From NCBI GenBank assembly GCA_019244185.1, contig JAFATB010000014.1:375587-439586 (forward strand): 64,000 bases of DNA, read 5' to 3'. How positions within the stretch are numbered: position 1 is the stretch's first letter; every line of letters begins with the position of its first letter. The notes beneath the pieces are model-generated. The model was given only the letters and a program-made list of their open reading frames with translations, was not told the origin of the DNA and did not search any database. A program made the position numbers and the translations under genes. The stretch comes from Acidobacteriota bacterium. Its GTDB lineage: Bacteria > Acidobacteriota > Thermoanaerobaculia > Gp7-AA8. Below, piece by piece: positions 1 to 64,000 of this stretch.

Positions 1-1
1 G

Positions 2-1027
2 CGACTTCTCGCGCTCGGCATCGTGGTGATCCCGCTCGTCGTGATGTGGCTGATCAGCGGCCGCGCGACGAACGTCCACGCGTGGAGCGAGATCCTGCCG
101 ACGACGCCGATGAAGTACGTGGTCGGCCTCGCGGGGCTGCTCGCGGACGGCATGAGCGGGATCGCGTTCCAGGCGCCGTTCTATCTTTTCGGACTCTTCG
201 CGCTGACGCGCTGGCGCCACACGCCGCGCGGCTTTCGCCTCGGCATCCTCGCCAGCCTCCTCTACATCCTCTATCTATTGCCGCGTCCCGAATGGTTCGG
301 CGGCTGGGCGCCGCCGCTGCGCTACGTCGTCTTCGTGATGCCGGTCCTCGCGCTCGGCATCGCGTCGCAGTGGGAGCGGCTCTCGCGCGGCGCGCTCGCC
401 GTCGTCGCGCTCTGGACGGTCGCGCTGGCGATCCACGGCCTCGCGTATCCGTGGCGGCTCTTCCACATCGCGAACGGCGAGAACGCGCTCGGCGAGTGGC
501 TGTCGTCGCTCGCGCGCGCCGACGTCTCGCGCATGTTCCCGAGCTTCATCCGCATGAACCATGCGGCGTGGCTCGGCGCGGGCGCCGTCGTGCTGCTCGC
601 GTTCGCGCTGCGCCGCACGCGCAACGATCTCGCCGTGCCGCTCTTCGCGCTCGCGCTCGCGGCGGGCTTCGCGTACGCGCAGCAGCCGGGGCCGCGCGTC
701 GAGTTCGAGGACATCCATGTCGAACATCACGGCGGCACGCTGTACCCCGAGCTCTACGCCGTCATGCGCGTCACGTATCGCGGCGGCTGGACGCTGAACG
801 CCGGCGACTCGCTGACGTTCCTCGCGCGCGGCGGGCCGTCGACGCTGCACTACATCACCGGCCCCGGCGCGACCATCGAGCTTGCCGGCCGGGCGTATCA
901 CCTCCCGCCGGCTCCCGCGTACACGACGGCGCGCGTCGTGATCCCGCGCGCGGGCCGCGTCACGCTGCGCTGTCTCGACGGCGCGGTGAATCTGGACAGA
1001 ATGGACCATGACGACGACAGACGTTGA
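2..1027 (+). CDS. Membrane protein of the polysaccharide cluster, C-terminal part
   Basis: The frame is open from the first bases, so the true start lies outside the window. What remains has about six hydrophobic segments in the first two thirds, then a soluble beta-rich tail of about 110 residues. The alternating hydrophobic and short polar loops with Arg/Trp caps resemble the C-terminal half of a GT39/ArnT-like or O-antigen-type membrane glycosyltransferase, but the catalytic N-terminus is missing, so no family is assigned. It overlaps the next glycosyltransferase gene by 20 bases and belongs to the same operon. A role in glycan assembly is inferred from context only. Confidence 0.6.
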   Translation, partial: RLLALGIVVIPLVVMWLISGRATNVHAWSEILPTTPMKYVVGLAGLLADGMSGIAFQAPFYLFGLFALTRWRHTPRGFRLGILASLLYILYLLPRPEWFGGWAPPLRYVVFVMPVLALGIASQWERLSRGALAVVALWTVALAIHGLAYPWRLFHIANGENALGEWLSSLARADVSRMFPSFIRMNHAAWLGAGAVVLLAFALRRTRNDLAVPLFALALAAGFAYAQQPGPRVEFEDIHVEHHGGTLYPELYAVMRVTYRGGWTLNAGDSLTFLARGGPSTLHYITGPGATIELAGRAYHLPPAPAYTTARVVIPRAGRVTLRCLDGAVNLDRMDHDDDRR

Positions 1028-1805
1028 TGTCATCGTTCTCGACCTCGACGGCGGCGCGATGCTGCGCGACTGCTTGGGCTCGATCCACGCGCAGAGCGTG
1101 CCGCCGCGGCGCATCGTCGTCTTCGACAACGGGTCGCGCGTGCCGGTCGAAGTCCCCGGCGCGGTCATCCTGCGCAGCGACACCAACCTCGGCTTCGCGC
1201 GCGGCGTGAACGAGGCGTTCGCGCGCACGTCCGCGCCGTACGTCGCGCTGATCAACAACGACGTGGTGCTCGATCGCGACTGGCTCGCGACCGTGCGCGA
1301 CGCGCTCGATCGCGACGAACGCCTCGCCGCCGTGCAGACGCTCATCCGCCGCCCGGACGGTCTCCTCGACGGCGCGGGCATCGACATCAGCGACGGCACC
1401 TATCGTCAGATCGGTCACGCGCAGCCGGTCGGCGCGCCGCTCGCGGTGCCGTGGGGCGTCTCCGCCACCGCCACGCTCTACCGCCGCGCCGCCCTCGGCG
1501 CGCGCGTGTTCGACGAGCGTTTCTTCGCGTACTACGAAGACGTCGAGCTCTGCGCGCGTCTGCGCCGCGACGGTTGGCGCCTCGCGGTGCTGCCGTTCGT
1601 CGAGGCGACGCATCGCGGCTCCGCGACCGGCGCAAAGCTCGGCGCGCGCGCGCTGCGCCTCCGCACGCGCAACCGCTACTTCGTCGCGCGCCTGCACCGC
1701 GGCGTCGGACGCATCCGCGCGCTGCTGTGGGAAGATGCGCGGCTCGCGCTGCGCGGCCGTACCTCGCCGCGCGGCGTCGTCGAAGGCCTATGGTCCAGGT
1801 TGTAG
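1008..1805 (+). CDS. Family 2 glycosyltransferase
   Basis: A 265-residue GT-A fold enzyme that should transfer a sugar from a nucleotide-sugar donor to a growing lipid-linked glycan on the cytoplasmic face. Visible features are the N-terminal nucleotide-binding strand with DNGS near residues 40-43, NND near 83-85 in place of the usual DxD metal motif, and the YYEDVELC block near 175-182 holding the acidic pair of rhamnosyl/GT2 enzymes. It lies inside a run of glycosyltransferases and overlaps both neighbours. Donor and acceptor cannot be read from the sequence. Confidence 0.88.
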   Translation: MTTTDVDVIVLDLDGGAMLRDCLGSIHAQSVPPRRIVVFDNGSRVPVEVPGAVILRSDTNLGFARGVNEAFARTSAPYVALINNDVVLDRDWLATVRDALDRDERLAAVQTLIRRPDGLLDGAGIDISDGTYRQIGHAQPVGAPLAVPWGVSATATLYRRAALGARVFDERFFAYYEDVELCARLRRDGWRLAVLPFVEATHRGSATGAKLGARALRLRTRNRYFVARLHRGVGRIRALLWEDARLALRGRTSPRGVVEGLWSRL

Positions 1806-2878
1806 TTCACACTCCCGACGTCGTCGGCGCGCGCATGGCCGGTCCGGGCATCCGCGCGTGGCATCTCTCGCGCGAGCTCGCGAAGCATTTCCCGACGACG
1901 CTCATCGCGCGGCGCGAAGGCGACGGGCACGCCGCCATCGTCGAACACGGCAGCGACGCCGCGCGGCGTGCGTTGCGTGACGCGGACGTCCTCATCGGCC
2001 AGCCCGCGCGCGGCTTTCGCAAGCGCCGTCGCGCGCAGCGCATCGTGTACGACCTCTTCGATCCGACGGTGCTCGAGCTCCGCGAGTTGTACGGCCACGC
2101 GCCGTCGCCGCGGCAGCGCGTGCATCTCGCCGCGGAATGGTGGCGTCTCGCCGAGGCGCTGCTGCGCGCGGATCTGCTGATGTGCGCGGCGCGGAAGCAG
2201 CGCGCGTTCTACGAGACGCTGCAAGGCGGGGAAGCGCGCTGGATCGAAGTGCCGTTCGGCATCGACCTCGAAGACGCCCGTGCGTGCGCGAAGCCGCAGG
2301 ACAACATCGTGGTGTGGGGCGGCGGGGTGTGGGAGTGGCTCGATCCGGCGACCGCCGTCGACGCCATCGTCCGCGTGAACGCGCACGGCACGCGCGCGCG
2401 CCTCCTCTTCCTCGGGCGCGCGCGGCCGAATCGCAATCTCGTGGATCGCAGACGCGACGATCGCTTCGACGCGCTGCTCGCCCGCGGGCGCGGGCTCGTC
2501 TCGGCGAACGAAGAGTGGATTCCGTACGGCGAGCGGCTCGCGTGGCTGCGCGCGGGCAAAGTCGCTATCATGCTCCACCGTCGTACGGCGGAAGCCGAGT
2601 ACTCGATCCGCACGCGCCTGTTCGATGCGATCGCCGCGGCCGTGCCGGTCGTGGCCACGGAAGGCGGGTTCGCGGCGGAGCTGGTCGCGCGCGAGGGTCT
2701 GGGGATCGTCGTGCCGGCCGAGGACGTCGCGGCGGTCGCGGAAGCGGTGCGGCGGCTGCTGACGGACGACGGTCTGCACTCCGCGTGCGTAGAGAATCTC
2801 GAGCGCATCCGGCCGCGCTTCGCGTGGGAGGTCGTCACGCAACCGCTGGTCGATGCCATCATGCAATGGCAAACCTGA
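1790..2878 (+). CDS. GT4-like glycosyltransferase
   Basis: About 362 residues with a GT-B architecture: an N-terminal acceptor domain and a C-terminal nucleotide-sugar domain containing the GGVWEW strand-loop and a late stretch resembling the GT4 EX7E region (DAIAAAVPVVATEGG, then AAELV). The ATG at 1790 is chosen because it gives the expected N-terminus and a 16-base overlap with the upstream gene; the open frame further upstream is Arg-rich and looks non-coding. Substrate unknown. It is probably translationally coupled within the polysaccharide operon. Confidence 0.85.
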   Translation: MVQVVVHTPDVVGARMAGPGIRAWHLSRELAKHFPTTLIARREGDGHAAIVEHGSDAARRALRDADVLIGQPARGFRKRRRAQRIVYDLFDPTVLELRELYGHAPSPRQRVHLAAEWWRLAEALLRADLLMCAARKQRAFYETLQGGEARWIEVPFGIDLEDARACAKPQDNIVVWGGGVWEWLDPATAVDAIVRVNAHGTRARLLFLGRARPNRNLVDRRRDDRFDALLARGRGLVSANEEWIPYGERLAWLRAGKVAIMLHRRTAEAEYSIRTRLFDAIAAAVPVVATEGGFAAELVAREGLGIVVPAEDVAAVAEAVRRLLTDDGLHSACVENLERIRPRFAWEVVTQPLVDAIMQWQT

Positions 2879-3876
2879 TGATGGATGCTCTTCACGAGCC
2901 GGTCACGCAGCCGCGCACGCGCGCGCTCGACCTCTCCGTGCTCATCGTGACGTGGAACAGCGAGCGCTGGATCGAGCGCTGTCTCCGCGCGCTTCCGGCC
3001 GCGTGCGACGGACTCGACTACGAGGTGCTGATCGCCGACAACGCGTCGACCGATGCCACGCTCGCGCTGGTCGAGACCTCCGACGCGCAGGTATTGCGCG
3101 CGCCGAGCAACGAGGGCTTCGCGAAGGGCACGAACCGCGCGCTGCATGCCGCGCGCGGACGCTACGTCTTCCTGCTCAATCCCGACTGCGAGCTCGCGCC
3201 GCGCGCGCTCACGCAGCTCTTCGACTGGCTCGAGCGCCATCCGCACGCCGCGGGCGCGGTGCCGCTGCTGCTCGATGATGGCGGCGACTCGCAGCGCGAG
3301 TTTCAGCTGCGCCGCCTTCCGACGCTCGGCACGTTCATCGCCGAGGTGCTGCTCCTCGGCAAGGTGTTCCCGAGGAACCGCACGACGGCAAGGTATCGCT
3401 ATCGCGACCTCGATCTCACGGAGCCGCGGCGCATCGAACAGCCGGCGGCGGCGGCGCTGCTGCTGCGGCGCGACGTCGTCGACGCGGTGGGACCGTTCGA
3501 CGAGCAGTTCACGCCGGCGTGGTTCGAGGACGTCGACTACTGCCGGCGCCTCGCGAACGGGCGGAAGGAAATCTGGGTCGTGCCGTCGGCGGAGGCGCGG
3601 CATTTCGGCGGCGCGAGCCTCGAGCATCTCTCATTCGTGCACTTCGCCGACATCTGGTACGCGAACATGTGGCGCTACGCGCGCAAGTGGCTGCGGCCCG
3701 CGCAGGCGGAAGCGCTGCGCTGGGCGATCATCGCCGGGATGCTGCTGCGCTGCGCGGCGGGATTGCTCGGCCTGCGCCCGGAAGGCGTCGCGCGCGCGGA
3801 GGCGTTTCGCGCGTACGCCGGCGTCCTGAGGAGAGCCTTCGAACGATGGGACGACTCGTCTCGGTCGTCCTCGTAA
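2878..3876 (+). CDS. Family 2 glycosyltransferase (rhamnosyltransferase-like)
   Basis: A GT2 enzyme of about 332 residues. Motifs are LIVTWNS near residue 22, ADNAS near 52, LNPDC (DxD equivalent) near 100 and WFEDVDYCRRL near 215, the hallmark order of WcaA/RfbF-like rhamnosyltransferases. Its C-terminus has a hydrophobic amphipathic region that may dock on the membrane. The start is placed at the TGATG junction with the preceding stop; an in-frame ATG at 2866 would add four residues. Second of three GT2 genes in the cluster, so successive sugar additions are likely. Confidence 0.87.
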   Translation: MMDALHEPVTQPRTRALDLSVLIVTWNSERWIERCLRALPAACDGLDYEVLIADNASTDATLALVETSDAQVLRAPSNEGFAKGTNRALHAARGRYVFLLNPDCELAPRALTQLFDWLERHPHAAGAVPLLLDDGGDSQREFQLRRLPTLGTFIAEVLLLGKVFPRNRTTARYRYRDLDLTEPRRIEQPAAAALLLRRDVVDAVGPFDEQFTPAWFEDVDYCRRLANGRKEIWVVPSAEARHFGGASLEHLSFVHFADIWYANMWRYARKWLRPAQAEALRWAIIAGMLLRCAAGLLGLRPEGVARAEAFRAYAGVLRRAFERWDDSSRSSS

Positions 3877-4775
3877 CGTGGAACAGCGCGCCGTATCTGC
3901 GCCGCTGCCTGGAAGGGCTCGCGGGGCAGACGTATCGCGAGACGGAGCTGATCGTCGTCGACAACGCGTCGAGCGATGACTCGGCCGCGATCGTCGCGGC
4001 GCATGCGACGCGCGTCATCCGCAACGATGTGAACCGCGGCTTCAGCGCGGCCGTGAATCAGGCTGTCGCAGTTGCGCGCGGCGAGTACGTGCAGCTCGTC
4101 AATCCCGACTGTTTTCTCACGCCGGACTACATCGCGATGCTCGTCGACGCGCTCGAACGCGCGCCGGGCTTCGGAAGCGCGACCGGCAAGCTCGTACGCG
4201 CGCGCGGCTTCGCCATCGAGCCGGCGGAGGGCATCGACTCGATGGGCATGCGCATGACGCGCAGCGGACGGCATCTGGACATCGAGGAAGACGGCGCAGG
4301 CGGCGAGGTCTTCGGCGTCTCCGGCGCGGCGGCGCTTTATCGGATGTCGTTTCTCCGCGACACCGGCGGCTTCGACGAAGACTTTTTCGCGTACCGCGAG
4401 GACGCGGACCTCGCGTGGCGCGGCCGGCTTTTCGGCTGGCGCGCGCTCTGCGAGCCGCGCGCGGTCGCGTATCACGTGCGCCGAGTGACGCCGGAGACGC
4501 GGCGCGCACTGCCGCCCGAGATCAACTTTCATTCGGTGAAGAATCGTTTTCTGCTGCGACTCAAAAACGAAGGCGCGTACCTCGCGCTGCGCAACGCGCC
4601 CTTCGAGCTCGCGCGCGATCTCGTCGTCCTCGGCGCGGCGCTGACGATCGAGCGCACATCGCTGCCGGCGTTCGCGTGGCTCTGGCGCAATCGCAAACGC
4701 ATCGCTGGGAAACGCCGCGCGATTCAGTCGCGGCGTGTCGTCACCGATCGCGAGCTGGCGAGGTGGTTCCGATGA
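3846..4775 (+). CDS. Family 2 glycosyltransferase
   Basis: A 309-residue GT2 protein with LVTWNS at the N-terminus, VVDNASSDDS near residue 38, LVNPDC near 85 and a FFAYREDADLAWRG block near 180, the usual GT2 nucleotide, metal and acceptor motifs. The ATG at 3846 follows a good AGGAG site (about 3829-3833) and lies 31 bases inside the previous gene. Its stop overlaps the next start as ATGA, which suggests translational coupling. The specific sugar is unknown. Confidence 0.88.
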   Translation: MGRLVSVVLVTWNSAPYLRRCLEGLAGQTYRETELIVVDNASSDDSAAIVAAHATRVIRNDVNRGFSAAVNQAVAVARGEYVQLVNPDCFLTPDYIAMLVDALERAPGFGSATGKLVRARGFAIEPAEGIDSMGMRMTRSGRHLDIEEDGAGGEVFGVSGAAALYRMSFLRDTGGFDEDFFAYREDADLAWRGRLFGWRALCEPRAVAYHVRRVTPETRRALPPEINFHSVKNRFLLRLKNEGAYLALRNAPFELARDLVVLGAALTIERTSLPAFAWLWRNRKRIAGKRRAIQSRRVVTDRELARWFR

Positions 4776-5848
4776 GGCTCGCGATTCTCGGCACGCGCGG
4801 CGTGCCGCCGAACTACGGCGGCTTCGAGACGTTCGCCGCGGAGCTGTCGACGCGGCTCGTCGCGCGCGGACACGAGGTGTTCGTTTACTGCCGCGAGCGC
4901 GGCGAACCAACATGGAACGGCGTGCATCGCATCGAGCTGCCGGCGATCGGCCACAAGTACCTCGAGACGGTTTCGCACGCGTGGCTCTCCGCGGTCGATG
5001 CGCTGCGCAGAAACTTCGACGCGGTGCTGGTCTGCAACGCCGCGAACGCGTTCGTGCTGCCGCTGCTGCGCGCCGCGCGCATCCCGGCCGCGATCAACGT
5101 GGACGGCATCGAGCGCCGCCGCCGCAAGTGGAACCTCCTCGGGCGCGCGGTGTACGCGATCGGCGAGGCGTTCTCCGTCAGCTTCGCGAACGCCGTCATC
5201 GCGGACGCGGAGGTCATCGCGAGCTACTACCGCGAACAGTACGGCGCCGCGCCGATCGTGATTCCGTACGGCTCGGAGTTCCCGCGCGAGGAAGACTCCG
5301 ACGTGCTGGCGCGGCTCGGGCTGCGTCCGCGCGAGTACGTGCTGTACGTCAGCCGCTTCGAGCCGGAGAACAATCCGCTCGAGGTGGTGCAGGCGTTTGC
5401 GCGTCTCAAGGGCGCGCCGCCGCTGGTGATGGTCGGCAAGGCGCTCTACGCACCCGCGCTTGCCGCCGAGCTTGCGCGCCATGCAAACGAGCGCGTTCGT
5501 TTCCCCGGCGCACTCTACGGTGCCGACTACCGGACGCTGCAGCGGAACGCGCTGCTGTACATCCAGGCCACGGAAGTCGGCGGCACGCATCCGGCGCTCA
5601 TCGAGGCGATGGCCTCGGGCGGCGCCGTGCTCGCGCACGATACGCCGGAGAACCGGGAAGTCGGCGGCGATGCCGTCGGTTACTTCCGGCTCCGGCCCGT
5701 CGAGACGCTCTCCGGCACACTTCAGGAATGGCTCTCGAACCCGACGCACCGCGAGCGGTTCCGCTCGCTGGCGCGCGCGCGGGCAGCGGAGCGATACTCC
5801 TGGGAACGCGTCACGGACGCCTACGAACGGCTCTTCGAGAGCCTCTAG
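4772..5848 (+). CDS. DUF1972/GT4 glycosyltransferase
   Basis: A 358-residue GT-B enzyme beginning MRLAILGTRGVPPNYGGFET, the signature of DUF1972, the N-terminal domain of rhamnosyltransferase-like GT4 enzymes. The C-terminal GT1/GT4 domain has VLYVSRFEPENN (donor phosphate loop, near residue 188) and TEVGGTHPALIEAMASG (EX7E-type donor region, near 268). It probably adds a deoxyhexose or hexose to the lipid-linked repeat unit. It is the last glycosyltransferase before the priming enzyme, with a 38-base gap to it. Confidence 0.9.
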   Translation: MRLAILGTRGVPPNYGGFETFAAELSTRLVARGHEVFVYCRERGEPTWNGVHRIELPAIGHKYLETVSHAWLSAVDALRRNFDAVLVCNAANAFVLPLLRAARIPAAINVDGIERRRRKWNLLGRAVYAIGEAFSVSFANAVIADAEVIASYYREQYGAAPIVIPYGSEFPREEDSDVLARLGLRPREYVLYVSRFEPENNPLEVVQAFARLKGAPPLVMVGKALYAPALAAELARHANERVRFPGALYGADYRTLQRNALLYIQATEVGGTHPALIEAMASGGAVLAHDTPENREVGGDAVGYFRLRPVETLSGTLQEWLSNPTHRERFRSLARARAAERYSWERVTDAYERLFESL

Positions 5849-5886
5849 ACGTTCCGCTGCCGCGTTGCGTATAGAGAAACGACGGC

Positions 5887-7332
5887 ATGCTGAAGCAGAA
5901 AGCGCGGATGGTGGCGAGGATCGTTTACGCGAGCGATCTCGCGCTGACGACGGTCGCCTTCTTCACCGCGTTTTTCCTGCGCGACCTCCTGCTTCCGCGC
6001 CTCGCTCCCGGCCAGTTCCCCACCGGCCTCTTTCCGCTCACCGACTACCTCAAGATCTACCCATTGGTGCTGATCATCTGGTCGGTGCTGCTGTTCACCT
6101 ACGACAGCTATCACTCGCATCGCACCGTGCCGCTGACGCGCGAGGCGCTGACGACGGTGCGCGTCGTCATCTCGGGCAACGTCATCCTGGCCACGCTCGC
6201 GTACCTCCTGCCGCTGCGGCAGCTCTCGCGCTCGTGGTTCGTGCTCTTCGGCGTGCTGGCGGCGACGCTGCTCGTGGCCGAGAAGATCGGCGTGCGCGCG
6301 CTGGCGCGGTGGGTCCGCTCGAAGGGTCTCAACTATCGAACGGTGCTCATCGTCGGCACCGGCCGCCGCGCCACCGACATCGCGCGCATGATCGTCGGCC
6401 ACAAGTACTGGGGCTACAAGATCCTCGGATTCGTCTCCGACGGCCACCATCTGTCGAACGGCTGGACGCGCTACCGCATCTTCGGCAGCGTCCCCGATCT
6501 GCGCCGCATCCTCGAAACGAGCGAGATCCCCGAGCCGATCGACGAAGTCGTCTTCGCCGTCACGCGCAAGAAGCTCGACGAGATGAAGCAGATCTTCCTG
6601 CTCTGCGAGGAGCTCGGCATCCGCACGCGCGTGGCGATGAACATCTTCCACAACCGCGTCGCGCGCGTGGAGCTCGAAGAGCTGGAAGGCGTTCCGTTCC
6701 TCACGTTCACGACCACGCCGTCGAACGAGACGCAGCTCGCCGCGAAGCGCGCGCTCGACATCGCCATCTCGCTGATGCTGCTCGTGCTCACCGGTCCGGT
6801 GATCGCGATCGCTGCTCTCGCGATCCGGCTCTCGTCGCCCGGCTCGATCGTCTTCCGGCAGAAGCGCATCGGTCTCAACGGTCGCAGCTTCACGCTCTAC
6901 AAGTTCCGCACGATGATCGAGGACGCGCACGCGCGCCGCGAAGAAGTCGCGCACCTCAACGCGATGAACGGCCCGGTCTTCAAGGCGAAGGACGACCCGC
7001 GCGTGACGCCGGTCGGGCGTTGGTTACGAAGGTTCTCGCTCGACGAGCTGCCGCAGCTCTGGAACGTGCTCAAAGGCGACATGAGCCTCGTCGGCCCGCG
7101 CCCGCCCATCCCCGAGGAAGTGGCGTCGTATCACCGCTGGCACCGCCGGCGGCTGTCGATGAAGCCGGGACTCACGTGCCTCTGGCAGATCAGCGGCCGC
7201 AACGAGATCGCCGACTTCGATCGCTGGATGCAGCTCGACCTGCAGTACATCGACAACTGGTCGCCGTCGCTCGATCTCAAGATCCTGCTGCGGACCATTC
7301 CCGCGGTGCTCTCCGGAAAAGGCGCGTCATAA
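5887..7332 (+). CDS. Undecaprenyl-phosphate sugar phosphotransferase (polyprenyl glycosylphosphotransferase)
   Basis: A 481-residue WbaP/WcaJ-type initiating transferase: it moves a sugar 1-phosphate from a UDP-sugar to undecaprenyl phosphate in the inner membrane. Four or five N-terminal membrane helices (to about residue 150) are followed by a Rossmann-like CoA-binding-type domain and the catalytic bacterial sugar transferase domain from about residue 284. That domain shows AAKRALDI, FRQKRIGLNG, the KFRTM box near 339, FSLDELPQLWN near 383, SLVGPRPP near 400 and CLWQISGRN near 430. Full length. It defines the cluster as a lipid-carrier glycan pathway (exopolysaccharide or O-antigen). Confidence 0.93.
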   Translation: MLKQKARMVARIVYASDLALTTVAFFTAFFLRDLLLPRLAPGQFPTGLFPLTDYLKIYPLVLIIWSVLLFTYDSYHSHRTVPLTREALTTVRVVISGNVILATLAYLLPLRQLSRSWFVLFGVLAATLLVAEKIGVRALARWVRSKGLNYRTVLIVGTGRRATDIARMIVGHKYWGYKILGFVSDGHHLSNGWTRYRIFGSVPDLRRILETSEIPEPIDEVVFAVTRKKLDEMKQIFLLCEELGIRTRVAMNIFHNRVARVELEELEGVPFLTFTTTPSNETQLAAKRALDIAISLMLLVLTGPVIAIAALAIRLSSPGSIVFRQKRIGLNGRSFTLYKFRTMIEDAHARREEVAHLNAMNGPVFKAKDDPRVTPVGRWLRRFSLDELPQLWNVLKGDMSLVGPRPPIPEEVASYHRWHRRRLSMKPGLTCLWQISGRNEIADFDRWMQLDLQYIDNWSPSLDLKILLRTIPAVLSGKGAS

Positions 7333-7333
7333 T
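7328..7333 (+). promoter_or_regulatory. -10-like box CATAAT, 8 nt before start codon
   Basis: CATAAT overlaps the stop of the sugar transferase gene and ends 8 bases before the ATG of the decarboxylase. There is no Shine-Dalgarno site, so the transcript would be nearly leaderless. I saw no clear -35. Confidence 0.4.
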
Positions 7334-7341
7334 CGCGCCTC

Positions 7342-8727
7342 ATGAAGCTCGATCCAACCTCTGACGAGTTCCGCGCCGCCGCTCACCGCGCGGTCGACTG
7401 GATCGCCGACTACCTCGATCACATCCGCGACTACGACGTGCTCTCGCGCGTGCAGCCGGGTGACATTGAGAAGCAGTTCGCGGCGCAAGCGTCCGAGGAT
7501 GGCAAGCCGTACGACGAGCTGCTGCGCGACTTCGAGACGAAGATCGTTCCCGGCATCACCCACTGGAACCATCCCGCGTTCTTCGCCTACTTCAGCAACA
7601 CCGGCTCGCAAGCCGGCATCCTCGGCGAGCTGCTCTGCGCCGCGCTCAACGGCAACGGCATGCTCTGGAAGACATCGCCGTCGCTGACCGAGCTCGAGAC
7701 GCTGTCCTTGCGCTGGCTGCGCGACGCGCTCGGCCTGCCGAACGATCTCTTCGGGATCATCAACGATACCGCGTCGATCAACGTGTTTTTCGCGCTCGCG
7801 GCGGCCCGCGAAGCGTTGGGTCTCGACATCCGCGGCAAAGGGATGACCGGCCGCGATCTGCCGCCGCTGCGCGTGTACTGCTCGGAGCACGCGCATTCGT
7901 CCGTCGACAAAGCCGCGCTCGCGCTCGGCTTCGGGCAGACCGCGATCGTGCACATCGCCAGCGGTGACGACTTCCGCATGCGTCCCGAAATGCTCGCGGA
8001 AGCGATCGCGCGCGACCGTGCGGCGGGCGCGCTGCCGTGCGCGGTCGTGGCGACGCTCGGCACGACGTCGACGGTCGCCATCGATCCGCTGCCGGAGATC
8101 GCCGCCATCGCGAAGCGCGAGCATTGCTGGCTGCACGTCGACGCCGCGTACGCCGGCTCCGCCGCGATCGTGCCGGAGTTTCAGTGGCTGTGGCGCGGCA
8201 TCGAGCACGCCGACTCGATCGTCGTGAATCCGCACAAGTGGCTCTTCACGCCGATGGACTGCAGCGTCCTCTACACGAAGCGCCCGGACGTGCTGCGGCA
8301 GACGTTCTCGCTCGTGCCGGAGTATCTGAAGACAACCGACACCGCCGAGATCAACTACATGGACTACGGCCTGCAGCTCGGCCGCCGCTTCCGGGCGTTG
8401 AAACTCTGGCTCGTCCTCGAGCACTACGGCCTCGAGCGGATGCGCAACACGCTGCGCGATCACGTGCGCTTCGCCGAGCGCCTCGCGGACGAGCTGCGCA
8501 AACGCAACGACGTCGAACTGCTCGCGCCGCAGTCGTTCAGCGTGGTCGTGTTCCGTCTCAAAGCGGGCGACGACGCGACGATGCAGCTGATGGAACGCAT
8601 GAACGCCACCGGCAAGCTGTTCGTCTCGCACACGAAGATGCGCGGCCAGTACGGGATCCGTGTCGCGATCGGCAACGGTGCGACGGAATGGGAGGACGTC
8701 GCGCAGGTCCTCGCGTTTTTGGGCTGA
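7342..8727 (+). CDS. PLP-dependent group II decarboxylase (aromatic-L-amino-acid decarboxylase-like)
   Basis: 461 residues, the usual length of the DDC/TDC family, which removes the carboxyl group of aromatic amino acids or related substrates using pyridoxal phosphate. The family pattern runs throughout: THWNHPAFFAYF near residue 72, LHVDAAYAG with the cofactor-binding Asp267, and NPHKWLFTPMDCS with the Schiff-base Lys299. Substrate choice (Phe/Tyr/Trp/DOPA) cannot be settled. It begins 9 bases after the sugar transferase but appears to have its own promoter box. It converges on recQ. Confidence 0.92.
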   Translation: MKLDPTSDEFRAAAHRAVDWIADYLDHIRDYDVLSRVQPGDIEKQFAAQASEDGKPYDELLRDFETKIVPGITHWNHPAFFAYFSNTGSQAGILGELLCAALNGNGMLWKTSPSLTELETLSLRWLRDALGLPNDLFGIINDTASINVFFALAAAREALGLDIRGKGMTGRDLPPLRVYCSEHAHSSVDKAALALGFGQTAIVHIASGDDFRMRPEMLAEAIARDRAAGALPCAVVATLGTTSTVAIDPLPEIAAIAKREHCWLHVDAAYAGSAAIVPEFQWLWRGIEHADSIVVNPHKWLFTPMDCSVLYTKRPDVLRQTFSLVPEYLKTTDTAEINYMDYGLQLGRRFRALKLWLVLEHYGLERMRNTLRDHVRFAERLADELRKRNDVELLAPQSFSVVVFRLKAGDDATMQLMERMNATGKLFVSHTKMRGQYGIRVAIGNGATEWEDVAQVLAFLG

Positions 8728-8736
8728 CGCCCCGCG

Positions 8737-10572
8737 CTACGGCGCCGCTTCCGCGTGCGCCGCGATCTGCGCGATCACCGCGTCGCCGAACGCCTCCAGC
8801 TTCGCGTCGCCGATGCCGTAGATGCCGCGCAATTCGTAGCGCGTCGTCGGGCGGGCGCGGGCGAGCTCGCGCAGCGTTTTGTCGCTGAAGATTACATACG
8901 GCGGCACGCCGCGCTCTTCCGCCTCGGAACGGCGCCACGCGCGGAGCACGTTGAAGAGATCCCGATCGTACGGGCCGTCATCCACCGCGGGACGCCGCGC
9001 CGGCGACGAGGACGCCGAGCCGGCGACGCGATCTTTCTTCCGCACCGCCGGCTGCCGCAGCTTCACTTCCGCGTAGCCTTTGAGCACGTCGCGCGCGCGG
9101 CTGCCGAGGCGGAGCGTGGGGTATTCGGCGTTCGTCTGGAACAGGAAATCCTGCGCGATCAGCTGGTAGATCCATTCGCGCACGTCGTGGCGCGTGCAGC
9201 CTTTCAAGAGTCCATACGTCGACAGTTGATCGTGCCCGCGGTCGCGGATCTTTTCCGTGTCTTCGCCGCGGAGGATGCTCACCACGTGCGCGACGCCGAA
9301 CGACTCGCGCACGCGATAGACGCACGACACGATCTTCTGCGCGACCACGAGCGCGTCCTGCACCTCCTCGGTCTCGCCGAGGCAGAGATCGCAGGCGTTG
9401 CAGCGCTCGGCGTCGTAGGACTGGCCGAAGTATTCGACGAGAGCGCGGTGGCGGCACGTCGCGCCGGCGCAGTAGCGGTCGATGTCCTGCAGATGCCGCA
9501 GCGTCGACGCCGCATGCTGCGGATCGGCCGCGGTGTCTCCGAGCATCGACTTCCACGTCATGAAGTCGGCGCCCGAGTAGAGCAGCACGCACTCCGCCTC
9601 TAGACCGTCGCGTCCCGCGCGTCCCGATTCCTGCTGGTAGTGCTCGATCGACTTCGGCATCGCCGTATGCAGCACGAAGCGCACGTTCGAGCGGTCGATG
9701 CCCATTCCGAATGCAACCGTCGCCACGACGAGATCGCACTTTTCATTCGAGAACCTGTCCTGCGCCTCGCGTCGCTCGTCCTGCGAGAGTCCCGCGTGAT
9801 ACGCGACGGCGTCGTGGCCGCGGCGGCGCAACTTCTCGGCGAGCGAGTCGACGTCCCGGCGGCGCATGCAGTAGATGATGCCGGCCTCGCCGCGGTGGCG
9901 CTCGATCACGTCGACGACCTGCTTCGCCTCGTCTTCGCGCGCGAGGACGCGATACGTGAGATTCGGCCGGTCGAAATCGCCGACGAGCTCCAGCGGCTCG
10001 CGCAGGCTGAGCTCGTTCGCGATGTCGCGCCGCACCTCGGGCGTCGCGGTCGCGGTGTACGCGTGCACGGCGGCGCCGGGAAACTCCTCGCGGATCGCGC
10101 GCAACTGCCGGTACTCAGGACGGAAGTCGTGTCCCCAGTGGCTGATGCAGTGCGCCTCGTCGATGGCGAACGTCTTCACGTTGGCGATGCGCAGCAGCTC
10201 GCGGAACTGCGGCGTGGCCAGGCGTTCCGGCGAGACGAAGAGCAGCTTCGCGCGGCCGGCGAGCACGTCGCGCTCGGTCGCGCGGAGCTCGTCGAGCGAC
10301 TGCGAGCTGTTCAGCTGCGCCGCGTGCACGCCGCATTCGCGCAGGCCGTCGACCTGGTCTTTCATCAGCGAGATGAGCGGCGAGACGACGACGGTGACGG
10401 ACTCCTGCAGCAGCGCCGGCGCTTGGTAGCAGAGCGACTTGCCGCCGCCGGTCGGCATGACCACGAGCGCGTCGCGGCCGGACAGCGCGGCCAGCATCGC
10501 TTCCTCCTGTAGAGGTCGCAACGACGAGTAGCCCCAGTGCTTTTGGATGACGTCGAGGAGGCGGGCCTTCAC
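8737..10572 (-). CDS. recQ: ATP-dependent DNA helicase RecQ
   Basis: 611 residues, standard for RecQ, a 3'-5' helicase acting in recombination and replication-fork repair. The order is classic: helicase motif I PTGGGKS with Lys45, DEAH at 138-141, the conserved aromatic-rich loop HWGHDFR, motif VI QQESGRAGRDG, the zinc-binding Cys cluster (YCAGATCRH ... CNACDLC), winged helix, and a C-terminal HRDC domain. The start codon is GTG, with a GATAAT box 8 bases upstream. It diverges from the next gene with only 20 bases between the starts. Confidence 0.97.
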   Translation of the reverse strand: MKARLLDVIQKHWGYSSLRPLQEEAMLAALSGRDALVVMPTGGGKSLCYQAPALLQESVTVVVSPLISLMKDQVDGLRECGVHAAQLNSSQSLDELRATERDVLAGRAKLLFVSPERLATPQFRELLRIANVKTFAIDEAHCISHWGHDFRPEYRQLRAIREEFPGAAVHAYTATATPEVRRDIANELSLREPLELVGDFDRPNLTYRVLAREDEAKQVVDVIERHRGEAGIIYCMRRRDVDSLAEKLRRRGHDAVAYHAGLSQDERREAQDRFSNEKCDLVVATVAFGMGIDRSNVRFVLHTAMPKSIEHYQQESGRAGRDGLEAECVLLYSGADFMTWKSMLGDTAADPQHAASTLRHLQDIDRYCAGATCRHRALVEYFGQSYDAERCNACDLCLGETEEVQDALVVAQKIVSCVYRVRESFGVAHVVSILRGEDTEKIRDRGHDQLSTYGLLKGCTRHDVREWIYQLIAQDFLFQTNAEYPTLRLGSRARDVLKGYAEVKLRQPAVRKKDRVAGSASSSPARRPAVDDGPYDRDLFNVLRAWRRSEAEERGVPPYVIFSDKTLRELARARPTTRYELRGIYGIGDAKLEAFGDAVIAQIAAHAEAAP

Positions 10573-10580
10573 TGGCGACG

Positions 10581-10586
10581 ATTATC
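10581..10586 (-). promoter_or_regulatory. -10-like box GATAAT before recQ (GTG start)
   Basis: Read on the minus strand, GATAAT (5 of 6 to TATAAT) ends 8 bases before the recQ GTG and no ribosome-binding site intervenes. This predicts a leaderless or near-leaderless recQ mRNA starting with GTG. Confidence 0.5.
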
Positions 10587-10592
10587 GCATCT

Positions 10593-11150
10593 GTGCTATT
10601 TGTCGCCGCCGTGCAGACCCTTCTCGCGAACGCGCGCTACACGCGAGCCATCGACGCGGTCGCCGAACTGCTCGCGCGGCTGCGCGTCGACGCGATCTTC
10701 GTCGGCAACATCGCCCGCGCGGCGTGGCTCGGCGGCGAAGTCGAATCCGGCACCATCGACGTCCTCGTGCTGATGGCCGAGCCGCAGAAGAATCAGCTGG
10801 CGATGATGGCGTCGAACCGCGGCTTCCGCGTCGAGCGCGAGGAACTGCAGGCCGCCGACGAGCTCGACCTCGTGCCGATCGGTTTCCGCGACGACGAGGG
10901 CGAGGTGCGCGTGTTCGTGCTGCTCGCCACGAATGCGCTCTACGCGAAGATGGTGACGGCGGGACGCGAGACGATGTTCGGCGAGCGCCTGCTGCGCGTC
11001 CCGGCGCCGGAGGATCTCGCGCTGATGCTGATGATGGCCGAGGATGACGGCACGCTGCGCAGTCTCACGGAGTTGCCGGAGTTCGACCTCGCCGCGTTTC
11101 GCGAACGGCTGACGTCGATCGGATTGGGCGGACGGGTGGCGGCCGAATGA
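10593..11150 (+). CDS. Nucleotidyltransferase-like protein, degenerate
   Basis: A 185-residue cytoplasmic protein whose N-terminal half (VGNIARAAWLGGEVESGTID) resembles the GS-x-AR-x-G...D-x-D core of MNT/AbiEii-type nucleotidyltransferases. Only one acidic residue of the expected DxD is present and the GS is GN, so catalysis is doubtful. The GTG at 10593 is used; a GTG at 10611 is also possible. The stop overlaps the RNase D start as ATGA, indicating co-translation. Function unknown. Confidence 0.6.
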   Translation: MLFVAAVQTLLANARYTRAIDAVAELLARLRVDAIFVGNIARAAWLGGEVESGTIDVLVLMAEPQKNQLAMMASNRGFRVEREELQAADELDLVPIGFRDDEGEVRVFVLLATNALYAKMVTAGRETMFGERLLRVPAPEDLALMLMMAEDDGTLRSLTELPEFDLAAFRERLTSIGLGGRVAAE

Positions 11151-12265
11151 AGTGGATCGATCGTCAGGACGCGCTCGATGCCGCGCTCGCACGGGTCGGC
11201 GCGCAGAGCGAGATCGCCGTCGATACCGAGGCGGACTCGCTGCATTCGTACTTTGACAAAGTCTGCCTCGTGCAGATCTCGCTGCCGGATGAAGACCTGA
11301 TCGTCGATCCGCTGGCGGGCATCAACCTCTCGAAGTTCGGCGAGGTGCTCGCCAATCCCGCGGTGACGAAGATCTTCCACGGCGGCGACTACGACCTGCG
11401 CATCATGAACCGCGACTTCAACTTCACGGTGCGCAATCTCGTCGACACCTCCGTCTGCGCGCAGCTCCTCGGATACGAAGGCATCGGCCTCGCCGCGCTG
11501 CTCGACCGCCACTTCGGTTTGAAGCTGAACAAAACGCATCAGCGCGCCGACTGGTCGATGCGTCCGCTGCCGCCCGACATGCTCGAGTACGCGTCGACGG
11601 ATACGCACTATCTCGCCGCGCTCGCCGCGAAGCTGCGCGAGGAACTGGTCGCGCTGGGGCGGTGGGAGTGGGCGCTCGAGGAGTTCGCGCGCCTCGAGAA
11701 CGTTCGCTACAAGGAGAGCGAGGACGACGGCGAGTCGTGGCGCAAGGTCAAGAACATCGGCGCGCTCGACCGGCGCTCGCTGGCGATCGTGCGCGATCTC
11801 TACCGCTGGCGCGATGCGCTGGCGCGGAAGGCCGATCGTCCGCCGTTCAAGGTCCTCGGCAACGACGCGCTCGTCGAGCTCGCGCGCGTGAAGCCCCCGT
11901 CGCTGCGCGAGCTCGCGGCGGTGAAAGGCCTGCCGCGCTATCACGTCGACCGCTACGGCCGCGAGCTCGTGAACCTCATCCGTCGCGCGATGGAGATCCC
12001 GGAAGCCGAGCTGCCGGAGAAGAACGAGCCGAAGCCGTGGATCCGCGACAAAGCGCTGGAAGGCCGCATCGAACGTCTGAAGCGCGTGCGCGACAAGTTC
12101 GCGAAGGAGCTGAAGATCGACGGCTCGGTACTAGCACCGCGCCACATCCTCGCCGCCGTCGCGACGACCGGCTCCCTCGACGCCCCCGCGATGCGCGAGT
12201 GGCAGAAGAAGCTCCTCGGCGACGCGTTCCTCGACGCGCTGAAGCCCGAAGCCAAGCTGTTCTGA
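11147..12265 (+). CDS. rnd: Ribonuclease D
   Basis: 372 residues, matching RNase D, a 3'-5' exoribonuclease that trims tRNA and other small-RNA 3' ends. The DEDDy catalytic set is visible: DTEAD (Asp26, Glu28), HGGDYDL (Asp81/83) and YASTDTHYL (Asp152, Tyr155). One HRDC domain (about residues 208-285) follows, then a second helical region. It is translationally coupled to the small nucleotidyltransferase-like gene upstream. Confidence 0.95.
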   Translation: MKWIDRQDALDAALARVGAQSEIAVDTEADSLHSYFDKVCLVQISLPDEDLIVDPLAGINLSKFGEVLANPAVTKIFHGGDYDLRIMNRDFNFTVRNLVDTSVCAQLLGYEGIGLAALLDRHFGLKLNKTHQRADWSMRPLPPDMLEYASTDTHYLAALAAKLREELVALGRWEWALEEFARLENVRYKESEDDGESWRKVKNIGALDRRSLAIVRDLYRWRDALARKADRPPFKVLGNDALVELARVKPPSLRELAAVKGLPRYHVDRYGRELVNLIRRAMEIPEAELPEKNEPKPWIRDKALEGRIERLKRVRDKFAKELKIDGSVLAPRHILAAVATTGSLDAPAMREWQKKLLGDAFLDALKPEAKLF

Positions 12266-12274
12266 CGCGCGCGT

Positions 12275-12280
12275 TACAAT
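12275..12280 (+). promoter_or_regulatory. -10-like box TACAAT before trxB
   Basis: TACAAT ends 9 bases before the trxB ATG. The intervening GC-only bases contain no ribosome-binding site, so the mRNA should have at most a few leader bases. Confidence 0.5.
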
Positions 12281-12289
12281 GCGCGCCGC

Positions 12290-13291
12290 ATGGAACGGGA
12301 ACGCGTTACCGACTATCAGGTCATCATCATCGGATCGGGGCCGGCCGGTTGCACGGCCGCGCTGTATCTCTCGCGCGCGAACATCAAGGCGATCGTGCTC
12401 GAAGGGCTGCAGCCCGGCGGACAGCTGACGATCACGACGGACGTCGAGAACTATCCCGGATTTCCGGAAGGCATTCTCGGGCCGAAGCTGATGGACCTCA
12501 TGCGCCAGCAGGCCGAGCGTTTCGGCGCGGTCTTCCGCGCGCTGGAGCCGGTCGAGAACGTGAACTTCCGCACGCATCCGTTCGAAGTGCAGACCGATCA
12601 GCGCTTGTATGTGGCGCCCGCGGTCATCGTCGCGTCCGGCGCGTCGGCGAAGCAGATCGGGCTGCCGTCCGAGCAGGCGCTGCAGGGCTTCGGCGTGTCG
12701 TACTGCGCGACGTGCGACGGTTTTTTCTTCAAGAACAAAGAGATCGTCGTCGTCGGCGGCGGCGACTCGGCGATGGAAGAGGCGACCTTCCTCACGAAAT
12801 TCGCGAGCAAGGTCACGGTCATCCACCGCCGCGAGGAGCTGCGCGCGTCGAAGATCATGCAGGAGCGCGCGCTGTCGAACTCGAAGATCGAGTTCGTGTT
12901 CAACACGACCGTCGACGAGGTGATCGGCACGAAGGAGAACGGCGTCACCTCGCTCAAGCTCCGCAACCTCAACACGAACGAGGTCACGGACTTTGCGACG
13001 CAGGGCCTCTTCGTCGCCATCGGCCACACGCCGAACACCGCGCCGTATGTCGGCCAGCTCGAGCTCGATCAGGCGGGCTACATCTGCCTGCCGCATCGCC
13101 ATTCGACGGTGACGAACATCCAGGGCGTCTTCGCCTGCGGCGACGTCGTCGACCACATCTACCGGCAGGCGATCACCGCCGCAGGCAGCGGCTGCCAGGC
13201 CGCGCTCGACTGCGAGCGCTGGCTCACGCACCAGCGCATCACCGAGCGCTGGGGCCTCGCGCAGGGCGAGGAAGAGCGCGTCGACACGTAG
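12290..13291 (+). CDS. trxB: Thioredoxin reductase
   Basis: 333 residues. FAD/NADPH enzyme that reduces thioredoxin in the cytoplasm. The FAD-binding GSGPAG motif lies at residues 15-20, the NADPH-binding GGGDSAMEEA near 160, and the redox-active CATC at 139-142, with the second FAD motif FACGDVVD near 283. About 15 extra C-terminal residues compared with E. coli TrxB look harmless. It has its own -10 box and no Shine-Dalgarno. Confidence 0.96.
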   Translation: MERERVTDYQVIIIGSGPAGCTAALYLSRANIKAIVLEGLQPGGQLTITTDVENYPGFPEGILGPKLMDLMRQQAERFGAVFRALEPVENVNFRTHPFEVQTDQRLYVAPAVIVASGASAKQIGLPSEQALQGFGVSYCATCDGFFFKNKEIVVVGGGDSAMEEATFLTKFASKVTVIHRREELRASKIMQERALSNSKIEFVFNTTVDEVIGTKENGVTSLKLRNLNTNEVTDFATQGLFVAIGHTPNTAPYVGQLELDQAGYICLPHRHSTVTNIQGVFACGDVVDHIYRQAITAAGSGCQAALDCERWLTHQRITERWGLAQGEEERVDT

Positions 13292-13369
13292 GCGGAAACG
13301 CAGCCCCCCGTTCGGCAGGTCGTGAAACGCTTCAGCCCTCGCTCGCACTAATGAGGTGGAGGTGTGAGC

Positions 13370-13705
13370 ATGAGAATGAGGCTTGTTGTGATCTCTTTAG
13401 CGGCGATCGCGTTGGTGACGCGCGATGCATCGGCAAAGTGGATGGCGTGCTGCACGAACGGCATCGCGTACACGGCAGACACGCTGAGCGGCCAGTGGAC
13501 ACCGGCGGGTGGATGTGCGGACGGACCGTGGATGATCGAATATCGCGCCATCCCCAGTGGTGGCGGGAAGAAGGTCGACATCCTCAAGCAGACGGTTGGA
13601 TCGTTGCCCGTCGCGCTCGAACGTCAGCGTGCGAATGACACGTTCACGAAGCCCAAGAACAGGAAAGAGTGGGTCGCTCGGCTGCAGGAGCGGGGCAAAC
13701 CGTAA
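13370..13705 (+). CDS. Small secreted protein of unknown function
   Basis: 111 residues with a clear signal peptide (MRMRLVVISLAAIALVTRDASA, cleavage near residue 22). The mature part is short and polar, with CC, two further Cys and several Trp, and ends in a basic helix. The ATG at 13370 is preferred because a strong GGAGGTG (13357-13363) sits 6 bases upstream; a GTG at 13364 lies too close to it. The gene looks somewhat less GC-rich than its neighbours. I do not recognise a family. Confidence 0.7.
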   Translation: MRMRLVVISLAAIALVTRDASAKWMACCTNGIAYTADTLSGQWTPAGGCADGPWMIEYRAIPSGGGKKVDILKQTVGSLPVALERQRANDTFTKPKNRKEWVARLQERGKP

Positions 13706-13737
13706 CAGCGTCCACGGCGAGCGCCACGTCCTTCAAA

Positions 13738-13764
13738 CAAAAAAGGCCGCCCTCGCGGGCGGCC
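13738..13764 (-). terminator. Rho-independent terminator of the M23 peptidase gene
   Basis: On the minus strand an 8-bp perfect stem (GGCCGCCC / GGGCGGCC, 4-base loop) at 13745-13764 is followed directly by a TTTTTT run. It lies 24 bases past the M23 peptidase stop codon: a textbook intrinsic terminator. Confidence 0.93.
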
Positions 13765-13788
13765 TCGCTCCTTGCGTGAGCGACTGGT

Positions 13789-14661
13789 TCAGAACGCGTT
13801 GAGGATGTACTCGAGCGGGTTCACCGGGTTGTTGTTCACGCGGACCTCGTAGTGGAGGTGCGGGCCGGTGGAGCGGCCGGTCGTGCCGACGAAGCCGATG
13901 ATGTCGCCGCGCTTGACGTGCTGGCCGGGGTGGGCGTTGAAGCTGGAGAGGTGGCCGTAGCGCGTCGAGTAGCCGTAGCCGTGGGAGATGTAGATCACGT
14001 TGCCGTAGCCGTTCGCCCATTCGGCCTTGATCACGATGCCGTCGGCCGGCGCGCGCACGGCCTGGCCGATGGCGGAGGAGATGTCGACGGCGTTGTGCTG
14101 GCCCGGCTCACCGGTGAACGGATCGCTGCGGCCGCCGAAGCCGTCGGTGAGAATGCCGCGCACGGGCGCGATCGACGGCGTGGAGGAGAGGAGCTGCGAC
14201 TGCGCGACGAACTTCTGTTCGAGCACCGCGAGATCCTTCTGCAGGTTGCGCGAGCGGAAGCTCATCTTGTCGATGTCGTCGCGGTACGGATTGTTCGAGT
14301 CGTCGTTGCGCACACCGCCCGAGCCGCCCTGGCTGGTCTCGTCGAGCGTGGTGATGCCGGCGATGATGGCCAGCTTGCGGGTGCGGTCTTCGACGGTGTG
14401 GAGCTGGCCGCGGAGCGATTCGACCGAGCGGCTGAACTGTTCGTTGGCGGTCTGCAGCTCTTTGTTCTCGCGGCGCAGCTTCGAGAGCTCGTGCGTCTGC
14501 GAGAGAGAGGTGAAGTACTGCACCGAGAAGAACGTCGAGAGGCAGAGCGAGGAAGTGACGACCGAGATCAGCGAGAAGAGCAACCGGTGGGACACCTTCA
14601 ACTTTCGGAACTTGGCCCGCGCGTGCGGGACAAAAATGATCGTTGAATAGCGCTTATCCAT
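13789..14661 (-). CDS. M23 family metallopeptidase with membrane anchor and coiled coil
   Basis: 290 residues: a basic N-terminus, one membrane helix (about residues 27-50), a coiled coil (about 60-105), a linker, and a C-terminal LytM/M23 domain that cuts peptidoglycan cross-bridges or activates amidases. Zinc-site motifs are visible: HNAVD in the first motif and HLHYEVR near the end, with an intact YGHLSSF. The start at 14661 follows GGGGAG; the longer upstream frame is unsupported. This layout resembles MepM/EnvC-like divisome or cell-shape factors. It has a canonical promoter and an intrinsic terminator, so it is a monocistronic unit. Confidence 0.9.
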   Translation of the reverse strand: MDKRYSTIIFVPHARAKFRKLKVSHRLLFSLISVVTSSLCLSTFFSVQYFTSLSQTHELSKLRRENKELQTANEQFSRSVESLRGQLHTVEDRTRKLAIIAGITTLDETSQGGSGGVRNDDSNNPYRDDIDKMSFRSRNLQKDLAVLEQKFVAQSQLLSSTPSIAPVRGILTDGFGGRSDPFTGEPGQHNAVDISSAIGQAVRAPADGIVIKAEWANGYGNVIYISHGYGYSTRYGHLSSFNAHPGQHVKRGDIIGFVGTTGRSTGPHLHYEVRVNNNPVNPLEYILNAF

Positions 14662-14710
14662 GCGTGCTCCCCGTGAACGAATTAGTGAACTGGGCCGTTC
14701 GTGAGCGCGT

Positions 14711-14739
14711 ATTCTGGTCAAGTCGGGCGGGGGAGTCAA
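14711..14739 (-). promoter_or_regulatory. Sigma-70-type promoter of the M23 peptidase gene
   Basis: On the minus strand TTGACT (14739-14734), a 17-base spacer and CAGAAT (14716-14711) form a good housekeeping promoter. It predicts a 5' leader of about 40 bases that carries the GGGGAG ribosome-binding site. Confidence 0.65.
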
Positions 14740-14912
14740 CCTCAAAACCGCCCTATTACGGAAGGTGCCGGCATGGAGGTAAACCCTCGAAAAACAAGCA
14801 CTTGTCGGCACGATTTATGGCGAAACCGCATATTCGTCCGCGATTCCGGCTTGTTCTCGTCCATATACGCAAATAACACTCGGAGCGCACGAAACGTCTC
14901 CACGACCGATGC

Positions 14913-14918
14913 TAGAAT
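14913..14918 (+). promoter_or_regulatory. -10-like box TAGAAT before the dCMP deaminase gene
   Basis: TAGAAT ends 10 bases before the ATG at 14929, with no ribosome-binding site between. The rest of the 267-base intergenic region holds the divergent M23 promoter and nothing else I recognise. Confidence 0.5.
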
Positions 14919-14928
14919 CCCGCGCCTC

Positions 14929-15354
14929 ATGCGAGCGGACTGGCACACGTACTTCATGGGCATCGCCTCCCAGGCGGCCACGCGCGCGACCTGCCTCCGC
15001 AAGCACGTCGGCGCGGTGATCGTCCGCGACCGCACCGTGCTCTCGACCGGCTATAACGGCTCGGTGCGCGGTTTACCGCACTGCGAAGACGTCGGCTGCG
15101 TGATGGAAGACGGCCACTGCGTGACGACCGTGCACGCCGAGGCGAACGCGATCCTGCAGGCGGCAAAGAACGGCGTCTCGGTCGACGGCGCGGAGCTCTA
15201 CACGACCGCCTCGCCGTGCTGGAACTGCTTCAAGCTGATCGCGAACGCCGGCATCCGCAAGATCTACTACGGCGAGTTCTATCGCGACGAGCGCTCGCGC
15301 GAGACGGCCGAGAAGATCGGCATCGAGCTCGTCGACCTGAAGATGAAGGCGTGA
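14929..15354 (+). CDS. Deoxycytidylate deaminase (ComEB-like)
   Basis: 141 residues of the zinc cytidine/dCMP deaminase family, converting dCMP to dUMP for thymidylate synthesis. The zinc and catalytic residues are complete: HAE (His69, Glu71) and PCWNC (Cys97, Cys100); the early GAVIVRD/GYNG substrate loop is present. The start at 14929 is the first ATG giving the family N-terminus; an upstream open frame reaching back to 14701 lies in non-coding sequence. First gene of an operon with tsaB and rimI. Confidence 0.92.
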   Translation: MRADWHTYFMGIASQAATRATCLRKHVGAVIVRDRTVLSTGYNGSVRGLPHCEDVGCVMEDGHCVTTVHAEANAILQAAKNGVSVDGAELYTTASPCWNCFKLIANAGIRKIYYGEFYRDERSRETAEKIGIELVDLKMKA

Positions 15355-15359
15355 GCGCG

Positions 15360-15956
15360 ATGCTCGTCCTCGCCGCCGACACGTCGCTCCCGATCCTCTC
15401 CGTCGCGCTCATCAACGATGAAGCGCTGATCGGCGCGCTCGCGCTCGAAGGGCGCGGCTCGCGCAACGAGAAGCTGCTCCCCGCGATCGACTGGCTGCTC
15501 AGCGAAAACGGCATCGACCGCCGCGCGATCGAGCTCTTCGCCGTCACGCGCGGCCCGGGCTCCTTCACCGGCGTCCGCATCGGCCTCGCCACGATGCAGG
15601 GACTCGCGCTCGCACTCGGCAAGCCGGTCTGCGCGATGTCGACGCACGAGGCGCTGGCGTACGGCGAGAGCGGCCGCGTGGCGGTCGTCGACGACGCGGG
15701 CCGCGGCGAGTCGTACGTCTCCGTCTTCGACGAGGCCCGCGAAGTCCTCGCCCCGCACCTCGGCACGCCGCCCGCCGATGCGCGCGTCGTGCACGCGAAC
15801 GAGCTGCTGCAGCGCGACAACGTTGCGCTCCGCTGCGCGCGGCGCGCGCTGGCGATCGAGCGCGCGGGCGACGGCGCGCGCTACCGCGACGTGACGCCGA
15901 TCTACGTGCGGCTCGCGGAGGCCGACGTCAAACTGCAGCAGAAGCAGAATGCCTGA
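15360..15956 (+). CDS. tsaB: tRNA threonylcarbamoyladenosine biosynthesis protein TsaB
   Basis: 198 residues, an ASKHA-fold partner of TsaD needed for the t6A37 modification of ANN-decoding tRNAs. The N-terminal AADTS, the GPGSFTGVRIGLATMQGLA block near residue 64 and the central DDAGRGE are family landmarks. It is a little shorter than typical (220-230), losing part of the C-terminal lobe, as in many bacteria. A GTG at 15351 overlapping the previous stop is an alternative start. Its end overlaps rimI by 8 bases. Confidence 0.92.
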   Translation: MLVLAADTSLPILSVALINDEALIGALALEGRGSRNEKLLPAIDWLLSENGIDRRAIELFAVTRGPGSFTGVRIGLATMQGLALALGKPVCAMSTHEALAYGESGRVAVVDDAGRGESYVSVFDEAREVLAPHLGTPPADARVVHANELLQRDNVALRCARRALAIERAGDGARYRDVTPIYVRLAEADVKLQQKQNA

Positions 15957-16392
15957 CGCGCTCACGATCGGGCCCGCGACGCGTGCCGATCTCGACGCCG
16001 TGCATGGGTTGGAGACCGAGGCGTTTCCGGCGCCGTGGCGCCGCGAGTTCTTCGACAGCGAGCTCGCCGCCGACTGGCGCTTCAATCTCGTGGCGCGGCG
16101 CGACGGCGCGCTGGTCGGCTACCTCTTCGCGATGTGGCTCTTCGACGAGATGCACGTGAACAAGATCGCGGTCGCGGAGTGGGCGCGAAGGCAGGGGATC
16201 GCCGGCGCACTGATGGCGCGCTGCTTCACGTTCGCGCGCGAGCACGGCGTGAAGACGATCTCGCTCGAGGTGCGGCGCTCGAATCACGGCGCGCAGGATT
16301 TCTACCGGCAGCTCGACTTCAAGCCGTCATACGTGCGGCCGCGCTACTACCCCGACGGCGAAGCCGCGGTCGTGATGACGCGCGACCTGTGA
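15949..16392 (+). CDS. rimI: Ribosomal protein S18 alanine N-acetyltransferase RimI
   Basis: 147 residues of the GNAT fold. It acetylates the N-terminal Ala of ribosomal protein S18, or acts as a general N-alpha-acetyltransferase. The acetyl-CoA loop AEWARRQGIAGALM (about residues 76-89, R/Q-x-x-G-x-A) and the later SLEVRRSNHGAQDFYRQLDF with the family Asn and Tyr are clear. The tsaB-rimI pairing is conserved across bacteria and strengthens both calls. Confidence 0.92.
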   Translation: MPDALTIGPATRADLDAVHGLETEAFPAPWRREFFDSELAADWRFNLVARRDGALVGYLFAMWLFDEMHVNKIAVAEWARRQGIAGALMARCFTFAREHGVKTISLEVRRSNHGAQDFYRQLDFKPSYVRPRYYPDGEAAVVMTRDL

Positions 16393-16395
16393 TCG

Positions 16396-17406
16396 TCAAT
16401 CCGGCCAGCGCAGCGAATACTGCTTCGGCCGCACGAGCTGCGCGCGCACCGCGTCTTCGACTTCGGTCGCGCTGACGATGACGTTCGCGTGGCGCTCCGC
16501 GTGCGCGAGCTGCTCGGACGTGATCTTGTCGTCGCGCAGCACCGCCGCGAGCGGATCGGGCTGGATCCAGCGGCCTTCCAGCGCGGCGATGCCGGCGAAG
16601 AGATCGACCGGCTCGATGGTGAGCTCCTGTTTGTCCGGCGCGTGAATGACGATGCGCGCCGGGAAGGGGTTGTAGACGAGGTCCGCCTCCTCGGCGAACG
16701 TCGTCGCGCGGCCCTCACTCGCATCGAGCTTGTCGGCGAGCGTCTCCATCGCGTGGCGCACGTTCTCGACGAGCGGCTGCTCGTCCTCCGTCACCATCGG
16801 ATCGTTCCCTGCCTCGTCTTTCTCATCGAGCACCGCGGCGAAGACGTAGCGCGCGCGGTCGGAATGTTTGTCGAGATACGAGTAGAGGTGCTGCACGGCG
16901 TTGAAGTAGTGCGCGACGTCGCCGCTCCACGCCGACAGCGCCTCCTCGAACTCGCGCCGCTGTTCGCGCGTCGCGCGGGAGCTCGTGCCGGGATAGAGCG
17001 TCAGCTCGCGCCAGCCGTCGCCGCGGACGAGACTCACCGTCACGTTCATGTCGGAGAAGATGCGCTGCAGATCGTCGGCGGGGATGCGCACCGCGCGCGT
17101 GACGCGATCGAGCGTGCCGCGGCTGCGATCGAACGTGAGTCGCTCCGATTCCGGCGAGAGTCGCGCGAAGCGCGCGGACCACGCGTCGGTGCCGGCCACC
17201 GCGGCATCGCGCGCGGTGTCGATGCGCGTGCGCATGGCGCTGTTCGCCGGCTGCGACAGGAAGTCCGTCTGCACGGTGACGCTCACGAGGTCGCCGTCGC
17301 GCGAATCGGCGAAGTCGATCGTCACCTCGTCGCTGACCGGCACGCGCGCGCACGCGGTGATGACGGCGAGCAGCGCAACGAGCGCGAGTCCGAGTCGCCG
17401 GCGCAT
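16396..17406 (-). CDS. Lipoprotein of unknown function linked to a LolC/E permease
   Basis: 336 residues with a short signal peptide and lipobox ending ITAC (Cys19), so it should be lipid-anchored. The mature part has no motif I know; it is acidic, with EHANV/DDKIT-like repeats near the end. Its GTG-free ATG overlaps the permease stop by 1 base, so it is co-translated with the LolC/E-like protein. It may be a partner or cargo of that transporter. It converges with rimI, 3 bases apart. Confidence 0.8.
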   Translation of the reverse strand: MRRRLGLALVALLAVITACARVPVSDEVTIDFADSRDGDLVSVTVQTDFLSQPANSAMRTRIDTARDAAVAGTDAWSARFARLSPESERLTFDRSRGTLDRVTRAVRIPADDLQRIFSDMNVTVSLVRGDGWRELTLYPGTSSRATREQRREFEEALSAWSGDVAHYFNAVQHLYSYLDKHSDRARYVFAAVLDEKDEAGNDPMVTEDEQPLVENVRHAMETLADKLDASEGRATTFAEEADLVYNPFPARIVIHAPDKQELTIEPVDLFAGIAALEGRWIQPDPLAAVLRDDKITSEQLAHAERHANVIVSATEVEDAVRAQLVRPKQYSLRWPD

Positions 17407-18605
17407 CAGTCCTCCTTGATCGCGGAGATCGGATCGAGCCGCGAGGCGATGCGCGCCGGGTACCACGTGGCGATGACGGAGAGAAGAATCGCGACGATGT
17501 TCACGCCCACGATGTCTTCGACGTCGAGCTGGAAGGGAAGGTAACTGAGAAAGTAGATGTCGGGCGGCAGTGGCACGAGGTGAAAGCGGTTCGCGGCCCA
17601 CGCCGCGCCGAGGCCGAAGAGGTTGCCGAGAAGCGTGCCGGTGAGGCCGATGAGCAGGCCGACCTGCATGAAGAGCGAGAGGATGTTGCGCTCCGTCGCG
17701 CCGAGGGTACGCAGCACGCCGACGGAGGGACGCTTCTCGAGGATGAGCATCGACAGCGACGAGACGAGATTCAGCGCGGCCACGAAGATGATCAGCGAGA
17801 TGGTCGCGAACATCACGATCTTCTCGAGCCGCAGCGCGAGGAAGAGCGGGCGGTTGATCTCTTTCCACGTCTTGAACTGCGCGCCGGTGAAGCGCGCCTG
17901 CAGCGCCGCCTGCGCCGGCTCCGCGCGATCCGCCTGTCCGTACATCTCGATCGCGGTCGGCTCGCCGTTCGTGCCGAAGAGGTGGGCGGCTTCGTTCGGA
18001 TCGAGCCAAGCGTCGGTCGACGCTTCGTCGCTTTCGGGGAGCACGAGACGCGTGATGCGGTACTTCTTCATCACAGGCACGGGGCCGAACGGCGTGAGGC
18101 GCGTGCGCGGCGCGACGACGGTGAGCGCGTCGCCGAGGTCGAGGCCGAGGGACGCGGCGTAGCCGCGCGCGAGAAAGACCTGCGGCTCGTTCGGGTTCCA
18201 GGCGCGTTTGCGCGCCGACGCCGTGTCCGGTGCGGGCTCGTGTCCGCGCGCGTACGAGCGCACGCGCATCGGGCGCCCCTGGCGCAGCCGCTCGTTGCCG
18301 CCCCAGGCGATGCCGCTGACGAACGGCCGCACGTCGGTGAGGCCGAGCTGGCGCGCGGCGGCGACGATCGCGTTCGCGTCGGCGATCGTGTTGCGTCCCG
18401 CGGGCTCGACGAGCAGCTGCGGACTCGACTCGATCAGCCGCGCCTTGATCTGTCCCTGCATGCCGGAAAGCAGCGCGATCGACAGCAGCAGCGTGAACAC
18501 GCCGACCGCGAGGCCGAGCATGCTGATCGACGAGAGAAACGCCGTATGCGCCTGCTTGCGCGCGGCCCAGAGGTAACGGCGGGCGATGCGGGTCTCGATC
18601 GGCAT
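17406..18605 (-). CDS. LolC/LolE-type ABC transporter permease
   Basis: 399 residues with the MacB/FtsX architecture: one N-terminal membrane helix (about 25-50), a large periplasmic domain, and three C-terminal helices (from about 265). The N-terminal IARRYLWAARKQ and the C-terminal ARIASRLDPISAIKED match LolC/E, which release lipoproteins from the inner membrane to LolA. No LolD ATPase is in the window, so it must be encoded elsewhere. A TATAGT box lies 10 bases before the start, within the gap to the upstream aminotransferase gene. Confidence 0.88.
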   Translation of the reverse strand: MPIETRIARRYLWAARKQAHTAFLSSISMLGLAVGVFTLLLSIALLSGMQGQIKARLIESSPQLLVEPAGRNTIADANAIVAAARQLGLTDVRPFVSGIAWGGNERLRQGRPMRVRSYARGHEPAPDTASARKRAWNPNEPQVFLARGYAASLGLDLGDALTVVAPRTRLTPFGPVPVMKKYRITRLVLPESDEASTDAWLDPNEAAHLFGTNGEPTAIEMYGQADRAEPAQAALQARFTGAQFKTWKEINRPLFLALRLEKIVMFATISLIIFVAALNLVSSLSMLILEKRPSVGVLRTLGATERNILSLFMQVGLLIGLTGTLLGNLFGLGAAWAANRFHLVPLPPDIYFLSYLPFQLDVEDIVGVNIVAILLSVIATWYPARIASRLDPISAIKED

Positions 18606-18615
18606 CGGCGCGCCG

Positions 18616-18621
18616 ACTATA
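18616..18621 (-). promoter_or_regulatory. -10-like box TATAGT before the LolC/E permease gene
   Basis: On the minus strand TATAGT overlaps the end of the aminotransferase gene and ends 10 bases before the permease ATG, with no ribosome-binding site. It could serve as an internal, near-leaderless promoter. Confidence 0.45.
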
Positions 18622-19768
18622 GCGCGCGAAGCGCGTCGACCGCTTCTTCGAGCACTTCCATCGAAGTCGAGAACGACATCCGCAGATGCCCTTCTCCCTC
18701 GGGGCCGAAGACGACGCCCGGCACCGACGCGATCGACGTCCGCTCGAGCAGCGTCTCCATCGCCCGCCACGAGTCGTTGCCGAGGCACGCGCGGACGTCG
18801 GGGAACGTGTAGAACGCGCCGGGAGGCGTGAGGCAGTCGAAGCCGGCGTTGCGGAAGCCGCCGACGAGCAGATCGCGGCGGCGGCGGTACTCCTCGCGCA
18901 AACCGTCGAACGCGTGTGGATCGTCCGTGACCGCCGCGAGCGCGGCGAACTGCGTCGGCGTCGAGACGCCGTTCACGCTGTTGAGCACGAGCTTGCGCAG
19001 GAACTCCATGAACAGCGGCGGCGCGGCGACGTAGCCGATGCGCCAGCCGGTCATCGAGAAGCTCTTCGAAAACGTGAACACCGTCAACGTCCGCTCGAAC
19101 ATCCCCGGGAGCGACGCCATCGAGACGTGCTCGCCGTCGTAGACGAGGTCTTCGTACGCTTCGTCGGCGATGACGGTGAGGTCGTGCGCCTTCGCAAACG
19201 CGGCGATCGATTCGAGCTGCGTGCGCGTGAGGAGGTCGCCGGTCGGATTCGCGGGCGAGTTTACGTAGATCACGCGCAGGCGGTCGGTGCGGTGCGACTC
19301 GAGGACGTCGCGGATGTCGTCGCGGCCGCGGACGTCGTCCCACGGCACGCGCACGGCGACGCCGCCCGCGAAGCGCACCTGGTCGCGGATCGGCGTCCAG
19401 TACGGGGAGAAGAACATCACCTCGTCGCCCGGATCGACGCTCGCCTGGAACGCGCAGAAGAGCCCGTGCGCGCCGCCGGAGGTGACGATGAGATCGCCGG
19501 TTGCGAGCTCGATGTGGTTCTTCGCGGCGAGCTTCGCGCGCAGCGCCTCGAGGAGTTGCGGGATGCCGGACGACGGCGCGTAGCGCGTCTGGTTCGCGGC
19601 GAGCGCATCGCGCATCGCGTCCTTTACCACGTCGGCCGTCGGCATGAACGGCTCGCCGCCTTCGAGCTGCAGGACTTTGCGTCCCTGCGCGCGCAGGTCG
19701 AGCACGCGGTTGCGGATGCGAACGATGTCGGAGAACCCGAGAAGCGAGGCGCGGTCGGCGAGCTTCAA
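18617..19768 (-). CDS. Class I/II PLP-dependent aminotransferase
   Basis: 383 residues if translation starts at the TTG at 19768. Fold-type I aminotransferase of the aspartate/aromatic group: NPTG near residue 174, DEAYEDLVYDG near 202, and the Schiff-base Lys235 in FSKSFSMTGWRIGY, then the C-terminal carboxylate-binding Arg region. There is no usable ATG near the conserved N-terminus; TTG gives the expected beginning and has TACAAT 9 bases upstream. Substrate unknown. It ends 11 bases before the LolC/E gene, so co-transcription is likely. Confidence 0.88.
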   Translation of the reverse strand: MKLADRASLLGFSDIVRIRNRVLDLRAQGRKVLQLEGGEPFMPTADVVKDAMRDALAANQTRYAPSSGIPQLLEALRAKLAAKNHIELATGDLIVTSGGAHGLFCAFQASVDPGDEVMFFSPYWTPIRDQVRFAGGVAVRVPWDDVRGRDDIRDVLESHRTDRLRVIYVNSPANPTGDLLTRTQLESIAAFAKAHDLTVIADEAYEDLVYDGEHVSMASLPGMFERTLTVFTFSKSFSMTGWRIGYVAAPPLFMEFLRKLVLNSVNGVSTPTQFAALAAVTDDPHAFDGLREEYRRRRDLLVGGFRNAGFDCLTPPGAFYTFPDVRACLGNDSWRAMETLLERTSIASVPGVVFGPEGEGHLRMSFSTSMEVLEEAVDALRAL

Positions 19769-19777
19769 AACGCGCGG

Positions 19778-19783
19778 ATTGTA
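19778..19783 (-). promoter_or_regulatory. -10-like box TACAAT that supports a TTG start
   Basis: On the minus strand TACAAT ends 9 bases before the TTG at 19768, the same geometry as trxB and purC. It fits a leaderless transcript initiating on TTG. Confidence 0.45.
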
Positions 19784-19841
19784 TGTGAGGTCATGCGGAA
19801 CGCGCGGCGTGCAGCGCACGCCGCGCGTTCCAGATGCGCGC

Positions 19842-20801
19842 TCATTGCGGCGGATTCGTGGTCGTGTTGGGCGGCTGCTGACTGGCCGGTGGTTGCTCCG
19901 GCGCGGTGTTCGCCGGCTTCGGAAGCAGCGGCGGCTTCGTCGCCGCGCGGCGGCGGAGCTCTTCCTGGCGCGCGGCGCGCGCGGCACGCACCGCGGCGGG
20001 ATCCCTCGGCTGCGCCGTTTGCGTGGCGGGCTGCGGCGGCTGCGCGGTGTTGCTCGACGGCGGCACCGGGATCACGACCGCCTGTCCCGGCGGATGCGAC
20101 TGCATCGACGGATCGGTGACCGGCGCGCCCGGCGTGACGACGTTGCGCGGCGCCGCCTGCGGCGAAGGCGCCTCGGGTGCCGTCCGCTCGCGCACCGCGA
20201 CCGGCGCGCCCTGGAACTGCATACTCGCGCGCGAATGCGCCTGCGGATACGCCTGCAGCAGCGCGGCGTCCGTCAGATGCGAGTCGAGGATGCGCGGGTT
20301 GACGTCGACGTCGAGCAGCGCCGGATTGATCGAGAACGCCTTCGCGTAAAAGTGCATGGCGCGGTCGATGTTCTGGCGCTGCTCTTCGATGAGGCCGAGC
20401 TGGAAGAGCGCGGCGGCGTGGCCGGGCTTGAGGTCGACCGTGCGGTAGAACGCGCGGCGCGCGCCGATGCGGTCGCCGTTCGCGGCGCGCACGAGGCCGA
20501 GGTTGTACCAGCCGGCGTAGTAGTGGCGGTCGGCGTCGACGGAGCGCTCGAACTCGCGTTCGGCGTCGCGCGGGAAGCCCTTCTGCACCAGGAGCGAACC
20601 GAGCTGGTTGTGCAGCGGCGCGGACTCCGGCGTTTGCCGCAGCGCGTCGAGCGTGCGCTGGATCTGCGCGTCGAGTGCGCTGCCGGTGTTGAGGTACTTC
20701 GCGTAGAACGGATTCTCGTACGGGTTCTTCGCCTGCCGCGCGAACGCGGACGAGGCGGCGACGAGCGCGGCGAGAGTGACGATGGGGAGCAAACGTTTCA
20801 T
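19842..20801 (-). CDS. Secreted TPR protein with Pro-rich tail
   Basis: 319 residues: signal peptide (to about residue 22), then three to four tetratricopeptide repeats (about 45-150, e.g. AGWYNLGLVRAANGDRIGAR and AAALFQLGLIEEQRQNIDRA), then a long Pro/Ala/Gln-rich low-complexity tail to the end. Probably a periplasmic or envelope scaffold. It starts 8 bases after the MXAN_5187-type gene and is likely co-transcribed with it. The long frame continuing upstream is a shadow on the opposite strand of selA. Confidence 0.85.
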   Translation of the reverse strand: MKRLLPIVTLAALVAASSAFARQAKNPYENPFYAKYLNTGSALDAQIQRTLDALRQTPESAPLHNQLGSLLVQKGFPRDAEREFERSVDADRHYYAGWYNLGLVRAANGDRIGARRAFYRTVDLKPGHAAALFQLGLIEEQRQNIDRAMHFYAKAFSINPALLDVDVNPRILDSHLTDAALLQAYPQAHSRASMQFQGAPVAVRERTAPEAPSPQAAPRNVVTPGAPVTDPSMQSHPPGQAVVIPVPPSSNTAQPPQPATQTAQPRDPAAVRAARAARQEELRRRAATKPPLLPKPANTAPEQPPASQQPPNTTTNPPQ

Positions 20802-20809
20802 GGTCGGGC

Positions 20810-21409
20810 TCAATCCTGCAGTGGTTTCGCTTTCAGTTTCACCTTCCCGTCGACGGTCTCGACGCGGAAGGCGACGGTGTGGACATGGTACTTGTCGCGC
20901 ACGATCTCGGTCTGCTTCTGCACCATCACGGCGAGCTGTTCGAGCGTGAGGTTCGGCAGCTTGCCGAGCTTGGCGTGCTCGCGCTCGATCGCGTCGAAGA
21001 GCTGGCGGATCTGTTCGCCGTTCGCACCCGGCGTCATCCTTACATACGGATCGGCCGCGCCCGACGTTACGCGCGGCGGCGGCGGCGCGTGCCTCTCGCG
21101 CTCCGGCTCCGGCGCGCTGAGCGCGGCCTGGCGGCGGCGGTAGTCGAGCGGACCTTCCTCGCGCTCGCGCATCTTCCGCGCCCACATCTCGCGGAACTGG
21201 TTGTAGCGCGACAGGACGGTGTTGAAGCGGAAGCGGCGCGTGTTGTCGCGCATCTTCTGCTTGCTCAGCTCGTGGATGTAGGACTCCAGCTGATGCCGCT
21301 CGAAGCTGGGCGGAATCTTGATGATGCCGGTGAAGAACTGGTCGTACTTGTTCTTCAGCTTCCGGATGTCTTCCTCGAGCTTGTCGAGCTCCTCGTCCTG
21401 TTTGATCAC
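20810..21409 (-). CDS. MXAN_5187 C-terminal-domain-like protein
   Basis: 199 residues, strongly helical and charged. The N-terminal coiled coil (LDKLEEDIRKLKNKYDQFFTG) followed by FNTVLSRYNQFREMWARKMREREEG is the pattern I know from MXAN_5187-type proteins of myxobacteria and acidobacteria; a Pro-rich linker and a small alpha/beta end domain (TVAFRVETVDGKVKLKA) follow. Function unknown. The start is GTG. It faces selA across a 28-base gap and heads a two-gene unit with the TPR protein. Confidence 0.72.
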   Translation of the reverse strand: MIKQDEELDKLEEDIRKLKNKYDQFFTGIIKIPPSFERHQLESYIHELSKQKMRDNTRRFRFNTVLSRYNQFREMWARKMREREEGPLDYRRRQAALSAPEPERERHAPPPPRVTSGAADPYVRMTPGANGEQIRQLFDAIEREHAKLGKLPNLTLEQLAVMVQKQTEIVRDKYHVHTVAFRVETVDGKVKLKAKPLQD

Positions 21410-21422
21410 GGTAGGCTCGGAC

Positions 21423-21428
21423 TAAACT
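21423..21428 (+). promoter_or_regulatory. -10-like box TAAACT before selA
   Basis: TAAACT ends 9 bases before the selA ATG without a ribosome-binding site. The whole divergent gap is 28 bases, so promoter elements for the opposite gene (TTAGTTTAGT on the minus strand) must overlap it. Confidence 0.5.
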
Positions 21429-21437
21429 AACGCAACA

Positions 21438-22805
21438 ATGGCTAAAGCGCCTGCCGGGGCCGCTCATTCCGACGCCGCCGCGAGCCTGCGGGCCATCCCT
21501 TCCGTCGAGCGAATCCTTTCCGCTGCACGCTTTGCGCCGCTGATCGCGGAGTGGGGACGCGAGCCGGTGAAAGCCGCCGTCGTCGCGCATCTCGACGCGT
21601 TGCGCGCGGATGCCGTCGCGTGGAACGAGGACGACGCGCTGCACGCGATCGGCGCGACGCTCGCCGCCTCGCTCGCGTCGACCCTGCGTCCGGCGATCAA
21701 CGCTTCCGGCATCATCATCCACACGAACCTCGGCCGCGCGCCGATCGACGACGGCATCTGGGCCGACGCCGCTGCCATCGTCACCGGCTACTCGAACCTC
21801 GAGTTCGATCTCGAGGCAGGAGAGCGCGGCGCGCGCGACGAACATCTCTCCGCGCTCTGCCGCACGCTCTTCGGCTGCGAGGCCGCAGTGCTGACGAACA
21901 ACAACGCAGCGGGGACGATGCTCCTCCTCGCGGCGACGGCCGCGGGACGCGAGGTCATCGTCTCGCGCGGAGAGCTCGTCGAGATCGGCGGCGCGTTCCG
22001 CGTCCCGGACGTCATCCAGCAGGGCGGCGCGAAACTGCGCGAAGTCGGCACGACGAACCGCACGCGCGCCCGCGACTACGCCGACGCGATCGGTAAGAAA
22101 ACCGCCGCGATCCTGCGCGTGCATCGTTCGAACTTCGACATCGTCGGCTTCACCGAAACGCCGGAGGTCGCGGAGCTCGTCGAGGTCGCGCGCGCGAAGC
22201 GCGTGCCGTTGCTCTACGACGAAGGCTCGGGACGCGCGGTCGATCTCGCGCGCTACGGTTTCGCGCCGCGCGCGACGTTGCGCGAGCTCCTCACGCAAGG
22301 CGTCGACGCGATCACCTGCTCGACCGACAAGCTCCTCGGCGCGACGCAAGGCGGTCTCATTCTCGGTTCGGAAGCGATCGTCGCGCGCTGCCGCAAACAT
22401 CCGCTGATGCGCGCGGTGCGCGCGGGGAAGGAGACGTACGCCGTCGTCGCCGCGACGCTGCGCGCGTTCGCGAGCGGCAAGCACGAGGAGCGCATCGCGA
22501 TCTATCGCATGCTGGCGACGCCGATCGAGGAACTGCGCGCGCGTGCCGAGCGTCTCGTTCGCGGTACGCGCGTGCGCGTCGTCGAGACGCGTTGCGCCCT
22601 CGGCGGCGGGACCACGCCGACGGAGACGATCGCGTCGATCGGCATCGAGGTTCCCGGCGACGCGAACGCGCTGCAGACGCGCTTCCTGCGCAACGATCCG
22701 CCGATCGTCGGCCGCATCCACGACGGCCGTTTCACGCTCGATGTGCGCACGCTGCTGGAGCGCGATCTCGGCGCCGTAGCGCGCGCTCTCAGCGCGGAAC
22801 CGTGA
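21438..22805 (+). CDS. selA: L-seryl-tRNA(Sec) selenium transferase
   Basis: 455 residues, typical of SelA, the PLP enzyme that turns seryl-tRNA(Sec) into selenocysteyl-tRNA(Sec) using selenophosphate. The N-terminal LRAIPSVERIL, the HTNLGRAP and NNNAAGTMLLLAA blocks and the PLP-binding STDKLLGATQGG with Lys298 are all in place. Its presence implies a selenocysteine pathway, but selB, selD, a tRNA(Sec) or a selenoprotein gene were not seen here. Its end overlaps plsC by 17 bases (convergent). Confidence 0.94.
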   Translation: MAKAPAGAAHSDAAASLRAIPSVERILSAARFAPLIAEWGREPVKAAVVAHLDALRADAVAWNEDDALHAIGATLAASLASTLRPAINASGIIIHTNLGRAPIDDGIWADAAAIVTGYSNLEFDLEAGERGARDEHLSALCRTLFGCEAAVLTNNNAAGTMLLLAATAAGREVIVSRGELVEIGGAFRVPDVIQQGGAKLREVGTTNRTRARDYADAIGKKTAAILRVHRSNFDIVGFTETPEVAELVEVARAKRVPLLYDEGSGRAVDLARYGFAPRATLRELLTQGVDAITCSTDKLLGATQGGLILGSEAIVARCRKHPLMRAVRAGKETYAVVAATLRAFASGKHEERIAIYRMLATPIEELRARAERLVRGTRVRVVETRCALGGGTTPTETIASIGIEVPGDANALQTRFLRNDPPIVGRIHDGRFTLDVRTLLERDLGAVARALSAEP

Positions 22806-23496
22806 GCATCGACTCGATCTGCGCGCGCGACTCGTTCGCGAGCCGCTCCTTGTCGCGCAGCGAGAGTCCGGCGGTCGCGATCGGCGTGCCGATGCGCACG
22901 GTCACGACGCCCGGTTTCACCTGCAGCGTCCGCGCGGAGAGCACGTCGTACGTGCCGTCGATCGCGATCGGCACGATCGGCTGCTCGGACTTCAGCGCGA
23001 GCAGGAACGCGCCGCGCTGAAAGGGACGCATCTCGCGGTCGCGCGAGCGTCCTTCCTCGGGGAAGATCACGATCGTGTTGCCCTTGCGAATGCGGTCCGC
23101 GGCGAGGTCGAACGACTTCACCGCGGTGCGGCGGTTCTTGCGGTCGATCGGGATGAAGCCGGCGCGGCCGATGGCCCAGCCGAAGATCGGGATCTTGAAC
23201 AGACTGCTCTTGGCCATGAAACGGATCGGCTGCGGCACCGCCGCGAAGACGCACGGGATGTCGAGGTAGCTGTGATGGTTCGCGACGAGGATGTAGCGCT
23301 GCTTCGGGTCGAGCGTTTCCATCCGCTCGGTGCGCAGCTCGATGCCGGCGGCGCGGACGATCGCGCGCGCCCAGAAGCGGATCACCGGCTCGATGAGCGG
23401 CGACGTCGAACGGACGAGCGCGATGGCGATCGTGAGGGACGCGCAGGGAATCGTGACGATGATCGCGACGATCGCGACCCAGGCGGTGCGCAACAT
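22789..23496 (-). CDS. plsC: 1-acyl-sn-glycerol-3-phosphate acyltransferase
   Basis: 235 residues. Inner-membrane enzyme that acylates lysophosphatidic acid to phosphatidic acid. An N-terminal membrane helix (about 6-30) is followed by the acyltransferase motifs NHHSYLD (HX4D, His74-Asp79), FIPIDRKN and FPEEGRSRD (EGRS 148-151), then VPIAIDGT. The ATG at 23496 gives the natural N-terminus; TATCAT lies 6 bases upstream. The family also includes lyso-ornithine-lipid acyltransferases, so the precise acceptor is not proven. Confidence 0.9.
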   Translation of the reverse strand: MLRTAWVAIVAIIVTIPCASLTIAIALVRSTSPLIEPVIRFWARAIVRAAGIELRTERMETLDPKQRYILVANHHSYLDIPCVFAAVPQPIRFMAKSSLFKIPIFGWAIGRAGFIPIDRKNRRTAVKSFDLAADRIRKGNTIVIFPEEGRSRDREMRPFQRGAFLLALKSEQPIVPIAIDGTYDVLSARTLQVKPGVVTVRIGTPIATAGLSLRDKERLANESRAQIESMLTVPR

Positions 23497-23502
23497 CCGC
23501 GC

Positions 23503-23508
23503 ATGATA
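23503..23508 (-). promoter_or_regulatory. -10-like box TATCAT before plsC
   Basis: On the minus strand TATCAT ends 6 bases before the plsC ATG, exactly the spacing at which the A of ATG would be the +1 base. Confidence 0.45.
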
Positions 23509-23558
23509 GAGGATGCTTCGCGCAACTCCGCGCGGCCGCATTCAGCGGCGGCGCCCCG

Positions 23559-24416
23559 TCATTCGCGGCGCAGATAGAGGTCGTCGAACCACGCGTCGAA
23601 CGGCGGCGCGGCGGCGAGACTGGCGATCACGAACAGCAGGCTGCGCGTCGACGCGCCGGTGCGGAAGCGGAAGTCGTAGCGCTGCCACGTGAGCGGCGCG
23701 TTCGCGCGGAAGCGGTTCTCGTTGTCGCGCGTGAAGTCGCCGCCGCAAGCCGGCTGGTCGTATTCGAGCACGGCGATGGCCTCCTGCCCGCCTTCGCGCG
23801 AGGCCGCGCGCACCACGCCGCCGTACGCGTAGATCACGCCCGATTCGGCGTCGACGCACTGCAGCCGCTGAAAGCCGCGCGTCGTGCCGGTGCTGCGCAT
23901 GAGGATCGAGCCAGACGCCGCGCTGCCGTTCGCGTCTTCGGTGCTCCACAGCGCCTCACCCGGTCCGTTCGGATAACGATCCTGCCAGCCCCACGGCTCG
24001 AGGCCGTGGTCGAAGTGGCCGTTGACGAGGAGGCTCGTCTCGACCGGCGGCGAGACGACGACGTTCGCGTCCTGCGCCACGAGATACGGCTGCCCGGCGA
24101 TGCGCAGCGTCGCGGAACGCGGCAACTGCGTCGGATTCGGCGCGATGTTGACGAAGAGCTGCGACCCCGACGGCTGCAGCACGATCCAGTCGACCGGCGA
24201 GAACGCCAGCCACGACGTGCACGTCGCGCTCGCCCCTTCGACCGTGACGACCCGCACCTCTCCGCTCGAAGGCACCGCATCCGCGGACGCCATGAGCGTG
24301 AACGAGCAATCCGACGGCACGCGGACCGCGCGTTGTTTCGCGGCATGCAGCGGGAGCGCAACGACGAGAACAAGGGGAGCGACGAGCAGCGATACGCGCG
24401 GGAACCGGAGAGCCAT
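23559..24416 (-). CDS. Secreted BACON-like/carbohydrate-binding-type protein
   Basis: 285 residues: signal peptide (to about residue 25), a beta domain (about 35-120) with the CSFTL...SCTSWLAF-like pattern of BACON/Ig-like modules, then a jelly-roll-like domain (about 125-285) opening LLVNGHFDHGLEPWGWQ, typical of CBM4/9-type folds, and closing WFDDLYLRRE. Likely an exported protein that binds polysaccharide or cell-surface material; no catalytic residues are evident. TACTCT lies 10 bases before the start. Confidence 0.72.
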   Translation of the reverse strand: MALRFPRVSLLVAPLVLVVALPLHAAKQRAVRVPSDCSFTLMASADAVPSSGEVRVVTVEGASATCTSWLAFSPVDWIVLQPSGSQLFVNIAPNPTQLPRSATLRIAGQPYLVAQDANVVVSPPVETSLLVNGHFDHGLEPWGWQDRYPNGPGEALWSTEDANGSAASGSILMRSTGTTRGFQRLQCVDAESGVIYAYGGVVRAASREGGQEAIAVLEYDQPACGGDFTRDNENRFRANAPLTWQRYDFRFRTGASTRSLLFVIASLAAAPPFDAWFDDLYLRRE

Positions 24417-24426
24417 GACCGCGGCG

Positions 24427-24432
24427 AGAGTA
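24427..24432 (-). promoter_or_regulatory. -10-like box TACTCT before the BACON-like gene
   Basis: On the minus strand TACTCT fits TANNNT and ends 10 bases before the ATG at 24416, with no ribosome-binding site. Confidence 0.4.
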
Positions 24433-24452
24433 CCAGAGTTGCGGCGCGAGCC

Positions 24453-25556
24453 TCACTGCGCGAACGGCGATTCGTTCGTCGGTTCTCCTTTGAGTTGCTT
24501 GTAGAGGTTCGCGACGGCCGGCTCCTCGAAGTACTCCGCGAAGTGGCGCTTCCGCGACGCGATGCCTTGCGTGAGCGCGTCGGCGTAGGTCCGGATGTCC
24601 ATGCGCTTGCGCGTCTCTTCGAGCGTGAGGCCGGCGTTCACCGCCGCCTGCACCTGGGCGACGACGCTTTCGAGCAGGCGCGTCAACGCGTGCAGATGCT
24701 CCTCGTCGTGTTCGACGGCGCCGTGTCCGGGGACGATCGACGTCGCGTCCATCGCATCGAGTTTCTTCAGCGCCGCGATCCATTCCGGCAGATACGAGCC
24801 GGTGGCGAACGGAATCGGCGCGACGAGCAGATCGCCGGTGACGAGCACTTTCGCGTCGGGGACGTAGACGATCGCGTCGCCGGCGGTGTTCGCGCGGCCG
24901 AGGAAGCGGACCTGGATTTCGCGGCGCCCGAGGTGGATGGTGAGCGCGTCGGTGAACGTCACGTTGGGCAGCTCCATGCGCGCGGTGAGGAACTGCGGCA
25001 TCGCCTTCTCGACGTCGGAGACGAGCGCGCGCTGCGCGTCGAGCTGCTCCGACGTCATCGGCGTGCCGTCGGTGTTCTTGCGGCTGTCGAGCTGTGCGCG
25101 CAGTTTCTCCGCCATGGCCATGCCGCGCTGCTGATAGCCGGTGAGGATCTTCGCGTCGAAGTCCGCCATCGCCTCGCGCGTGAACGGCGTCGAGAGGATG
25201 GTCACGCCGGGGAACGCGTCGCGATAGACGAAGTTGCCCATGTTGTGATCGTTGTGCCAGTGCGTGTTGACGATGTAGCGCACGGGCTTGCCCGTCTTCG
25301 CGCGGATCTCGTCGATCATCCGTTTCGCGAGCGACGGGATCATCCCGGTGTCGACGACGAGCACGCCGTCGTCGCCGGCGATGGCCACCGAGTTGCCGCT
25401 CGCGAGCGCCGACTTCGGCTCCGGCGCGATGAACGCCCAGATGCCGTCGGCGACCTTCGTCGTGGTGTAGTCGGAGGTCACGTCGCCGCTTTGCGCAACG
25501 CTGTTTTGCGCGAGGAGCGCCGGCGCGAGCAGCAGAGCGAGGAGCAGTGTCTTCAT
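24453..25556 (-). CDS. Exported metallo-beta-lactamase-fold hydrolase
   Basis: 367 residues with a signal peptide (MKTLLLALLLAPALLA). The MBL metal motif HWHNDH is at residues 99-104, TGD near 240 and PGHG near 277. Where most MBL enzymes have a His in the H-T-x-G-D segment this protein reads ANTAGD; I recall Asn there in close relatives, so it may be family-typical. Substrate unknown; related periplasmic proteins are often annotated as SoxH-like or quinoprotein-relay hydrolases. An ATG at 25583 would add nine residues. Confidence 0.85.
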   Translation of the reverse strand: MKTLLLALLLAPALLAQNSVAQSGDVTSDYTTTKVADGIWAFIAPEPKSALASGNSVAIAGDDGVLVVDTGMIPSLAKRMIDEIRAKTGKPVRYIVNTHWHNDHNMGNFVYRDAFPGVTILSTPFTREAMADFDAKILTGYQQRGMAMAEKLRAQLDSRKNTDGTPMTSEQLDAQRALVSDVEKAMPQFLTARMELPNVTFTDALTIHLGRREIQVRFLGRANTAGDAIVYVPDAKVLVTGDLLVAPIPFATGSYLPEWIAALKKLDAMDATSIVPGHGAVEHDEEHLHALTRLLESVVAQVQAAVNAGLTLEETRKRMDIRTYADALTQGIASRKRHFAEYFEEPAVANLYKQLKGEPTNESPFAQ

Positions 25557-25592
25557 GCGCGCAGTGTCGGCGAAGCGTCGCATCGTCCGCTT

Positions 25593-26453
25593 TCAGATTC
25601 TTGCGGCGGCGCGGTGAGCGGCTGACGTCAGCTCGGCGATGAACCGCGTCGGACTCGCGTCGAAGAGCGCGCGGAAGCAGCTCGTGAAATGGCTGTGGCT
25701 CGAATAGCCGAGCTCCAATGCGAGGTCTGTCACCTGTCCCTCATAAGCGGGGAGCAGGTCGAGCGAGGAGACGAGGCGCAGCCGCTGGCGGAAGTCGCTC
25801 ATCGTCAGTCCGGTCGCGGCGTGAAACACGCGGCTGAGGTACGCGGGCGACGCGCCGGTGTGCCGCGCGAGCGCGCGCAGCGTCACGGGCGCGGAGAAGT
25901 TGACGAGGAGGCAGCGGATCGCGCGATGGACGAGCTGCTCGTTCGGACGCGGCGCGGGCGGCGGCACGGCCGCGGCGCGCGCGACGAGCTCGCGCGTCAG
26001 GCTCACGAGCTCCTCTTCGACGGCCAGCGCCTCGGTGGGCGTTCCGCGGAGCAGGCGGCCGAGGAGGCGGCGCTGGCGGTAGATCGTCGCGGGAGGGACG
26101 ACGGTCTGCTGCGCGCGAAAGCAGCGCTCGCGGACGTGCGCGTCGCGCAGGATCTCGTCGAGCAGCTCGTCCGCCAGCGTGTACCACGTCGCGTACGTGC
26201 CGCGCGAGGAGATGACCTCGCGGCGGTACTCCTCGCCGCGGTTGAAGAACGACACCGCGGTCGGGTTCTCGAGCATGGCCGGACGGCCGCGCCGCAGGAT
26301 GCGCGTCGACGTCGACGGAAAGACCACGCAGTGCGCGTTGGACGGACCGGAGTCGGCGTACAGCGGCTCGTCGGGCGTGCAGGCGAACTCCGCGACGAGC
26401 GCGAGCTCGCTGCGGAAGAGCGGCCGTTCCATTGGTTTGAGGGGCACGTCCAT
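25593..26453 (-). CDS. AraC-family transcriptional regulator
   Basis: 286 residues with a C-terminal pair of helix-turn-helix motifs (about 185-270), including TLRALARHTGASPAYLSRVFHAATG and LALELGYSSHSHFTSCFRALF, both classic. The N-terminal domain (SGPSNAHCVVFP ... SFFNRGEEYRRE) clearly resembles that of the second AraC regulator at 27845-28681, so the two are paralogs. Ligand unknown. It diverges from the DUF2785 gene and may control it. Confidence 0.92.
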   Translation of the reverse strand: MDVPLKPMERPLFRSELALVAEFACTPDEPLYADSGPSNAHCVVFPSTSTRILRRGRPAMLENPTAVSFFNRGEEYRREVISSRGTYATWYTLADELLDEILRDAHVRERCFRAQQTVVPPATIYRQRRLLGRLLRGTPTEALAVEEELVSLTRELVARAAAVPPPAPRPNEQLVHRAIRCLLVNFSAPVTLRALARHTGASPAYLSRVFHAATGLTMSDFRQRLRLVSSLDLLPAYEGQVTDLALELGYSSHSHFTSCFRALFDASPTRFIAELTSAAHRAAARI

Positions 26454-26547
26454 CGACTCGATTGAACGACGGAACGCCCTGAAAGTTTATGGACGATGCG
26501 CAACGATTTGATAGCGGCACGTTGCGGCTGCCGGCACGCTGGTCGGC

Positions 26548-27436
26548 ATGAGAGTCGTGCTCGCGTGGATCGTGCTGAGTGTCGCCGCGACGAACGCGTT
26601 CGCGGCGGCGCGGCATACGAAGCCGTTCTGGAAAGCGATCGTCGACAGCGGCTTCGCGGTGCCGGCCGGCGAGCAGCCGGGCGCGCTGGTGATGGAGCTG
26701 ACGGCGGACTTCTCGTCGCCGGATCCCGTGCTGCGCGACGACTACGCGTACTCGATCCTCGCGCAGTGGGTGTACGCGAAACGGCTCTTCACGCCCGCGG
26801 AGCTTCGTTCCTTCATCGCCGCGTGGACGGCCAGGCTGCGCGTCGGACTCGACGATCATCGCGTGAGCGCGGTGCTCGGCCGCTCGTTCTCCGCGCTCGC
26901 GCTCTCGACCGTCGCCGCGCTCGACAACGAGCAGCCGTTTCTCGAGAAACTGGAGTTCGACGCGCTGCTCGGCCACGCGCTCGCGTACCTGCACGACGAG
27001 CGCGATCTCCGCGGCTTCGACGACCGCGCCGGCTGGCTCCACGCTACCGCGCACACCGCCGACCTCCTGAAGTTCCTCGCGCGCAGCCGGCACCTCGATC
27101 CCGAACAACAGCCGCGCATCTTCGCGGCGCTCGTCGCGAGGCTCGACTCCGCGGACGTCGCGTTCGCGCACGGCGAGGAGACGCGGCTCGCGCGTGCGGC
27201 ACTCTCGCTGTTTGTGCGCGCGGACTTCGACGCCACGGTGGGGCACGAAGTGGATCGACGCGATCGCCGTTCCAAAGTACGCGGCGGACGAGCGCGTGCT
27301 CGTACGGCGCGGCAACCTCGAACGCTTTCTCACCGCGCTCTACGTCCTCATCGCCACTGATCCGCGACTCGGCGACGCACCGCAGGCGCGCCAGCTGCGC
27401 GCGTCGATCGACGCGGCTCTCGTCCAGCTCCGGTGA
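26548..27436 (+). pseudogene. DUF2785 family protein, interrupted by a frameshift
   Basis: The frame from 26548 encodes a signal peptide and a normal DUF2785 body (VPAGEQPGALVMELTADFSSPDPVLRDDYAYSILAQWVY, WLHATAHTADLLKFLAR), but at about 27240-27246 it slips. The rest of the family (WIDAIAVPKYAADE, NLERFLTALYVLIATDP) continues in the +1 frame to a stop at 27434-27436. Deleting one G from the GGGG run near 27240 restores a single protein of about 295 residues. The unrepaired frame runs to 27360 and adds an Arg-rich nonsense tail. It may be a real mutation or a sequencing error. Function of the family is unknown. Confidence 0.8.
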
Positions 27437-27834
27437 GTCCCATGCGTTCGTTCGACGACACGCCGTTCAATCGCGAGCTCGGCTTCACGCTCGTCGAATA
27501 TGGCGACGGCCGCGCGTCCGTGGCCGCTGGCGTGTCGCCGTGGTTCCTGCAGGAGAACGGCGTCGTGCACGGCGGCGTGCTCGCGGCGCTCGCCGATACG
27601 GCCGGCGTCTACGCGCTGCGCGGCGACGCGCGCTTCAGCGGAGCACTGACCGGGGTCGAGCTCAAGATCAACTTTCTCGAAGCCGCGCGTCCCGACCGCG
27701 GTCCGCTCGTCGCCACCGCGCGCGTCCTCCGCCGCGGCCGCACCCTCGGCATCTGCGAGGCGAATGTGAAGCAACGCGAAATCCTCGTCGCGACGGCGCT
27801 GCTCACGTATTTGTTCCTCGCGCGGCGGCAGTAG
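27433..27834 (+). CDS. PaaI-type hotdog-fold thioesterase
   Basis: 133 residues of the PaaI/YdiI-like acyl-CoA thioesterase group, which hydrolyses aromatic or medium-chain acyl-CoA. The motif QENGVVHGGVLAALADTAG (about residues 38-56), with His-Gly-Gly and the downstream catalytic Asp, is well kept; the rest follows the GVELKINFLEAA pattern. The GTG at 27433 overlaps the DUF2785 stop; an ATG at 27442 is an alternative. Lies between the two AraC paralogs. Confidence 0.88.
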   Translation: MSPMRSFDDTPFNRELGFTLVEYGDGRASVAAGVSPWFLQENGVVHGGVLAALADTAGVYALRGDARFSGALTGVELKINFLEAARPDRGPLVATARVLRRGRTLGICEANVKQREILVATALLTYLFLARRQ

Positions 27835-27837
27835 CAT
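27832..27837 (+). promoter_or_regulatory. -10-like box TAGCAT before the second AraC gene
   Basis: TAGCAT ends 7 bases before the ATG at 27845, which favours that start over the ATG at 27836 lying inside the box. Confidence 0.35.
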
Positions 27838-27844
27838 GTACGCC

Positions 27845-28681
27845 ATGATCGACCGCACGATCTACGAGACGAGCTCGGTGCAGATCGGCGTCTTCCGCTG
27901 CTCGGCCGACGATCCGTCGTTCGGCGATTCCGGTCCGATCGAGACGTTCTGCTTCGTCTTCCCGCGCTCGTCGGTCGTGATCGAACATCGCGAGGGCACG
28001 CCGTTCGTCGCCGATCCGAACGTCGTCGTGCTGTACAACCGCGGGCAGCTCTACCGGCGCAAAGCGGTGAGCGCGGACGGCGATCGCTGCGACTGGTTCG
28101 CGGTGTCGGAAGCGGTGATGCGTGACGCGGTCGGCCGCTACGATGCGCGCGCTGCCGAAGCGAGCGAACGGCCGGTGCGCTTCGCGCGCGTCGCGTCGGA
28201 CTCGCGGCTCTATCGCGAGCAGCGCGAGCTGTTCGTGGCCGTGCGCGAACGGCGCGCCGATCCGCTCGACGTCGAAGAGCGCGTCGTCGGCATGCTCGCG
28301 CGTCTCCTGCGCAGCGCGTATGACGCGTCGCCGCGATCGACGGCCGCGAACGCGCGCGCCGACTCCGAGCTCGTTCACGCCGCGCGCGCGTTTCTCGGAC
28401 GGCACTTCGCCGAACCGCTCGCGCTCGCGGACGTCGCTTCCGGGGTGCACGCGTCGGTCTTTCATCTCTGCCGCACGTTCCGGCGCCAGACCGGGATGAC
28501 GCTGCACGCGTATCGCGAACAGCTGCGGCTGCGCGCATCGATCGAGGCCATCGAGCGAACGAGCGATCTCACCGAGGTCGCACTCGATCACGGGTACTCG
28601 AGCCATAGCCATTACACGGCTCGCTTCCGGAGAACATTCGGACTCGCGCCGTCCGCGTTGCGGCGCGCGATCGGCAACTGA
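27845..28681 (+). CDS. AraC-family transcriptional regulator (paralog of the one at 25593)
   Basis: 278 residues. The C-terminal AraC DNA-binding domain holds two HTH motifs: LALADVASGVHASVFHLCRTFRRQTG and VALDHGYSSHSHYTARFRRTFG, followed by the usual LAPSALRRAIG. The N-terminal sensor domain shares the DSGP...VFP...YNRGQLYRR layout of the divergent regulator upstream, so one arose from the other by duplication. An ATG at 27836 is possible but overlaps the putative -10 box. Targets are unknown. Confidence 0.92.
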   Translation: MIDRTIYETSSVQIGVFRCSADDPSFGDSGPIETFCFVFPRSSVVIEHREGTPFVADPNVVVLYNRGQLYRRKAVSADGDRCDWFAVSEAVMRDAVGRYDARAAEASERPVRFARVASDSRLYREQRELFVAVRERRADPLDVEERVVGMLARLLRSAYDASPRSTAANARADSELVHAARAFLGRHFAEPLALADVASGVHASVFHLCRTFRRQTGMTLHAYREQLRLRASIEAIERTSDLTEVALDHGYSSHSHYTARFRRTFGLAPSALRRAIGN

Positions 28682-28729
28682 GCAAGATGGTGATAGCGAC
28701 GGTGCGCGCCGCGCCGCTAGAACGGAGCG

Positions 28730-30406
28730 ATGTTCACGATCGTCGCGCTCGTTCTCGCCGCCGTGCTCGCGCAGGCCGTTCCGCCGCCCGCCACGCCTCC
28801 CGGATTGCAGGAAGGTCTCGCGTTTGCGCAAGCGAAAGACTGGACGCACGCGGCTGAGGTGCTGCGCGGCGTGACCGCGCGCGAGCCGAAGAACGCGCTC
28901 GCGTTTCGCGTCCTCGCGCTCTCGCTCATCCGCCTCGGCAAGTACGACGACGCGCTGACGGCGCTCGCGACCGCACGCACGCTCGATCCGCGCTCCGGCG
29001 CGGCGATCTACAACACCGCCGTCGCGTACGCGCTGTCAGGACGGACGGACGATGCGATCGCGTGGCTGCGGGAGGCGAAGGCATCGCGTCGCGTCGACCT
29101 CACGGGAGCCGCGGCGGACAACGATCTCGCATCGCTGCACAACGACGCGCGGTTCGTCGCGCTGCTGCCGAAGCCCGAAGACTTCGCACAGCCGTTCGTC
29201 GAGCACGTGAAGGTGATCCGCGAATGGGACGGCGAACATGCGGAGGATCAATTCGGCTGGATCGCGCGGCCGATCGGCGACGTCGACGGCGACCGCGTGC
29301 CCGACTTCGTCACGTCTGCGCCGACCTCCGGCGCGAACGGCACGAACGCCGGCCGCATCTACGTCTACTCGACGAAATCGGGCGCGCTGCTCTGGAAGGC
29401 CGACGGCGAGGCGGAAGACCAGCTGGGCACCGGCGTCGAGGCCGCGGGCGACACGAACAAAGACGGCATTCCGGATGTCATCGCCGCCGCACCCGGCCAC
29501 TCGAAGGCATTCGTTTATTCAGGCAGAGACGGCGCGGTGCTCTTCACGATGCATGGAGAGAAGGAAGACGACGAGTTCGGGAACCACGCCTCGGGATGCG
29601 GTGACGTCGACGGCGACGGCTACGCGGACGTGCTCGTCGGCGCGCCGGGCAACGACGCCGCGGGCGCTGACGCGGGACGCGCGTACGTCTACTCCGGGAA
29701 AGATGGACATCCATTGTTCGTCTTCACCGGCGAGCGCGCCGGCGATCGCTTCGGCAGCACCGTCGCCGGCGCGACGAACGGCAAGCAGCGGTTCCTGCTC
29801 GTCGGCGCGCCCAAAGCCGGTCCGCGCAAGACCGGCCGCACGTATGTCTACGACGCGCTCTCCGACAAGCCGAGGTTCGTCATCGACTCCGACGCCACCG
29901 GCAATGCGCTTGGCCTCATGTTCCTCTCCGTACTCGGCGACACGAACGGCGACGGCATCGCCGACGTCTACGCCTCCGACTGGTCGAATGCCGCGAACGG
30001 CGCGTCCACGGGCCGCGTCTACGTGCACTCCGGCGCCGACGGCGCGCGCCTCCTCACGCTCACCGGCGAAACGGCGGGCGAGGGATTCGGAACGTGTCCC
30101 GCGAAAGCAGGCGACGTGGATGGCGACGGACGCGCGGACCTCATCGTCGGCGCGTGGCAGTACGCCGGTGCCGCGGTTTCCGGCGGACGCATCTCGCTCT
30201 ACTCGGGTCGCGATGGCCATCGCATGCGCACGTACACCTCGCGCGTGCCGGGCGAGACGCTCGGCTTCGACGCGCAAGGGATGGGCGATGTCGACGGCGA
30301 TGGCACGGTGGATTTTCTCGTGACGTCCGGCTGGAGCGGCGTGCACGGCCATCACAGCGGACGCGTCTTCGTGATCTCCAGCGGCGTGAAAGCGAAGCGG
30401 CGCTAG
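28730..30406 (+). CDS. Secreted TPR and FG-GAP (integrin-like propeller) protein
   Basis: 558 residues: signal peptide, a TPR block (about 25-125; AFRVLALSLIRLGKYDDALTAL), then seven FG-GAP/VCBS-type blades to the end. Six blades carry Ca2+-type DxDGDGxxD loops (DVDGDRVPD, DTNKDGIPD, DVDGDGYAD, DTNGDGIAD, DVDGDGRAD, DVDGDGTVD) and GRxYVYSG strands. It should fold as a seven-bladed calcium-binding propeller outside the cytoplasm, perhaps for adhesion or polymer binding. The TPR-propeller fusion is less common than plain FG-GAP proteins. Followed by a 101-base gap before phoD. Confidence 0.88.
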   Translation: MFTIVALVLAAVLAQAVPPPATPPGLQEGLAFAQAKDWTHAAEVLRGVTAREPKNALAFRVLALSLIRLGKYDDALTALATARTLDPRSGAAIYNTAVAYALSGRTDDAIAWLREAKASRRVDLTGAAADNDLASLHNDARFVALLPKPEDFAQPFVEHVKVIREWDGEHAEDQFGWIARPIGDVDGDRVPDFVTSAPTSGANGTNAGRIYVYSTKSGALLWKADGEAEDQLGTGVEAAGDTNKDGIPDVIAAAPGHSKAFVYSGRDGAVLFTMHGEKEDDEFGNHASGCGDVDGDGYADVLVGAPGNDAAGADAGRAYVYSGKDGHPLFVFTGERAGDRFGSTVAGATNGKQRFLLVGAPKAGPRKTGRTYVYDALSDKPRFVIDSDATGNALGLMFLSVLGDTNGDGIADVYASDWSNAANGASTGRVYVHSGADGARLLTLTGETAGEGFGTCPAKAGDVDGDGRADLIVGAWQYAGAAVSGGRISLYSGRDGHRMRTYTSRVPGETLGFDAQGMGDVDGDGTVDFLVTSGWSGVHGHHSGRVFVISSGVKAKRR

Positions 30407-30507
30407 TCGATCGCGGCCGTCACCTTCACCGAAGGTTTTCGACGAGACTCCGGCCGCACCGGCTACATTGGCCGACGCCCAAATCGGAACACGGATGGAG
30501 TGAGACG

Positions 30508-32571
30508 ATGACGATCAGCCGCCGGGATTTCATCAAAACTGCTGCAGCCCTTGGTGCTTCGCTCGCGTGGGTCGGACCGGCCCATGGCTCGAGCGTCAAC
30601 TGGCGCGAGCGGCGCGATCTGTATCCGCAAGGAGTCGCCTCGGGCGATCCCGACGCGCACAGCGTCATCCTCTGGACCCGGCGTCCGTTCACCGAGGGCG
30701 AACGGCATGTCCTGACCGTGGAGGTCGCGGAGGATCAGGCGTTCCACCGCGTCATTGCGCACGCGCAGGCACCGGTCGCAAGCGCGTCCGATTGGACCAC
30801 GCGCGTGTTGATCGGCGCACTGAAGCCGGCGCACACGTACTGGTATCGATTCACCGATGCCGACGGAAACGGCAGCCGCGTCGGCCGCACGATCACCGCG
30901 CCGTTGCCCGACGATCCGCGCACGGTGACCTTCGCATTCGTGAGCTGTCAGGACGTCAACGAGGGCAAGCTCAACGCCTACCGGCGGATGATTTACGAAG
31001 ACGAGCGCGCGCCGGCGGACAAGCAACTCGACTTCGTGCTGCACCTCGGCGATTTCATCTACGAGGTCGTCGAATACCCGGAGGAAGTCAAGACGCGCTA
31101 CGACCGCACGATCTATGAAGTCGCGCGCTTCACGGACGGCTTGAAGGGTGGCAACTTCCACGTCCCGCTGACGGTCGACGGCTACCGCGCGGTCTATAAA
31201 GGCTATCTCGCGGATCCCGACCTTCAGGACGCGCGCGCGCGCTGGCCGTTCATCCCGATCTGGGACAACCACGAATTTTCGTGGATGGGCTGGCAAAGCA
31301 TCGTGAAGGGCAGCGGCTATGAACAGCCGGGCCAGAGTGTCAAGATCGCGGCGAATCAGGCGTGGTTCGAGTATCTGCCCGCACGCGTCGCTCCGCCGAG
31401 CGGATCGCTCGATCACTTCGGGCCGCCCGCGGTGAAGAACGTCGCGATCACGCAGTTCGACAGCAACGGTCTTGGGACGGAGCCGAACAATCTGATCGCG
31501 ATCAACAGCCTGAAGGCTTACCGGGCATTACGCTACGGCCGCAACCTCGACCTGATCCTCACGGACCAGCATAGCTATCGGAACGCCGATCCGTTCAGCG
31601 ATCCCTCGCTCGCTAAGCTCGGCGGCGACGAGTTCATCGGCATGTCTCCCGAACCTCTCATGCAGGTGCTCGACGGCGGGCGCGCGTACAACGGCGGCAA
31701 CCCGCCCGCGGAAGTCAGCTTCAACGACGCGCACGTCCCCAATCCGCAGCGGAACGCGCCGCCGCAGACGATTCTTGGGGCGGAGCAGAAGGCATGGTTC
31801 AAAGAGAAGCTCAAGAGCTCGACGGCGACCTGGAAAATCTGGGGGAACTCGCAGGGCGCTCTCGATGCGCGCTCCGATCCGCAAAACCTGCCCCCGGGTC
31901 TCACCAAGGAATCGTGGCCGGCCAACACGTACGCCTTCATGGGCGCGAGTGATTACGGCGCCGCGTACATGGAGCGCGCGGAGATCTACGGCCTCGTGCG
32001 CGACGCAAAAATCACAGGCTTCGGCATCGTCTCGGGCGATCGCCACAGCTTCTGGGCCGGCTACGCGACTTCCGAGCTTCCGCCGGGAAAATTCGATCCG
32101 GTCGGTCTGAGCTTCGTCGGCGCGTCACTCTCCAGCCCCGGCACCATGGAAGCGCTCGAGCATCGATTTCCGAAAGATTCCCCGCTGCGGCCGTTGTTTC
32201 TGGTGGACAAGCCGGGCGGCGGCCCGCCGGACTGGACTCACAACATGCTGCTGAGGCACGGCGTGCGTTCCTGCCTCGAATACGCGAAGAGCTTCGACCT
32301 GAAGCGCGCGCGGGCGCTGTCGAACCCCGATGTGGCTCCGCACCTCGAGTTCATCGATCTCGGCGGCCACGGTTACGCGACGGTCCGGTTGTCTCCGGCG
32401 GAGATGCGCACCGAGTTCGTCTGCATTCCGCGTCCTATCACGCGCAGCGAACGACCGGACGGCGGGCCGCTGCGGTATCGCGTCGTCCACACCGCTGCAC
32501 TGTGGAAGCACGGAGAGCGGCCGCGGCTGAAACCGTCGGTGCTCGAAGGCGACGTCGGACTGTCGATCTGA
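30508..32571 (+). CDS. phoD: Tat-exported PhoD-type phosphatase/phosphodiesterase
   Basis: 687 residues, longer than typical PhoD. A Tat signal SRRDFIKTAAALGASLAWVG opens it, then the PhoD N-terminal domain (GVASGDPDAHSVILWTR). The metallophosphatase core shows SCQD, LHLGDFIYE, IWDNHEF and VSGDRHSFW. It should hydrolyse phosphate mono- or diesters outside the membrane, cofactor Ca2+/Fe3+ in the family. The ATG at 30508 follows GGAGTGAG, and TACATT lies further upstream, so this gene has a leader. Its base use seems less GCG/CGC-heavy than its neighbours. Confidence 0.9.
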   Translation: MTISRRDFIKTAAALGASLAWVGPAHGSSVNWRERRDLYPQGVASGDPDAHSVILWTRRPFTEGERHVLTVEVAEDQAFHRVIAHAQAPVASASDWTTRVLIGALKPAHTYWYRFTDADGNGSRVGRTITAPLPDDPRTVTFAFVSCQDVNEGKLNAYRRMIYEDERAPADKQLDFVLHLGDFIYEVVEYPEEVKTRYDRTIYEVARFTDGLKGGNFHVPLTVDGYRAVYKGYLADPDLQDARARWPFIPIWDNHEFSWMGWQSIVKGSGYEQPGQSVKIAANQAWFEYLPARVAPPSGSLDHFGPPAVKNVAITQFDSNGLGTEPNNLIAINSLKAYRALRYGRNLDLILTDQHSYRNADPFSDPSLAKLGGDEFIGMSPEPLMQVLDGGRAYNGGNPPAEVSFNDAHVPNPQRNAPPQTILGAEQKAWFKEKLKSSTATWKIWGNSQGALDARSDPQNLPPGLTKESWPANTYAFMGASDYGAAYMERAEIYGLVRDAKITGFGIVSGDRHSFWAGYATSELPPGKFDPVGLSFVGASLSSPGTMEALEHRFPKDSPLRPLFLVDKPGGGPPDWTHNMLLRHGVRSCLEYAKSFDLKRARALSNPDVAPHLEFIDLGGHGYATVRLSPAEMRTEFVCIPRPITRSERPDGGPLRYRVVHTAALWKHGERPRLKPSVLEGDVGLSI

Positions 32572-32648
32572 CTCGCTGACGGCTGGTTCTTCTTCGGCGC
32601 GGCAGAGCCGGTTTCGGCCGGTTCTCCGCGCTTTTTGGTGGGTGGGAG

Positions 32649-32654
32649 TACAAT
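32649..32654 (+). promoter_or_regulatory. -10-like box TACAAT of the korAB leader
   Basis: TACAAT lies about 72 bases before the korA GTG, giving a 5' leader of about 65 bases that ends with a Shine-Dalgarno site. I saw no clear -35. Confidence 0.4.
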
Positions 32655-32714
32655 GACGGCTCCCAGAAAAATGGAATCTTCCGTCCCACCGGTATGTCCA
32701 CTTCCCAGAGACAT

Positions 32715-32720
32715 AAGGAG
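32715..32720 (+). promoter_or_regulatory. Ribosome-binding site that sets the korA start
   Basis: AAGGAG (32715-32720) lies 6 bases before the GTG at 32727. The ATG at 32694 used by the longest frame would lie upstream of this site and has no such signal. Confidence 0.7.
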
Positions 32721-32726
32721 ACCAAC

Positions 32727-34679
32727 GTGTCCGAGACCCTGATCGCGGCGGACCCCGCCGAAGCTGTGGGCGCGGGCGCGGAACCGATCGTCAACGACTT
32801 GACCATTCATGTCGCGACGGTCAACGGTTCCGGCTCGCAATCGTCGAACAATGTTCTGATGCGGTCCATCTTCCAGATGGGCGTGCCGGTGAGCGGGAAG
32901 AACATGTTCCCCTCGAACATCGCCGGTCTCCCGACCTGGTTCACGATCCGCGCGAACAAGGACGGCTGGATCGGCCGCAAGAAGGAAGTCGACCTGATGG
33001 TCTGCATGAACGCGCAGACCGCGCGGGAAGACGTCGACGCGTTGCAGCCGGGCGCGCTCTGCATCTACGACGCGCCGCTCAACTGCAAGACCTTCCGCAA
33101 CGACATTCACTTCTTCGAGGTGCCGTTCGCGAAGCTCGCCGCCGATCTCGCCGAGGACTCGAAGCTGCGCAAGCTGCTGACGAACATGATCTACGTCGGC
33201 ATCGTCGCGGAGCTCATCGGCATCGACCGCGCGGAGATCGTCACCGCGATCACGAAGCAGTTCAAAGGCAAGAAGAAGGCGATCGATCCGAACGTCGCCG
33301 CGATCGACAAAGGCTTCGCGTACGCGCAGGCGAACCTGCCGCGGCAGAACCGCTGGCGCATCGAGCGGATGCACGCGACGGAAGGGAAGATCATCATCGA
33401 CGGCAACGCCGCCGCCGCCATCGGCGCGATGTTCGGCGGCGTCACGGTCGTGACGTGGTATCCGATCACGCCGTCGTCGTCGCTCTGCGAGTCGCTCATC
33501 GACTACATGAAGGAGTACCGCATCGAGGAGGACGGCAAGGCGACGTTCGCAATCGTGCAAGCCGAAGACGAGCTCGCGGCCATCGGCATGGTCCTCGGCG
33601 CCGGCTGGGCGGGCGCGCGTTCGATGACGTCGACAGCCGGTCCCGGCGTCTCGCTCATGGCCGAGTTCATCGGCCTCGGCTACTTCGCCGAACTGCCCGG
33701 CGTGATCTGGGACATCCAGCGCGTCGGTCCGTCGACCGGACTGCCGACGCGCACCGCGCAAGGCGACGTCAATCAGGTCGCGTATCTCTCGCACGGCGAC
33801 ACGCAGCACATCGTGCTGATCCCGTCGAGCGTCGGCGAGTGTTTCGAGTTCGCCAGTGAAGCGCTCGATCTCGCCGAGGAGTTCCAGACGCCCATCTTCG
33901 TGCTGAGCGATCTCGACCTCGGCATGAACAACTGGATGTCGGACCCGTTCCCGTATCCGACCAAGCCGATCAAGCGCGGCAAAGTGCTGAACGCGGAACG
34001 GCTCACGGAGCTGCAGGGCAAGTGGGGACGCTATGCGGACGTCGACGGCGACGGCATTGCGTGGCGCACGCTGCCCGGCACCGATCATCCGTTCGCGTCG
34101 TACTTCACGCGCGGCTCGGGCCACGACGCGCAGGGGCGCTACTCCGAGAAGCCGCAGGACTACAAGGACACGGTCGATCGTCTCGCGAAAAAGTACGAGA
34201 CGGCGAAGCTTTTCGTGCCGCAGCCGGTCGTCGATCGCCGCGAGAACGCGAAGATCGGATTCATCGCGTACGGCACGACCACGTGGGCGCTCGAGGAGTC
34301 GCGCGATCAGCTGCGCCGCGAGCGCGGCATCGAGACGAGCTACTTCCGCCTGCGCGCGCTGCCGTTCACGGACGAGCTCAACGCGTTCATCGCCGCGCAC
34401 GACCGCGTCTACATCGTCGAGCAGAACCGCGACGGCCAGATGGGGGACATGATCCGCCTCGCCGCCGGCGAGGACCAGCGCAAGCTGCGGAAGATCCTGC
34501 ACTACACCGGACTGCCGTGCGACGCGCGCACGATCACCGACGCCGTGCTGCAGATGGAGTCGACCATCGAGCTGCCGGAGCCGCTGCTGCTCGTGCGCGC
34601 CGAGGCGCGCCTCACCGGCAGCGCCGTCGCGTTCGTTCCCGGCGCCGTCCCGCAGCGCGAAGTGCGGGTGGAGGACTAG
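32727..34679 (+). CDS. korA: 2-oxoacid:ferredoxin oxidoreductase, alpha subunit
   Basis: 650 residues, a fused gamma-alpha subunit of the 2-oxoglutarate (KorA) type. The N-terminal gamma domain has NGSGSQSSNNVLMRS and the PSNIAGLPTWF segment; the alpha domain begins near residue 230 with WYPITPSSSLCESL and continues ITSTAGPGVSLMAEF-like to the C-terminus. With KorB it oxidises a 2-oxoacid to acyl-CoA, reducing ferredoxin, in place of or beside the NAD-linked TCA enzyme. GTG start set by AAGGAG. Substrate (2-oxoglutarate versus pyruvate/branched) is inferred from the two-subunit layout. Confidence 0.9.
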   Translation: MSETLIAADPAEAVGAGAEPIVNDLTIHVATVNGSGSQSSNNVLMRSIFQMGVPVSGKNMFPSNIAGLPTWFTIRANKDGWIGRKKEVDLMVCMNAQTAREDVDALQPGALCIYDAPLNCKTFRNDIHFFEVPFAKLAADLAEDSKLRKLLTNMIYVGIVAELIGIDRAEIVTAITKQFKGKKKAIDPNVAAIDKGFAYAQANLPRQNRWRIERMHATEGKIIIDGNAAAAIGAMFGGVTVVTWYPITPSSSLCESLIDYMKEYRIEEDGKATFAIVQAEDELAAIGMVLGAGWAGARSMTSTAGPGVSLMAEFIGLGYFAELPGVIWDIQRVGPSTGLPTRTAQGDVNQVAYLSHGDTQHIVLIPSSVGECFEFASEALDLAEEFQTPIFVLSDLDLGMNNWMSDPFPYPTKPIKRGKVLNAERLTELQGKWGRYADVDGDGIAWRTLPGTDHPFASYFTRGSGHDAQGRYSEKPQDYKDTVDRLAKKYETAKLFVPQPVVDRRENAKIGFIAYGTTTWALEESRDQLRRERGIETSYFRLRALPFTDELNAFIAAHDRVYIVEQNRDGQMGDMIRLAAGEDQRKLRKILHYTGLPCDARTITDAVLQMESTIELPEPLLLVRAEARLTGSAVAFVPGAVPQREVRVED

Positions 34680-34681
34680 TC

Positions 34682-35737
34682 ATGGCGGACAGCACACTGA
34701 AAATCGGCGCGGCCACGGTTCCGACCGAGAACCGCCTCGGCCTCAAGGCGACGGATTATCACGGCGGCAAGTCGACGCTCTGCGCCGGCTGCGGCCACGA
34801 CGCGATCAGCAACCAGATCATCCGCGCGTTCTACGAAATGAGCGTCAAGCCCGAGAGCGTGGCGAAGTTCTCCGGCATCGGCTGCTCGTCGAAAACGCCC
34901 GCGTACTTTCTACAGCGCTCGCACGGCTTCAACGCTGTGCACGGACGCATGCCCGCGATCGCGACCGGCGCGATCCTCGCGAATCACAAGCTGCAGGCCA
35001 TCGGCGTGTCCGGCGACGGCGACACCGCCTCGATCGGCCTCGGCCAGTTCATGCACATGGTCCGGCGCAACATCCCGATGATCTACATCATCGAGAACAA
35101 CGGCGTGTACGGCCTCACCAAAGGGCAGTTCTCCGCGACCGCGGATGAAGGCTCGCGTCTCAAGACCGGCGTCGTCAACGATCTGCCGCCGATGGATCTC
35201 TGCGCGCTCGCCGTGGAGCTCGGATGCGGCTTCGTCGCCCGCGGCTTCGCCGGCGATCCGAAGCAGATGGTGAACATCCTCAAGGCCGCCATCGCGCACG
35301 ACGGACTCTCCGTCATCGACGTCATCTCGCCCTGCGTCACGTTCAACAACCACGACTCGTCGACGAAGAGCTACACGTACGCGAAAGAGCACCAGGAGCT
35401 GCTGCACCAGATCGGCTTCGTGCCCGAGTACGAGCAGATCGAAGTCGATTACGAGGCCGGCACCGTGCGCGAGGTCGAGCTGCACGACGGCTCGAAGATC
35501 GTGCTCAAGAAGCTCGAGGAAGACTACGACCCGAGCGACGACGTGATGGCGCTGCAGCGCCTGCACCGCGCCGTCCGCGACGGCCACATGCTCACCGGCA
35601 TCGTCCACCTCCGCCCCGAAAAGAAGAGCTTCATGCAGCTGCTCAACGTCGTCGACGAGCCGCTCACCACGCTGCCGCTCGAGCGCACGCGTCCTCCCCA
35701 GGAAGCGCTCGACGCGATCATGCGCGACCTGATGTAG
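34682..35737 (+). CDS. korB: 2-oxoacid:ferredoxin oxidoreductase, beta subunit
   Basis: 351 residues. It binds thiamine diphosphate and one [4Fe-4S] cluster: CAGCGH (Cys34, Cys37), GIGCSS (Cys68) and SPCVTFN (Cys218) are the expected cluster ligands, and GDGDTASIG (111-119) with ENNGVYGLTKGQ is the TPP/Mg site. Starts 2 bases after korA with a GGAGG site, forming the complete KorAB enzyme. Followed by a strong perfect hairpin. Confidence 0.93.
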   Translation: MADSTLKIGAATVPTENRLGLKATDYHGGKSTLCAGCGHDAISNQIIRAFYEMSVKPESVAKFSGIGCSSKTPAYFLQRSHGFNAVHGRMPAIATGAILANHKLQAIGVSGDGDTASIGLGQFMHMVRRNIPMIYIIENNGVYGLTKGQFSATADEGSRLKTGVVNDLPPMDLCALAVELGCGFVARGFAGDPKQMVNILKAAIAHDGLSVIDVISPCVTFNNHDSSTKSYTYAKEHQELLHQIGFVPEYEQIEVDYEAGTVREVELHDGSKIVLKKLEEDYDPSDDVMALQRLHRAVRDGHMLTGIVHLRPEKKSFMQLLNVVDEPLTTLPLERTRPPQEALDAIMRDLM

Positions 35738-35748
35738 GCCTGCTTCCC

Positions 35749-35788
35749 CGTGGGATGCGCGCAAAAAAAAATTCGCGCGCATCCCACG
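35749..35788. repeat. 14-bp perfect inverted repeat with an A-rich loop
   Basis: CGTGGGATGCGCGC (35749-35762) and its exact reverse complement (35775-35788) flank a 12-base loop of nine A and TTC. It lies 11 bases after the korB stop and 41 before the zinc-ribbon gene start. No T run follows on the plus strand, so it is not a standard intrinsic terminator; it could stabilise the korAB 3' end or act as an attenuator. Confidence 0.85.
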
Positions 35789-35829
35789 AAAATCGCGCGT
35801 CCGTGTCCGTCTCATTCGGGGGAGATGGT

Positions 35830-36066
35830 GTGGCGCTGTACAAACGCAGGCCGTACGTTCTGGACTCCGATCTAGCCGTCTTCGAGGTTCGCCATGCGCC
35901 GGCGACGCGCGTGGCGAATCCCGGCATCTATCGCTGCACGGGCTGCGGTGAGGAGGTGCCTGTCGCGAAGGGACACCTGCTGCCGCGCGGCGAGCAGCAC
36001 GAGCATGGGCCGGAAGACGGCAAAGTGGAGTGGCAGCTGATCGTGTTCGCGCAACAGAAGCGCTGA
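35830..36066 (+). CDS. Small zinc-ribbon-like protein
   Basis: 78 residues. IYRCTGCG (Cys36, Cys39) with His49, His57 and His59 (GHLLPRGEQHEHG) can bind one zinc; the remainder is a compact beta fold ending WQLIVFAQQ. The GTG at 35830 is chosen because GGGGGAG sits about 6 bases upstream and the protein's recognisable start (MALYKRRPYVLDSD) begins there. I recall database relatives of this small family with no assigned function. Cytoplasmic. Downstream of the korB hairpin. Confidence 0.75.
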   Translation: MALYKRRPYVLDSDLAVFEVRHAPATRVANPGIYRCTGCGEEVPVAKGHLLPRGEQHEHGPEDGKVEWQLIVFAQQKR

Positions 36067-36088
36067 CGCGGGCGTCGCGCGCGGATCG

Positions 36089-37537
36089 TCAGCGCTTGCG
36101 CAGCGCGTCGAGCCGCGACCGCGCCTGCGGATGATCGGGCGCGATCTTGAGCACGTCCTCGTAGCACGTCTGCGCGCGCGAGGCGAGGCCTTCCGCTTTG
36201 TAGAGATCGCCGAGGGAGATCATCGCGTCGACGAGATTCGGATCCGCCGACAGCGCGCGCTGGAAGCTCTCCGCCGCCTCCCGCCGCCAGCGCGGATTGC
36301 GTTCCTGACATGCGCCGAGGAGATGCCACGCCTCGGCGTGATCGGGGAGGAACTGGACGGCTTGTTTCAAAAGCACGATCGCGCCGTAGTAGTCGCCCTG
36401 CGCGCTGAGCTCCTTCGCTTTGGCGAAGTTATGCTCGGCGATGGAGCGCTGGTTCATGCGCTGCTGAATGGCGATCTCGCCGCCGCGCAACTCGCCCGTG
36501 CGCGTGGTGAGCAGCTTGTCGTATGCGCCGCGCCGCGCCGCGTCCTTGAGCACGTTCACCGCCTCGTCGACGCGGCGGTGGATGGTTTGGATCGCGTCGC
36601 GCACGATCGCCGGATACGTCGCGGCGTCGTAGCGCTTGCGGAGCGCGTCGGCGGCGGCGACGAGCTGTTGCCGCGTCGCGGCGCGCGGCACGTCGAGCAC
36701 CTGATAGTGATCGAGCGTCGACAGCCGGCGCGAGAATGCCACCGCGCGCAGCGAGCGCTGGTCCGACGAGCCGATCGCCGCGAGCAGCTCGAGATCGCGC
36801 TGCATGTCGTCCGCGCTCGCGGGCGGCTCGTCGCGCACCTGCTCTTCGACCGCGGTGAAGGTGCCGACCGCGAGCAGCGCCACGACGACTTTCGCCGCGA
36901 CGAGCGAATGCGCGGAGAAGTGGCGCAGGAACGATTCGGTCGCCACCGGCTCGTGCAGCGCCGCCGCGATCGCGCGCTCCTGTTCGCCGAGCGGCAGCGC
37001 CTCGATCGGAAAACGCGGATTGCGCGCGGGCTGGATCGGGCGTTTGAGATCGCCGAGCGAGCGCCGCAGCACGAGACCGTTCGTGATCGAGCGCACGCCG
37101 TCGACGATCAGCGCCGCCGTCGACTGCAGGAAGATCCGCTTCTCCGGCGGCAGCGCTTCCTCGTCCGTGAACGCGGACGTGCCTTCGTCCAGCGAGAAGA
37201 GCGGGAGGAACTGCGATGTCAGCCATTCGCGCAGCAGCGTCTGGCGCGCGGAGAGATCGAGCAAGCCCGACTCGTGCAGCCGCGCCACGACGTCGTTCGG
37301 ATCGTCGCCGAAGAGTTGCAGCGCGCGATCGGCCGGTACCGCGCCGCGGCGCACGAGAAAATCGGCGAGCGAATCGTGCGGCTCCGCCGACGCCGCCATC
37401 ACCAGCTCGCCCTGCGACCAGTACAGCACTTTGCGCATCGGCGGCTTGAGGATCGTCAGCGAGCCGGTCCTGCGTTGTTGCAGGACTTCTCCCACGATCA
37501 CGGCAACCGGGGTGATCTCGATCCGCTCCAGACTCAC
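36089..37537 (-). CDS. DUF4388 (PATAN) protein with J-like and TPR regions
   Basis: 482 residues. The N-terminal DUF4388/PATAN domain (VIVGEVLQQRRTGSLTI ... GELVMA) is followed by a helical middle, a DnaJ-like segment near 270-335 (DHYQVLDVPRAATRQQLVAAADALRKRY, lacking a clear HPD), and three TPRs at the end. Such proteins are common in acidobacteria and myxobacteria and are thought to scaffold signalling or motility. The start is GTG. It diverges from the TPR protein gene across 153 bases, in which I saw no clear promoter. Confidence 0.82.
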   Translation of the reverse strand: MSLERIEITPVAVIVGEVLQQRRTGSLTILKPPMRKVLYWSQGELVMAASAEPHDSLADFLVRRGAVPADRALQLFGDDPNDVVARLHESGLLDLSARQTLLREWLTSQFLPLFSLDEGTSAFTDEEALPPEKRIFLQSTAALIVDGVRSITNGLVLRRSLGDLKRPIQPARNPRFPIEALPLGEQERAIAAALHEPVATESFLRHFSAHSLVAAKVVVALLAVGTFTAVEEQVRDEPPASADDMQRDLELLAAIGSSDQRSLRAVAFSRRLSTLDHYQVLDVPRAATRQQLVAAADALRKRYDAATYPAIVRDAIQTIHRRVDEAVNVLKDAARRGAYDKLLTTRTGELRGGEIAIQQRMNQRSIAEHNFAKAKELSAQGDYYGAIVLLKQAVQFLPDHAEAWHLLGACQERNPRWRREAAESFQRALSADPNLVDAMISLGDLYKAEGLASRAQTCYEDVLKIAPDHPQARSRLDALRKR

Positions 37538-37690
37538 GCGCGCACAGGCCTTTCACACGCTTTTAGCACATTCGACACCTGTTTATTGACGGTGCGTCCA
37601 ATACTGGCGAGGCGCCGATGCGTTTGGCACGGTTGCGGCTCAAGAATGCGCGGGGCGCGCCCTGCTGTTCACTTCCGATCGAGTACTGAC

Positions 37691-39601
37691 ATGAAAATCC
37701 TGAAAGCTTCCTCGCTGGTCCTGCTCGCGGCGCTGCTCGTTCCCGCCGTGGCACGCGCCCAGGAGTTCCCCGCTGAACCGTACGAGTTCCTCCAGGCCAA
37801 GCTCGCCGCCGAGGAAGGGCACTTCGATGAGGCGCTCAAGATCCTCGACCGCATCATCGAGAAGAACGCCGCCGATCCCGTGCTGCGCTACGAGCGCGCA
37901 ATGGTGCTCATCGACGCCGGCAACGTCGCGCGCGCCGAGACCGAGCTTCGCGCCGTCGTGAAGACGAATCCCGATTTCTACGACGCGAACCGCGTCCTCG
38001 GCCGCCTGCTGCTCGACCGCTCGAACAACGACCGCACGAAAGTCGACGAGGCGCTCGGCTATCTGCAGGCCGCCTTCAAGGCGAACCCCGACGATCTGTC
38101 GACCGGACTCGCCGTCACGCAGATCCTCACCTCCGCCGGACGCAACGCCGACGCCGAGCGCGTGATGGCCACGATGCTCGAACGCGCGCCCGATCAGCGC
38201 GCGCTCAACTACAACTACGCGCTCATCCTCACGAAGCTCGGACGCGGCAACGAGTCGCGCCAGTACCTCGAGCGCGCCCTCGCCGCCGATCCGACCTTCA
38301 GCCCCGCCATCCAGCAGCTGCTCGAGATCTATCAGCAGCAGAACGACTGGGGCAAAGCCGCCGAAACGCTGCAGCCGCTCATCGAGGAAGATCCGATGAA
38401 CCTCGACCTGCAGCGGCAGCAGGCCGTCTTCTATCTGCGCGCCGGCGACGCCGAGAAGGCGCGCGACCGCTTCAAGACGCTCGCCGCCGCCGATCCGAAA
38501 GACACGCGCTCGCAGTACTACCTCGCCGAATCGCTCAACGATCTCGAGGAGTACGCGGAGAGCGAGAAGATCTTCCGCCAGCTCCTCGCCGCGACGCCGA
38601 ACGACGCCGATCTTCTGGCGAGCTTCGGCCTCAGCCTCACCGGTCAGAAGAAGTGGGACGACGCGGCGAAGACGTTCAACGCGTTGCTCGCCGTGCAGGA
38701 CGTCCCTGAGAATCTCGCCGCGCTCGCGCGCACGCAGCTCGCGTATATCGATCTGCAGAAGGGCAACTACGAGGCCGCGTACGCGACCGCGAAGGCCGTG
38801 CTGACGTTCGGCAACAAGCCGAATCCGCAGGCGGTGAACATCGCCCTCGAAGCGCTGAAGAAACTGAACCGCGGGAACGACGCCGTGGCGCTGCTGCAGC
38901 CGCTCGCGACGACGTACGACAGCGATCCGTTCATCGCCGCGCGCACGATCGAGGCGCTCTCGCGCGCGAACCAGAAGCCGGTCGCGCAGCGTCTCGCGCT
39001 CACGCAGGTGAAGCTCGGCACGCGCAACGCCATCGCCGCGACCGAGGCGTACGTGCAGGCCGGCGACTCGACCGCGGCCATCGCGCTGATGAAGTACGCG
39101 ACCGACGCGAAGCCCGACGATCTCGATCTCCTCTTCGAGCTCGGCTCGGTGTACGAGCGCGCCGGCGACCGCAAGTCCGCCGAGGCGACGTTCCTCGAGG
39201 TGCTGAAGAAGAATCCGGAGCACGCGCCGACACTCAACTACCTCGGATACATGTGGGCCGAGAGCGGCGTCAATCTCGACCGCGCGCACGACATGCTCAG
39301 CCGCGCCGTCACCCAGGAGCCGAACAACGGCGCGTACGTCGATTCGCTCGGTTGGGTCTACTTCCGTCTCGGACAGCTCGATCTCGCCGAGAAGTATCTG
39401 ACCGACGCCGCCAAGCTGCTGCCGCGCGACGCCACCGTGCACGAGCACCTCGGCGACGTGCTCGCCAAGCGCGGCGACGCCGAGCGCGCGCTGCAGCTCT
39501 ACCGCACCGCGATCACGCTCGATCCCGACGCGAAGGAAGTGGAGAAGATCCGCTCCAAGATCGCGGAGCTCGAGCACCGCAACCAAACGTCGCAGCGATG
39601 A
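37691..39601 (+). CDS. Secreted multi-TPR protein
   Basis: 636 residues: signal peptide (MKILKASSLVLLAALLVPAVARA) then about 14-16 tetratricopeptide repeats to the C-terminus, with clear ones such as AVFYLRAGDAEKARDRFKTLAAADP and LGDVLAKRGDAERALQLYRTAITLDP. Probably a periplasmic scaffold. Its stop overlaps the next gene as ATGA, forming a unit with the LolB-like lipoprotein and ispE; conserved TPR/LolB/ispE neighbourhoods occur in proteobacteria too. Confidence 0.9.
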   Translation: MKILKASSLVLLAALLVPAVARAQEFPAEPYEFLQAKLAAEEGHFDEALKILDRIIEKNAADPVLRYERAMVLIDAGNVARAETELRAVVKTNPDFYDANRVLGRLLLDRSNNDRTKVDEALGYLQAAFKANPDDLSTGLAVTQILTSAGRNADAERVMATMLERAPDQRALNYNYALILTKLGRGNESRQYLERALAADPTFSPAIQQLLEIYQQQNDWGKAAETLQPLIEEDPMNLDLQRQQAVFYLRAGDAEKARDRFKTLAAADPKDTRSQYYLAESLNDLEEYAESEKIFRQLLAATPNDADLLASFGLSLTGQKKWDDAAKTFNALLAVQDVPENLAALARTQLAYIDLQKGNYEAAYATAKAVLTFGNKPNPQAVNIALEALKKLNRGNDAVALLQPLATTYDSDPFIAARTIEALSRANQKPVAQRLALTQVKLGTRNAIAATEAYVQAGDSTAAIALMKYATDAKPDDLDLLFELGSVYERAGDRKSAEATFLEVLKKNPEHAPTLNYLGYMWAESGVNLDRAHDMLSRAVTQEPNNGAYVDSLGWVYFRLGQLDLAEKYLTDAAKLLPRDATVHEHLGDVLAKRGDAERALQLYRTAITLDPDAKEVEKIRSKIAELEHRNQTSQR

Positions 39602-40185
39602 GCCTTCGGCGTTCGCTTCGTTTCCTCGCGGCCGCGCTGTTTGCGGCCGCGATCGTTTCGTGCAAGAGCACGCATCCGAGCGGCACGCCCGTCGCGACGA
39701 TCCCGTCGTCGACGCCGGAGCAGACCGCGCAGCAGCTCCGCGCGTTGCGCGCGAGCTTCCACGGCATGAAGAGCCTCATGCACGTGCGCGCGACGACCGG
39801 CGGCAAGACGCAGTCGTTCCGCGCGCAGCTCATCGTGCACGACGCGCGGCGCATGGAGCTCATCGCGTACACGCCCGTCGGCACGACCGCGCTGACGATG
39901 AAGGCGGACGGCGATGCGATCACGACCGATCCCGCCGTCGCGCCGGAGTCGTTCGCGTTTCTCCGCGCCGCCGGACTCACGCCCGCCGAGACCGGCATGC
40001 TGCTCCTCGGCATCCCGCCGCGCGACGACGTCCGCGTGACCTACGGCGCCGGCGGGCTTTCCTCGGCGAATGCCGGCGAGATCGCGGTGACGTTCGAGCC
40101 GCCGGCGTTCCCCGCGAAGCGCATCGTGATCGCGCGCGGCGACGACCGCATCGAGCTCGAGCACCTCGAGGTCGTGTCGGAGTGA
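39598..40185 (+). CDS. LolB-like outer-membrane lipoprotein (DUF4292 type)
   Basis: 195 residues with a signal peptide and lipobox ending IVSC (Cys22). The mature half-barrel pattern (LRASFHGMKSLMHVRATT ... RMELIAYTPVGTTALTMKADGD ... GIPP) matches LolB/DUF4292 proteins that accept lipoproteins at the outer membrane. It sits directly before ispE, the position of lolB in many diderms, which supports the assignment. Overlaps both neighbours (ATGA upstream, TGATG downstream). Confidence 0.75.
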   Translation: MSLRRSLRFLAAALFAAAIVSCKSTHPSGTPVATIPSSTPEQTAQQLRALRASFHGMKSLMHVRATTGGKTQSFRAQLIVHDARRMELIAYTPVGTTALTMKADGDAITTDPAVAPESFAFLRAAGLTPAETGMLLLGIPPRDDVRVTYGAGGLSSANAGEIAVTFEPPAFPAKRIVIARGDDRIELEHLEVVSE

Positions 40186-40997
40186 TGCAGGTCGAGGCGT
40201 ACGCGAAGATCAACTGGTCGCTGCGCATCACCGGCAAACGCGCGGACGGGTTTCACGATCTCGAGACGCTCTTTCAAACGATCTCGCTGCACGACACGCT
40301 GACCTTTCGCGAATCGGATTGCCTCACGCTGACATGCGACGACCCATCGATTCCGACCGACGAGACGAACCTCGTGCTCCGCGCCGCGCGCGCGCTCGGC
40401 GCGCCGCCCGTCGCGATCGAGTTGCAAAAGCGGATTCCCGCGGGCGGCGGCCTGGGCGGCGGCTCGTCGAATGCGGCGGCGACGCTGGTGACGCTCTCGC
40501 GCATGTTCGGCATCGATGCGGATCTTGAATCGCTCGCGCTGTCGCTCGGCTCCGACGTCCCGTTCTTCCTCGTCGGCGGCACCGCGTACGCGACCGGCCG
40601 GGGCGAAGTGCTCACGCCCGTCGCGCCGCTCGCGGACACGCCGCTGCCGCTCTTGTTGCTGCTCCCCGACGAGCGCGTTCTCACCCGCGACGCGTTCGCC
40701 CGCATCACGCGCTACTCCGAGCCGATCGGCCGCGACGACCACGCGAGCTTCGCCGACTTCACGAACGACTTCGAAGAGCCCGTCTTCGCCCTGCTCCCGC
40801 GCCTGCGCGCGTTGAAGACGCGGCTGCTCGACGCGGGTGCGACGTGGGCGCAGATGAGCGGCTCGGGTTCGACGATGGTGGGCGCGTTTGCGGACGCGAA
40901 CGCGCGTGATGAGGCGGCGGCGCGGTTCGACGATGTGCGCGCGGTGCGTGCGGAGACGGTGGATGCGCGCGGCGTTCTCCCCGCATCTCCGCGTTGA
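40185..40997 (+). CDS. ispE: 4-diphosphocytidyl-2-C-methyl-D-erythritol kinase
   Basis: 270 residues of the GHMP kinase family; phosphorylates CDP-methylerythritol in the non-mevalonate isoprenoid pathway. The N-terminal AYAKINWSL with Lys8, the ATP loop PAGGGLGGGSSNAAAT (85-100) and SLGSDVPFFL are all conserved. The start overlaps the lipoprotein stop by one base. The isoprenoid route supplies the undecaprenyl carrier used by the glycan cluster. Converges with the TetR gene 3 bases apart. Confidence 0.95.
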   Translation: MQVEAYAKINWSLRITGKRADGFHDLETLFQTISLHDTLTFRESDCLTLTCDDPSIPTDETNLVLRAARALGAPPVAIELQKRIPAGGGLGGGSSNAAATLVTLSRMFGIDADLESLALSLGSDVPFFLVGGTAYATGRGEVLTPVAPLADTPLPLLLLLPDERVLTRDAFARITRYSEPIGRDDHASFADFTNDFEEPVFALLPRLRALKTRLLDAGATWAQMSGSGSTMVGAFADANARDEAAARFDDVRAVRAETVDARGVLPASPR

Positions 40998-41000
40998 CCG

Positions 41001-41696
41001 TCACCCGCGTGAACGCCGCACCCGTGTCGCCGTCGCGGCCCGCTTTCCCTTCGCCGGCGCCGCCGCCCGCTTCGTCGCCGCCGCCTTCTTCGCGCCGCGC
41101 CCAGTCTTCACCGCCCGCAAACGTTCCAGCCGCTCCTTCACCGCCTTCTCCGCGCGGTCGAGTGCCTTCGTGTCGTTGCGGAGGTAGTACGCGAAGTTCG
41201 CTCCGAAGAAGAGCGAGTTGAGCTCGAAGGCGAGTTGCGCGGGGTCGGTGCGGCGGTCGATGTGACCCTCGTCCTGCGCCATGCGCACGGCTTTCTCCAG
41301 CGCGCCGATCCAGTCGTCCATGAGGCGCCGCACGCGGTCGCGCACGGGGCCGGGGCGGCCGTCCACCTCGAACGACGCCGCGGCGAAGAAGCAGCCGCCG
41401 GGGAAGACGCCGCGGCGGAGGTAGGAGAGCCAGCCCTGACAGATGGCCAGCAGGCGGGGAAAGCCGCGCGGCTCCGCGAGCGCGGGCGCGAAGATCTCGT
41501 GGATGTAGCGCTGCGACGCCGCCTCGATCGTGGCCAGCTGCAGCTCTTCCTTCGAGCCGAAGTGCGCGAAGAGGCCGCTCTTCGACATCTCCAGCTCGTC
41601 GGCGAGACGGCCGATGGTCAGCCCTTCAAGGCCTTCGAGCGACGCGAGGTCGACGGCGCGCTCGAGGATGCTCTGCCGCGTGCGGACGCCTTTCAT
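41001..41696 (-). CDS. TetR-family repressor with Lys/Ala-rich tail
   Basis: 231 residues. N-terminal HTH (about 27-46: LTIGRLADELEMSKSGLFAHFGSKEEL), a helical ligand domain, and an unusual basic tail of about 33 residues (from about 199: K/A/R-rich, reminiscent of histone-H1-like or AlgP-type repeats). Its start overlaps the stop of the hotdog gene as ATGA, so the two are one operon. A palindrome at 42139-42150 in the upstream divergent region is the likely operator. Confidence 0.9.
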   Translation of the reverse strand: MKGVRTRQSILERAVDLASLEGLEGLTIGRLADELEMSKSGLFAHFGSKEELQLATIEAASQRYIHEIFAPALAEPRGFPRLLAICQGWLSYLRRGVFPGGCFFAAASFEVDGRPGPVRDRVRRLMDDWIGALEKAVRMAQDEGHIDRRTDPAQLAFELNSLFFGANFAYYLRNDTKALDRAEKAVKERLERLRAVKTGRGAKKAAATKRAAAPAKGKRAATATRVRRSRG

Positions 41697-42103
41697 GCGT
41701 AGGCCGGCAGATCCTTGAGCAGCGCCGCGTGCGCGCGGCGGAACGCGCTGTCCCACGCGGCGGGGGAGTGCGAGGCCGGGTCGAGGTTGACCACGCACCG
41801 CTCGCCGCGCGCGTACGGCGTGCGCCCGTCGTCGCTCGAGCAGAGAAAGCCGTACGTGCAGGTGTAGTCGCCCAACTCGTCGACCCACAGCTCGATGCGC
41901 AGCCGCTCGGCGGCGAAGACCGGATTGAGCGGTTCGAGCGTGACGCTGCCGCCTTCCGGCGCCCGTCCGTCGAGGGCGATGATGGCGTGATCGACGTGCT
42001 CGGCCAGCTGCCCCGCCTCGAGCAGCGCGTCACGAACCGGGGAGAAGAAGACGAATTTCGGATTGAGGTCGTCGATGGGGTGGCGGTCGTCGGCGAAGGT
42101 CAT
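41693..42103 (-). CDS. Hotdog-like thioesterase family protein
   Basis: 136 residues. Pattern FVFFSPVRDALLEAGQLAEHVDHAIIALDG... followed by RLRIELWVDELGDYTCTYGFLCSSDDG suggests a hotdog fold of the acyl-CoA thioesterase type, but the catalytic residues cannot be placed. ATG at 42103 with a GGAGG site 8 bases upstream; the longer frame to 42247 runs through the promoter region. First gene of the TetR operon, so probably the repressor's metabolic partner. Confidence 0.65.
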   Translation of the reverse strand: MTFADDRHPIDDLNPKFVFFSPVRDALLEAGQLAEHVDHAIIALDGRAPEGGSVTLEPLNPVFAAERLRIELWVDELGDYTCTYGFLCSSDDGRTPYARGERCVVNLDPASHSPAAWDSAFRRAHAALLKDLPAYA

Positions 42104-42138
42104 GAACGTGCCTCCTTCAAGTCGTGGCGAAAAATAGC

Positions 42139-42150
42139 ACGAACGTTCGT
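42139..42150. promoter_or_regulatory. Palindromic operator candidate for the TetR repressor
   Basis: ACGAACGTTCGT is a perfect 12-base palindrome in the 80-base gap between the divergent TetR operon and the hydrolase gene. TetR proteins bind such short palindromes and usually repress their own operon and a divergent gene. It also overlaps the -35 region expected for the TATACT box at 42167. Confidence 0.65.
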
Positions 42151-42166
42151 TTTCGTGCAAGCGGCC

Positions 42167-42172
42167 TATACT
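42167..42172 (+). promoter_or_regulatory. -10-like box TATACT of the beta-lactamase-fold hydrolase gene
   Basis: TATACT (5 of 6) ends 11 bases before the ATG at 42184, so the leader is only a few bases, although TTCCTCCC lies there instead of a ribosome-binding site. The TetR palindrome covers the matching -35 zone. Confidence 0.45.
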
Positions 42173-42183
42173 TTTTTCCTCCC

Positions 42184-43269
42184 ATGCGCCGCGCCCTCGT
42201 CCCGTTTCTCCTTGTCTTCTCGCTCGTTTCCGCGCCGCTCGCCGCACGCCAGCACGCCGTCCGCGCCTCCGCGCCGCTGGCCGTCCCCGGCATCGACGCC
42301 ATCGCCCAGCACGCGCTCGACCAGGGCATCCCCGGCGTCATCATCAGCGTGAAGAAACGGAACGCGTACTTTCACAAGGCGTGGGGCTTCAGCGACACGG
42401 ACGCGCACGTCGCCCGCCGCGACGACGACGTCTTCCAGGTCGGCTCCGTCACCAAACAGTTCACCGCGGCCGCGATCCTCCGCCTTGAGGAAGCGGGGAA
42501 GCTGCACGTCTTCGATCGCATCCGCACCTGGCTCCCCGAGCTCGACGCGCGCTTCGACGCGATCACCATCGAGCAACTCCTCACGCACACTGCCGGCCTC
42601 GGCGACTACCTCGCCGACCTCGGCACGGATCTCTTCGCCACGAAGTCGGAGCGGGAGATCCTCGCGCTCATCGCCTCGAAGAACCTCCTCTTCGCCCCCG
42701 GCTCGCACTGGTCGTACAGCAACAGCGGCTACTACCTCCTCGGCGTGATCGTCGAGCGCGCCGCGAACGAGCCATACGACCAGTTCCTCCGCGACACGTT
42801 CTTCACGCCGCTCGGCCTCGACCGCACGAGCTACTGCGGCACGAACGGTCCGGTGCCGTCCGGCTACTACCTCGACGTGCCGAGCGGCGCAACGGTGCCG
42901 ATGCCGAACCTCGATGTCTCGATCCTCTACTCCGCCGGCGGCATCTGCTCGACCGCGAACGATCTCCTGCGCTGGAATCACGCGCTCGTGTCCGGAGCCG
43001 CGATCTCGACGGCGTCGTACGCGCGCATGACCACCGGCGTGCGGCCGACCGAGGAGCGCCCGCCCGGCTATGGATACGCGCTGGTCATCGACCGGCTCGA
43101 CGGCCGCCGCTGGATCTGGCACAACGGCATCGTCTTCGGCTTCCAGACGCACCTCGCCTGGTTCCCGGACGAGGACCTCACCATCGCCGTCTCGATCGAC
43201 GTCGACGCGGTGCCGAGCGAGCTCGCCACACCGATCGCGATCGACGTCGCGCGGGCGATGGCGCCGTGA
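42184..43269 (+). CDS. Serine hydrolase of the class C beta-lactamase/DD-peptidase fold
   Basis: 361 residues with a signal peptide (to about residue 21). The catalytic set is visible: SVTK (Ser88, Lys91), YSNSG (Tyr178) and WHNG near 320 as the KTG-equivalent. Such proteins are D-aminopeptidases, esterases or low-activity PBPs in the periplasm; substrate not decidable. An upstream in-frame ATG at 42124 would place non-coding promoter sequence in the protein. Its stop touches the PyrE-like start as TGATG. Probably TetR-controlled. Confidence 0.88.
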   Translation: MRRALVPFLLVFSLVSAPLAARQHAVRASAPLAVPGIDAIAQHALDQGIPGVIISVKKRNAYFHKAWGFSDTDAHVARRDDDVFQVGSVTKQFTAAAILRLEEAGKLHVFDRIRTWLPELDARFDAITIEQLLTHTAGLGDYLADLGTDLFATKSEREILALIASKNLLFAPGSHWSYSNSGYYLLGVIVERAANEPYDQFLRDTFFTPLGLDRTSYCGTNGPVPSGYYLDVPSGATVPMPNLDVSILYSAGGICSTANDLLRWNHALVSGAAISTASYARMTTGVRPTEERPPGYGYALVIDRLDGRRWIWHNGIVFGFQTHLAWFPDEDLTIAVSIDVDAVPSELATPIAIDVARAMAP

Positions 43270-43853
43270 TGCGCGACGACGCGTTCTACGCGCTGGTGAC
43301 GCGCCGCGACGGCCACTTCGCGCTCGAGTCGGGACATCACGCGGCGCTCTGGCTCGATCTCGACGCGCTGTTCGCGCGGCCGGACGCCATCTCGCCGTTC
43401 GTCGCGCGACTCGCGGAGCAGCTCGCGCCGTACGCGCCCGACGTGATCTGTGGCCCGCTCACCGGCGGCGCGTTCCTCGCGCAGGCGCTGGCGACGTCGA
43501 TGCACGCGACCTTCGCCTTCACCGAGCGCGTGCCCGCGTCCGACGGCTCCGCGCTTTACGCCACGCGCTACCAACTCCCGCGCGCCTACGCGGAGCATGT
43601 GCGCGGCAAGCGCGCGGTCATCGTCGACGACGTGATGTCCGCCGGCTCCTCGCTCGGCGCCACGCACGACGAGCTCGCGACGCTCGGGGCCGATGTCGTC
43701 GCCGCGGCGGCGCTGCTCGTCCTCGGTAGTCAAGGTCTTGACCGTTTCGCCGCGCGCCGCATCCCGGTCGAGGCGGTGCTCCGTGAGCCATACGAGTTGT
43801 GGCCGCCGAACGCGTGCCCGCTTTGCGCGCAAGGCGTCGAGCGCACGCGCTGA
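43269..43853 (+). CDS. Orotate phosphoribosyltransferase-like protein
   Basis: 194 residues of the type I phosphoribosyltransferase family. The PRPP loop AVIVDDVMSAGSS (about 116-128) and the GPLTGGAF substrate loop near 62 are intact, and it ends CPLCAQG, as do PyrE proteins of the Thermus/archaeal kind. It should form OMP from orotate and PRPP, though another nucleobase is possible. It is translationally coupled to a periplasmic hydrolase gene, an odd context for a pyrimidine enzyme. Confidence 0.8.
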   Translation: MRDDAFYALVTRRDGHFALESGHHAALWLDLDALFARPDAISPFVARLAEQLAPYAPDVICGPLTGGAFLAQALATSMHATFAFTERVPASDGSALYATRYQLPRAYAEHVRGKRAVIVDDVMSAGSSLGATHDELATLGADVVAAAALLVLGSQGLDRFAARRIPVEAVLREPYELWPPNACPLCAQGVERTR

Positions 43854-43862
43854 GCGTCCGAC

Positions 43863-44882
43863 TCAGTTATCGCCCTCGCCATAGATCTCAACGTGGGGAA
43901 CCCCATCCGCGCCGATCCACCCGCGGTACATCCCCTCGGTGTTGAACGTCATCGCGAAATTGCCGCGGGCGTCGAGCACGATCACGCCGCCGTCGCCATC
44001 GACCGCTTTCAACTTGCGGTTGATCACCTCGTTCGCCGCGTCCTTCACCGACAGTCCTTTGTACTTCACCAGCGCCGCGATGTCGTGCGCGACCGTCCAG
44101 CGGATGAAGAACTCGCCGGTGCCGGTGGCCGACACCGCGCACGACTCGTTCTCCGCGTACGTGCCGGCGCCGATGATCGGCGAGTCGCCGACGCGGCCCC
44201 AGCGCTTGTTCGACGTCCCGCCGGTCGACGTGCCCGCGGCGAGGTTGCCGTCGCGGTCGAGTGCCACCGCGCCGACGGTGCCGAACTTCTTGTCCGCCGG
44301 CACCGCGTACTCCGACACCGGCTTGCCCTTCTTCTCAGCGGCCAGCTCGTCCTGCAGTTCCTTCCAGCGCCGCTCCGTCCAGAAGTACTTCGGATCGACG
44401 ATCGTGAGGCCCGCGCTCTTCGCGAACGCCTCCGCGCCGCGGCCGATCAGCATCACGTGCTTGGTCTTCTCCATCACCGCACGCGCGGCGCTGATCGGAT
44501 TTTTGATCGTCGTGACGGCGGCCACCGCGCCCGCCCGCTTCGTCTTTCCCTCCATGATGGAGGCATCCAGCTCGTTCTTTCCTTCGTGCGTGAACACGGC
44601 GCCTTTGCCCGCGTTGAACAGCGGCGAGTCTTCCATGACGCGAATGGTCGCCTCGACCGCATCGAGGCTCGTGCCGCCCTTCGCGAGCACCGCGTGTCCG
44701 GTGCGCAGCGCCTCCGCGAGCGCGTCGCGGTACTGCTTCTCGACCTCGGCGGTCATGTTCTTTTTGAGGATCGTTCCCGCGCCGCCGTGGATGACGAGCA
44801 TCGTGGTTCCTTTCGGCTGGTCTGCGGCGGCGAGGCTCGCGAACACGAATGTTGCAAGGAGAAAGGCCAGTCGCTTGAACAT
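43863..44882 (-). CDS. Exported isoaspartyl peptidase/L-asparaginase (plant-type)
   Basis: 339 residues with a signal peptide (to about residue 20). Ntn-hydrolase: it cleaves itself before the nucleophile Thr202 in KKFGTVGAVALD, and GTSTGG follows as expected. It removes isoaspartyl residues from peptides or deaminates Asn. HGGAG near residue 32 is the oxyanion/substrate loop. The start codon shares bases with the start of the divergent gene (CATG at 44880-44883). Confidence 0.93.
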   Translation of the reverse strand: MFKRLAFLLATFVFASLAAADQPKGTTMLVIHGGAGTILKKNMTAEVEKQYRDALAEALRTGHAVLAKGGTSLDAVEATIRVMEDSPLFNAGKGAVFTHEGKNELDASIMEGKTKRAGAVAAVTTIKNPISAARAVMEKTKHVMLIGRGAEAFAKSAGLTIVDPKYFWTERRWKELQDELAAEKKGKPVSEYAVPADKKFGTVGAVALDRDGNLAAGTSTGGTSNKRWGRVGDSPIIGAGTYAENESCAVSATGTGEFFIRWTVAHDIAALVKYKGLSVKDAANEVINRKLKAVDGDGGVIVLDARGNFAMTFNTEGMYRGWIGADGVPHVEIYGEGDN

Positions 44883-47571
44883 GTTGCGTACGGTATCACT
44901 GCTCTTCGCGCTGCTGCTCGGCCCGACGCTCGCCGCGCAGGGACCGTCCGCGGACTGGCGCACGATCGAGACGCCGCACTTCCGCGTGCACTACCCGAAA
45001 CCGTTCGAAGCGTGGGCGCGCGCGGCGGCGGAACGGCTCGAATCGATCCGCGACGCCGTGTCGCGGGAAGTCGGTTACGCGCCGCGGCAGGTCGTCGACG
45101 TGATCGTCACGAATCCGGAAGCGTCGCCGAACGGCGAGGCCTGGCCGCTGCTCGACACGCCGCGCATGATCTTCTTCGCCGAGCCGCCCGGACCGGACGA
45201 ACAGCTCGGCGCGTACGGCTCGTGGATCGAGATCCTGGCCGTGCACGAGACCGCGCACATCGTGCACATGCTGCGGCCGTCGCGAAATCCGTTCGAGCGA
45301 TTCCTGGAGCACGCCGCGCTGCCGGTCGATCCAATCGTGCTGCACGCGCCGCGCTGGGTGCTCGAAGGCTACGCCACCGTCGTCGAAGGACGCCTCACCG
45401 GTGCGGGACGCCCGAGCAGCACGCTGCGCGCGTTGATTCTGCGGCGCTGGGCCGAAGGAGGACGCCTGCCGTCCTACGCGCAGCTCAACTCCGACCAGCG
45501 ATTCCTCGGCATGTCGATGGCGTACCTCATGGGCTCCGCGTTTCTCGAATGGCTCGAGCAGCGCGGCGGCCCCGACTCGCTGCGGCACCTCTGGGCGCGC
45601 ATGACCGCGCGCGAGCGGCGCTCGTTCGACAGCGCGTTTGCCGGCGTCTTCGGCGATCGTCCCGACCGCTTGTACGGACGCTTCGTCGCGGAGCTCACGG
45701 CCTCCGCGATCGCGATTGACCGTGCGTCGACGCTCGTCGAGGGAACGCTGTGGCAGGAGACCTCGCGCGCGACCGGCGATCCCGCCGTCTCGCCCGACGG
45801 TAAAGAGCTCGCGATCGTCCTGCGGCCGAAGGAAGGTCCGCAGCAGCTCGTGGTGTGGTCGACGGCGGCACCGGACGAGGAAGAGGAAAAGTTTGCGAAG
45901 CGGCTGCGCACGATCCTCGCGAGCGATCCCGAAGACGTCGCACCGGTGCGGACGAAACCGCTCCCGCGCAAAGCAGTCCATACGTTGACCATGCCGGACG
46001 GCGGCGACATCGTCTCGCCGCGCTGGACGCGCGACGGCAAGTCGCTCGTCTTCGCCCATCGCGTGCGCGATCCGCGCGGCGCGCTGCGCTTCGACCTCTA
46101 TCGCTGGGACTTCGACACGCTGACGCGGGTCACGCATCTCGCCGACGTGCGCGAGGCCGATCCGCTCGCGAACGGCACCGCCGTCGCGATCCGCAGCCGG
46201 TTCGGCGCCGTGCAACTCGTGAACGTCGATCTCGCCACCGGCGCCGTGACGCCGCGCACGGAACCGTCGATCGACGTGATCGTCTCGCATCCGCGCGTGA
46301 GTCCCGGCGGCAAAGTCGCGTGGGTCGAACATCGCGGCGGACGCTGGACGCTCGTCGTCGACGGCGCGCCGATCGCGCTGAGCGGCGATGTCGCCTCGCC
46401 CGAATGGATCGATGACGACGCGCTCGTCGTCACCGTGTCGAACGGCGGCTTCGCGGAACTGCATCGCGTCACGCGTGCCGGCGACGACCGCGTCCTCACG
46501 CGCGCGCGCGGCGGCGCCTTCGATCCCGCGCCTATGCCGCCGTCTGCAGGGGACGGGCGCGTCTTCTTCATGTCGCTCGATCCCGATGGCTACGTCGTGC
46601 GCGCCTTGCCTGCGACGACGAACGCCGCGCCCGCGCCGCCCGCGTACGACGCGCTCCTCGTCCCCGCCGTGCCGCCCGCGCCGCCGCGCGTGACGTCGTT
46701 CGCAACGCGGCCGGTCTCCGCGCCGCGCGCGTACGGCATCGGGCGGCAGGAGCTCGGCTGGTTCGTCGGGCAGGACGTCGCGCCGCGGCAGCGCGCCACG
46801 CAGCTCGGCGTGCGGCTCGGCGACGTCGTCGGGCGGCTCGACACGATCGCCGTCGTCGCGCTTGGAACCAGCGATGCCGGCGACAACGACGAGCCGCGCG
46901 GCGCCGCGCTCGTCACCGCGTGGCGCGGCTGGCCGATCGAAATCCGCGCGCACTTCTTCGAGACGAATCGTAAAGACGGCGTCGAGGTGCGCGGCATCTG
47001 GACGCGTGGCGGTCCGCGGTCGCGGCTCACGCTCGAAGGCGGCGCGCTCTCGCGCGAGTTCGCGTTCGCGAGCGCGTCGCTCGTGACGCAGCAGGTGCGC
47101 GGCCTCTTGCGGCTCGAAGAGAGCGAGCGCGTCGATGTCGATGAGAACCATGTCCGCGCGATCGCCGGCGTCGCCGTGCGCAGAGGTGCGATGCGCGTGG
47201 CCGCGCGTTACCAGCACGACAGCGGCGACCTCACCGTCGGCGGTCTCTCGTATTCCGTCTATCCGCGCTCGGTCTCCGCGCATCGCATCATCGATCCCGC
47301 GCTGACGCTGGCGACGCTGATCGGGAACGGCTACGATGGCTGGCGGATCGAATCGACCGTGCCGCTTCTGCCGTTCACCGCGTTCTACCAGCGCCACGAG
47401 CTCGGCGCGACACGTCTCTCGCTGGCGGGACTGGAGTGGACGTTCGCCTCCGATCCGCTGCCGATTCTCAAAGTTCCCGGTCTCGACCTCACGCTCGGCG
47501 CGGCGCGCGTGCTCGACGCTCCGCTGCGCGGCCATACGAACTGGTGGATCGGCATGCGGTGGCGTCCATGA
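44881..47571 (+). CDS. Secreted gluzincin peptidase with TolB-like propeller
   Basis: 896 residues. Signal peptide, then a gluzincin (MA clan) domain with HETAH (His122, Glu123, His126) and third ligand Glu162 in WVLEGYA, so catalysis looks possible. A TolB/WD40-like beta-propeller (about 280-600) follows (PAVSPDGKELAIV, SPRWTRDGKSLVFAH), then a beta-rich C-terminus ending in an aromatic residue run WWIGMRWRP, which could be a barrel. Acidobacteria encode many such proteins. The start codon overlaps the divergent peptidase start; a GGAGAAAGG lies 15-20 bases upstream inside that gene. Confidence 0.85.
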   Translation: MLRTVSLLFALLLGPTLAAQGPSADWRTIETPHFRVHYPKPFEAWARAAAERLESIRDAVSREVGYAPRQVVDVIVTNPEASPNGEAWPLLDTPRMIFFAEPPGPDEQLGAYGSWIEILAVHETAHIVHMLRPSRNPFERFLEHAALPVDPIVLHAPRWVLEGYATVVEGRLTGAGRPSSTLRALILRRWAEGGRLPSYAQLNSDQRFLGMSMAYLMGSAFLEWLEQRGGPDSLRHLWARMTARERRSFDSAFAGVFGDRPDRLYGRFVAELTASAIAIDRASTLVEGTLWQETSRATGDPAVSPDGKELAIVLRPKEGPQQLVVWSTAAPDEEEEKFAKRLRTILASDPEDVAPVRTKPLPRKAVHTLTMPDGGDIVSPRWTRDGKSLVFAHRVRDPRGALRFDLYRWDFDTLTRVTHLADVREADPLANGTAVAIRSRFGAVQLVNVDLATGAVTPRTEPSIDVIVSHPRVSPGGKVAWVEHRGGRWTLVVDGAPIALSGDVASPEWIDDDALVVTVSNGGFAELHRVTRAGDDRVLTRARGGAFDPAPMPPSAGDGRVFFMSLDPDGYVVRALPATTNAAPAPPAYDALLVPAVPPAPPRVTSFATRPVSAPRAYGIGRQELGWFVGQDVAPRQRATQLGVRLGDVVGRLDTIAVVALGTSDAGDNDEPRGAALVTAWRGWPIEIRAHFFETNRKDGVEVRGIWTRGGPRSRLTLEGGALSREFAFASASLVTQQVRGLLRLEESERVDVDENHVRAIAGVAVRRGAMRVAARYQHDSGDLTVGGLSYSVYPRSVSAHRIIDPALTLATLIGNGYDGWRIESTVPLLPFTAFYQRHELGATRLSLAGLEWTFASDPLPILKVPGLDLTLGAARVLDAPLRGHTNWWIGMRWRP
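44890..44895 (-). promoter_or_regulatory. -10-like box TACCGT before the isoaspartyl peptidase gene
   Basis: On the minus strand TACCGT fits TANNNT and ends 7 bases before the ATG at 44882, inside the divergent gluzincin gene. A weak match. Confidence 0.3.
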
Positions 47572-48506
47572 TCCATTTCCACAACGGCGACATCGTGATG
47601 GCGCTCGCGAAGCGCAGCGGCATCGACGGCGAGCACATCTCGTTTCGCGAGTCGCTCGTCACGGGGCGCGTCGTTCCCGATGACGCGTGGATCGAGACCC
47701 GCGCGCGCACGCTCGCCGAGGCGCATGAGATCGATTTGCTGCGCGTGCGGACGGAACTGCTCGAACAGGAGCAGGTGCTCGACGCCGCGGCGGGGAAAGG
47801 GGAAGAGATCGTGTTGTGGTTCGAGCACGACCTCTTCTGCCTCGTGCATCTCGTCTATCTGCTCAACCGGCTGCGCGGCGCGCGGCTGTCGCTGGTGTGG
47901 TGTCCGGAGCCGCTCGCGCACAACGAGCCGCGCGAGCTGCATCTGCTCTTCGACTCGCGCGCGGCGGTGACGCCGATGATGAGCAAGCTCGCCGCCGACG
48001 TCTGGCGCGCGTACACGTCCGCCGATCCGCTCGCGCTCAACGCGTTTCTCGAGCGCGACATGCCCGACTTCCCCTTCCTGCGCGACGGACTCACGCTGCA
48101 CGCCTCGCGCTTTCCGTCGACGGCGAACGGCCTCGGCGAGATCGAGCGCCGCGCGTTGACGCTGTTGACGACCGGCGCGATCGATTTCGCGACGCTCTTC
48201 CCGCAGATCGATCCGGCGCCGCCGCGCTTCGGCTTCGGCGACGGCGAGGTGCTGCGTCAGCTGCGCGCGATCGCGTGGTGCGCGGTGCCGCTGGTGACGA
48301 TCGTCGAATCCGCCGACGCTCAGCCGCCGAAGGCGCTGCTCACGATCACGCCCGCCGGCGAGAACGTCGTGCGCGGCGCCGTCGACGCGCTCGCGGTCAA
48401 CGATCCCGACGTCTGGTTCGGCGGTACGCATCTGACGAAGGAGAACCTCTGGCGATGGGACGCGAACGCGCGCCGGATCGTGGCGAGCCCCTCTGCCGCC
48501 TCGTGA
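47568..48506 (+). CDS. DUF1835 domain protein
   Basis: 312 residues. The DUF1835 N-terminus is recognisable (IHFHNGDIVMALAKRSGIDG ... FRESLVTGRV) and a helical C-terminal domain (about 200-300, DUF3658-like) follows. Cytoplasmic, function unknown. It overlaps the gluzincin stop as ATGA and the hydrolase start, so three genes are translationally coupled: an exported protease, this protein and a hydrolase. Confidence 0.8.
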   Translation: MIHFHNGDIVMALAKRSGIDGEHISFRESLVTGRVVPDDAWIETRARTLAEAHEIDLLRVRTELLEQEQVLDAAAGKGEEIVLWFEHDLFCLVHLVYLLNRLRGARLSLVWCPEPLAHNEPRELHLLFDSRAAVTPMMSKLAADVWRAYTSADPLALNAFLERDMPDFPFLRDGLTLHASRFPSTANGLGEIERRALTLLTTGAIDFATLFPQIDPAPPRFGFGDGEVLRQLRAIAWCAVPLVTIVESADAQPPKALLTITPAGENVVRGAVDALAVNDPDVWFGGTHLTKENLWRWDANARRIVASPSAAS

Positions 48507-49393
48507 GGTTCGAGGCGACGGACGGCGTCGAGCTGGCCGCCCTCCTCTTCGAACCGAAACGCGCCACGACGCGCGCCGCGATCTTCCTGCACGGCACCGG
48601 CGGCTCGTCGGTCTTCGAGTCGAAGCGCACGAACGTCCTCGCGCGGGAGCTTCTCGACGCCGGCATCGCGTACTTTCCGTTCAACAACCGCGGCGCGCTG
48701 GTCATCCGCCGGCTGCGCAACGCGAAGAAGAAGAAAAGCCTAGCCGGCGGCGCCGCGCACGAACGCATCCGCGAATGCGTCTTCGACATCGACGGCGCGA
48801 TCCGCGAGCTGCGCCGCCGCGGTTACCGCGACATCACGCTGATCGGCCACTCCACCGGCGCGAACAAGATCGCCGTCTACGATCACTACAAGCCGCGCAA
48901 CCCGATCAAACGCTACGTCCTCCTCGGCGGCGGCGACGACACCGGCATGCTCTACGCGCCGCTCGGCCCGCGGCGTTTCGCGAACGCGCTCGAGAAAGCG
49001 CGCGCGATGATCCGCGCGCGCCGCGGCGAGGAGTTCGTGCCGCGCGCGCTCTCGCCGATGCTCCTCAGCTGGCAGTCGTTCCACGACATGGCCAACCCCG
49101 ACGGCGACTACAACGTCTTTCCGTTTCTCGAGGCGATGCAGAACGTGCGGCTCGGACACAAACCGCGCTTCCGCTATCTGCGCGGCATCCGCAAGCCGGC
49201 GCTCGTGCTCTACGGCGAGCACGACGAGTACGCGTACGGCGACGTCGTGCGCTGCGTCGCGATTCTCGCGGACATCACGAGCGCGCAGCCGAACGTCGAG
49301 CTGGGCATCATCGCGGACGCGGACCACGGCTTCGGCGGCAAGGAAGCCGAGCTCGCGGACGCGATCGTCAATTGGTGGACTGCTTCGCTCTGA
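48503..49393 (+). CDS. Alpha/beta hydrolase
   Basis: 296 residues with the oxyanion loop FLHGTGGSS near residue 33 and the nucleophile elbow GHSTGA (Ser117), then a late GEHDEY acid and ADHGFGG His. Probably an esterase or lipase-like enzyme; substrate unknown. The GTG at 48503 overlaps the DUF1835 stop as GTGA; an ATG at 48455 (with GAAGGAG upstream) would add 16 residues. The end overlaps the convergent SnoaL-like gene by 26 bases. Confidence 0.88.
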   Translation: MRFEATDGVELAALLFEPKRATTRAAIFLHGTGGSSVFESKRTNVLARELLDAGIAYFPFNNRGALVIRRLRNAKKKKSLAGGAAHERIRECVFDIDGAIRELRRRGYRDITLIGHSTGANKIAVYDHYKPRNPIKRYVLLGGGDDTGMLYAPLGPRRFANALEKARAMIRARRGEEFVPRALSPMLLSWQSFHDMANPDGDYNVFPFLEAMQNVRLGHKPRFRYLRGIRKPALVLYGEHDEYAYGDVVRCVAILADITSAQPNVELGIIADADHGFGGKEAELADAIVNWWTASL

Positions 49394-49838
49394 TCATCGC
49401 CACGACCGACTTCGCGAGGTCGTTCGGGATGGGGATGGTCAGGTTGTACTGCGCGACCTTCCACGCGCCGCGGATGCGCCGCGCGACGCCGGTGCCGCGG
49501 CAGTCGCCGTAGCTCGCGCTGTCGAGCTTCTCGTCGAACCACGCCACGTCGCCGACGATCGTGACGTGGCGGTCGTGCGGCGTGAACGTCCACGCGGTGC
49601 CCTTCGCAAAGTACGGATGCGCGAACGCGCGGAACGCCTCGCGGTTCCAGCGCTCGGAAGCGTCGGTGCCGAGGAAGACGAAGTCGGGCGACATAACTTC
49701 GAAGTAATGCGCCTCGTCCGCGACGGCGGCGGCGTGGTGCCAGTCGTCGAGCATGCGGTTGATCGGCGCACCCGGATCGGCGGCGAACGCGGAGGAGGCG
49801 AGGGTGACGAGGACGAGCGCGGCGGCGACGGTTCGCAT
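49368..49838 (-). CDS. Exported SnoaL-like/DUF4440 protein
   Basis: 156 residues with a signal peptide (to about residue 20). The mature part is a small cone-shaped alpha+beta fold: MLDDWHHAAAVADEAHYFEVMSPDFVFLGTDASERW, FTPHDRHVTIVGDVAWFDE and ARRIRGAWKVAQYNLT, the usual SnoaL-like/DUF4440 order. Such proteins bind or rearrange small molecules; function not predictable. Ends 7 bases after the recO end on the same strand and might be co-transcribed with it. Confidence 0.82.
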   Translation of the reverse strand: MRTVAAALVLVTLASSAFAADPGAPINRMLDDWHHAAAVADEAHYFEVMSPDFVFLGTDASERWNREAFRAFAHPYFAKGTAWTFTPHDRHVTIVGDVAWFDEKLDSASYGDCRGTGVARRIRGAWKVAQYNLTIPIPNDLAKSVVAMIRAKQSTN

Positions 49839-49845
49839 CCGCCGA

Positions 49846-50595
49846 TTATGCGGTACCGAGGATGCTCGCGAGCACGTCGAACGACTTCAGCTCGTGCCCG
49901 AGGAAATTGCGTCGCACGAGACCCGCGAGCGAGCGCAGTTCGAGCAGCACTTCCGCCGGCGCCGCGCGCGTCACGAACTCCGCGACGGGTTGGCGGAACA
50001 GCGCGTCGAGCGCGTCCGCGGCCTCATTGCTCACCACGAACGCATCGCGTCCCGCGCAGTGCTCGCAGATGAAGCCCTGCAGGCGCTCGTCGAAGCGCAG
50101 CGGGCGGGCGAGCGAGCCGCCGCATTCGATGCACGTCTTCGCGGAGGGAAAGATGCCGCCGAGGCGAAGCATCCAGATCTCGGCGTAGGCGATGACCGCG
50201 AGCGCGGGCGCGCCGTCGAGCAGCGCCTCGGTCGTGCGATCGAGCAGGCGATAGATCAGCTCCGCGGGATCGTCGGCGGGCGCGAACGTGTCGACGAGCT
50301 CCGCGATGTAGGTCGCGGCGACGCTGCTGACGAGGTTCTGCTGCGCGGGAAACAGCGAGCGAATGAGGTCGACCGACTCGATGCGCAGCACCTCGTCCGA
50401 CTCGCGCTCGACGTAGCCGATGCGGACTTTTGCCAATGGTTCCAGCGCGGCGCCGAAGCGGCTCTTGATGCCGCGCGCGCCGTACGCCCACGCCTTGCGC
50501 TTGCCGTGCTCCGGCGTGAGGAACACCACCATCTTGTCGCGCTCGCGCGCCGGCCAGGTATGCAGGATGATGGCTTCGCTGCGCTCGACCTTCAT
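49846..50595 (-). CDS. recO: DNA repair protein RecO
   Basis: 249 residues. RecO helps RecF/RecR load RecA on SSB-coated gaps. N-terminal OB fold (EAIILHTWPARERDKMVVFLTPEHGKRKAWAYGARG) and a C-terminal helical domain with a zinc ribbon (CIECGG near 148, CEHCAG near 170). It diverges from the SirB1-like gene with their start codons 26 bases apart; a shared AATGTACACT promoter core lies between them. Confidence 0.95.
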   Translation of the reverse strand: MKVERSEAIILHTWPARERDKMVVFLTPEHGKRKAWAYGARGIKSRFGAALEPLAKVRIGYVERESDEVLRIESVDLIRSLFPAQQNLVSSVAATYIAELVDTFAPADDPAELIYRLLDRTTEALLDGAPALAVIAYAEIWMLRLGGIFPSAKTCIECGGSLARPLRFDERLQGFICEHCAGRDAFVVSNEAADALDALFRQPVAEFVTRAAPAEVLLELRSLAGLVRRNFLGHELKSFDVLASILGTA

Positions 50596-50602
50596 TGCCG
50601 CG

Positions 50603-50612
50603 AATGTACACT
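50603..50612. promoter_or_regulatory. Overlapping divergent -10 boxes of recO and the SirB1-like gene
   Basis: AATGTACACT contains TACATT on the minus strand (7 bases before recO) and TACACT on the plus strand (9 bases before the SirB1-like start), sharing the central TA. RNA polymerase could not occupy both at once, so the two genes probably compete. Confidence 0.55.
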
Positions 50613-50621
50613 GCGCGCGCA

Positions 50622-51305
50622 ATGCTCATCCATCCGGCGGAGGCGCGGCGGCAGTTCCGCGAGCTCGCCGCGGGCGACATCGGAAACGACAACCTCGCCC
50701 GCGTCGCGCTCCTCATCGCGCTCGAAGACCAGCCGCGCACCGACGTCGCCGCGGCGCTGCGCGCGCTCGACGACCTCGCGGAGCGCGTGCGCCGCCGCGG
50801 CACTGGCGGCGAGCCGCCGATCTTCCGCCTCGGCCATCTGCACGCGGAGATGTTCGACGTCGACGGCTATCGCGGCGACACGGCCAGCTACTACGACCCG
50901 CGCAACGCGTATCTCAACGAAGTCATCGCCCGGCGGCTCGGCCTGCCGATCACGCTGTCGATCATCTTCATTCACGTCGCGACGGCGGTCGGCCTCAATG
51001 TCGCGGGAGTCGGGCTGCCGGGGCATTACATCGTCAAGGTGCAGTTCGAGCTCAACGAGGTCTACGTCGATCCGTTTCACGGTGGCACGACGCTGACGGT
51101 CGCGGAGATCGCGGAACTGCTGCGGCAGGTCACCGGCGGAAAGGCGCAGCTCGCGAGCGAGCATCTGCGCGCGTCGTCGGGCCGCGAGACGATCGCGCGC
51201 GTGCTCGCGAACCTGCACAGCATGTGGGGCCGCGCCGGGGACGCGCGGCGTGCGAACGCGGCGCGCGAGCGGCTCGACCTGCTGCGCGAGCTGCAGCCGA
51301 ACTGA
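50622..51305 (+). CDS. SirB1 family transglutaminase-like protein
   Basis: 227 residues. Typical pattern LARVALLIALEDQP near the start, then YDPRNAYLNEVIARRLGLPITLSIIF and VGLPGHYIVKVQ, with DPFHGG afterwards; these match the SirB1/transglutaminase-like fold, where the His of PGHY and the Asp of DPFHG correspond to a catalytic pair although the usual Cys is unclear. Function unknown, often next to kdsA or prmC. The ATG at 50622 suits the -10 box 9 bases upstream; upstream in-frame TTG/ATG codons would place promoter sequence in the protein. Confidence 0.85.
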   Translation: MLIHPAEARRQFRELAAGDIGNDNLARVALLIALEDQPRTDVAAALRALDDLAERVRRRGTGGEPPIFRLGHLHAEMFDVDGYRGDTASYYDPRNAYLNEVIARRLGLPITLSIIFIHVATAVGLNVAGVGLPGHYIVKVQFELNEVYVDPFHGGTTLTVAEIAELLRQVTGGKAQLASEHLRASSGRETIARVLANLHSMWGRAGDARRANAARERLDLLRELQPN

Positions 51306-51306
51306 C

Positions 51307-52593
51307 ATGCAGCTCTTCGCCACGATTCTCGAGGAGACGGCCGAGGCGGCGCTGCGCGTCGTTCGTGAACTGCGTGAAGACTGCGACGGCATCGAAGTGC
51401 GCGCGGAGAGCTTCGCATCGCTCGACCTCCACGCGCTGCGCGCGGCGACCGCGAAGCCGCTCATCCTTACGTATCGCGGCGCGGAGGTGCCGGATGCGCG
51501 CGCGGCGTTCGAGGCGGGGATCGACTTCGTCGACGTCGAATGGCGCGAGGACGTCGAGATCGTGGATCCCGCGCGCACGGTGCTCTCGCACCACGACTAC
51601 GAGGGCATGCGCGACGTCGAGCAGATCGTGGCGGCGATGCGCGCGCGTGGCTGTGCGCACACGAAGCTCGCGGCGACGCCGCGGAACTTTGCGGACAACG
51701 AGCGGCTGCTCGCGCTACTCGCGCCTAGCGTGAGCGTCATCGGCATGTCGGAGCGCGGGCTCTATTCGCGTATCCTCGCGCCCTTCCGCGGCTCCGCGCT
51801 GACGTTCGTCGCCGCGACGAACCTCGCCGCGCCGGGGCAGCTCACGCTCGAACGCGCGCTCGCGATCTACGGTGACGACCGCGCGAACCTGCGCGCGGAG
51901 AAAGTCTTCGCCGTCGCCGGCAATCCCGCGGGACACAGCCTCTCGCCGTCGATCCACAATGCGCTCTTCCGCGCGAAAGGCGTTTCGGCGGCGTACACGA
52001 TCGCATCGGTGGAATCGTTCGCCGAGCTGACGGACGCGTTCCTGCGCGGGGAGCCGTGCGGCCTCAGCGTCACCGCGCCGTTCAAGGACGACGCCTTCGC
52101 CTTCGCGACGTCGATCGGCGCGGAGCTCGGCGTCCACGCGCTACGCGCGCGCGCCGTGAACACGCTCGTGAATCTCGGTGAGCGCATTCTCGCCGACAAC
52201 ACCGACGTCGACGGCTTCGCCACGCTCATCGCGCAACTCGCGCCGCGTCCCGTGCGCGCCGCGATCGTCGGTGCGGGCGGCACCGCGCGCGCGGCGCGTG
52301 TCGCGCTCGAAGACGCCGGCATCGCGTGCACGACCTACAACCGCACCGCCTCGAAAGCCGACGCGCCGCTCGACGCGCTCGCCTCGTCGGGCGCGGACCT
52401 CATCATCAACACGCTGCCCGCCGGCGCACGCGTCGACATCCCGCTGTGCCGCGCGTACATCGAGGCCGCGTACAGCGCCGCGCCGCGCGAGTCGGTCGAC
52501 TCCGGGACGCGCATCGACGGACTGGCGTTGCTCCACGCGCAGGCGCAGAGGCAACACGAGCTTTTCATGAGAGTCTTCGAACATGGATCATGA
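51307..52593 (+). CDS. Bifunctional 3-dehydroquinate dehydratase/shikimate dehydrogenase
   Basis: 428 residues, a fusion of a type I AroD (to about residue 195) and AroE (from about 198). AroD shows the catalytic His95/96 in SHHDYEG and the Schiff-base Lys120 in AHTKLAATPRN. AroE shows GHSLSPSIHN (209-218), VTAPFK with catalytic Lys260, DNTDVDG (297-303) and the NADP loop GAGGTARAA (322-330). It makes shikimate from 3-dehydroquinate in two steps. The AroD part is short. Fusions of this type are known from plants and Chlamydia. Overlaps trpE by 11 bases. Confidence 0.93.
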   Translation: MQLFATILEETAEAALRVVRELREDCDGIEVRAESFASLDLHALRAATAKPLILTYRGAEVPDARAAFEAGIDFVDVEWREDVEIVDPARTVLSHHDYEGMRDVEQIVAAMRARGCAHTKLAATPRNFADNERLLALLAPSVSVIGMSERGLYSRILAPFRGSALTFVAATNLAAPGQLTLERALAIYGDDRANLRAEKVFAVAGNPAGHSLSPSIHNALFRAKGVSAAYTIASVESFAELTDAFLRGEPCGLSVTAPFKDDAFAFATSIGAELGVHALRARAVNTLVNLGERILADNTDVDGFATLIAQLAPRPVRAAIVGAGGTARAARVALEDAGIACTTYNRTASKADAPLDALASSGADLIINTLPAGARVDIPLCRAYIEAAYSAAPRESVDSGTRIDGLALLHAQAQRQHELFMRVFEHGS

Positions 52594-53971
52594 CGTCATT
52601 CCCGTCGTGCGCGAGCTGAGCGCCGACACGCTCACGCCGCTCGTCGCCTTCGCCGCGCTCACCGAAGCGGGCGACGAGGCGTTTCTCTTCGAGAGCGTCG
52701 AGCGCGGCGAGAACCTCGGCCGCTACTCCTTCATCGGCTTCGAGCCGCGGCGCAATCTCACGTTCGACGCGCGCGTCGCCGATCCCGTGCGCGTGCTCAA
52801 CGACGAGCTGCAGCCGCTGCACGTCGAAGGCGAGGCGAAGCTGCCGCCGTTCTTCGGCGGCGCGGTCGGCTACTTCGGCTACGGCGCCGGCGGCTGGAGC
52901 GAGCGCATCCCCGACACGCACGCGAACGACCTCGGCATCCCCGACGCGAAGCTGCTCTTCTTCGACAACGTCGTCGTCTTCGATCACGTGCAGCAGCGGC
53001 TCTACGTCGTCGCGAACCTTTTCCGCGGCGGCACGCTCGACGATGCGAACCGCCGCCTCGACCGCGCCATCGCGCGCCTGCACGATGCGCGCGTGGCCCT
53101 GCTCGCGCTGCCGCGCGAGGCGCCGTCCGCCGAGTTCCGCGCGAACATGACCCGCGACGAGTTCGAGTCGATGGTGCGCGCCGCGAAGGAGGAGATCGTC
53201 GCCGGCGAGATCTTCCAGATCGTCGTCTCGCAGCGTTGGGAGACGGAGTTCCCGACAGCCGAAGCGCTGACGCTCTATCGCGCGCTGCGCTCGATCAATC
53301 CGTCGCCGTACATGTTTCTCCTGCGCACGAACGAATGCACGCTCGTCGGCGCGTCGCCGGAGATGCTCGTGCGCGTCACGGGGAAGCGCGTCGACACGCG
53401 GCCGATCGCCGGCACGCGTCCGCGCGGCAAAACGCACGAGGAAGACGTCGCGCACGAGCAGTCGCTCATCGCCGATCCGAAAGAGAACGCCGAGCATCTG
53501 ATGCTGGTCGACCTCGGACGCAACGATCTCGGGCGCGTCAGCCGCGGCGGCAGCGTCGAGGTCACCGACTTCCGTCACGTCGAGCGCTACAGCCACGTCA
53601 TGCACCTCGTCACCGACGTGCACGGCACGCTGCGCGACGACTGCACGCCGGTCGACGCGTTCCTCTCGTGCTTTCCCGCGGGCACCGTCAGCGGCGCGCC
53701 GAAGATCCGCGCGATGGAACTCATCGACCGCTTCGAGCCGACGCGCCGCGGCCCGTACGCCGGCGCCGTGGCCTACTTCGGCTTCTCCGGCAATCTCGAC
53801 TCGTGCATCACGATCCGCACGGTCGTCCTCGCGAACGATCGCGCATACGTGCAGGCGGGCGCGGGAATCGTGTTCGATTCCGATCCGGCGGCCGAGTACG
53901 AGGAGGGCGTGAACAAGAGCGCGGCGTTGCGGCGCGCGATCAGCGTGGCGAAGGCGGTGCTGGGACGCTGA
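52583..53971 (+). CDS. trpE: Anthranilate synthase component I
   Basis: 462 residues; with a glutamine amidotransferase it converts chorismate to anthranilate. Near the N-terminus it has GRYSFIGFEP; the chorismate-binding domain has EIFQIVVSQRWE, SPYMFLLR, TRPIAGTRPRG, MLVDLGRNDLGRV, CFPAGTVSGAPKIRAMELI and QAGAGIVFDSDP. PabB is the main alternative, but the N-terminal feedback-site motif favours TrpE. No trpG follows; it may be elsewhere. Co-transcribed with the aroDE fusion. Its end overlaps the DUF4230 gene by 32 bases. Confidence 0.88.
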   Translation: MDHDVIPVVRELSADTLTPLVAFAALTEAGDEAFLFESVERGENLGRYSFIGFEPRRNLTFDARVADPVRVLNDELQPLHVEGEAKLPPFFGGAVGYFGYGAGGWSERIPDTHANDLGIPDAKLLFFDNVVVFDHVQQRLYVVANLFRGGTLDDANRRLDRAIARLHDARVALLALPREAPSAEFRANMTRDEFESMVRAAKEEIVAGEIFQIVVSQRWETEFPTAEALTLYRALRSINPSPYMFLLRTNECTLVGASPEMLVRVTGKRVDTRPIAGTRPRGKTHEEDVAHEQSLIADPKENAEHLMLVDLGRNDLGRVSRGGSVEVTDFRHVERYSHVMHLVTDVHGTLRDDCTPVDAFLSCFPAGTVSGAPKIRAMELIDRFEPTRRGPYAGAVAYFGFSGNLDSCITIRTVVLANDRAYVQAGAGIVFDSDPAAEYEEGVNKSAALRRAISVAKAVLGR

Positions 53972-54587
53972 CGAAGCGCACGCGCGTGAAGCCGAACGTG
54001 TGCAGCAGCTCGGCCATCTTCTTCTCGCCGTTCTGCGACGCGAGGGTGAGGATGCCTTTTTTCAGCGCCTCGGCGCGGATGTTCTCTTCCGCGTGCTGCC
54101 GCGCGCGCGTCTCGAGATCGACGTCGGCGCGGCGCAGCATGCCGGTCTTGCGCGTCAGCACGCGCGACTTCGCGTTGTCGACGCGCGTGACGAGCACCTG
54201 CGGCGGCGGCATGCGCACGTTGAGCGTGCCGTCGGGCGAGCGCCAGACGTCGTTGCCGTGCAGCTGCGAGAGATCGATGCCGGCGATGACGTCGCCCTCG
54301 GCGAGGAACGTGATCTCGTCGCCGCCGAGGGCGTTGGGGACGAGGTTGTACGACTGCGTGATCGTGCCGATGTGAAAGACGCGCATCGACGCGGTCTCCA
54401 GCCGGTTCAGCTCGCGCACCTGCGTGACGAGCGTCCCCAAATCGACAGTTGTCTCTTTTGGTGTCAGAACTTCTCTGACAACGGTGCGCTTCGCCGCGCG
54501 CCACACGAACACCGCCGTGGTGAGCGTCACCGCCGCCGCGAGCGCGACGACGCCGAAAATCACCAGAACCCAACGGCCGCGTTGCAT
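53940..54587 (-). CDS. DUF4230 membrane-anchored protein
   Basis: 215 residues: one N-terminal membrane helix (about 7-30), then a DUF4230 body with RTVVREVLTPKETT, GDEITFLAEGDVIAGIDL and DGTLNVRMPPPQVLVTRVD, ending with an alpha+beta part (KKMAELLHTFGF). Topology suggests a periplasmic C-terminal domain. Function unknown. The ATG at 54587 is used; a GTG at 54596 would add three residues. It follows purC on the same strand after 114 bases, a stretch where I saw nothing certain. Confidence 0.82.
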   Translation of the reverse strand: MQRGRWVLVIFGVVALAAAVTLTTAVFVWRAAKRTVVREVLTPKETTVDLGTLVTQVRELNRLETASMRVFHIGTITQSYNLVPNALGGDEITFLAEGDVIAGIDLSQLHGNDVWRSPDGTLNVRMPPPQVLVTRVDNAKSRVLTRKTGMLRRADVDLETRARQHAEENIRAEALKKGILTLASQNGEKKMAELLHTFGFTRVRFVSVPAPPSPR

Positions 54588-54701
54588 GGAATTCACCAGT
54601 AGTGGCGCTTCTACTAAAGCTGTGCTAGGCTGTGCGCCTCCCGGTAAGGTTCAAGGAAGCGTCCAAGGATTCTCCACGGTCCCGAGGCGGCGCCTCGCTC
54701 T

Positions 54702-55586
54702 TCAGAACCGCAGCTCCTCTCCCGTCAACTGCCGGTACGCCTCGAGATACTTCTCGCGCGTTTTTCCTACAACGTCGTCGGGCAATTCCGGCGCCGGCGG
54801 CTCCTTGTCCCAGCCAGTCGTCTCCAGCCAGTCGCGCACGAACTGCTTGTCGTACGACGGCGGATTCTTGCCCACGACGTACTGATCGGCCGGCCAGAAG
54901 CGCGACGAATCGGGCGTCAGCGCCTCGTCGATCCACACGACGCGTCCGTCGAGCAGACCGAACTCGAACTTCGTGTCGGCGATGATGATCCCGCGCGTGA
55001 GCGCGTACTCCGCCGCCTCGGTGTACAGCGTTAACGTGAGATCGCGCAATTGCGAGGCGAGGTCTTCGCCGATGATCTCGGCCATCCGCTCGAAGGAGAT
55101 GTTGATGTCGTGGCCGGTGTCTTCCTTCGTCGCCGGCGTGAAGATCGGCTCCGGCAGCTTGCTCGCGGTGGTGAGCCCTTCCGGCAAGTGGATGCCGCAG
55201 ACCGAGCCGGTCTCCTTGTACTCCTTGAGGCCGGAGCCGACGAGGTAGCCGCGCGCGACGCATTCGATCGGGATGACGTTGCACTTCTTCACGAGCACGC
55301 TGCGCCCGCGCAGCTCATCGTGCTGCCGCAGCTCCGCCGGGAACTGCGCGAAGTCGGTCTCGAGCAGATGGTTCTCGAGCGACGTGAAGCGGCGGAACCA
55401 GAAGTTCGAGATCTGCGTGAGGATCGAGCCCTTCTCCGGGATGCCGGGCGAGAGCACGACGTCGAAGGCGGAGATGCGATCGGTGGCGACGAAGAGATAA
55501 CGGTCGCCGAGATCGTACACGTCGCGGACTTTGCCGCGGCGGGCGAGCGGGAAGGGAAGCGAGGTTTGCGTAACGGCTGCGCTCAT
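54702..55586 (-). CDS. purC: Phosphoribosylaminoimidazole-succinocarboxamide synthase
   Basis: 294 residues, the longer SAICAR synthetase type. It joins aspartate to CAIR with ATP in purine synthesis. RRGKVRDVYDLGDRYLFVATDRISAFD at the N-terminus is the ATP-binding block; IPIECVARGYLVGSG and IIADTKFEFGL (metal/substrate) are conserved. TACAAT ends 9 bases before the ATG, and no Shine-Dalgarno site is present. Confidence 0.97.
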   Translation of the reverse strand: MSAAVTQTSLPFPLARRGKVRDVYDLGDRYLFVATDRISAFDVVLSPGIPEKGSILTQISNFWFRRFTSLENHLLETDFAQFPAELRQHDELRGRSVLVKKCNVIPIECVARGYLVGSGLKEYKETGSVCGIHLPEGLTTASKLPEPIFTPATKEDTGHDINISFERMAEIIGEDLASQLRDLTLTLYTEAAEYALTRGIIIADTKFEFGLLDGRVVWIDEALTPDSSRFWPADQYVVGKNPPSYDKQFVRDWLETTGWDKEPPAPELPDDVVGKTREKYLEAYRQLTGEELRF

Positions 55587-55595
55587 GCGAGCGCG

Positions 55596-55601
55596 ATTGT
55601 A
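55596..55601 (-). promoter_or_regulatory. -10-like box TACAAT before purC
   Basis: On the minus strand TACAAT ends 9 bases before the purC ATG; same geometry as trxB. Confidence 0.5.
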
Positions 55602-55649
55602 GTGGAGCGGCGCGCGTTCGCCACGCGCCGCCCCGAAAGCGAGAGGCTG

Positions 55650-56630
55650 TTACTTCGTGATCTGCAGTCCTTTCGCGGTGCGCGTGAGGTGCGCGGTGCC
55701 GCGGCGCTCGGACTTCGCGCGCACTTTTCGCGCGTACGACATGTCGAGCGTTTTGACGACGCTCTTCGCTTTGGTGGCATTCGTCGAAGACGCGCCCACG
55801 GTGCTGAAGAGCTGCGACGGCGTGGCGATGAGCAGCGGCGACTGGTACGACGGATCGCCCGACTTCGAGTCGATGGTCGAGGTGTAGGGGAAGACGATCG
55901 CGTAGTTGTTGTCGTCGTTCGCGCACGGATCGTCGACGTAAAACTCGACGGTGCCGGCGTCGACGTTCACCGGAAGGTTGCCCTGCGCGTGCGCGAGCGC
56001 CGGGATCGAGAGCGGCTGCGCCTGCGCGATGGTGTTGCCGTCGGCGTCGTAGATGTCGGCGAAGAGCGTCACGCTGCAGCCGCCGAGGTTCAGCGCGCCG
56101 AAGTTCGTGCGGAAGCCGGTCGTGCCGCCGTTGCGGATGCCGTGCGCGATCGCGGTGATGCCGTCGGTGTCGACGTCGAAGAGTCCCGTGAGGGCGCCGG
56201 GAATGGTCTGGCCGTACGTGCCGCTCGGCGCGTTGTTGTACGTCTCGGAGTTGACGAGGAAGCTCAGCGCCGAAGTCGTGTCGTCGACATCCGGGTTGTC
56301 CTCGGCATACGCGACCACGAGCAGCGCGCCGCCGCCGCCCACATCGTACAGATCGGAGAGCAGGTTGTCGGAGAACGCCGTCGCGTTGGCCGGCACGTCG
56401 ATGAGCTCTTCGAGCGGCGTGCCGCCGCCGGTCGGCACGAGCGAGACGCTGATCGTCAGCGGATAGTCGTGCGGATTGAAGAGACTGAAGCGCGTGGCCC
56501 ATTGCGTGTTGTTCGCGCCGGGGAGATTCGCGCTCGCCGGGATGACGTACGCGTCATTGATCTGCGCGGCGAGCGGCAGTGCCGAGCAGAGAAGCAGAAG
56601 AGCAGCGAGGAGCAGTTTGTTCGTTCTCAC
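55650..56630 (-). CDS. Secreted beta-rich protein of unknown function
   Basis: 326 residues with a strong signal peptide (VRTNKLLLAALLLLCSALPLAA, GTG start). The mature protein is rich in Asn, Thr, Asp and Gly, with Ig/fibronectin-like strand patterns (TQWATRFSLFNPHDYPLTISVSLVP) and few charged helices. Two Cys may form a disulfide. I do not recognise a family; acidobacterial genomes have many such exported proteins. GGAA lies 7 bases before the GTG, so it appears leadered. Confidence 0.7.
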   Translation of the reverse strand: MRTNKLLLAALLLLCSALPLAAQINDAYVIPASANLPGANNTQWATRFSLFNPHDYPLTISVSLVPTGGGTPLEELIDVPANATAFSDNLLSDLYDVGGGGALLVVAYAEDNPDVDDTTSALSFLVNSETYNNAPSGTYGQTIPGALTGLFDVDTDGITAIAHGIRNGGTTGFRTNFGALNLGGCSVTLFADIYDADGNTIAQAQPLSIPALAHAQGNLPVNVDAGTVEFYVDDPCANDDNNYAIVFPYTSTIDSKSGDPSYQSPLLIATPSQLFSTVGASSTNATKAKSVVKTLDMSYARKVRAKSERRGTAHLTRTAKGLQITK

Positions 56631-56767
56631 GAGTAATTCCTTTCGCGATTCGCTGCCCGCGCTTGTGCAGCAGCGGTGCCGTCGCGCGGCGAGCGCAGCC
56701 GCGTTGCGGCTCAACGGTTTGCGGGCGATGCGCGGCCTGTGAACGAGTGATGGCGGCCTCCGCACGG

Positions 56768-56773
56768 TACACT
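56768..56773 (+). promoter_or_regulatory. -10-like box TACACT before the aminotransferase gene
   Basis: TACACT ends 7 bases before the ATG at 56781, in a 150-base divergent gap that otherwise shows only GC-rich sequence. Confidence 0.5.
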
Positions 56774-56780
56774 TCCGTCC

Positions 56781-57935
56781 ATGAATCAGATCAGCGACCG
56801 CCTGCGCGGCCTCGTGCAGTCCGACATCCGCCGCATGTCCCGTGAATGCGAGCGCGTCGGCGGCATCAACCTCGGCCAGGGCATCTGCGATCTGCCGACG
56901 ATCCCCGAGCTCGTCGAGGGCGCGTGCGACGCGATCGCATCGTCGAAAGCGACGTATTCGAAGTTCGAAGGCATCGACGTGCTGCGCGAGCGCATCGCCC
57001 GCAAGATCGAACGCTTCAACGGCTTCCGCGTCGACCCCGCGAGCGAGATCGTGGTGACGGTCGGCTCGACGGGAGGCTTCGCCGCCGCCGCGATGGCGAC
57101 GCTCAACGCCGGCGACGAGGTGATCCTCTTCGAGCCGTACTACGGCTACCACCTCAACACGCTGAAAGTCCTCGGCATCACGACAAAGTACGTGCCGCTG
57201 CAGCTGCCCGACTGGTCGATCGACTTCGACGCGCTGCGCGCCGCGTTCACGCCGAAGACGCGCGGCATCGTCGTCTGCACGCCGTCGAATCCCTGCGGCA
57301 AGGTCTTCACGCGCGACGAGCTCGAGAAGATCGCGGAGCTCTGCCGCGAGTTCGGCGCGTGGTGCTACACCGACGAGATCTACGAATACATCGTCTACGA
57401 CGGCCGCAAACATCTCTCGATGGGCTCCGTCGCGCGCGACGTCACGATCACGATCAGCGGCTTCTCGAAGACGTTCTCGGTGACCGGCTGGCGCATCGGC
57501 TACGTCGCCGCCGACGCGAAGATCGCGTCGTCGATCGGCCTCGTGAACGATCTCTTCTACGTTTGCGCGCCGACGCCGCTGCAGTGGGGCATCGCGCGCG
57601 CTCTCGAGATCGGCGACGACTACTACCGCAACCTCGCCGCCGACTACGAGAAGAAACGCGATCTGCTCGCCGAAGCACTGACCGACGGCGGCTTCCGTCC
57701 GTTCGTCCCGCAAGGCGCGTACTACATGCTCGCCGAGATCCCGGAAGGGTTCGCGAACGCAAGCGAAGCGGCGATGGCGCTCATCGAAGAAGCGCGCGTC
57801 GCGTCGGTGCCCGGCCCGTCGTTCTACGCCAGCCACGCCGGCGACCGCCTGCTCCGCTTCTGCTTCGCGAAAGATTTCGCCGCGCTCGAAGAAGCGTGCA
57901 AACGCGTGCGCGAGTTTCGCGGCGCGCGGGTATGA
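56781..57935 (+). CDS. Class I aminotransferase
   Basis: 384 residues of the AspC/kynurenine-aminotransferase group. NLGQGICDLPT near residue 30, the YYGY substrate loop, NPCGKVFTRDEL near 173, DEIYEYIVYDG near 198 and Schiff-base Lys in FSKTFSVTGWRIGY near 233 are all present; the C-terminal Arg region (LRFCFAK) binds the substrate carboxylate. Substrate may be a methionine/glutamine-type or aromatic amino acid. Coupled as ATGA to the YiiX-like gene. Confidence 0.9.
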   Translation: MNQISDRLRGLVQSDIRRMSRECERVGGINLGQGICDLPTIPELVEGACDAIASSKATYSKFEGIDVLRERIARKIERFNGFRVDPASEIVVTVGSTGGFAAAAMATLNAGDEVILFEPYYGYHLNTLKVLGITTKYVPLQLPDWSIDFDALRAAFTPKTRGIVVCTPSNPCGKVFTRDELEKIAELCREFGAWCYTDEIYEYIVYDGRKHLSMGSVARDVTITISGFSKTFSVTGWRIGYVAADAKIASSIGLVNDLFYVCAPTPLQWGIARALEIGDDYYRNLAADYEKKRDLLAEALTDGGFRPFVPQGAYYMLAEIPEGFANASEAAMALIEEARVASVPGPSFYASHAGDRLLRFCFAKDFAALEEACKRVREFRGARV

Positions 57936-58537
57936 AGCGAAGGCTCGCGGCGCTGCTCCTGGCGTTCGCGTGCGCGCAGGCGCCGCGGCTCGAACAGCGG
58001 CTCCGCGACGGCGACGTCATCTTTCAGGAGTCGCGCTCGTCGCAGAGCCGCGCGATCCAGCTCGCGACGAAAAGCCCGTACAGCCACATGGGACTCGTCG
58101 TGCAGCGCGGCGAGAGGTGGTTCGTCTACGAGGCGGTGCAGCCGGTGAAGCTCACACCGCTGCGCGACTGGATCGCGCGCGGTGCCGGACATCACTTCGT
58201 CGTCAAGCGCCTGCGCGACACGAACGTGCTGACGCCCGCCGTCCGCGCGCGCATGCAGCGCGTCACGGAAACGTATCGCGGCAAGCCGTACGACCTCTAC
58301 TTCGGCTGGTCGGACGAGCGTATCTACTGCTCGGAGCTGGTCTGGAAAATCTACGCGCGCGGCGCGAACGTCGAGCTCGGACGCCTGCAGCATCTCCGCG
58401 ACTTCGATCTCTCGAATCCGGTCGTCCGCGCGAAGCTGCGCGAGCGATACGGAACGCACGTGCCGCTCGATGAGCCGGTGATCTCGCCCGCGGCGATGTT
58501 CGCGTCGGAGATGCTGATCGAAGTCGCGCGCGAGTGA
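57932..58537 (+). CDS. YiiX/YebB-like NlpC/P60 superfamily protein
   Basis: 201 residues with a short signal-like N-terminus ending AFACAQA (lipobox-like: Cys14). The permuted NlpC/P60 core has the His in KSPYSHMGLVV (near residue 53) and the Cys in IYCSELVWK (near 131), the reverse order seen in YiiX/LRAT-like enzymes. Likely an amidase/acyltransferase at the envelope, substrate unknown. Converges on the peroxiredoxin gene. Confidence 0.82.
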   Translation: MKRRLAALLLAFACAQAPRLEQRLRDGDVIFQESRSSQSRAIQLATKSPYSHMGLVVQRGERWFVYEAVQPVKLTPLRDWIARGAGHHFVVKRLRDTNVLTPAVRARMQRVTETYRGKPYDLYFGWSDERIYCSELVWKIYARGANVELGRLQHLRDFDLSNPVVRAKLRERYGTHVPLDEPVISPAAMFASEMLIEVARE

Positions 58538-58549
58538 CGCGCGCCGCCG

Positions 58550-59029
58550 CTACTGCGCCGCCCTGAGGTCCGCGAGGATGTCCTCGGCGTGCTTCTCCGT
58601 GTCGACCTTCTTGTAGATCTTCTTGATCCGTCCGTCCGGGCCGATCCAGAACGTGGTGCGTGCGACGCCCCACACTTTGCGGCCGTACATGTTCTTCTCT
58701 TTCCAGACGCCATACATCTTGGCGATGTCGGCGGTCTCGTCGGAGAGCAGCGGGAAGTTCAGGTTGTACTTGCCGCGGAACTTGTCGTGGCTGGCCAGCG
58801 AGTCGATCGAGACGCCGAGGACGATGGCGTGCTCTTTGGCGAGATCGTGCTCGTGATCGCGGAACGAGCACGCTTCCTTCGTGCAGCCGGGCGTGTCGTC
58901 CTTCGGATAGAAGTAGAGGATCACGTCCTTGCCGCGAAACTCCTTGAGGGTCGTCTCTTTGCCGCGCGTCGACGGCAGGCGGAAGTCGGGAGCCACGTCG
59001 CCGACTTTCGGTTCGTAGAAATCCTGCAT
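58550..59029 (-). CDS. bcp: Thioredoxin-dependent peroxiredoxin (Bcp/PrxQ)
   Basis: 159 residues. PrxQ-type peroxidase that reduces hydrogen and organic peroxides: [19 protein letters not shown] has the peroxidatic Cys49 and the resolving Cys54 five residues on. The Thr/Arg active-site residues are present (TPGC; R near 128 in VARTTF). Last gene of the psd-pssA-USG operon, with a GGAA-type site 8 bases upstream of the ATG; trxB in the window could supply its reductant. Confidence 0.95.
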
Positions 59030-59040
59030 GCGTTTCCTCT

Positions 59041-60042
59041 TCAGTTCGTGCTGCCGGTGCCGAACAGCACCTTCTCGGCGATGAGCACCGCGTTGAGCGC
59101 GGAGCTGCGGCGCAGATTATCGCAGACCGCCCACACCCAGAACCCGCCGCGAACGGTCGGATCGCGCCGCACTTCCGCGACCAGCACCTCGTCCTTGCCC
59201 GCGGCGTCGATCGTGCCGAACTGCTGATCGCCCTCCGCAAAAACGATGGCCGGATTCGCCTGCAGCGCCTCGGCGATGCGCGGCTCGTCGAGCTCTTCGT
59301 GCGTCCGCAGGAACAGCGAGAACGTATGGCCGTGAAAGATCGTCCCCTGCGTGATCAGCAGCGCGAGCTCGGTGCGCGGATCGGTGAGCCCGCGCACCTG
59401 CGAGACGATGAACTCCTCGTTGTGCTCGAGCGCGGGATAGAGATTGAACGCGAGCTGGCGGTCGAAGATCTCTTTCGGAACCGCGTGGATGTTGAGGACG
59501 CTGATGGTCTGCTGCGCGAGCTCCTCGACGCCGGCCTGCTCGAACTCCGACGCCGGCTGCACGACCGTGGCGGTGCAGAGGTCGACCGGCGCGAGCGTGC
59601 GAATCTGCTGAAGGATGAGCGCGATCGGAATGGCGACGGGATGCGGCGAGACGAGCACGCGATCGCCCTCACCGAGCGACTCGAGGTTGATGCCGGCGAT
59701 GGCGAGCTTGCCGTCTTCGGCGGTCGTCGGCTGCGAGAGATCGACGGCGATGAAGTTGTCTTCCTCCGCGCGCGCGATCCACTCGCGATTCTGTTCGGCG
59801 CGGCCGCAGAAGAAGACGAGGTCGAGCGAGTCGAGCTCCGCGGCGGAGACGGGCGAGACGACGGCGGGCTCGTCGCCCATCTCCGTCAGCGCGCCGGCGG
59901 TTTGTCCGCTGGCGTCGAGCAGTGCGATGTGGTCGTAGGGAAACGCGCGCTCGCGCAGGATGGTCTTGATCTCGTTGCCGACGAGCGTGAGCGGATTGAC
60001 GATGCCCAGGCGAATGCCGGAGCTGGATTTCGGGTGCGCCAT
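59041..60042 (-). CDS. USG-1-like protein, catalytically dead aspartate-semialdehyde dehydrogenase homolog
   Basis: 333 residues with Asd/USG-1 similarity throughout: [32 protein letters not shown] and FDRQLAFNL near residue 193, the last being a USG-1 hallmark. The Asd active site is lost: where functional enzymes have N-C-S/T this one reads SPHPVAIPI (132-140), no Cys, and the GATGxVG nucleotide loop reads NPLTLVG. It should not make aspartate semialdehyde. Function unknown. It lies in the phospholipid operon between pssA and bcp. Confidence 0.85.
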
Positions 60043-60056
60043 GCGGCGCCCTTGTA

Positions 60057-60866
60057 TCACGCGAGGCCGGTTTCGATCGCCGGCTCCGGCGCGATCGGCG
60101 GGCGGCGGTTCGGGAACGCGATCGACCAGAGCTTCGCCAACGGTCCGGAGACGAGATAGCCGACCGAGCCGGCGAACCAGAACTCGCGCGGCCACCAGTA
60201 GCCGAGCGCGCCGATCGCCGCGAGCGCGAGGAAGTACATCAGCGACCGCTCCTTCTGCAGCGCGAGCCCTTTCTGGCTGCGGTAGCGGATCGGCGAGACC
60301 ATCGCGAACGCGGTGGCGATCGTCACGAGCATGACGATCGTCGCGAAGCGGCGGTCCGTCACCGGCACCGGCGCGTAGAAGATCATCGACGCGAGCGTCA
60401 GCGCGCCCGCGGGACTCGGCAGTCCGACGAAGTAGCGATAGTCGGTCTTGCCGGTCTGCACGTTGAAGCGCGCCAGGCGCAGCGACACCGCCGCCAGGAA
60501 GACGAAGGCGATGCCGCCGCCGAGCTTCTCGAAGACGTGCAGCGCCCACGCGTAGACGAGCACCGCCGGCGCGGCGCCGAAGGTGACGATGTCGGCGAGC
60601 GAGTCGTACTCCTTGCCGAACTCGCTGGTCGCGCCGAGCGAGCGCGCCACGAGTCCATCGAACGTGTCGAAGACGGCGGCGATGAGAAGCGAGAGGCACG
60701 CGGTCTCGAGAAAGTCGACGACGGCGGCGGTGTGCCCGAGGACGTCGGCTTCCATCGCGCGCGTGGCGTAGATGATTGCGCGGAAGCCGAAGAAGATGTT
60801 GAGGAGGGTGAGCGACGTCGGGATGACGTAGATGCCGCGGCGAAAGTTCGGCCGCATCGGCTTCAC
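60057..60866 (-). CDS. pssA: CDP-diacylglycerol-serine O-phosphatidyltransferase
   Basis: 269 residues, an integral membrane CDP-alcohol phosphatidyltransferase that forms phosphatidylserine. The motif D70-G-x2-A-R-x8-G-x3-D-x3-D (FDTFDGLVARSLGATSEFGKEYD) is intact, with five to six membrane helices. It overlaps psd as ATGA; together they make phosphatidylethanolamine. Confidence 0.94.
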   Translation of the reverse strand: MKPMRPNFRRGIYVIPTSLTLLNIFFGFRAIIYATRAMEADVLGHTAAVVDFLETACLSLLIAAVFDTFDGLVARSLGATSEFGKEYDSLADIVTFGAAPAVLVYAWALHVFEKLGGGIAFVFLAAVSLRLARFNVQTGKTDYRYFVGLPSPAGALTLASMIFYAPVPVTDRRFATIVMLVTIATAFAMVSPIRYRSQKGLALQKERSLMYFLALAAIGALGYWWPREFWFAGSVGYLVSGPLAKLWSIAFPNRRPPIAPEPAIETGLA

Positions 60867-61501
60867 TCCGGGATCTCCGCGATGATGGTCAGCGCGACTT
60901 TCGGTTTGTCGCCGACCTTCACCCGGATCTCCGCGTTTGGCGGGAGGAACACGTCGACGCGCGAGCCGAACTTGATCATGCCCACGCGTTCGCCGCGCGC
61001 GACCTCGTCGCCTTCTTTTTTGTCGAAGACGATGCGCCGCGCGAGGAGCCCCGCGATCTGCTTGAACGCCAGCGTCGCGCCGCGGCCGTCGGTCATCACG
61101 ATGAGGTTCTGCTCGTTGTCGGTCGACGACTTGTGCGACATCGCCGGGATCTTCTTGCCCGCGCTGTAGCGGTAATGAACGATGCGGCCCGTGATCGGCG
61201 CGCGATTCACATGCACGTCGAAAACGGACATAAAGATGCTGACCTGTTTCGTGAGGCCGGGCCAGATCTCGCCGTCGGGGATGTCTTTGATCAGGACGAC
61301 CGTGCCGTCGGCGGGGGAGAGCACGTCGACGTGCCGCTCGGAGCCGGCGCGGTGCGGGTCACGGAAGAAGTTGATGAGGAACGCCGCGAGGAGTCCCAGG
61401 ACGATCGCAGCGACGTACCACTGCGTCAGCAGCGCCAGCGCCGCCAGGATGATTACCGGGATGATGAAGATCCATCCCTCGGGCGCAAATCGCAACCGCA
61501 T
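60863..61501 (-). CDS. psd: Phosphatidylserine decarboxylase proenzyme
   Basis: 212 residues, the short archaeal/Bacillus-like class. It self-cleaves at the GS of KFGSRVD (179-180) to create a pyruvoyl group and turns phosphatidylserine into phosphatidylethanolamine. N-terminal membrane helices (about 10-45), then LSPADGTVV and HVNRAPI. First gene of the psd-pssA-USG-bcp operon, with TAACAT 7 bases upstream. Confidence 0.94.
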   Translation of the reverse strand: MRLRFAPEGWIFIIPVIILAALALLTQWYVAAIVLGLLAAFLINFFRDPHRAGSERHVDVLSPADGTVVLIKDIPDGEIWPGLTKQVSIFMSVFDVHVNRAPITGRIVHYRYSAGKKIPAMSHKSSTDNEQNLIVMTDGRGATLAFKQIAGLLARRIVFDKKEGDEVARGERVGMIKFGSRVDVFLPPNAEIRVKVGDKPKVALTIIAEIPE

Positions 61502-61508
61502 CGCGCGG

Positions 61509-61514
61509 ATGTTA
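61509..61514 (-). promoter_or_regulatory. -10-like box TAACAT before psd
   Basis: On the minus strand TAACAT ends 7 bases before the psd ATG, with no ribosome-binding site. Confidence 0.4.
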
Positions 61515-61556
61515 TGCAAAGCGAGTTCCGTTGGGAAGCGGAATGCCTTGAAACAC

Positions 61557-61586
61557 GACGAGCCGCGAGAAGAATCGCGGCTCGTC
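61557..61586 (-). terminator. Putative terminator of the DUF465 gene
   Basis: A 12-bp perfect stem (GACGAGCCGCGA, 61557-61568, with its complement 61575-61586) and 6-base loop lie about 60 bases past the DUF465 stop. On the minus strand only GTGTTTC follows, so termination may be partial; the hairpin also sits upstream of the psd promoter box. Confidence 0.6.
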
Positions 61587-61647
61587 TGGCGGATGTCAGG
61601 TTGTGACTGCGGATGTGATGGCGGGGCCGGCGCGTGCCGCGCGGGTC

Positions 61648-61887
61648 TTACGCGACCGCGTGCTGGCCGGCTTCGTACGAGCGCATGCGCTCGGCCATCT
61701 GGTCCTTCAGGTGGAGCTTCCGCTTCTTCAAATGTTTCTCTTCGATCTCTTCGTCGTTCGTGATGTCGCTCTTGGTCGTCAGCTCGTGCAGCCGGTGCTC
61801 GCATTGGCGATGCTCTTCGGCCCACTGCCGGAACTCGGGATCCTGATCGGCGAGAATGTTTTGAATGTCAGCGGTCTGATTCGACAT
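61648..61887 (-). CDS. Small DUF465 (YdcH-like) protein
   Basis: 79 residues, highly charged and helical, with the pattern DPEFRQWAEEHRQCEHRLHEL...DEEIEEKHLKKRKLHLKDQM, which matches DUF465/YdcH proteins (small coiled-coil hairpins of unknown role). The ATG at 61887 has a strong GGAGGAG 7 bases upstream and a real leader (TAAAAT at 61927-61932), unlike the leaderless genes nearby. Confidence 0.88.
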   Translation of the reverse strand: MSNQTADIQNILADQDPEFRQWAEEHRQCEHRLHELTTKSDITNDEEIEEKHLKKRKLHLKDQMAERMRSYEAGQHAVA

Positions 61888-61926
61888 CGATGGTCTCCTC
61901 CTTCGAAGTTCCAATCCGCGAGCAGA

Positions 61927-61932
61927 ATTTTA
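61927..61932 (-). promoter_or_regulatory. -10-like box TAAAAT before the DUF465 gene
   Basis: On the minus strand TAAAAT lies 39 bases before the ATG, giving a leader of about 32 bases that holds GGAGGAG. Confidence 0.5.
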
Positions 61933-62001
61933 GCACTCCGCTTGCCAACCGGCGGCGGTTTCGGGCGCGCGTTCAAGTTGTGATGCGTCAGTGACTTGCC
62001 C

Positions 62002-62007
62002 TATGAT
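62002..62007 (+). promoter_or_regulatory. -10-like box TATGAT before the GT39 gene
   Basis: TATGAT ends 8 bases before the ATG at 62016. TTGTGA lies 18 bases upstream of it (61978-61983) as a possible -35. Confidence 0.5.
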
Positions 62008-62015
62008 CCGCGCCG

Positions 62016-63512
62016 ATGCCGCGCGCTGCCGCGATCGCTCTGGCGATCGTCGTCGTCTCTGTCTTTCTCTCGCCGCTGCAGCGCGAGCTGTACGTCGGCG
62101 ACGAGACGAAGTACACGGAAGTCGTGCGCGAGATGCGCGCGGGCTCGTTCTTTCTGCCGACGCTGAACGGCACGCCGTTCACGCACAAGCCGCCGCTGCA
62201 TTTCTGGCTCGTCGATCTGCTCACCTATCCGTTCGGCGTCTACTCGATCTGGCCGTTCGTGCTGCCGTCGCTCGCCGCATTCGTGCTGCTGCTCTGGCTG
62301 ATGCATCGGATGGCGGGACCGCTCGCCGCGTTCGTCTGTGGGACGTCGCTGATGTTATGGGGCTCGGCGCAGACCGCGCGCATGGACGTGAGCTTCACGG
62401 CGCTCCTCGCGCTCGCGGCGTGGATGGTGGAGCGTTTCTTCGCCGGCGAACGACGCGCGCTGCTGATTGCCGCGATTGCGACCGGGCTCGCGTTTCTGGT
62501 GAAAGGTCCGATGGCACCCGTGATCGTGATCGCACTGTTTGCGTTCGAAGCGCTGCGCCGCCGCGGCGCGCCGCGCGGCAACTACGCGCTCGCCGTCGCG
62601 ATCATATTGGTCATTCCGCTGCTGTGGCTCGTGCCCGCGGTGATGATCGGCGGCGAGCCGTTCTGGCGCGAGATCTTCTACAAGCAGACCGTCGGCCGCG
62701 CCGTCGGCGCATGGGTGCACCGTTCGCCGCCGTGGTTCTACATCGTGCGCGCGCCGGCGACGCTCGCGCCGTGGTTCTTTCTGCTGATCGCGTCGATCGT
62801 GGCCATTTACAAACGCCGCGACGAGCGGGGGAAGTTCGCCGTGAGCTGGATCCTCGCCGTGCTCGTGCCGTACACGGTGCTCTCGTCGAAGCTCGACGTC
62901 TACATGATCGCCATGCTGCCCGCGGTGGCGCTGGCGATCGCGCGCGGCGCGGAGGAGCTGTGGGGCAAGCGCGCGAATCTCGTGATGCTCGGCGTGTTCG
63001 CGCTGGCGGGGATCGCCGGCTTCGTCGTGCACGGGAAAGGCCCGGACGGCGCGCTCCTGGCGCTGCCGCGCGTGCGCGTGCTCTTCGCGTTGCTCGTGTT
63101 GCTTTCATTCGCGGCGATCGTCGTGACGCTGCGCTCGACGCTGACGATGTCGACGTTCGCCACGGGACTCGTGCCGGTGCTCGCGTTCGCGTACGCGGCC
63201 GTCGCGCTGACGCCGCTCGCGAACGACCTCGCGTCGACGCGGCCGCTCGTCAATGCCCTGCTGCGCGCGCATGTGGCACCCGAGGATGCGGCGCTGTACG
63301 TTTGTCCGCATTTGTGGGTGCGGGACATGCCGCCGGCGCTCGCACGTGCGAGACAGGTCGACACGGACGATCTGCGCGCGCTGCATCCGCCGCCGCGGCT
63401 GATCGTCGCGCGCCGCAAAGATGCGGACGCGATCGCGGACGTGCTGCGCGGCTATCACAAGGTCGACGAGCTGCGGATGATCGGAAAGTGGTTCGACGTC
63501 TATGAGCGCTGA
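62016..63512 (+). CDS. GT39/ArnT-like membrane glycosyltransferase
   Basis: 498 residues with about ten membrane helices. The first periplasmic loop has YVGDETKYTEVVREM, where Asp29-Glu30 fit the catalytic acidic pair of GT39/ArnT/PMT enzymes, and FTHKPPLHFWLVD follows as in ArnT-like proteins. It would transfer a sugar from a polyprenyl-phosphate donor to lipid A, protein or glycan on the periplasmic side. The soluble C-terminus (about 420-498) lacks known motifs. Overlaps the next gene by 11 bases. Confidence 0.88.
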   Translation: MPRAAAIALAIVVVSVFLSPLQRELYVGDETKYTEVVREMRAGSFFLPTLNGTPFTHKPPLHFWLVDLLTYPFGVYSIWPFVLPSLAAFVLLLWLMHRMAGPLAAFVCGTSLMLWGSAQTARMDVSFTALLALAAWMVERFFAGERRALLIAAIATGLAFLVKGPMAPVIVIALFAFEALRRRGAPRGNYALAVAIILVIPLLWLVPAVMIGGEPFWREIFYKQTVGRAVGAWVHRSPPWFYIVRAPATLAPWFFLLIASIVAIYKRRDERGKFAVSWILAVLVPYTVLSSKLDVYMIAMLPAVALAIARGAEELWGKRANLVMLGVFALAGIAGFVVHGKGPDGALLALPRVRVLFALLVLLSFAAIVVTLRSTLTMSTFATGLVPVLAFAYAAVALTPLANDLASTRPLVNALLRAHVAPEDAALYVCPHLWVRDMPPALARARQVDTDDLRALHPPPRLIVARRKDADAIADVLRGYHKVDELRMIGKWFDVYER

Positions 63513-64000
63513 TCCGCTGGCGCGCAAACGCCGCCTCGCCGCCGCCGCGTTCGTCGCGCTGCTCGTGCTGTCCGTGTTCTGGCCGTCGCCCGTCGTCTCC
63601 GTGAACCGCCTCTGGTTCGGCGCTCCGCTCCCCGTCGACGAGCTCTCGTTCCTCGGCCGCGAGGCGCCGTCATGGGACATCGCGTTCTGGTGCATCGCCG
63701 GACTGCTGCTGCTCGCCATCGTGCAAACCAGTGACGCCGCCGCCGACGCGCGCGAGCCGCTCACGCAAGTGCGCGCGCTCCGCTTCGATCGCGCGCTCAT
63801 CGGCCGCGCCTGCATCGGACTCGCGCTCGGCGCCATCGCCACGCTGCTCGTCTGGCGCTTCGCCGACGCCGCGGGCCTGGCGTGCGCGGAAGGCGTGCAG
63901 TCCGACTGGAGCGAGGCCTTCGTCCGCATCCTCAACCGCCTCGGCGGCGGCATGAACCCCGTGCTCGTCGTCGCCTTTTTCCTCGTCGCCGGTACGGCGT
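63502..64000 (+). CDS. Membrane protein, N-terminal part (open at the window end)
   Basis: At least 166 residues; the frame has no stop before the end of the window. It begins MSADPLARKRRLAAAAFVALL with a first membrane helix (about 12-28), a second after a periplasmic loop (about 60-72), a third (about 103-117) and the start of a fourth. The loop lengths resemble PAP2-type phosphatases, but the phosphatase motifs would lie beyond the window. It overlaps the GT39 gene and is likely co-expressed. Confidence 0.65.
   Translation, partial: MSADPLARKRRLAAAAFVALLVLSVFWPSPVVSVNRLWFGAPLPVDELSFLGREAPSWDIAFWCIAGLLLLAIVQTSDAAADAREPLTQVRALRFDRALIGRACIGLALGAIATLLVWRFADAAGLACAEGVQSDWSEAFVRILNRLGGGMNPVLVVAFFLVAGTA

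What the first reader, a model, noticed from the sequence alone, without database searches (positions are those of the whole stretch)
7328..62007. Widespread leaderless transcription: -10 boxes ending 6-10 nt before start codons
About fifteen likely transcription-unit heads have a -10-like hexamer just before the start codon and no Shine-Dalgarno site: decarboxylase CATAAT (8 nt), recQ GATAAT (8), trxB TACAAT (9), dCMP deaminase TAGAAT (10), LolC TATAGT (10), aminotransferase TACAAT (9), selA TAAACT (9), plsC TATCAT (6), BACON TACTCT (10), AraC TAGCAT (7), recO TACATT (7), SirB1 TACACT (9), purC TACAAT (9), second aminotransferase TACACT (7), psd TAACAT (7), GT39 TATGAT (8). A box ending 6 nt before +1 puts the transcript start on or next to the start codon. 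If the genome is about two-thirds GC, a chance TANNNT in this 5-base range is expected in only about 2 percent of genes. Leaderless genes with such boxes are established in Deinococcus and actinobacteria; I do not know of a description for this lineage. Other genes here have strong Shine-Dalgarno sites and leaders, so two initiation classes coexist.
Basis: partly seen in the sequence, partly recalled or inferred. Interest (0 to 1): 0.75.

Follow-up and report, generated by a model that had tools for sequence, protein, structure and literature searches.

The report
Leaderless genes, some sharing one promoter box
In the part of this bacterial genome examined, about one gene in seven has a TANNNT promoter-like box 6 to 10 bases before its start codon, rarely together with a ribosome-binding site, so these genes likely make messages with no leader; some head-to-head genes only 20 to 31 bases apart have two such boxes that overlap and would drive both genes from one short sequence.

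Summary
The 16 boxes named are at the stated spacings. In 1.21 Mb (23%) of the genome, TANNNT lies 6-10 nt before 111 of 622 operon-head starts, against 10-25 in equally wide windows upstream; permuted patterns show no such peak. Of 5249 intergenic decoy start codons, 81 have a box. There is a wall: 3 boxes at spacer 5, 28 at spacer 6. Box and Shine-Dalgarno exclude each other (3 of 111 against 136 of 511). For seven genes, 56 of 95 orthologs keep a box at spacer 5-11. Leaderless transcription from a -10-only promoter is the best reading; there are no RNA data. As a class it is known: Zheng 2011 predicted leaderless genes with TANNNT in 3 of 3 Acidobacteria, the window's probable phylum. Less expected: divergent genes crowd at 20-31 bp gaps; 10 of 19 such pairs carry boxes for both genes (0.42 expected by shuffling), 7 of the 10 in one geometry, ANNNTANNNT, where both boxes share a single TA. 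The window's recO/SirB1-like pair is one. My searches listed no description of one -10 core serving two leaderless genes.

The parts
7328..7333 (+). CATAAT box, 8 nt before decarboxylase ATG (7342); not TANNNT
   Evidence: Pyridoxal_deC
10581..10586 (-). GATAAT box, 8 nt before recQ GTG (10572); not TANNNT here, but TANNNT in 9 of 12 orthologs
   Evidence: RecQ domains
10573..10592 (.). 20-bp gap between recQ (-) and a divergent ORF as called at 10593-11150 (+); GATTATC core reads as a box-like hexamer on both strands; the + start is uncertain
12275..12280 (+). TACAAT box, 9 nt before trxB-like ATG (12290); the syntenic named MAG locus L040 has TAGAAT at 9 nt
14913..14918 (+). TAGAAT box, 10 nt before dCMP deaminase ATG (14929)
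18616..18621 (-).
19778..19783 (-). TACAAT box, 9 nt before aminotransferase TTG (19768)
21423..21428 (+). TAAACT box, 9 nt before selA ATG (21438); the same TAAACTA reads TAGTTT on the other strand, 14 nt before the divergent ORF 20810-21409; starts uncertain
23503..23508 (-). TATCAT box, 6 nt before plsC-like acyltransferase ATG (23496)
24427..24432 (-).
27832..27837 (+).
50603..50608 (-). TACATT box, 7 nt before recO ATG (50595)
50607..50612 (+). TACACT box, 9 nt before SirB1-like (Transglut_core2) ATG (50622)
50603..50612 (.). AATGTACACT: shared ANNNTANNNT core of the divergent recO / SirB1-like pair; both boxes use the same TA (50607-50608); gap 26 bp
55596..55601 (-). TACAAT box, 9 nt before purC ATG (55586)
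56768..56773 (+). TACACT box, 7 nt before second aminotransferase ATG (56781)
61509..61514 (-). TAACAT box, 7 nt before psd ATG (61501)
62002..62007 (+).
44890..44895 (-).
   Evidence: sequence; Asparaginase_2

Best explanation
The boxes at -7 to -16 are likely sigma-70-type -10 elements that start the transcript on or within a few bases of the start codon, so that about one gene in seven here would be translated from a leaderless or nearly leaderless mRNA while many operon-internal genes have Shine-Dalgarno sites. Shown: the position-specific, TANNNT-specific enrichment, the wall at spacer 6, the near-exclusion with Shine-Dalgarno, the maintenance in many orthologs. Inferred: that RNA polymerase uses the boxes and that ribosomes start at the 5' end. 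Because no clear -35 signal is visible and no leader is needed, a partly palindromic box would have no built-in direction: in head-to-head pairs 20-31 bp apart, the two boxes often overlap as ANNNTANNNT and would let polymerase load either way, making two leaderless messages from one core of about 10 bp (inferred).
For: Peak: spacer 0-14 counts 3,0,0,0,0,3,28,26,22,28,8,11,9,5,4 in 622 heads; no 3-base periodicity, so not an in-frame stop-codon artefact. Unambiguous starts: 30 of 98 have a box. Decoys: 81 of 5249. ATNNNT, TTNNNA, AANNNT, TANNNA: 26, 25, 20, 14 of 622, about their upstream levels; TANNNT 111 against 10-25. SD core in 3 of 111 boxed and 136 of 511 unboxed heads, Fisher p 4e-10. 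Orthologs, G000 left out: recO 11/16, recQ 9/12, HAD 10/15, moxR 10/14, MFS 8/12, rsmA 4/15, SirB1-like 4/11 with a box at spacer 5-11 and few boxes elsewhere in 50 nt. Related genomes: boxed heads 14/47, 5/53, 8/57, 8/54, 6/54, 4/26 above their upstream windows in six 100-kb samples; f7 genome over 500 kb: fraction 0.109 of 247. Divergent pairs: 10 of 19 at 20-31 bp with boxes for both genes, 7 of 10 at offset +4; a scan that ignores gene calls gives 10 TANNNT hits (9 sites), 7 at +4, against 1, 3, 0, 0 for ATNNNT, TTNNNA, AANNNT, TANNNA. Precedents: M. tuberculosis has TANNNT and no -35 consensus; E. coli bidirectional promoters favour TSS distances 18, 10 and 23 bp; offset +4 corresponds to 23 bp by my geometry.
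Against: No 5' ends mapped. 39 of 393 operon-internal genes also have a box, which may be internal promoters or wrong operon calls. 375 of 622 heads have neither box nor SD core. 5 of 16 recO, 11 of 15 rsmA and 7 of 11 SirB1-like orthologs lack a box at 5-11. Two of eight 100-kb samples show no excess (G080, 2 of 47) or a weak one (G109, 7 of 44 against upstream 3, 5, 0, 3). Control GANNNT gave 21 hits, 14 at offset -1, so self-overlapping geometry is not rare for GC-containing patterns; three of the seven +4 hits are not called divergent pairs. Shared cores need fewer fixed bases than separate ones, so overlap is partly favoured by chance once both genes are leaderless. In recO loci L130, L131, L136 the symmetric core is kept although no SirB1-like gene was found in the fetched flank. 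In the f7 genome 2 of 47 divergent pairs lie 20-29 bp apart.
Confidence: 0.86

Rival explanations
1. The signal is translational or structural: an AT-rich, weakly folded stretch before the start codon helps ribosomes on leadered mRNAs, and no promoter is involved.
For: High-GC genome; 375 of 622 heads have neither TANNNT box nor SD core, so some other aid to initiation may exist.
Against: Permuted patterns of the same composition show no comparable peak; the wall at spacer 6 fits a transcript that must include the start codon; the enriched hexamers are -10-like; boxes appear on both strands in compact divergent pairs.
Confidence: 0.06
2. The boxes are real -10 elements, but many mRNAs keep short leaders of a few bases and initiation is a short-leader mode rather than strictly leaderless.
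For: Spacers 7-14 are common besides 6; they would give leaders of 1-8 nt if the start lay exactly 7 nt after the box.
Against: The box-to-TSS distance varies by a few bases (one search says so for E. coli), so spacers 6-9 are compatible with +1 on the start codon.
Confidence: 0.3
3. The compact divergent pairs are ordinary: each gene has its own leaderless promoter and overlap is simply what fits in 20-31 bp.
For: 27 of 38 sides in these 19 pairs have a box, so both-sided pairs are about as many as independence predicts (9.6 by hand; 10 seen).
Against: Offset +4 in 7 of 10 while other offsets that would fit are rare; an ANNNTANNNT core recurs in 8 of 16 recO orthologs while flanks differ (counted by eye).
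Confidence: 0.35
4. Artefact of start calling: starts were placed next to AT-rich, non-coding-like DNA.
For: The caller is simple: 30 of 45 E. coli starts exact.
Against: No peak in E. coli with the same caller; the effect is larger in unambiguous starts (30 of 98); homology-placed starts show it too.
Confidence: 0.02

Closest known systems
TA-led leaderless genes in bacteria (Zheng et al. 2011, PMC3160421; passages seen)
   Same: TANNNT about 12 bp upstream of the start counted from the first T, little information between TA and T in high-GC groups, coexistence with SD-led genes; Acidobacteria 3 of 3 genomes, 13.3% (9.7, 19.4). Here 150 of 1015 genes, 14.8%, chance matches included.
   Different: The passages seen do not name the three Acidobacteria; 'divergent' was found 0 times in the main text (the listing counts 'divergent transcription' once).
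Leaderless transcriptome of Mycobacterium tuberculosis (Cortes et al. 2013, PMC3898074; passages seen)
   Same: TANNNT -10, no -35 consensus. A figure legend calls closely juxtaposed divergent promoters common and shows prpD and its divergent regulator with TSSs at start codons, so a divergent pair of leaderless genes has a precedent.
   Different: Measured TSSs there, none here; the passages seen do not describe one -10 core shared by two leaderless genes.
Bidirectional promoters with symmetric -10 elements (Middlemiss 2023, PMC10268837, part 1 of 3 read; Warman 2026, PMC12825309, passages; the 2021 paper I asked for is not held)
   Same: One symmetric -10 region, TSSs most often 18 bp apart, 10 and 23 also common; 24% of those in E. 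coli lie between divergent genes and make two mRNAs. Offsets -1 and +4 here correspond to 18 and 23 bp by my geometry.
   Different: 'Leaderless', 'untranslated' and 'start codon' occur 0 times in the main text of PMC12825309. Here both products would be leaderless mRNAs and core plus spacers fill the whole gap.

Membership tests
Leaderless (TA-led) bacterial genes | TANNNT-like -10 at a fixed short distance from the start codon | tested here: met
Leaderless (TA-led) bacterial genes | No Shine-Dalgarno site in the same genes | tested here: met
   3 of 111 boxed heads have an SD core
Leaderless (TA-led) bacterial genes | Mapped 5' end on or next to the start codon | not testable with these tools
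   no RNA data
Leaderless (TA-led) bacterial genes | Signal maintained in orthologs | tested here: met
   56 of 95 orthologs of seven genes; weak for rsmA (4/15) and SirB1-like (4/11)
Bidirectional symmetric -10 promoters | -10 elements on both strands overlapping in one of the known geometries | tested here: met
   of 10 two-sided pairs at 20-31 bp, 7 at offset +4 and 2 with offset -1 among their offsets
Bidirectional symmetric -10 promoters | Two divergent TSSs from one core | not testable with these tools
   no RNA data
Promoters with a -35 element | TTGACA-like hexamer 16-18 bp upstream of the box | tested here: inconclusive
   4-of-6 matches: 7 of 111 at spacer 18, but also 7 at 26; no TTGAC enrichment

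The most novel reading that the evidence does not exclude
A two-gene promoter stripped to its minimum: a 10-bp ANNNTANNNT core, flanked by about 6-13 bp on each side, is the entire DNA between two head-to-head genes; polymerase loads in either direction on the one shared TA and makes two leaderless mRNAs. This is a recurrent, evolutionarily maintained gene arrangement that leaderless translation makes possible.
Probability: 0.5. Interest if true: 0.66.

Novelty: new variant of a known kind. Interest (0 to 1): 0.5.

Why it matters
If right, it gives a start-site rule for gene annotation in this group, where callers that expect SD sites could misplace starts. The shared cores would be natural tests of how promoter direction is set when neither a -35 element nor a leader is present, and of how two genes split one polymerase-loading site. 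A lower limit of about 20 bp on divergent gaps could be a signature of leaderless initiation readable from DNA alone in uncultured lineages.

Tried and rejected
Target-site duplication idea: in relatives some divergent pairs are separated by long palindromes with a box left on each side, which suggested insertion at the shared TA with TA duplication. Rejected as a rule: TA lies near both boundaries in 1 of 42 hairpins of family loci and 0 of 35 in G000. -35 search: no clear element. 16S rRNA anti-SD: no SSU match in this assembly, but the same search rang in only 9 of 14 control genomes, so its absence is weak; not tested further. trxB as a survey gene over the 80 loci: 32 of 80 were printed, most too distant and with uncertain starts; only L040 was used. 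Lineage: inferred from L040, a MAG labelled Thermoanaerobaculia, 80% identical to the window over 1009 aligned bases and 70% over a further 1610; not a formal placement. Considered and rejected: in-frame stop-codon artefact (no 3-base periodicity). PMC4117774 and PMC5648196 were looked at for a shared leaderless divergent core; the passages seen do not have one.
Full report
What was checked. The window is G000:C4:375587-439586 of a 5.30-Mb, 26-contig genome, 68% GC in the window. The 16 boxes of the finding were found at the stated distances. I wrote a gene caller that chooses starts by coding score and start-codon type only, and applied it to 1,207,265 bases of this genome, 23%.

Is it more than chance. 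Among 622 gene starts not closely behind a co-directional gene, TANNNT counts by distance to the start codon (0-14 nt) are 3,0,0,0,0,3,28,26,22,28,8,11,9,5,4; the level 25-79 nt upstream is 3.1 per position. 111 of 622 have a box at 6-10 nt, against 25, 20, 11, 13 and 10 in five equally wide upstream windows; ATNNNT, TTNNNA, AANNNT and TANNNA give 26, 25, 20 and 14, about their upstream levels. ATG/GTG codons in intergenic DNA that are not called starts: 81 of 5249. Starts with no alternative nearby: 30 of 98. Over all genes: 150 of 1015. The same procedure on 200 kb of E. coli K-12 (fetched) shows no peak. The wall between spacer 5 and 6 is what a -10 element would give if the transcript has to include the start codon.

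Two classes. Among heads, 3 of 111 boxed and 136 of 511 unboxed starts have an SD core (Fisher p 4e-10); 149 of 393 closely spaced downstream genes have an SD core and 39 of 393 a box. 375 of 622 heads have neither; some will be miscalled starts or boxes such as CATAAT and GATAAT that TANNNT misses.

Orthologs. With starts placed by homology, recO, recQ, HAD, moxR, MFS, rsmA and SirB1-like orthologs in the same family carry TANNNT at spacer 5-11 in 11/16, 9/12, 10/15, 10/14, 8/12, 4/15 and 4/11 cases. G000 itself was left out. Orthologs without a match, with an alignment that began after residue 20, without a start codon nearby or with less than 60 nt upstream were dropped: SirB1-like 11 used of 16, moxR 14 of 15, MFS 12 of 15; for recQ I gave the of the relatives' loci, the 12 with the best scores. 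The rest of the upstream DNA has few boxes and differs between genomes. A named relative, L040 (MAG labelled Thermoanaerobaculia), is collinear around trxB and has TAGAAT where the window has TACAAT, both 9 nt before the start. HAD, MFS, moxR, rsmA are names I gave from the sequences by recall; no family search was run on them. In eight 100-kb samples of related genomes, boxed heads are 14/47, 5/53, 8/57, 8/54, 2/47, 6/54, 4/26 and 7/44; the 2/47 (G080) is no excess over upstream windows and the 7/44 (G109) a weak one.

Shared boxes. Divergent gene gaps in G000 (164 pairs) number 2, 2, 17, 11, 15 in the bins 0-9, 10-19, 20-29, 30-39, 40-49. Of 19 pairs at 20-31 bp, 10 have a box for both genes at spacers 5-14 (shuffled mean 0.42, maximum 3 in 300 rounds), 7 a box for one, 2 none; in 7 of the 10 the boxes lie 4 bp apart as ANNNTANNNT and share one TA. 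A scan that ignores gene calls gives 10 hits at 9 sites, 7 at this offset; three of those seven are not called divergent pairs and may lie in coding DNA; four permuted patterns give 1, 3, 0 and 0, but GANNNT gives 21, 14 of them at offset -1. In E. coli 0 of 27 called divergent pairs lie at 15-31 bp; in an f7 genome 2 of 47 lie at 20-29 bp, one with boxes for both genes, so how general the crowding is remains open. In the window, recO/SirB1-like (gap 26) is the clear case; recQ (gap 20) and selA (gap 28) are possible cases whose partner starts are uncertain.

Conservation of pairs. Of 17 family loci, 12 have recO and a divergent SirB1-like gene; start codons giving gaps of 17-26 bp exist in 8 of the 12. 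An ANNNTANNNT core before recO is seen in 8 of 16 relatives (by eye), three of them without a SirB1-like gene in the fetched flank. moxR/rsmA is compact (21-41 bp) in 6 of 15 loci that hold both genes and MFS/HAD (27-32 bp) in 4 of 10, G000 included in both; the others are separated. Of 19 separated loci in the three pairs I folded 14 (not L129, L248, L257-L259): 13 keep a TANNNT at 5-14 nt from the left gene, 7 from the right, 6 from both; predicted RNA folds run from -34 to -133 kcal/mol, most as one long hairpin, without a shuffle control.

Prior knowledge. Zheng 2011 predicted leaderless genes in 3 of 3 Acidobacteria and gives TANNNT at about 12 bp (passages). Cortes 2013 measured TANNNT without a -35 consensus and leaderless mRNAs in M. 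tuberculosis, including a divergent pair with TSSs at start codons (passages). Symmetric -10 promoters with TSSs 18, 10 or 23 bp apart are known in E. coli (passages, part 1 of 3). lysG/lysE of M. tuberculosis has overlapping divergent promoters in a 108-bp gap and one leaderless transcript (passages). Searches for leaderless genes sharing one divergent core (open-licence PMC papers only; titles and abstract starts of the listed rows seen) showed none that describes it; a dRNA-seq search for Acidobacteria found 0 papers. That Deinococcus and actinobacteria are rich in such genes agrees.

Verdict. The finding is real and its reading is well supported by DNA evidence; as a phenomenon it extends a known class. 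The compact TA-sharing divergent pairs are the part that I would pass on.

Noticed in passing
L123, L125, L127, L246, L250-L252, L256, L265, L267, L268, L271, L273, L274 (gaps of divergent pairs); in G000 for example L002:14736-14858, L009:10738-10816: Long palindromes, many built of short tandem units (for example ACTGAGG or GAACGCA), sit in DNA of this family, in several cases inside divergent promoters that are compact in relatives; unit sequences differ between genomes. Origin unknown.
   Followed up: partly
G000 L006:17991-18107, L009:19757-19886, L024:6469-6620, L195:8825-8954, L204:2348-2500: A dispersed inverted repeat with ends GGAGCGCCTCCGGC recurs in G000, in four of these five places directly after ACGA; looks like a small mobile hairpin family.
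   Followed up: no
window 43863-44882 (-) and 44881-47571 (+): The asparaginase-family gene and its divergent neighbour overlap at their start codons by 2 bases as called; the asparaginase box would lie inside the neighbour's reading frame.
   Followed up: no
G000 whole assembly: No 16S rRNA match although the assembly is rated 98.92% complete; the same search rang in 9 of 14 control genomes, so the absence is weak.
   Followed up: no
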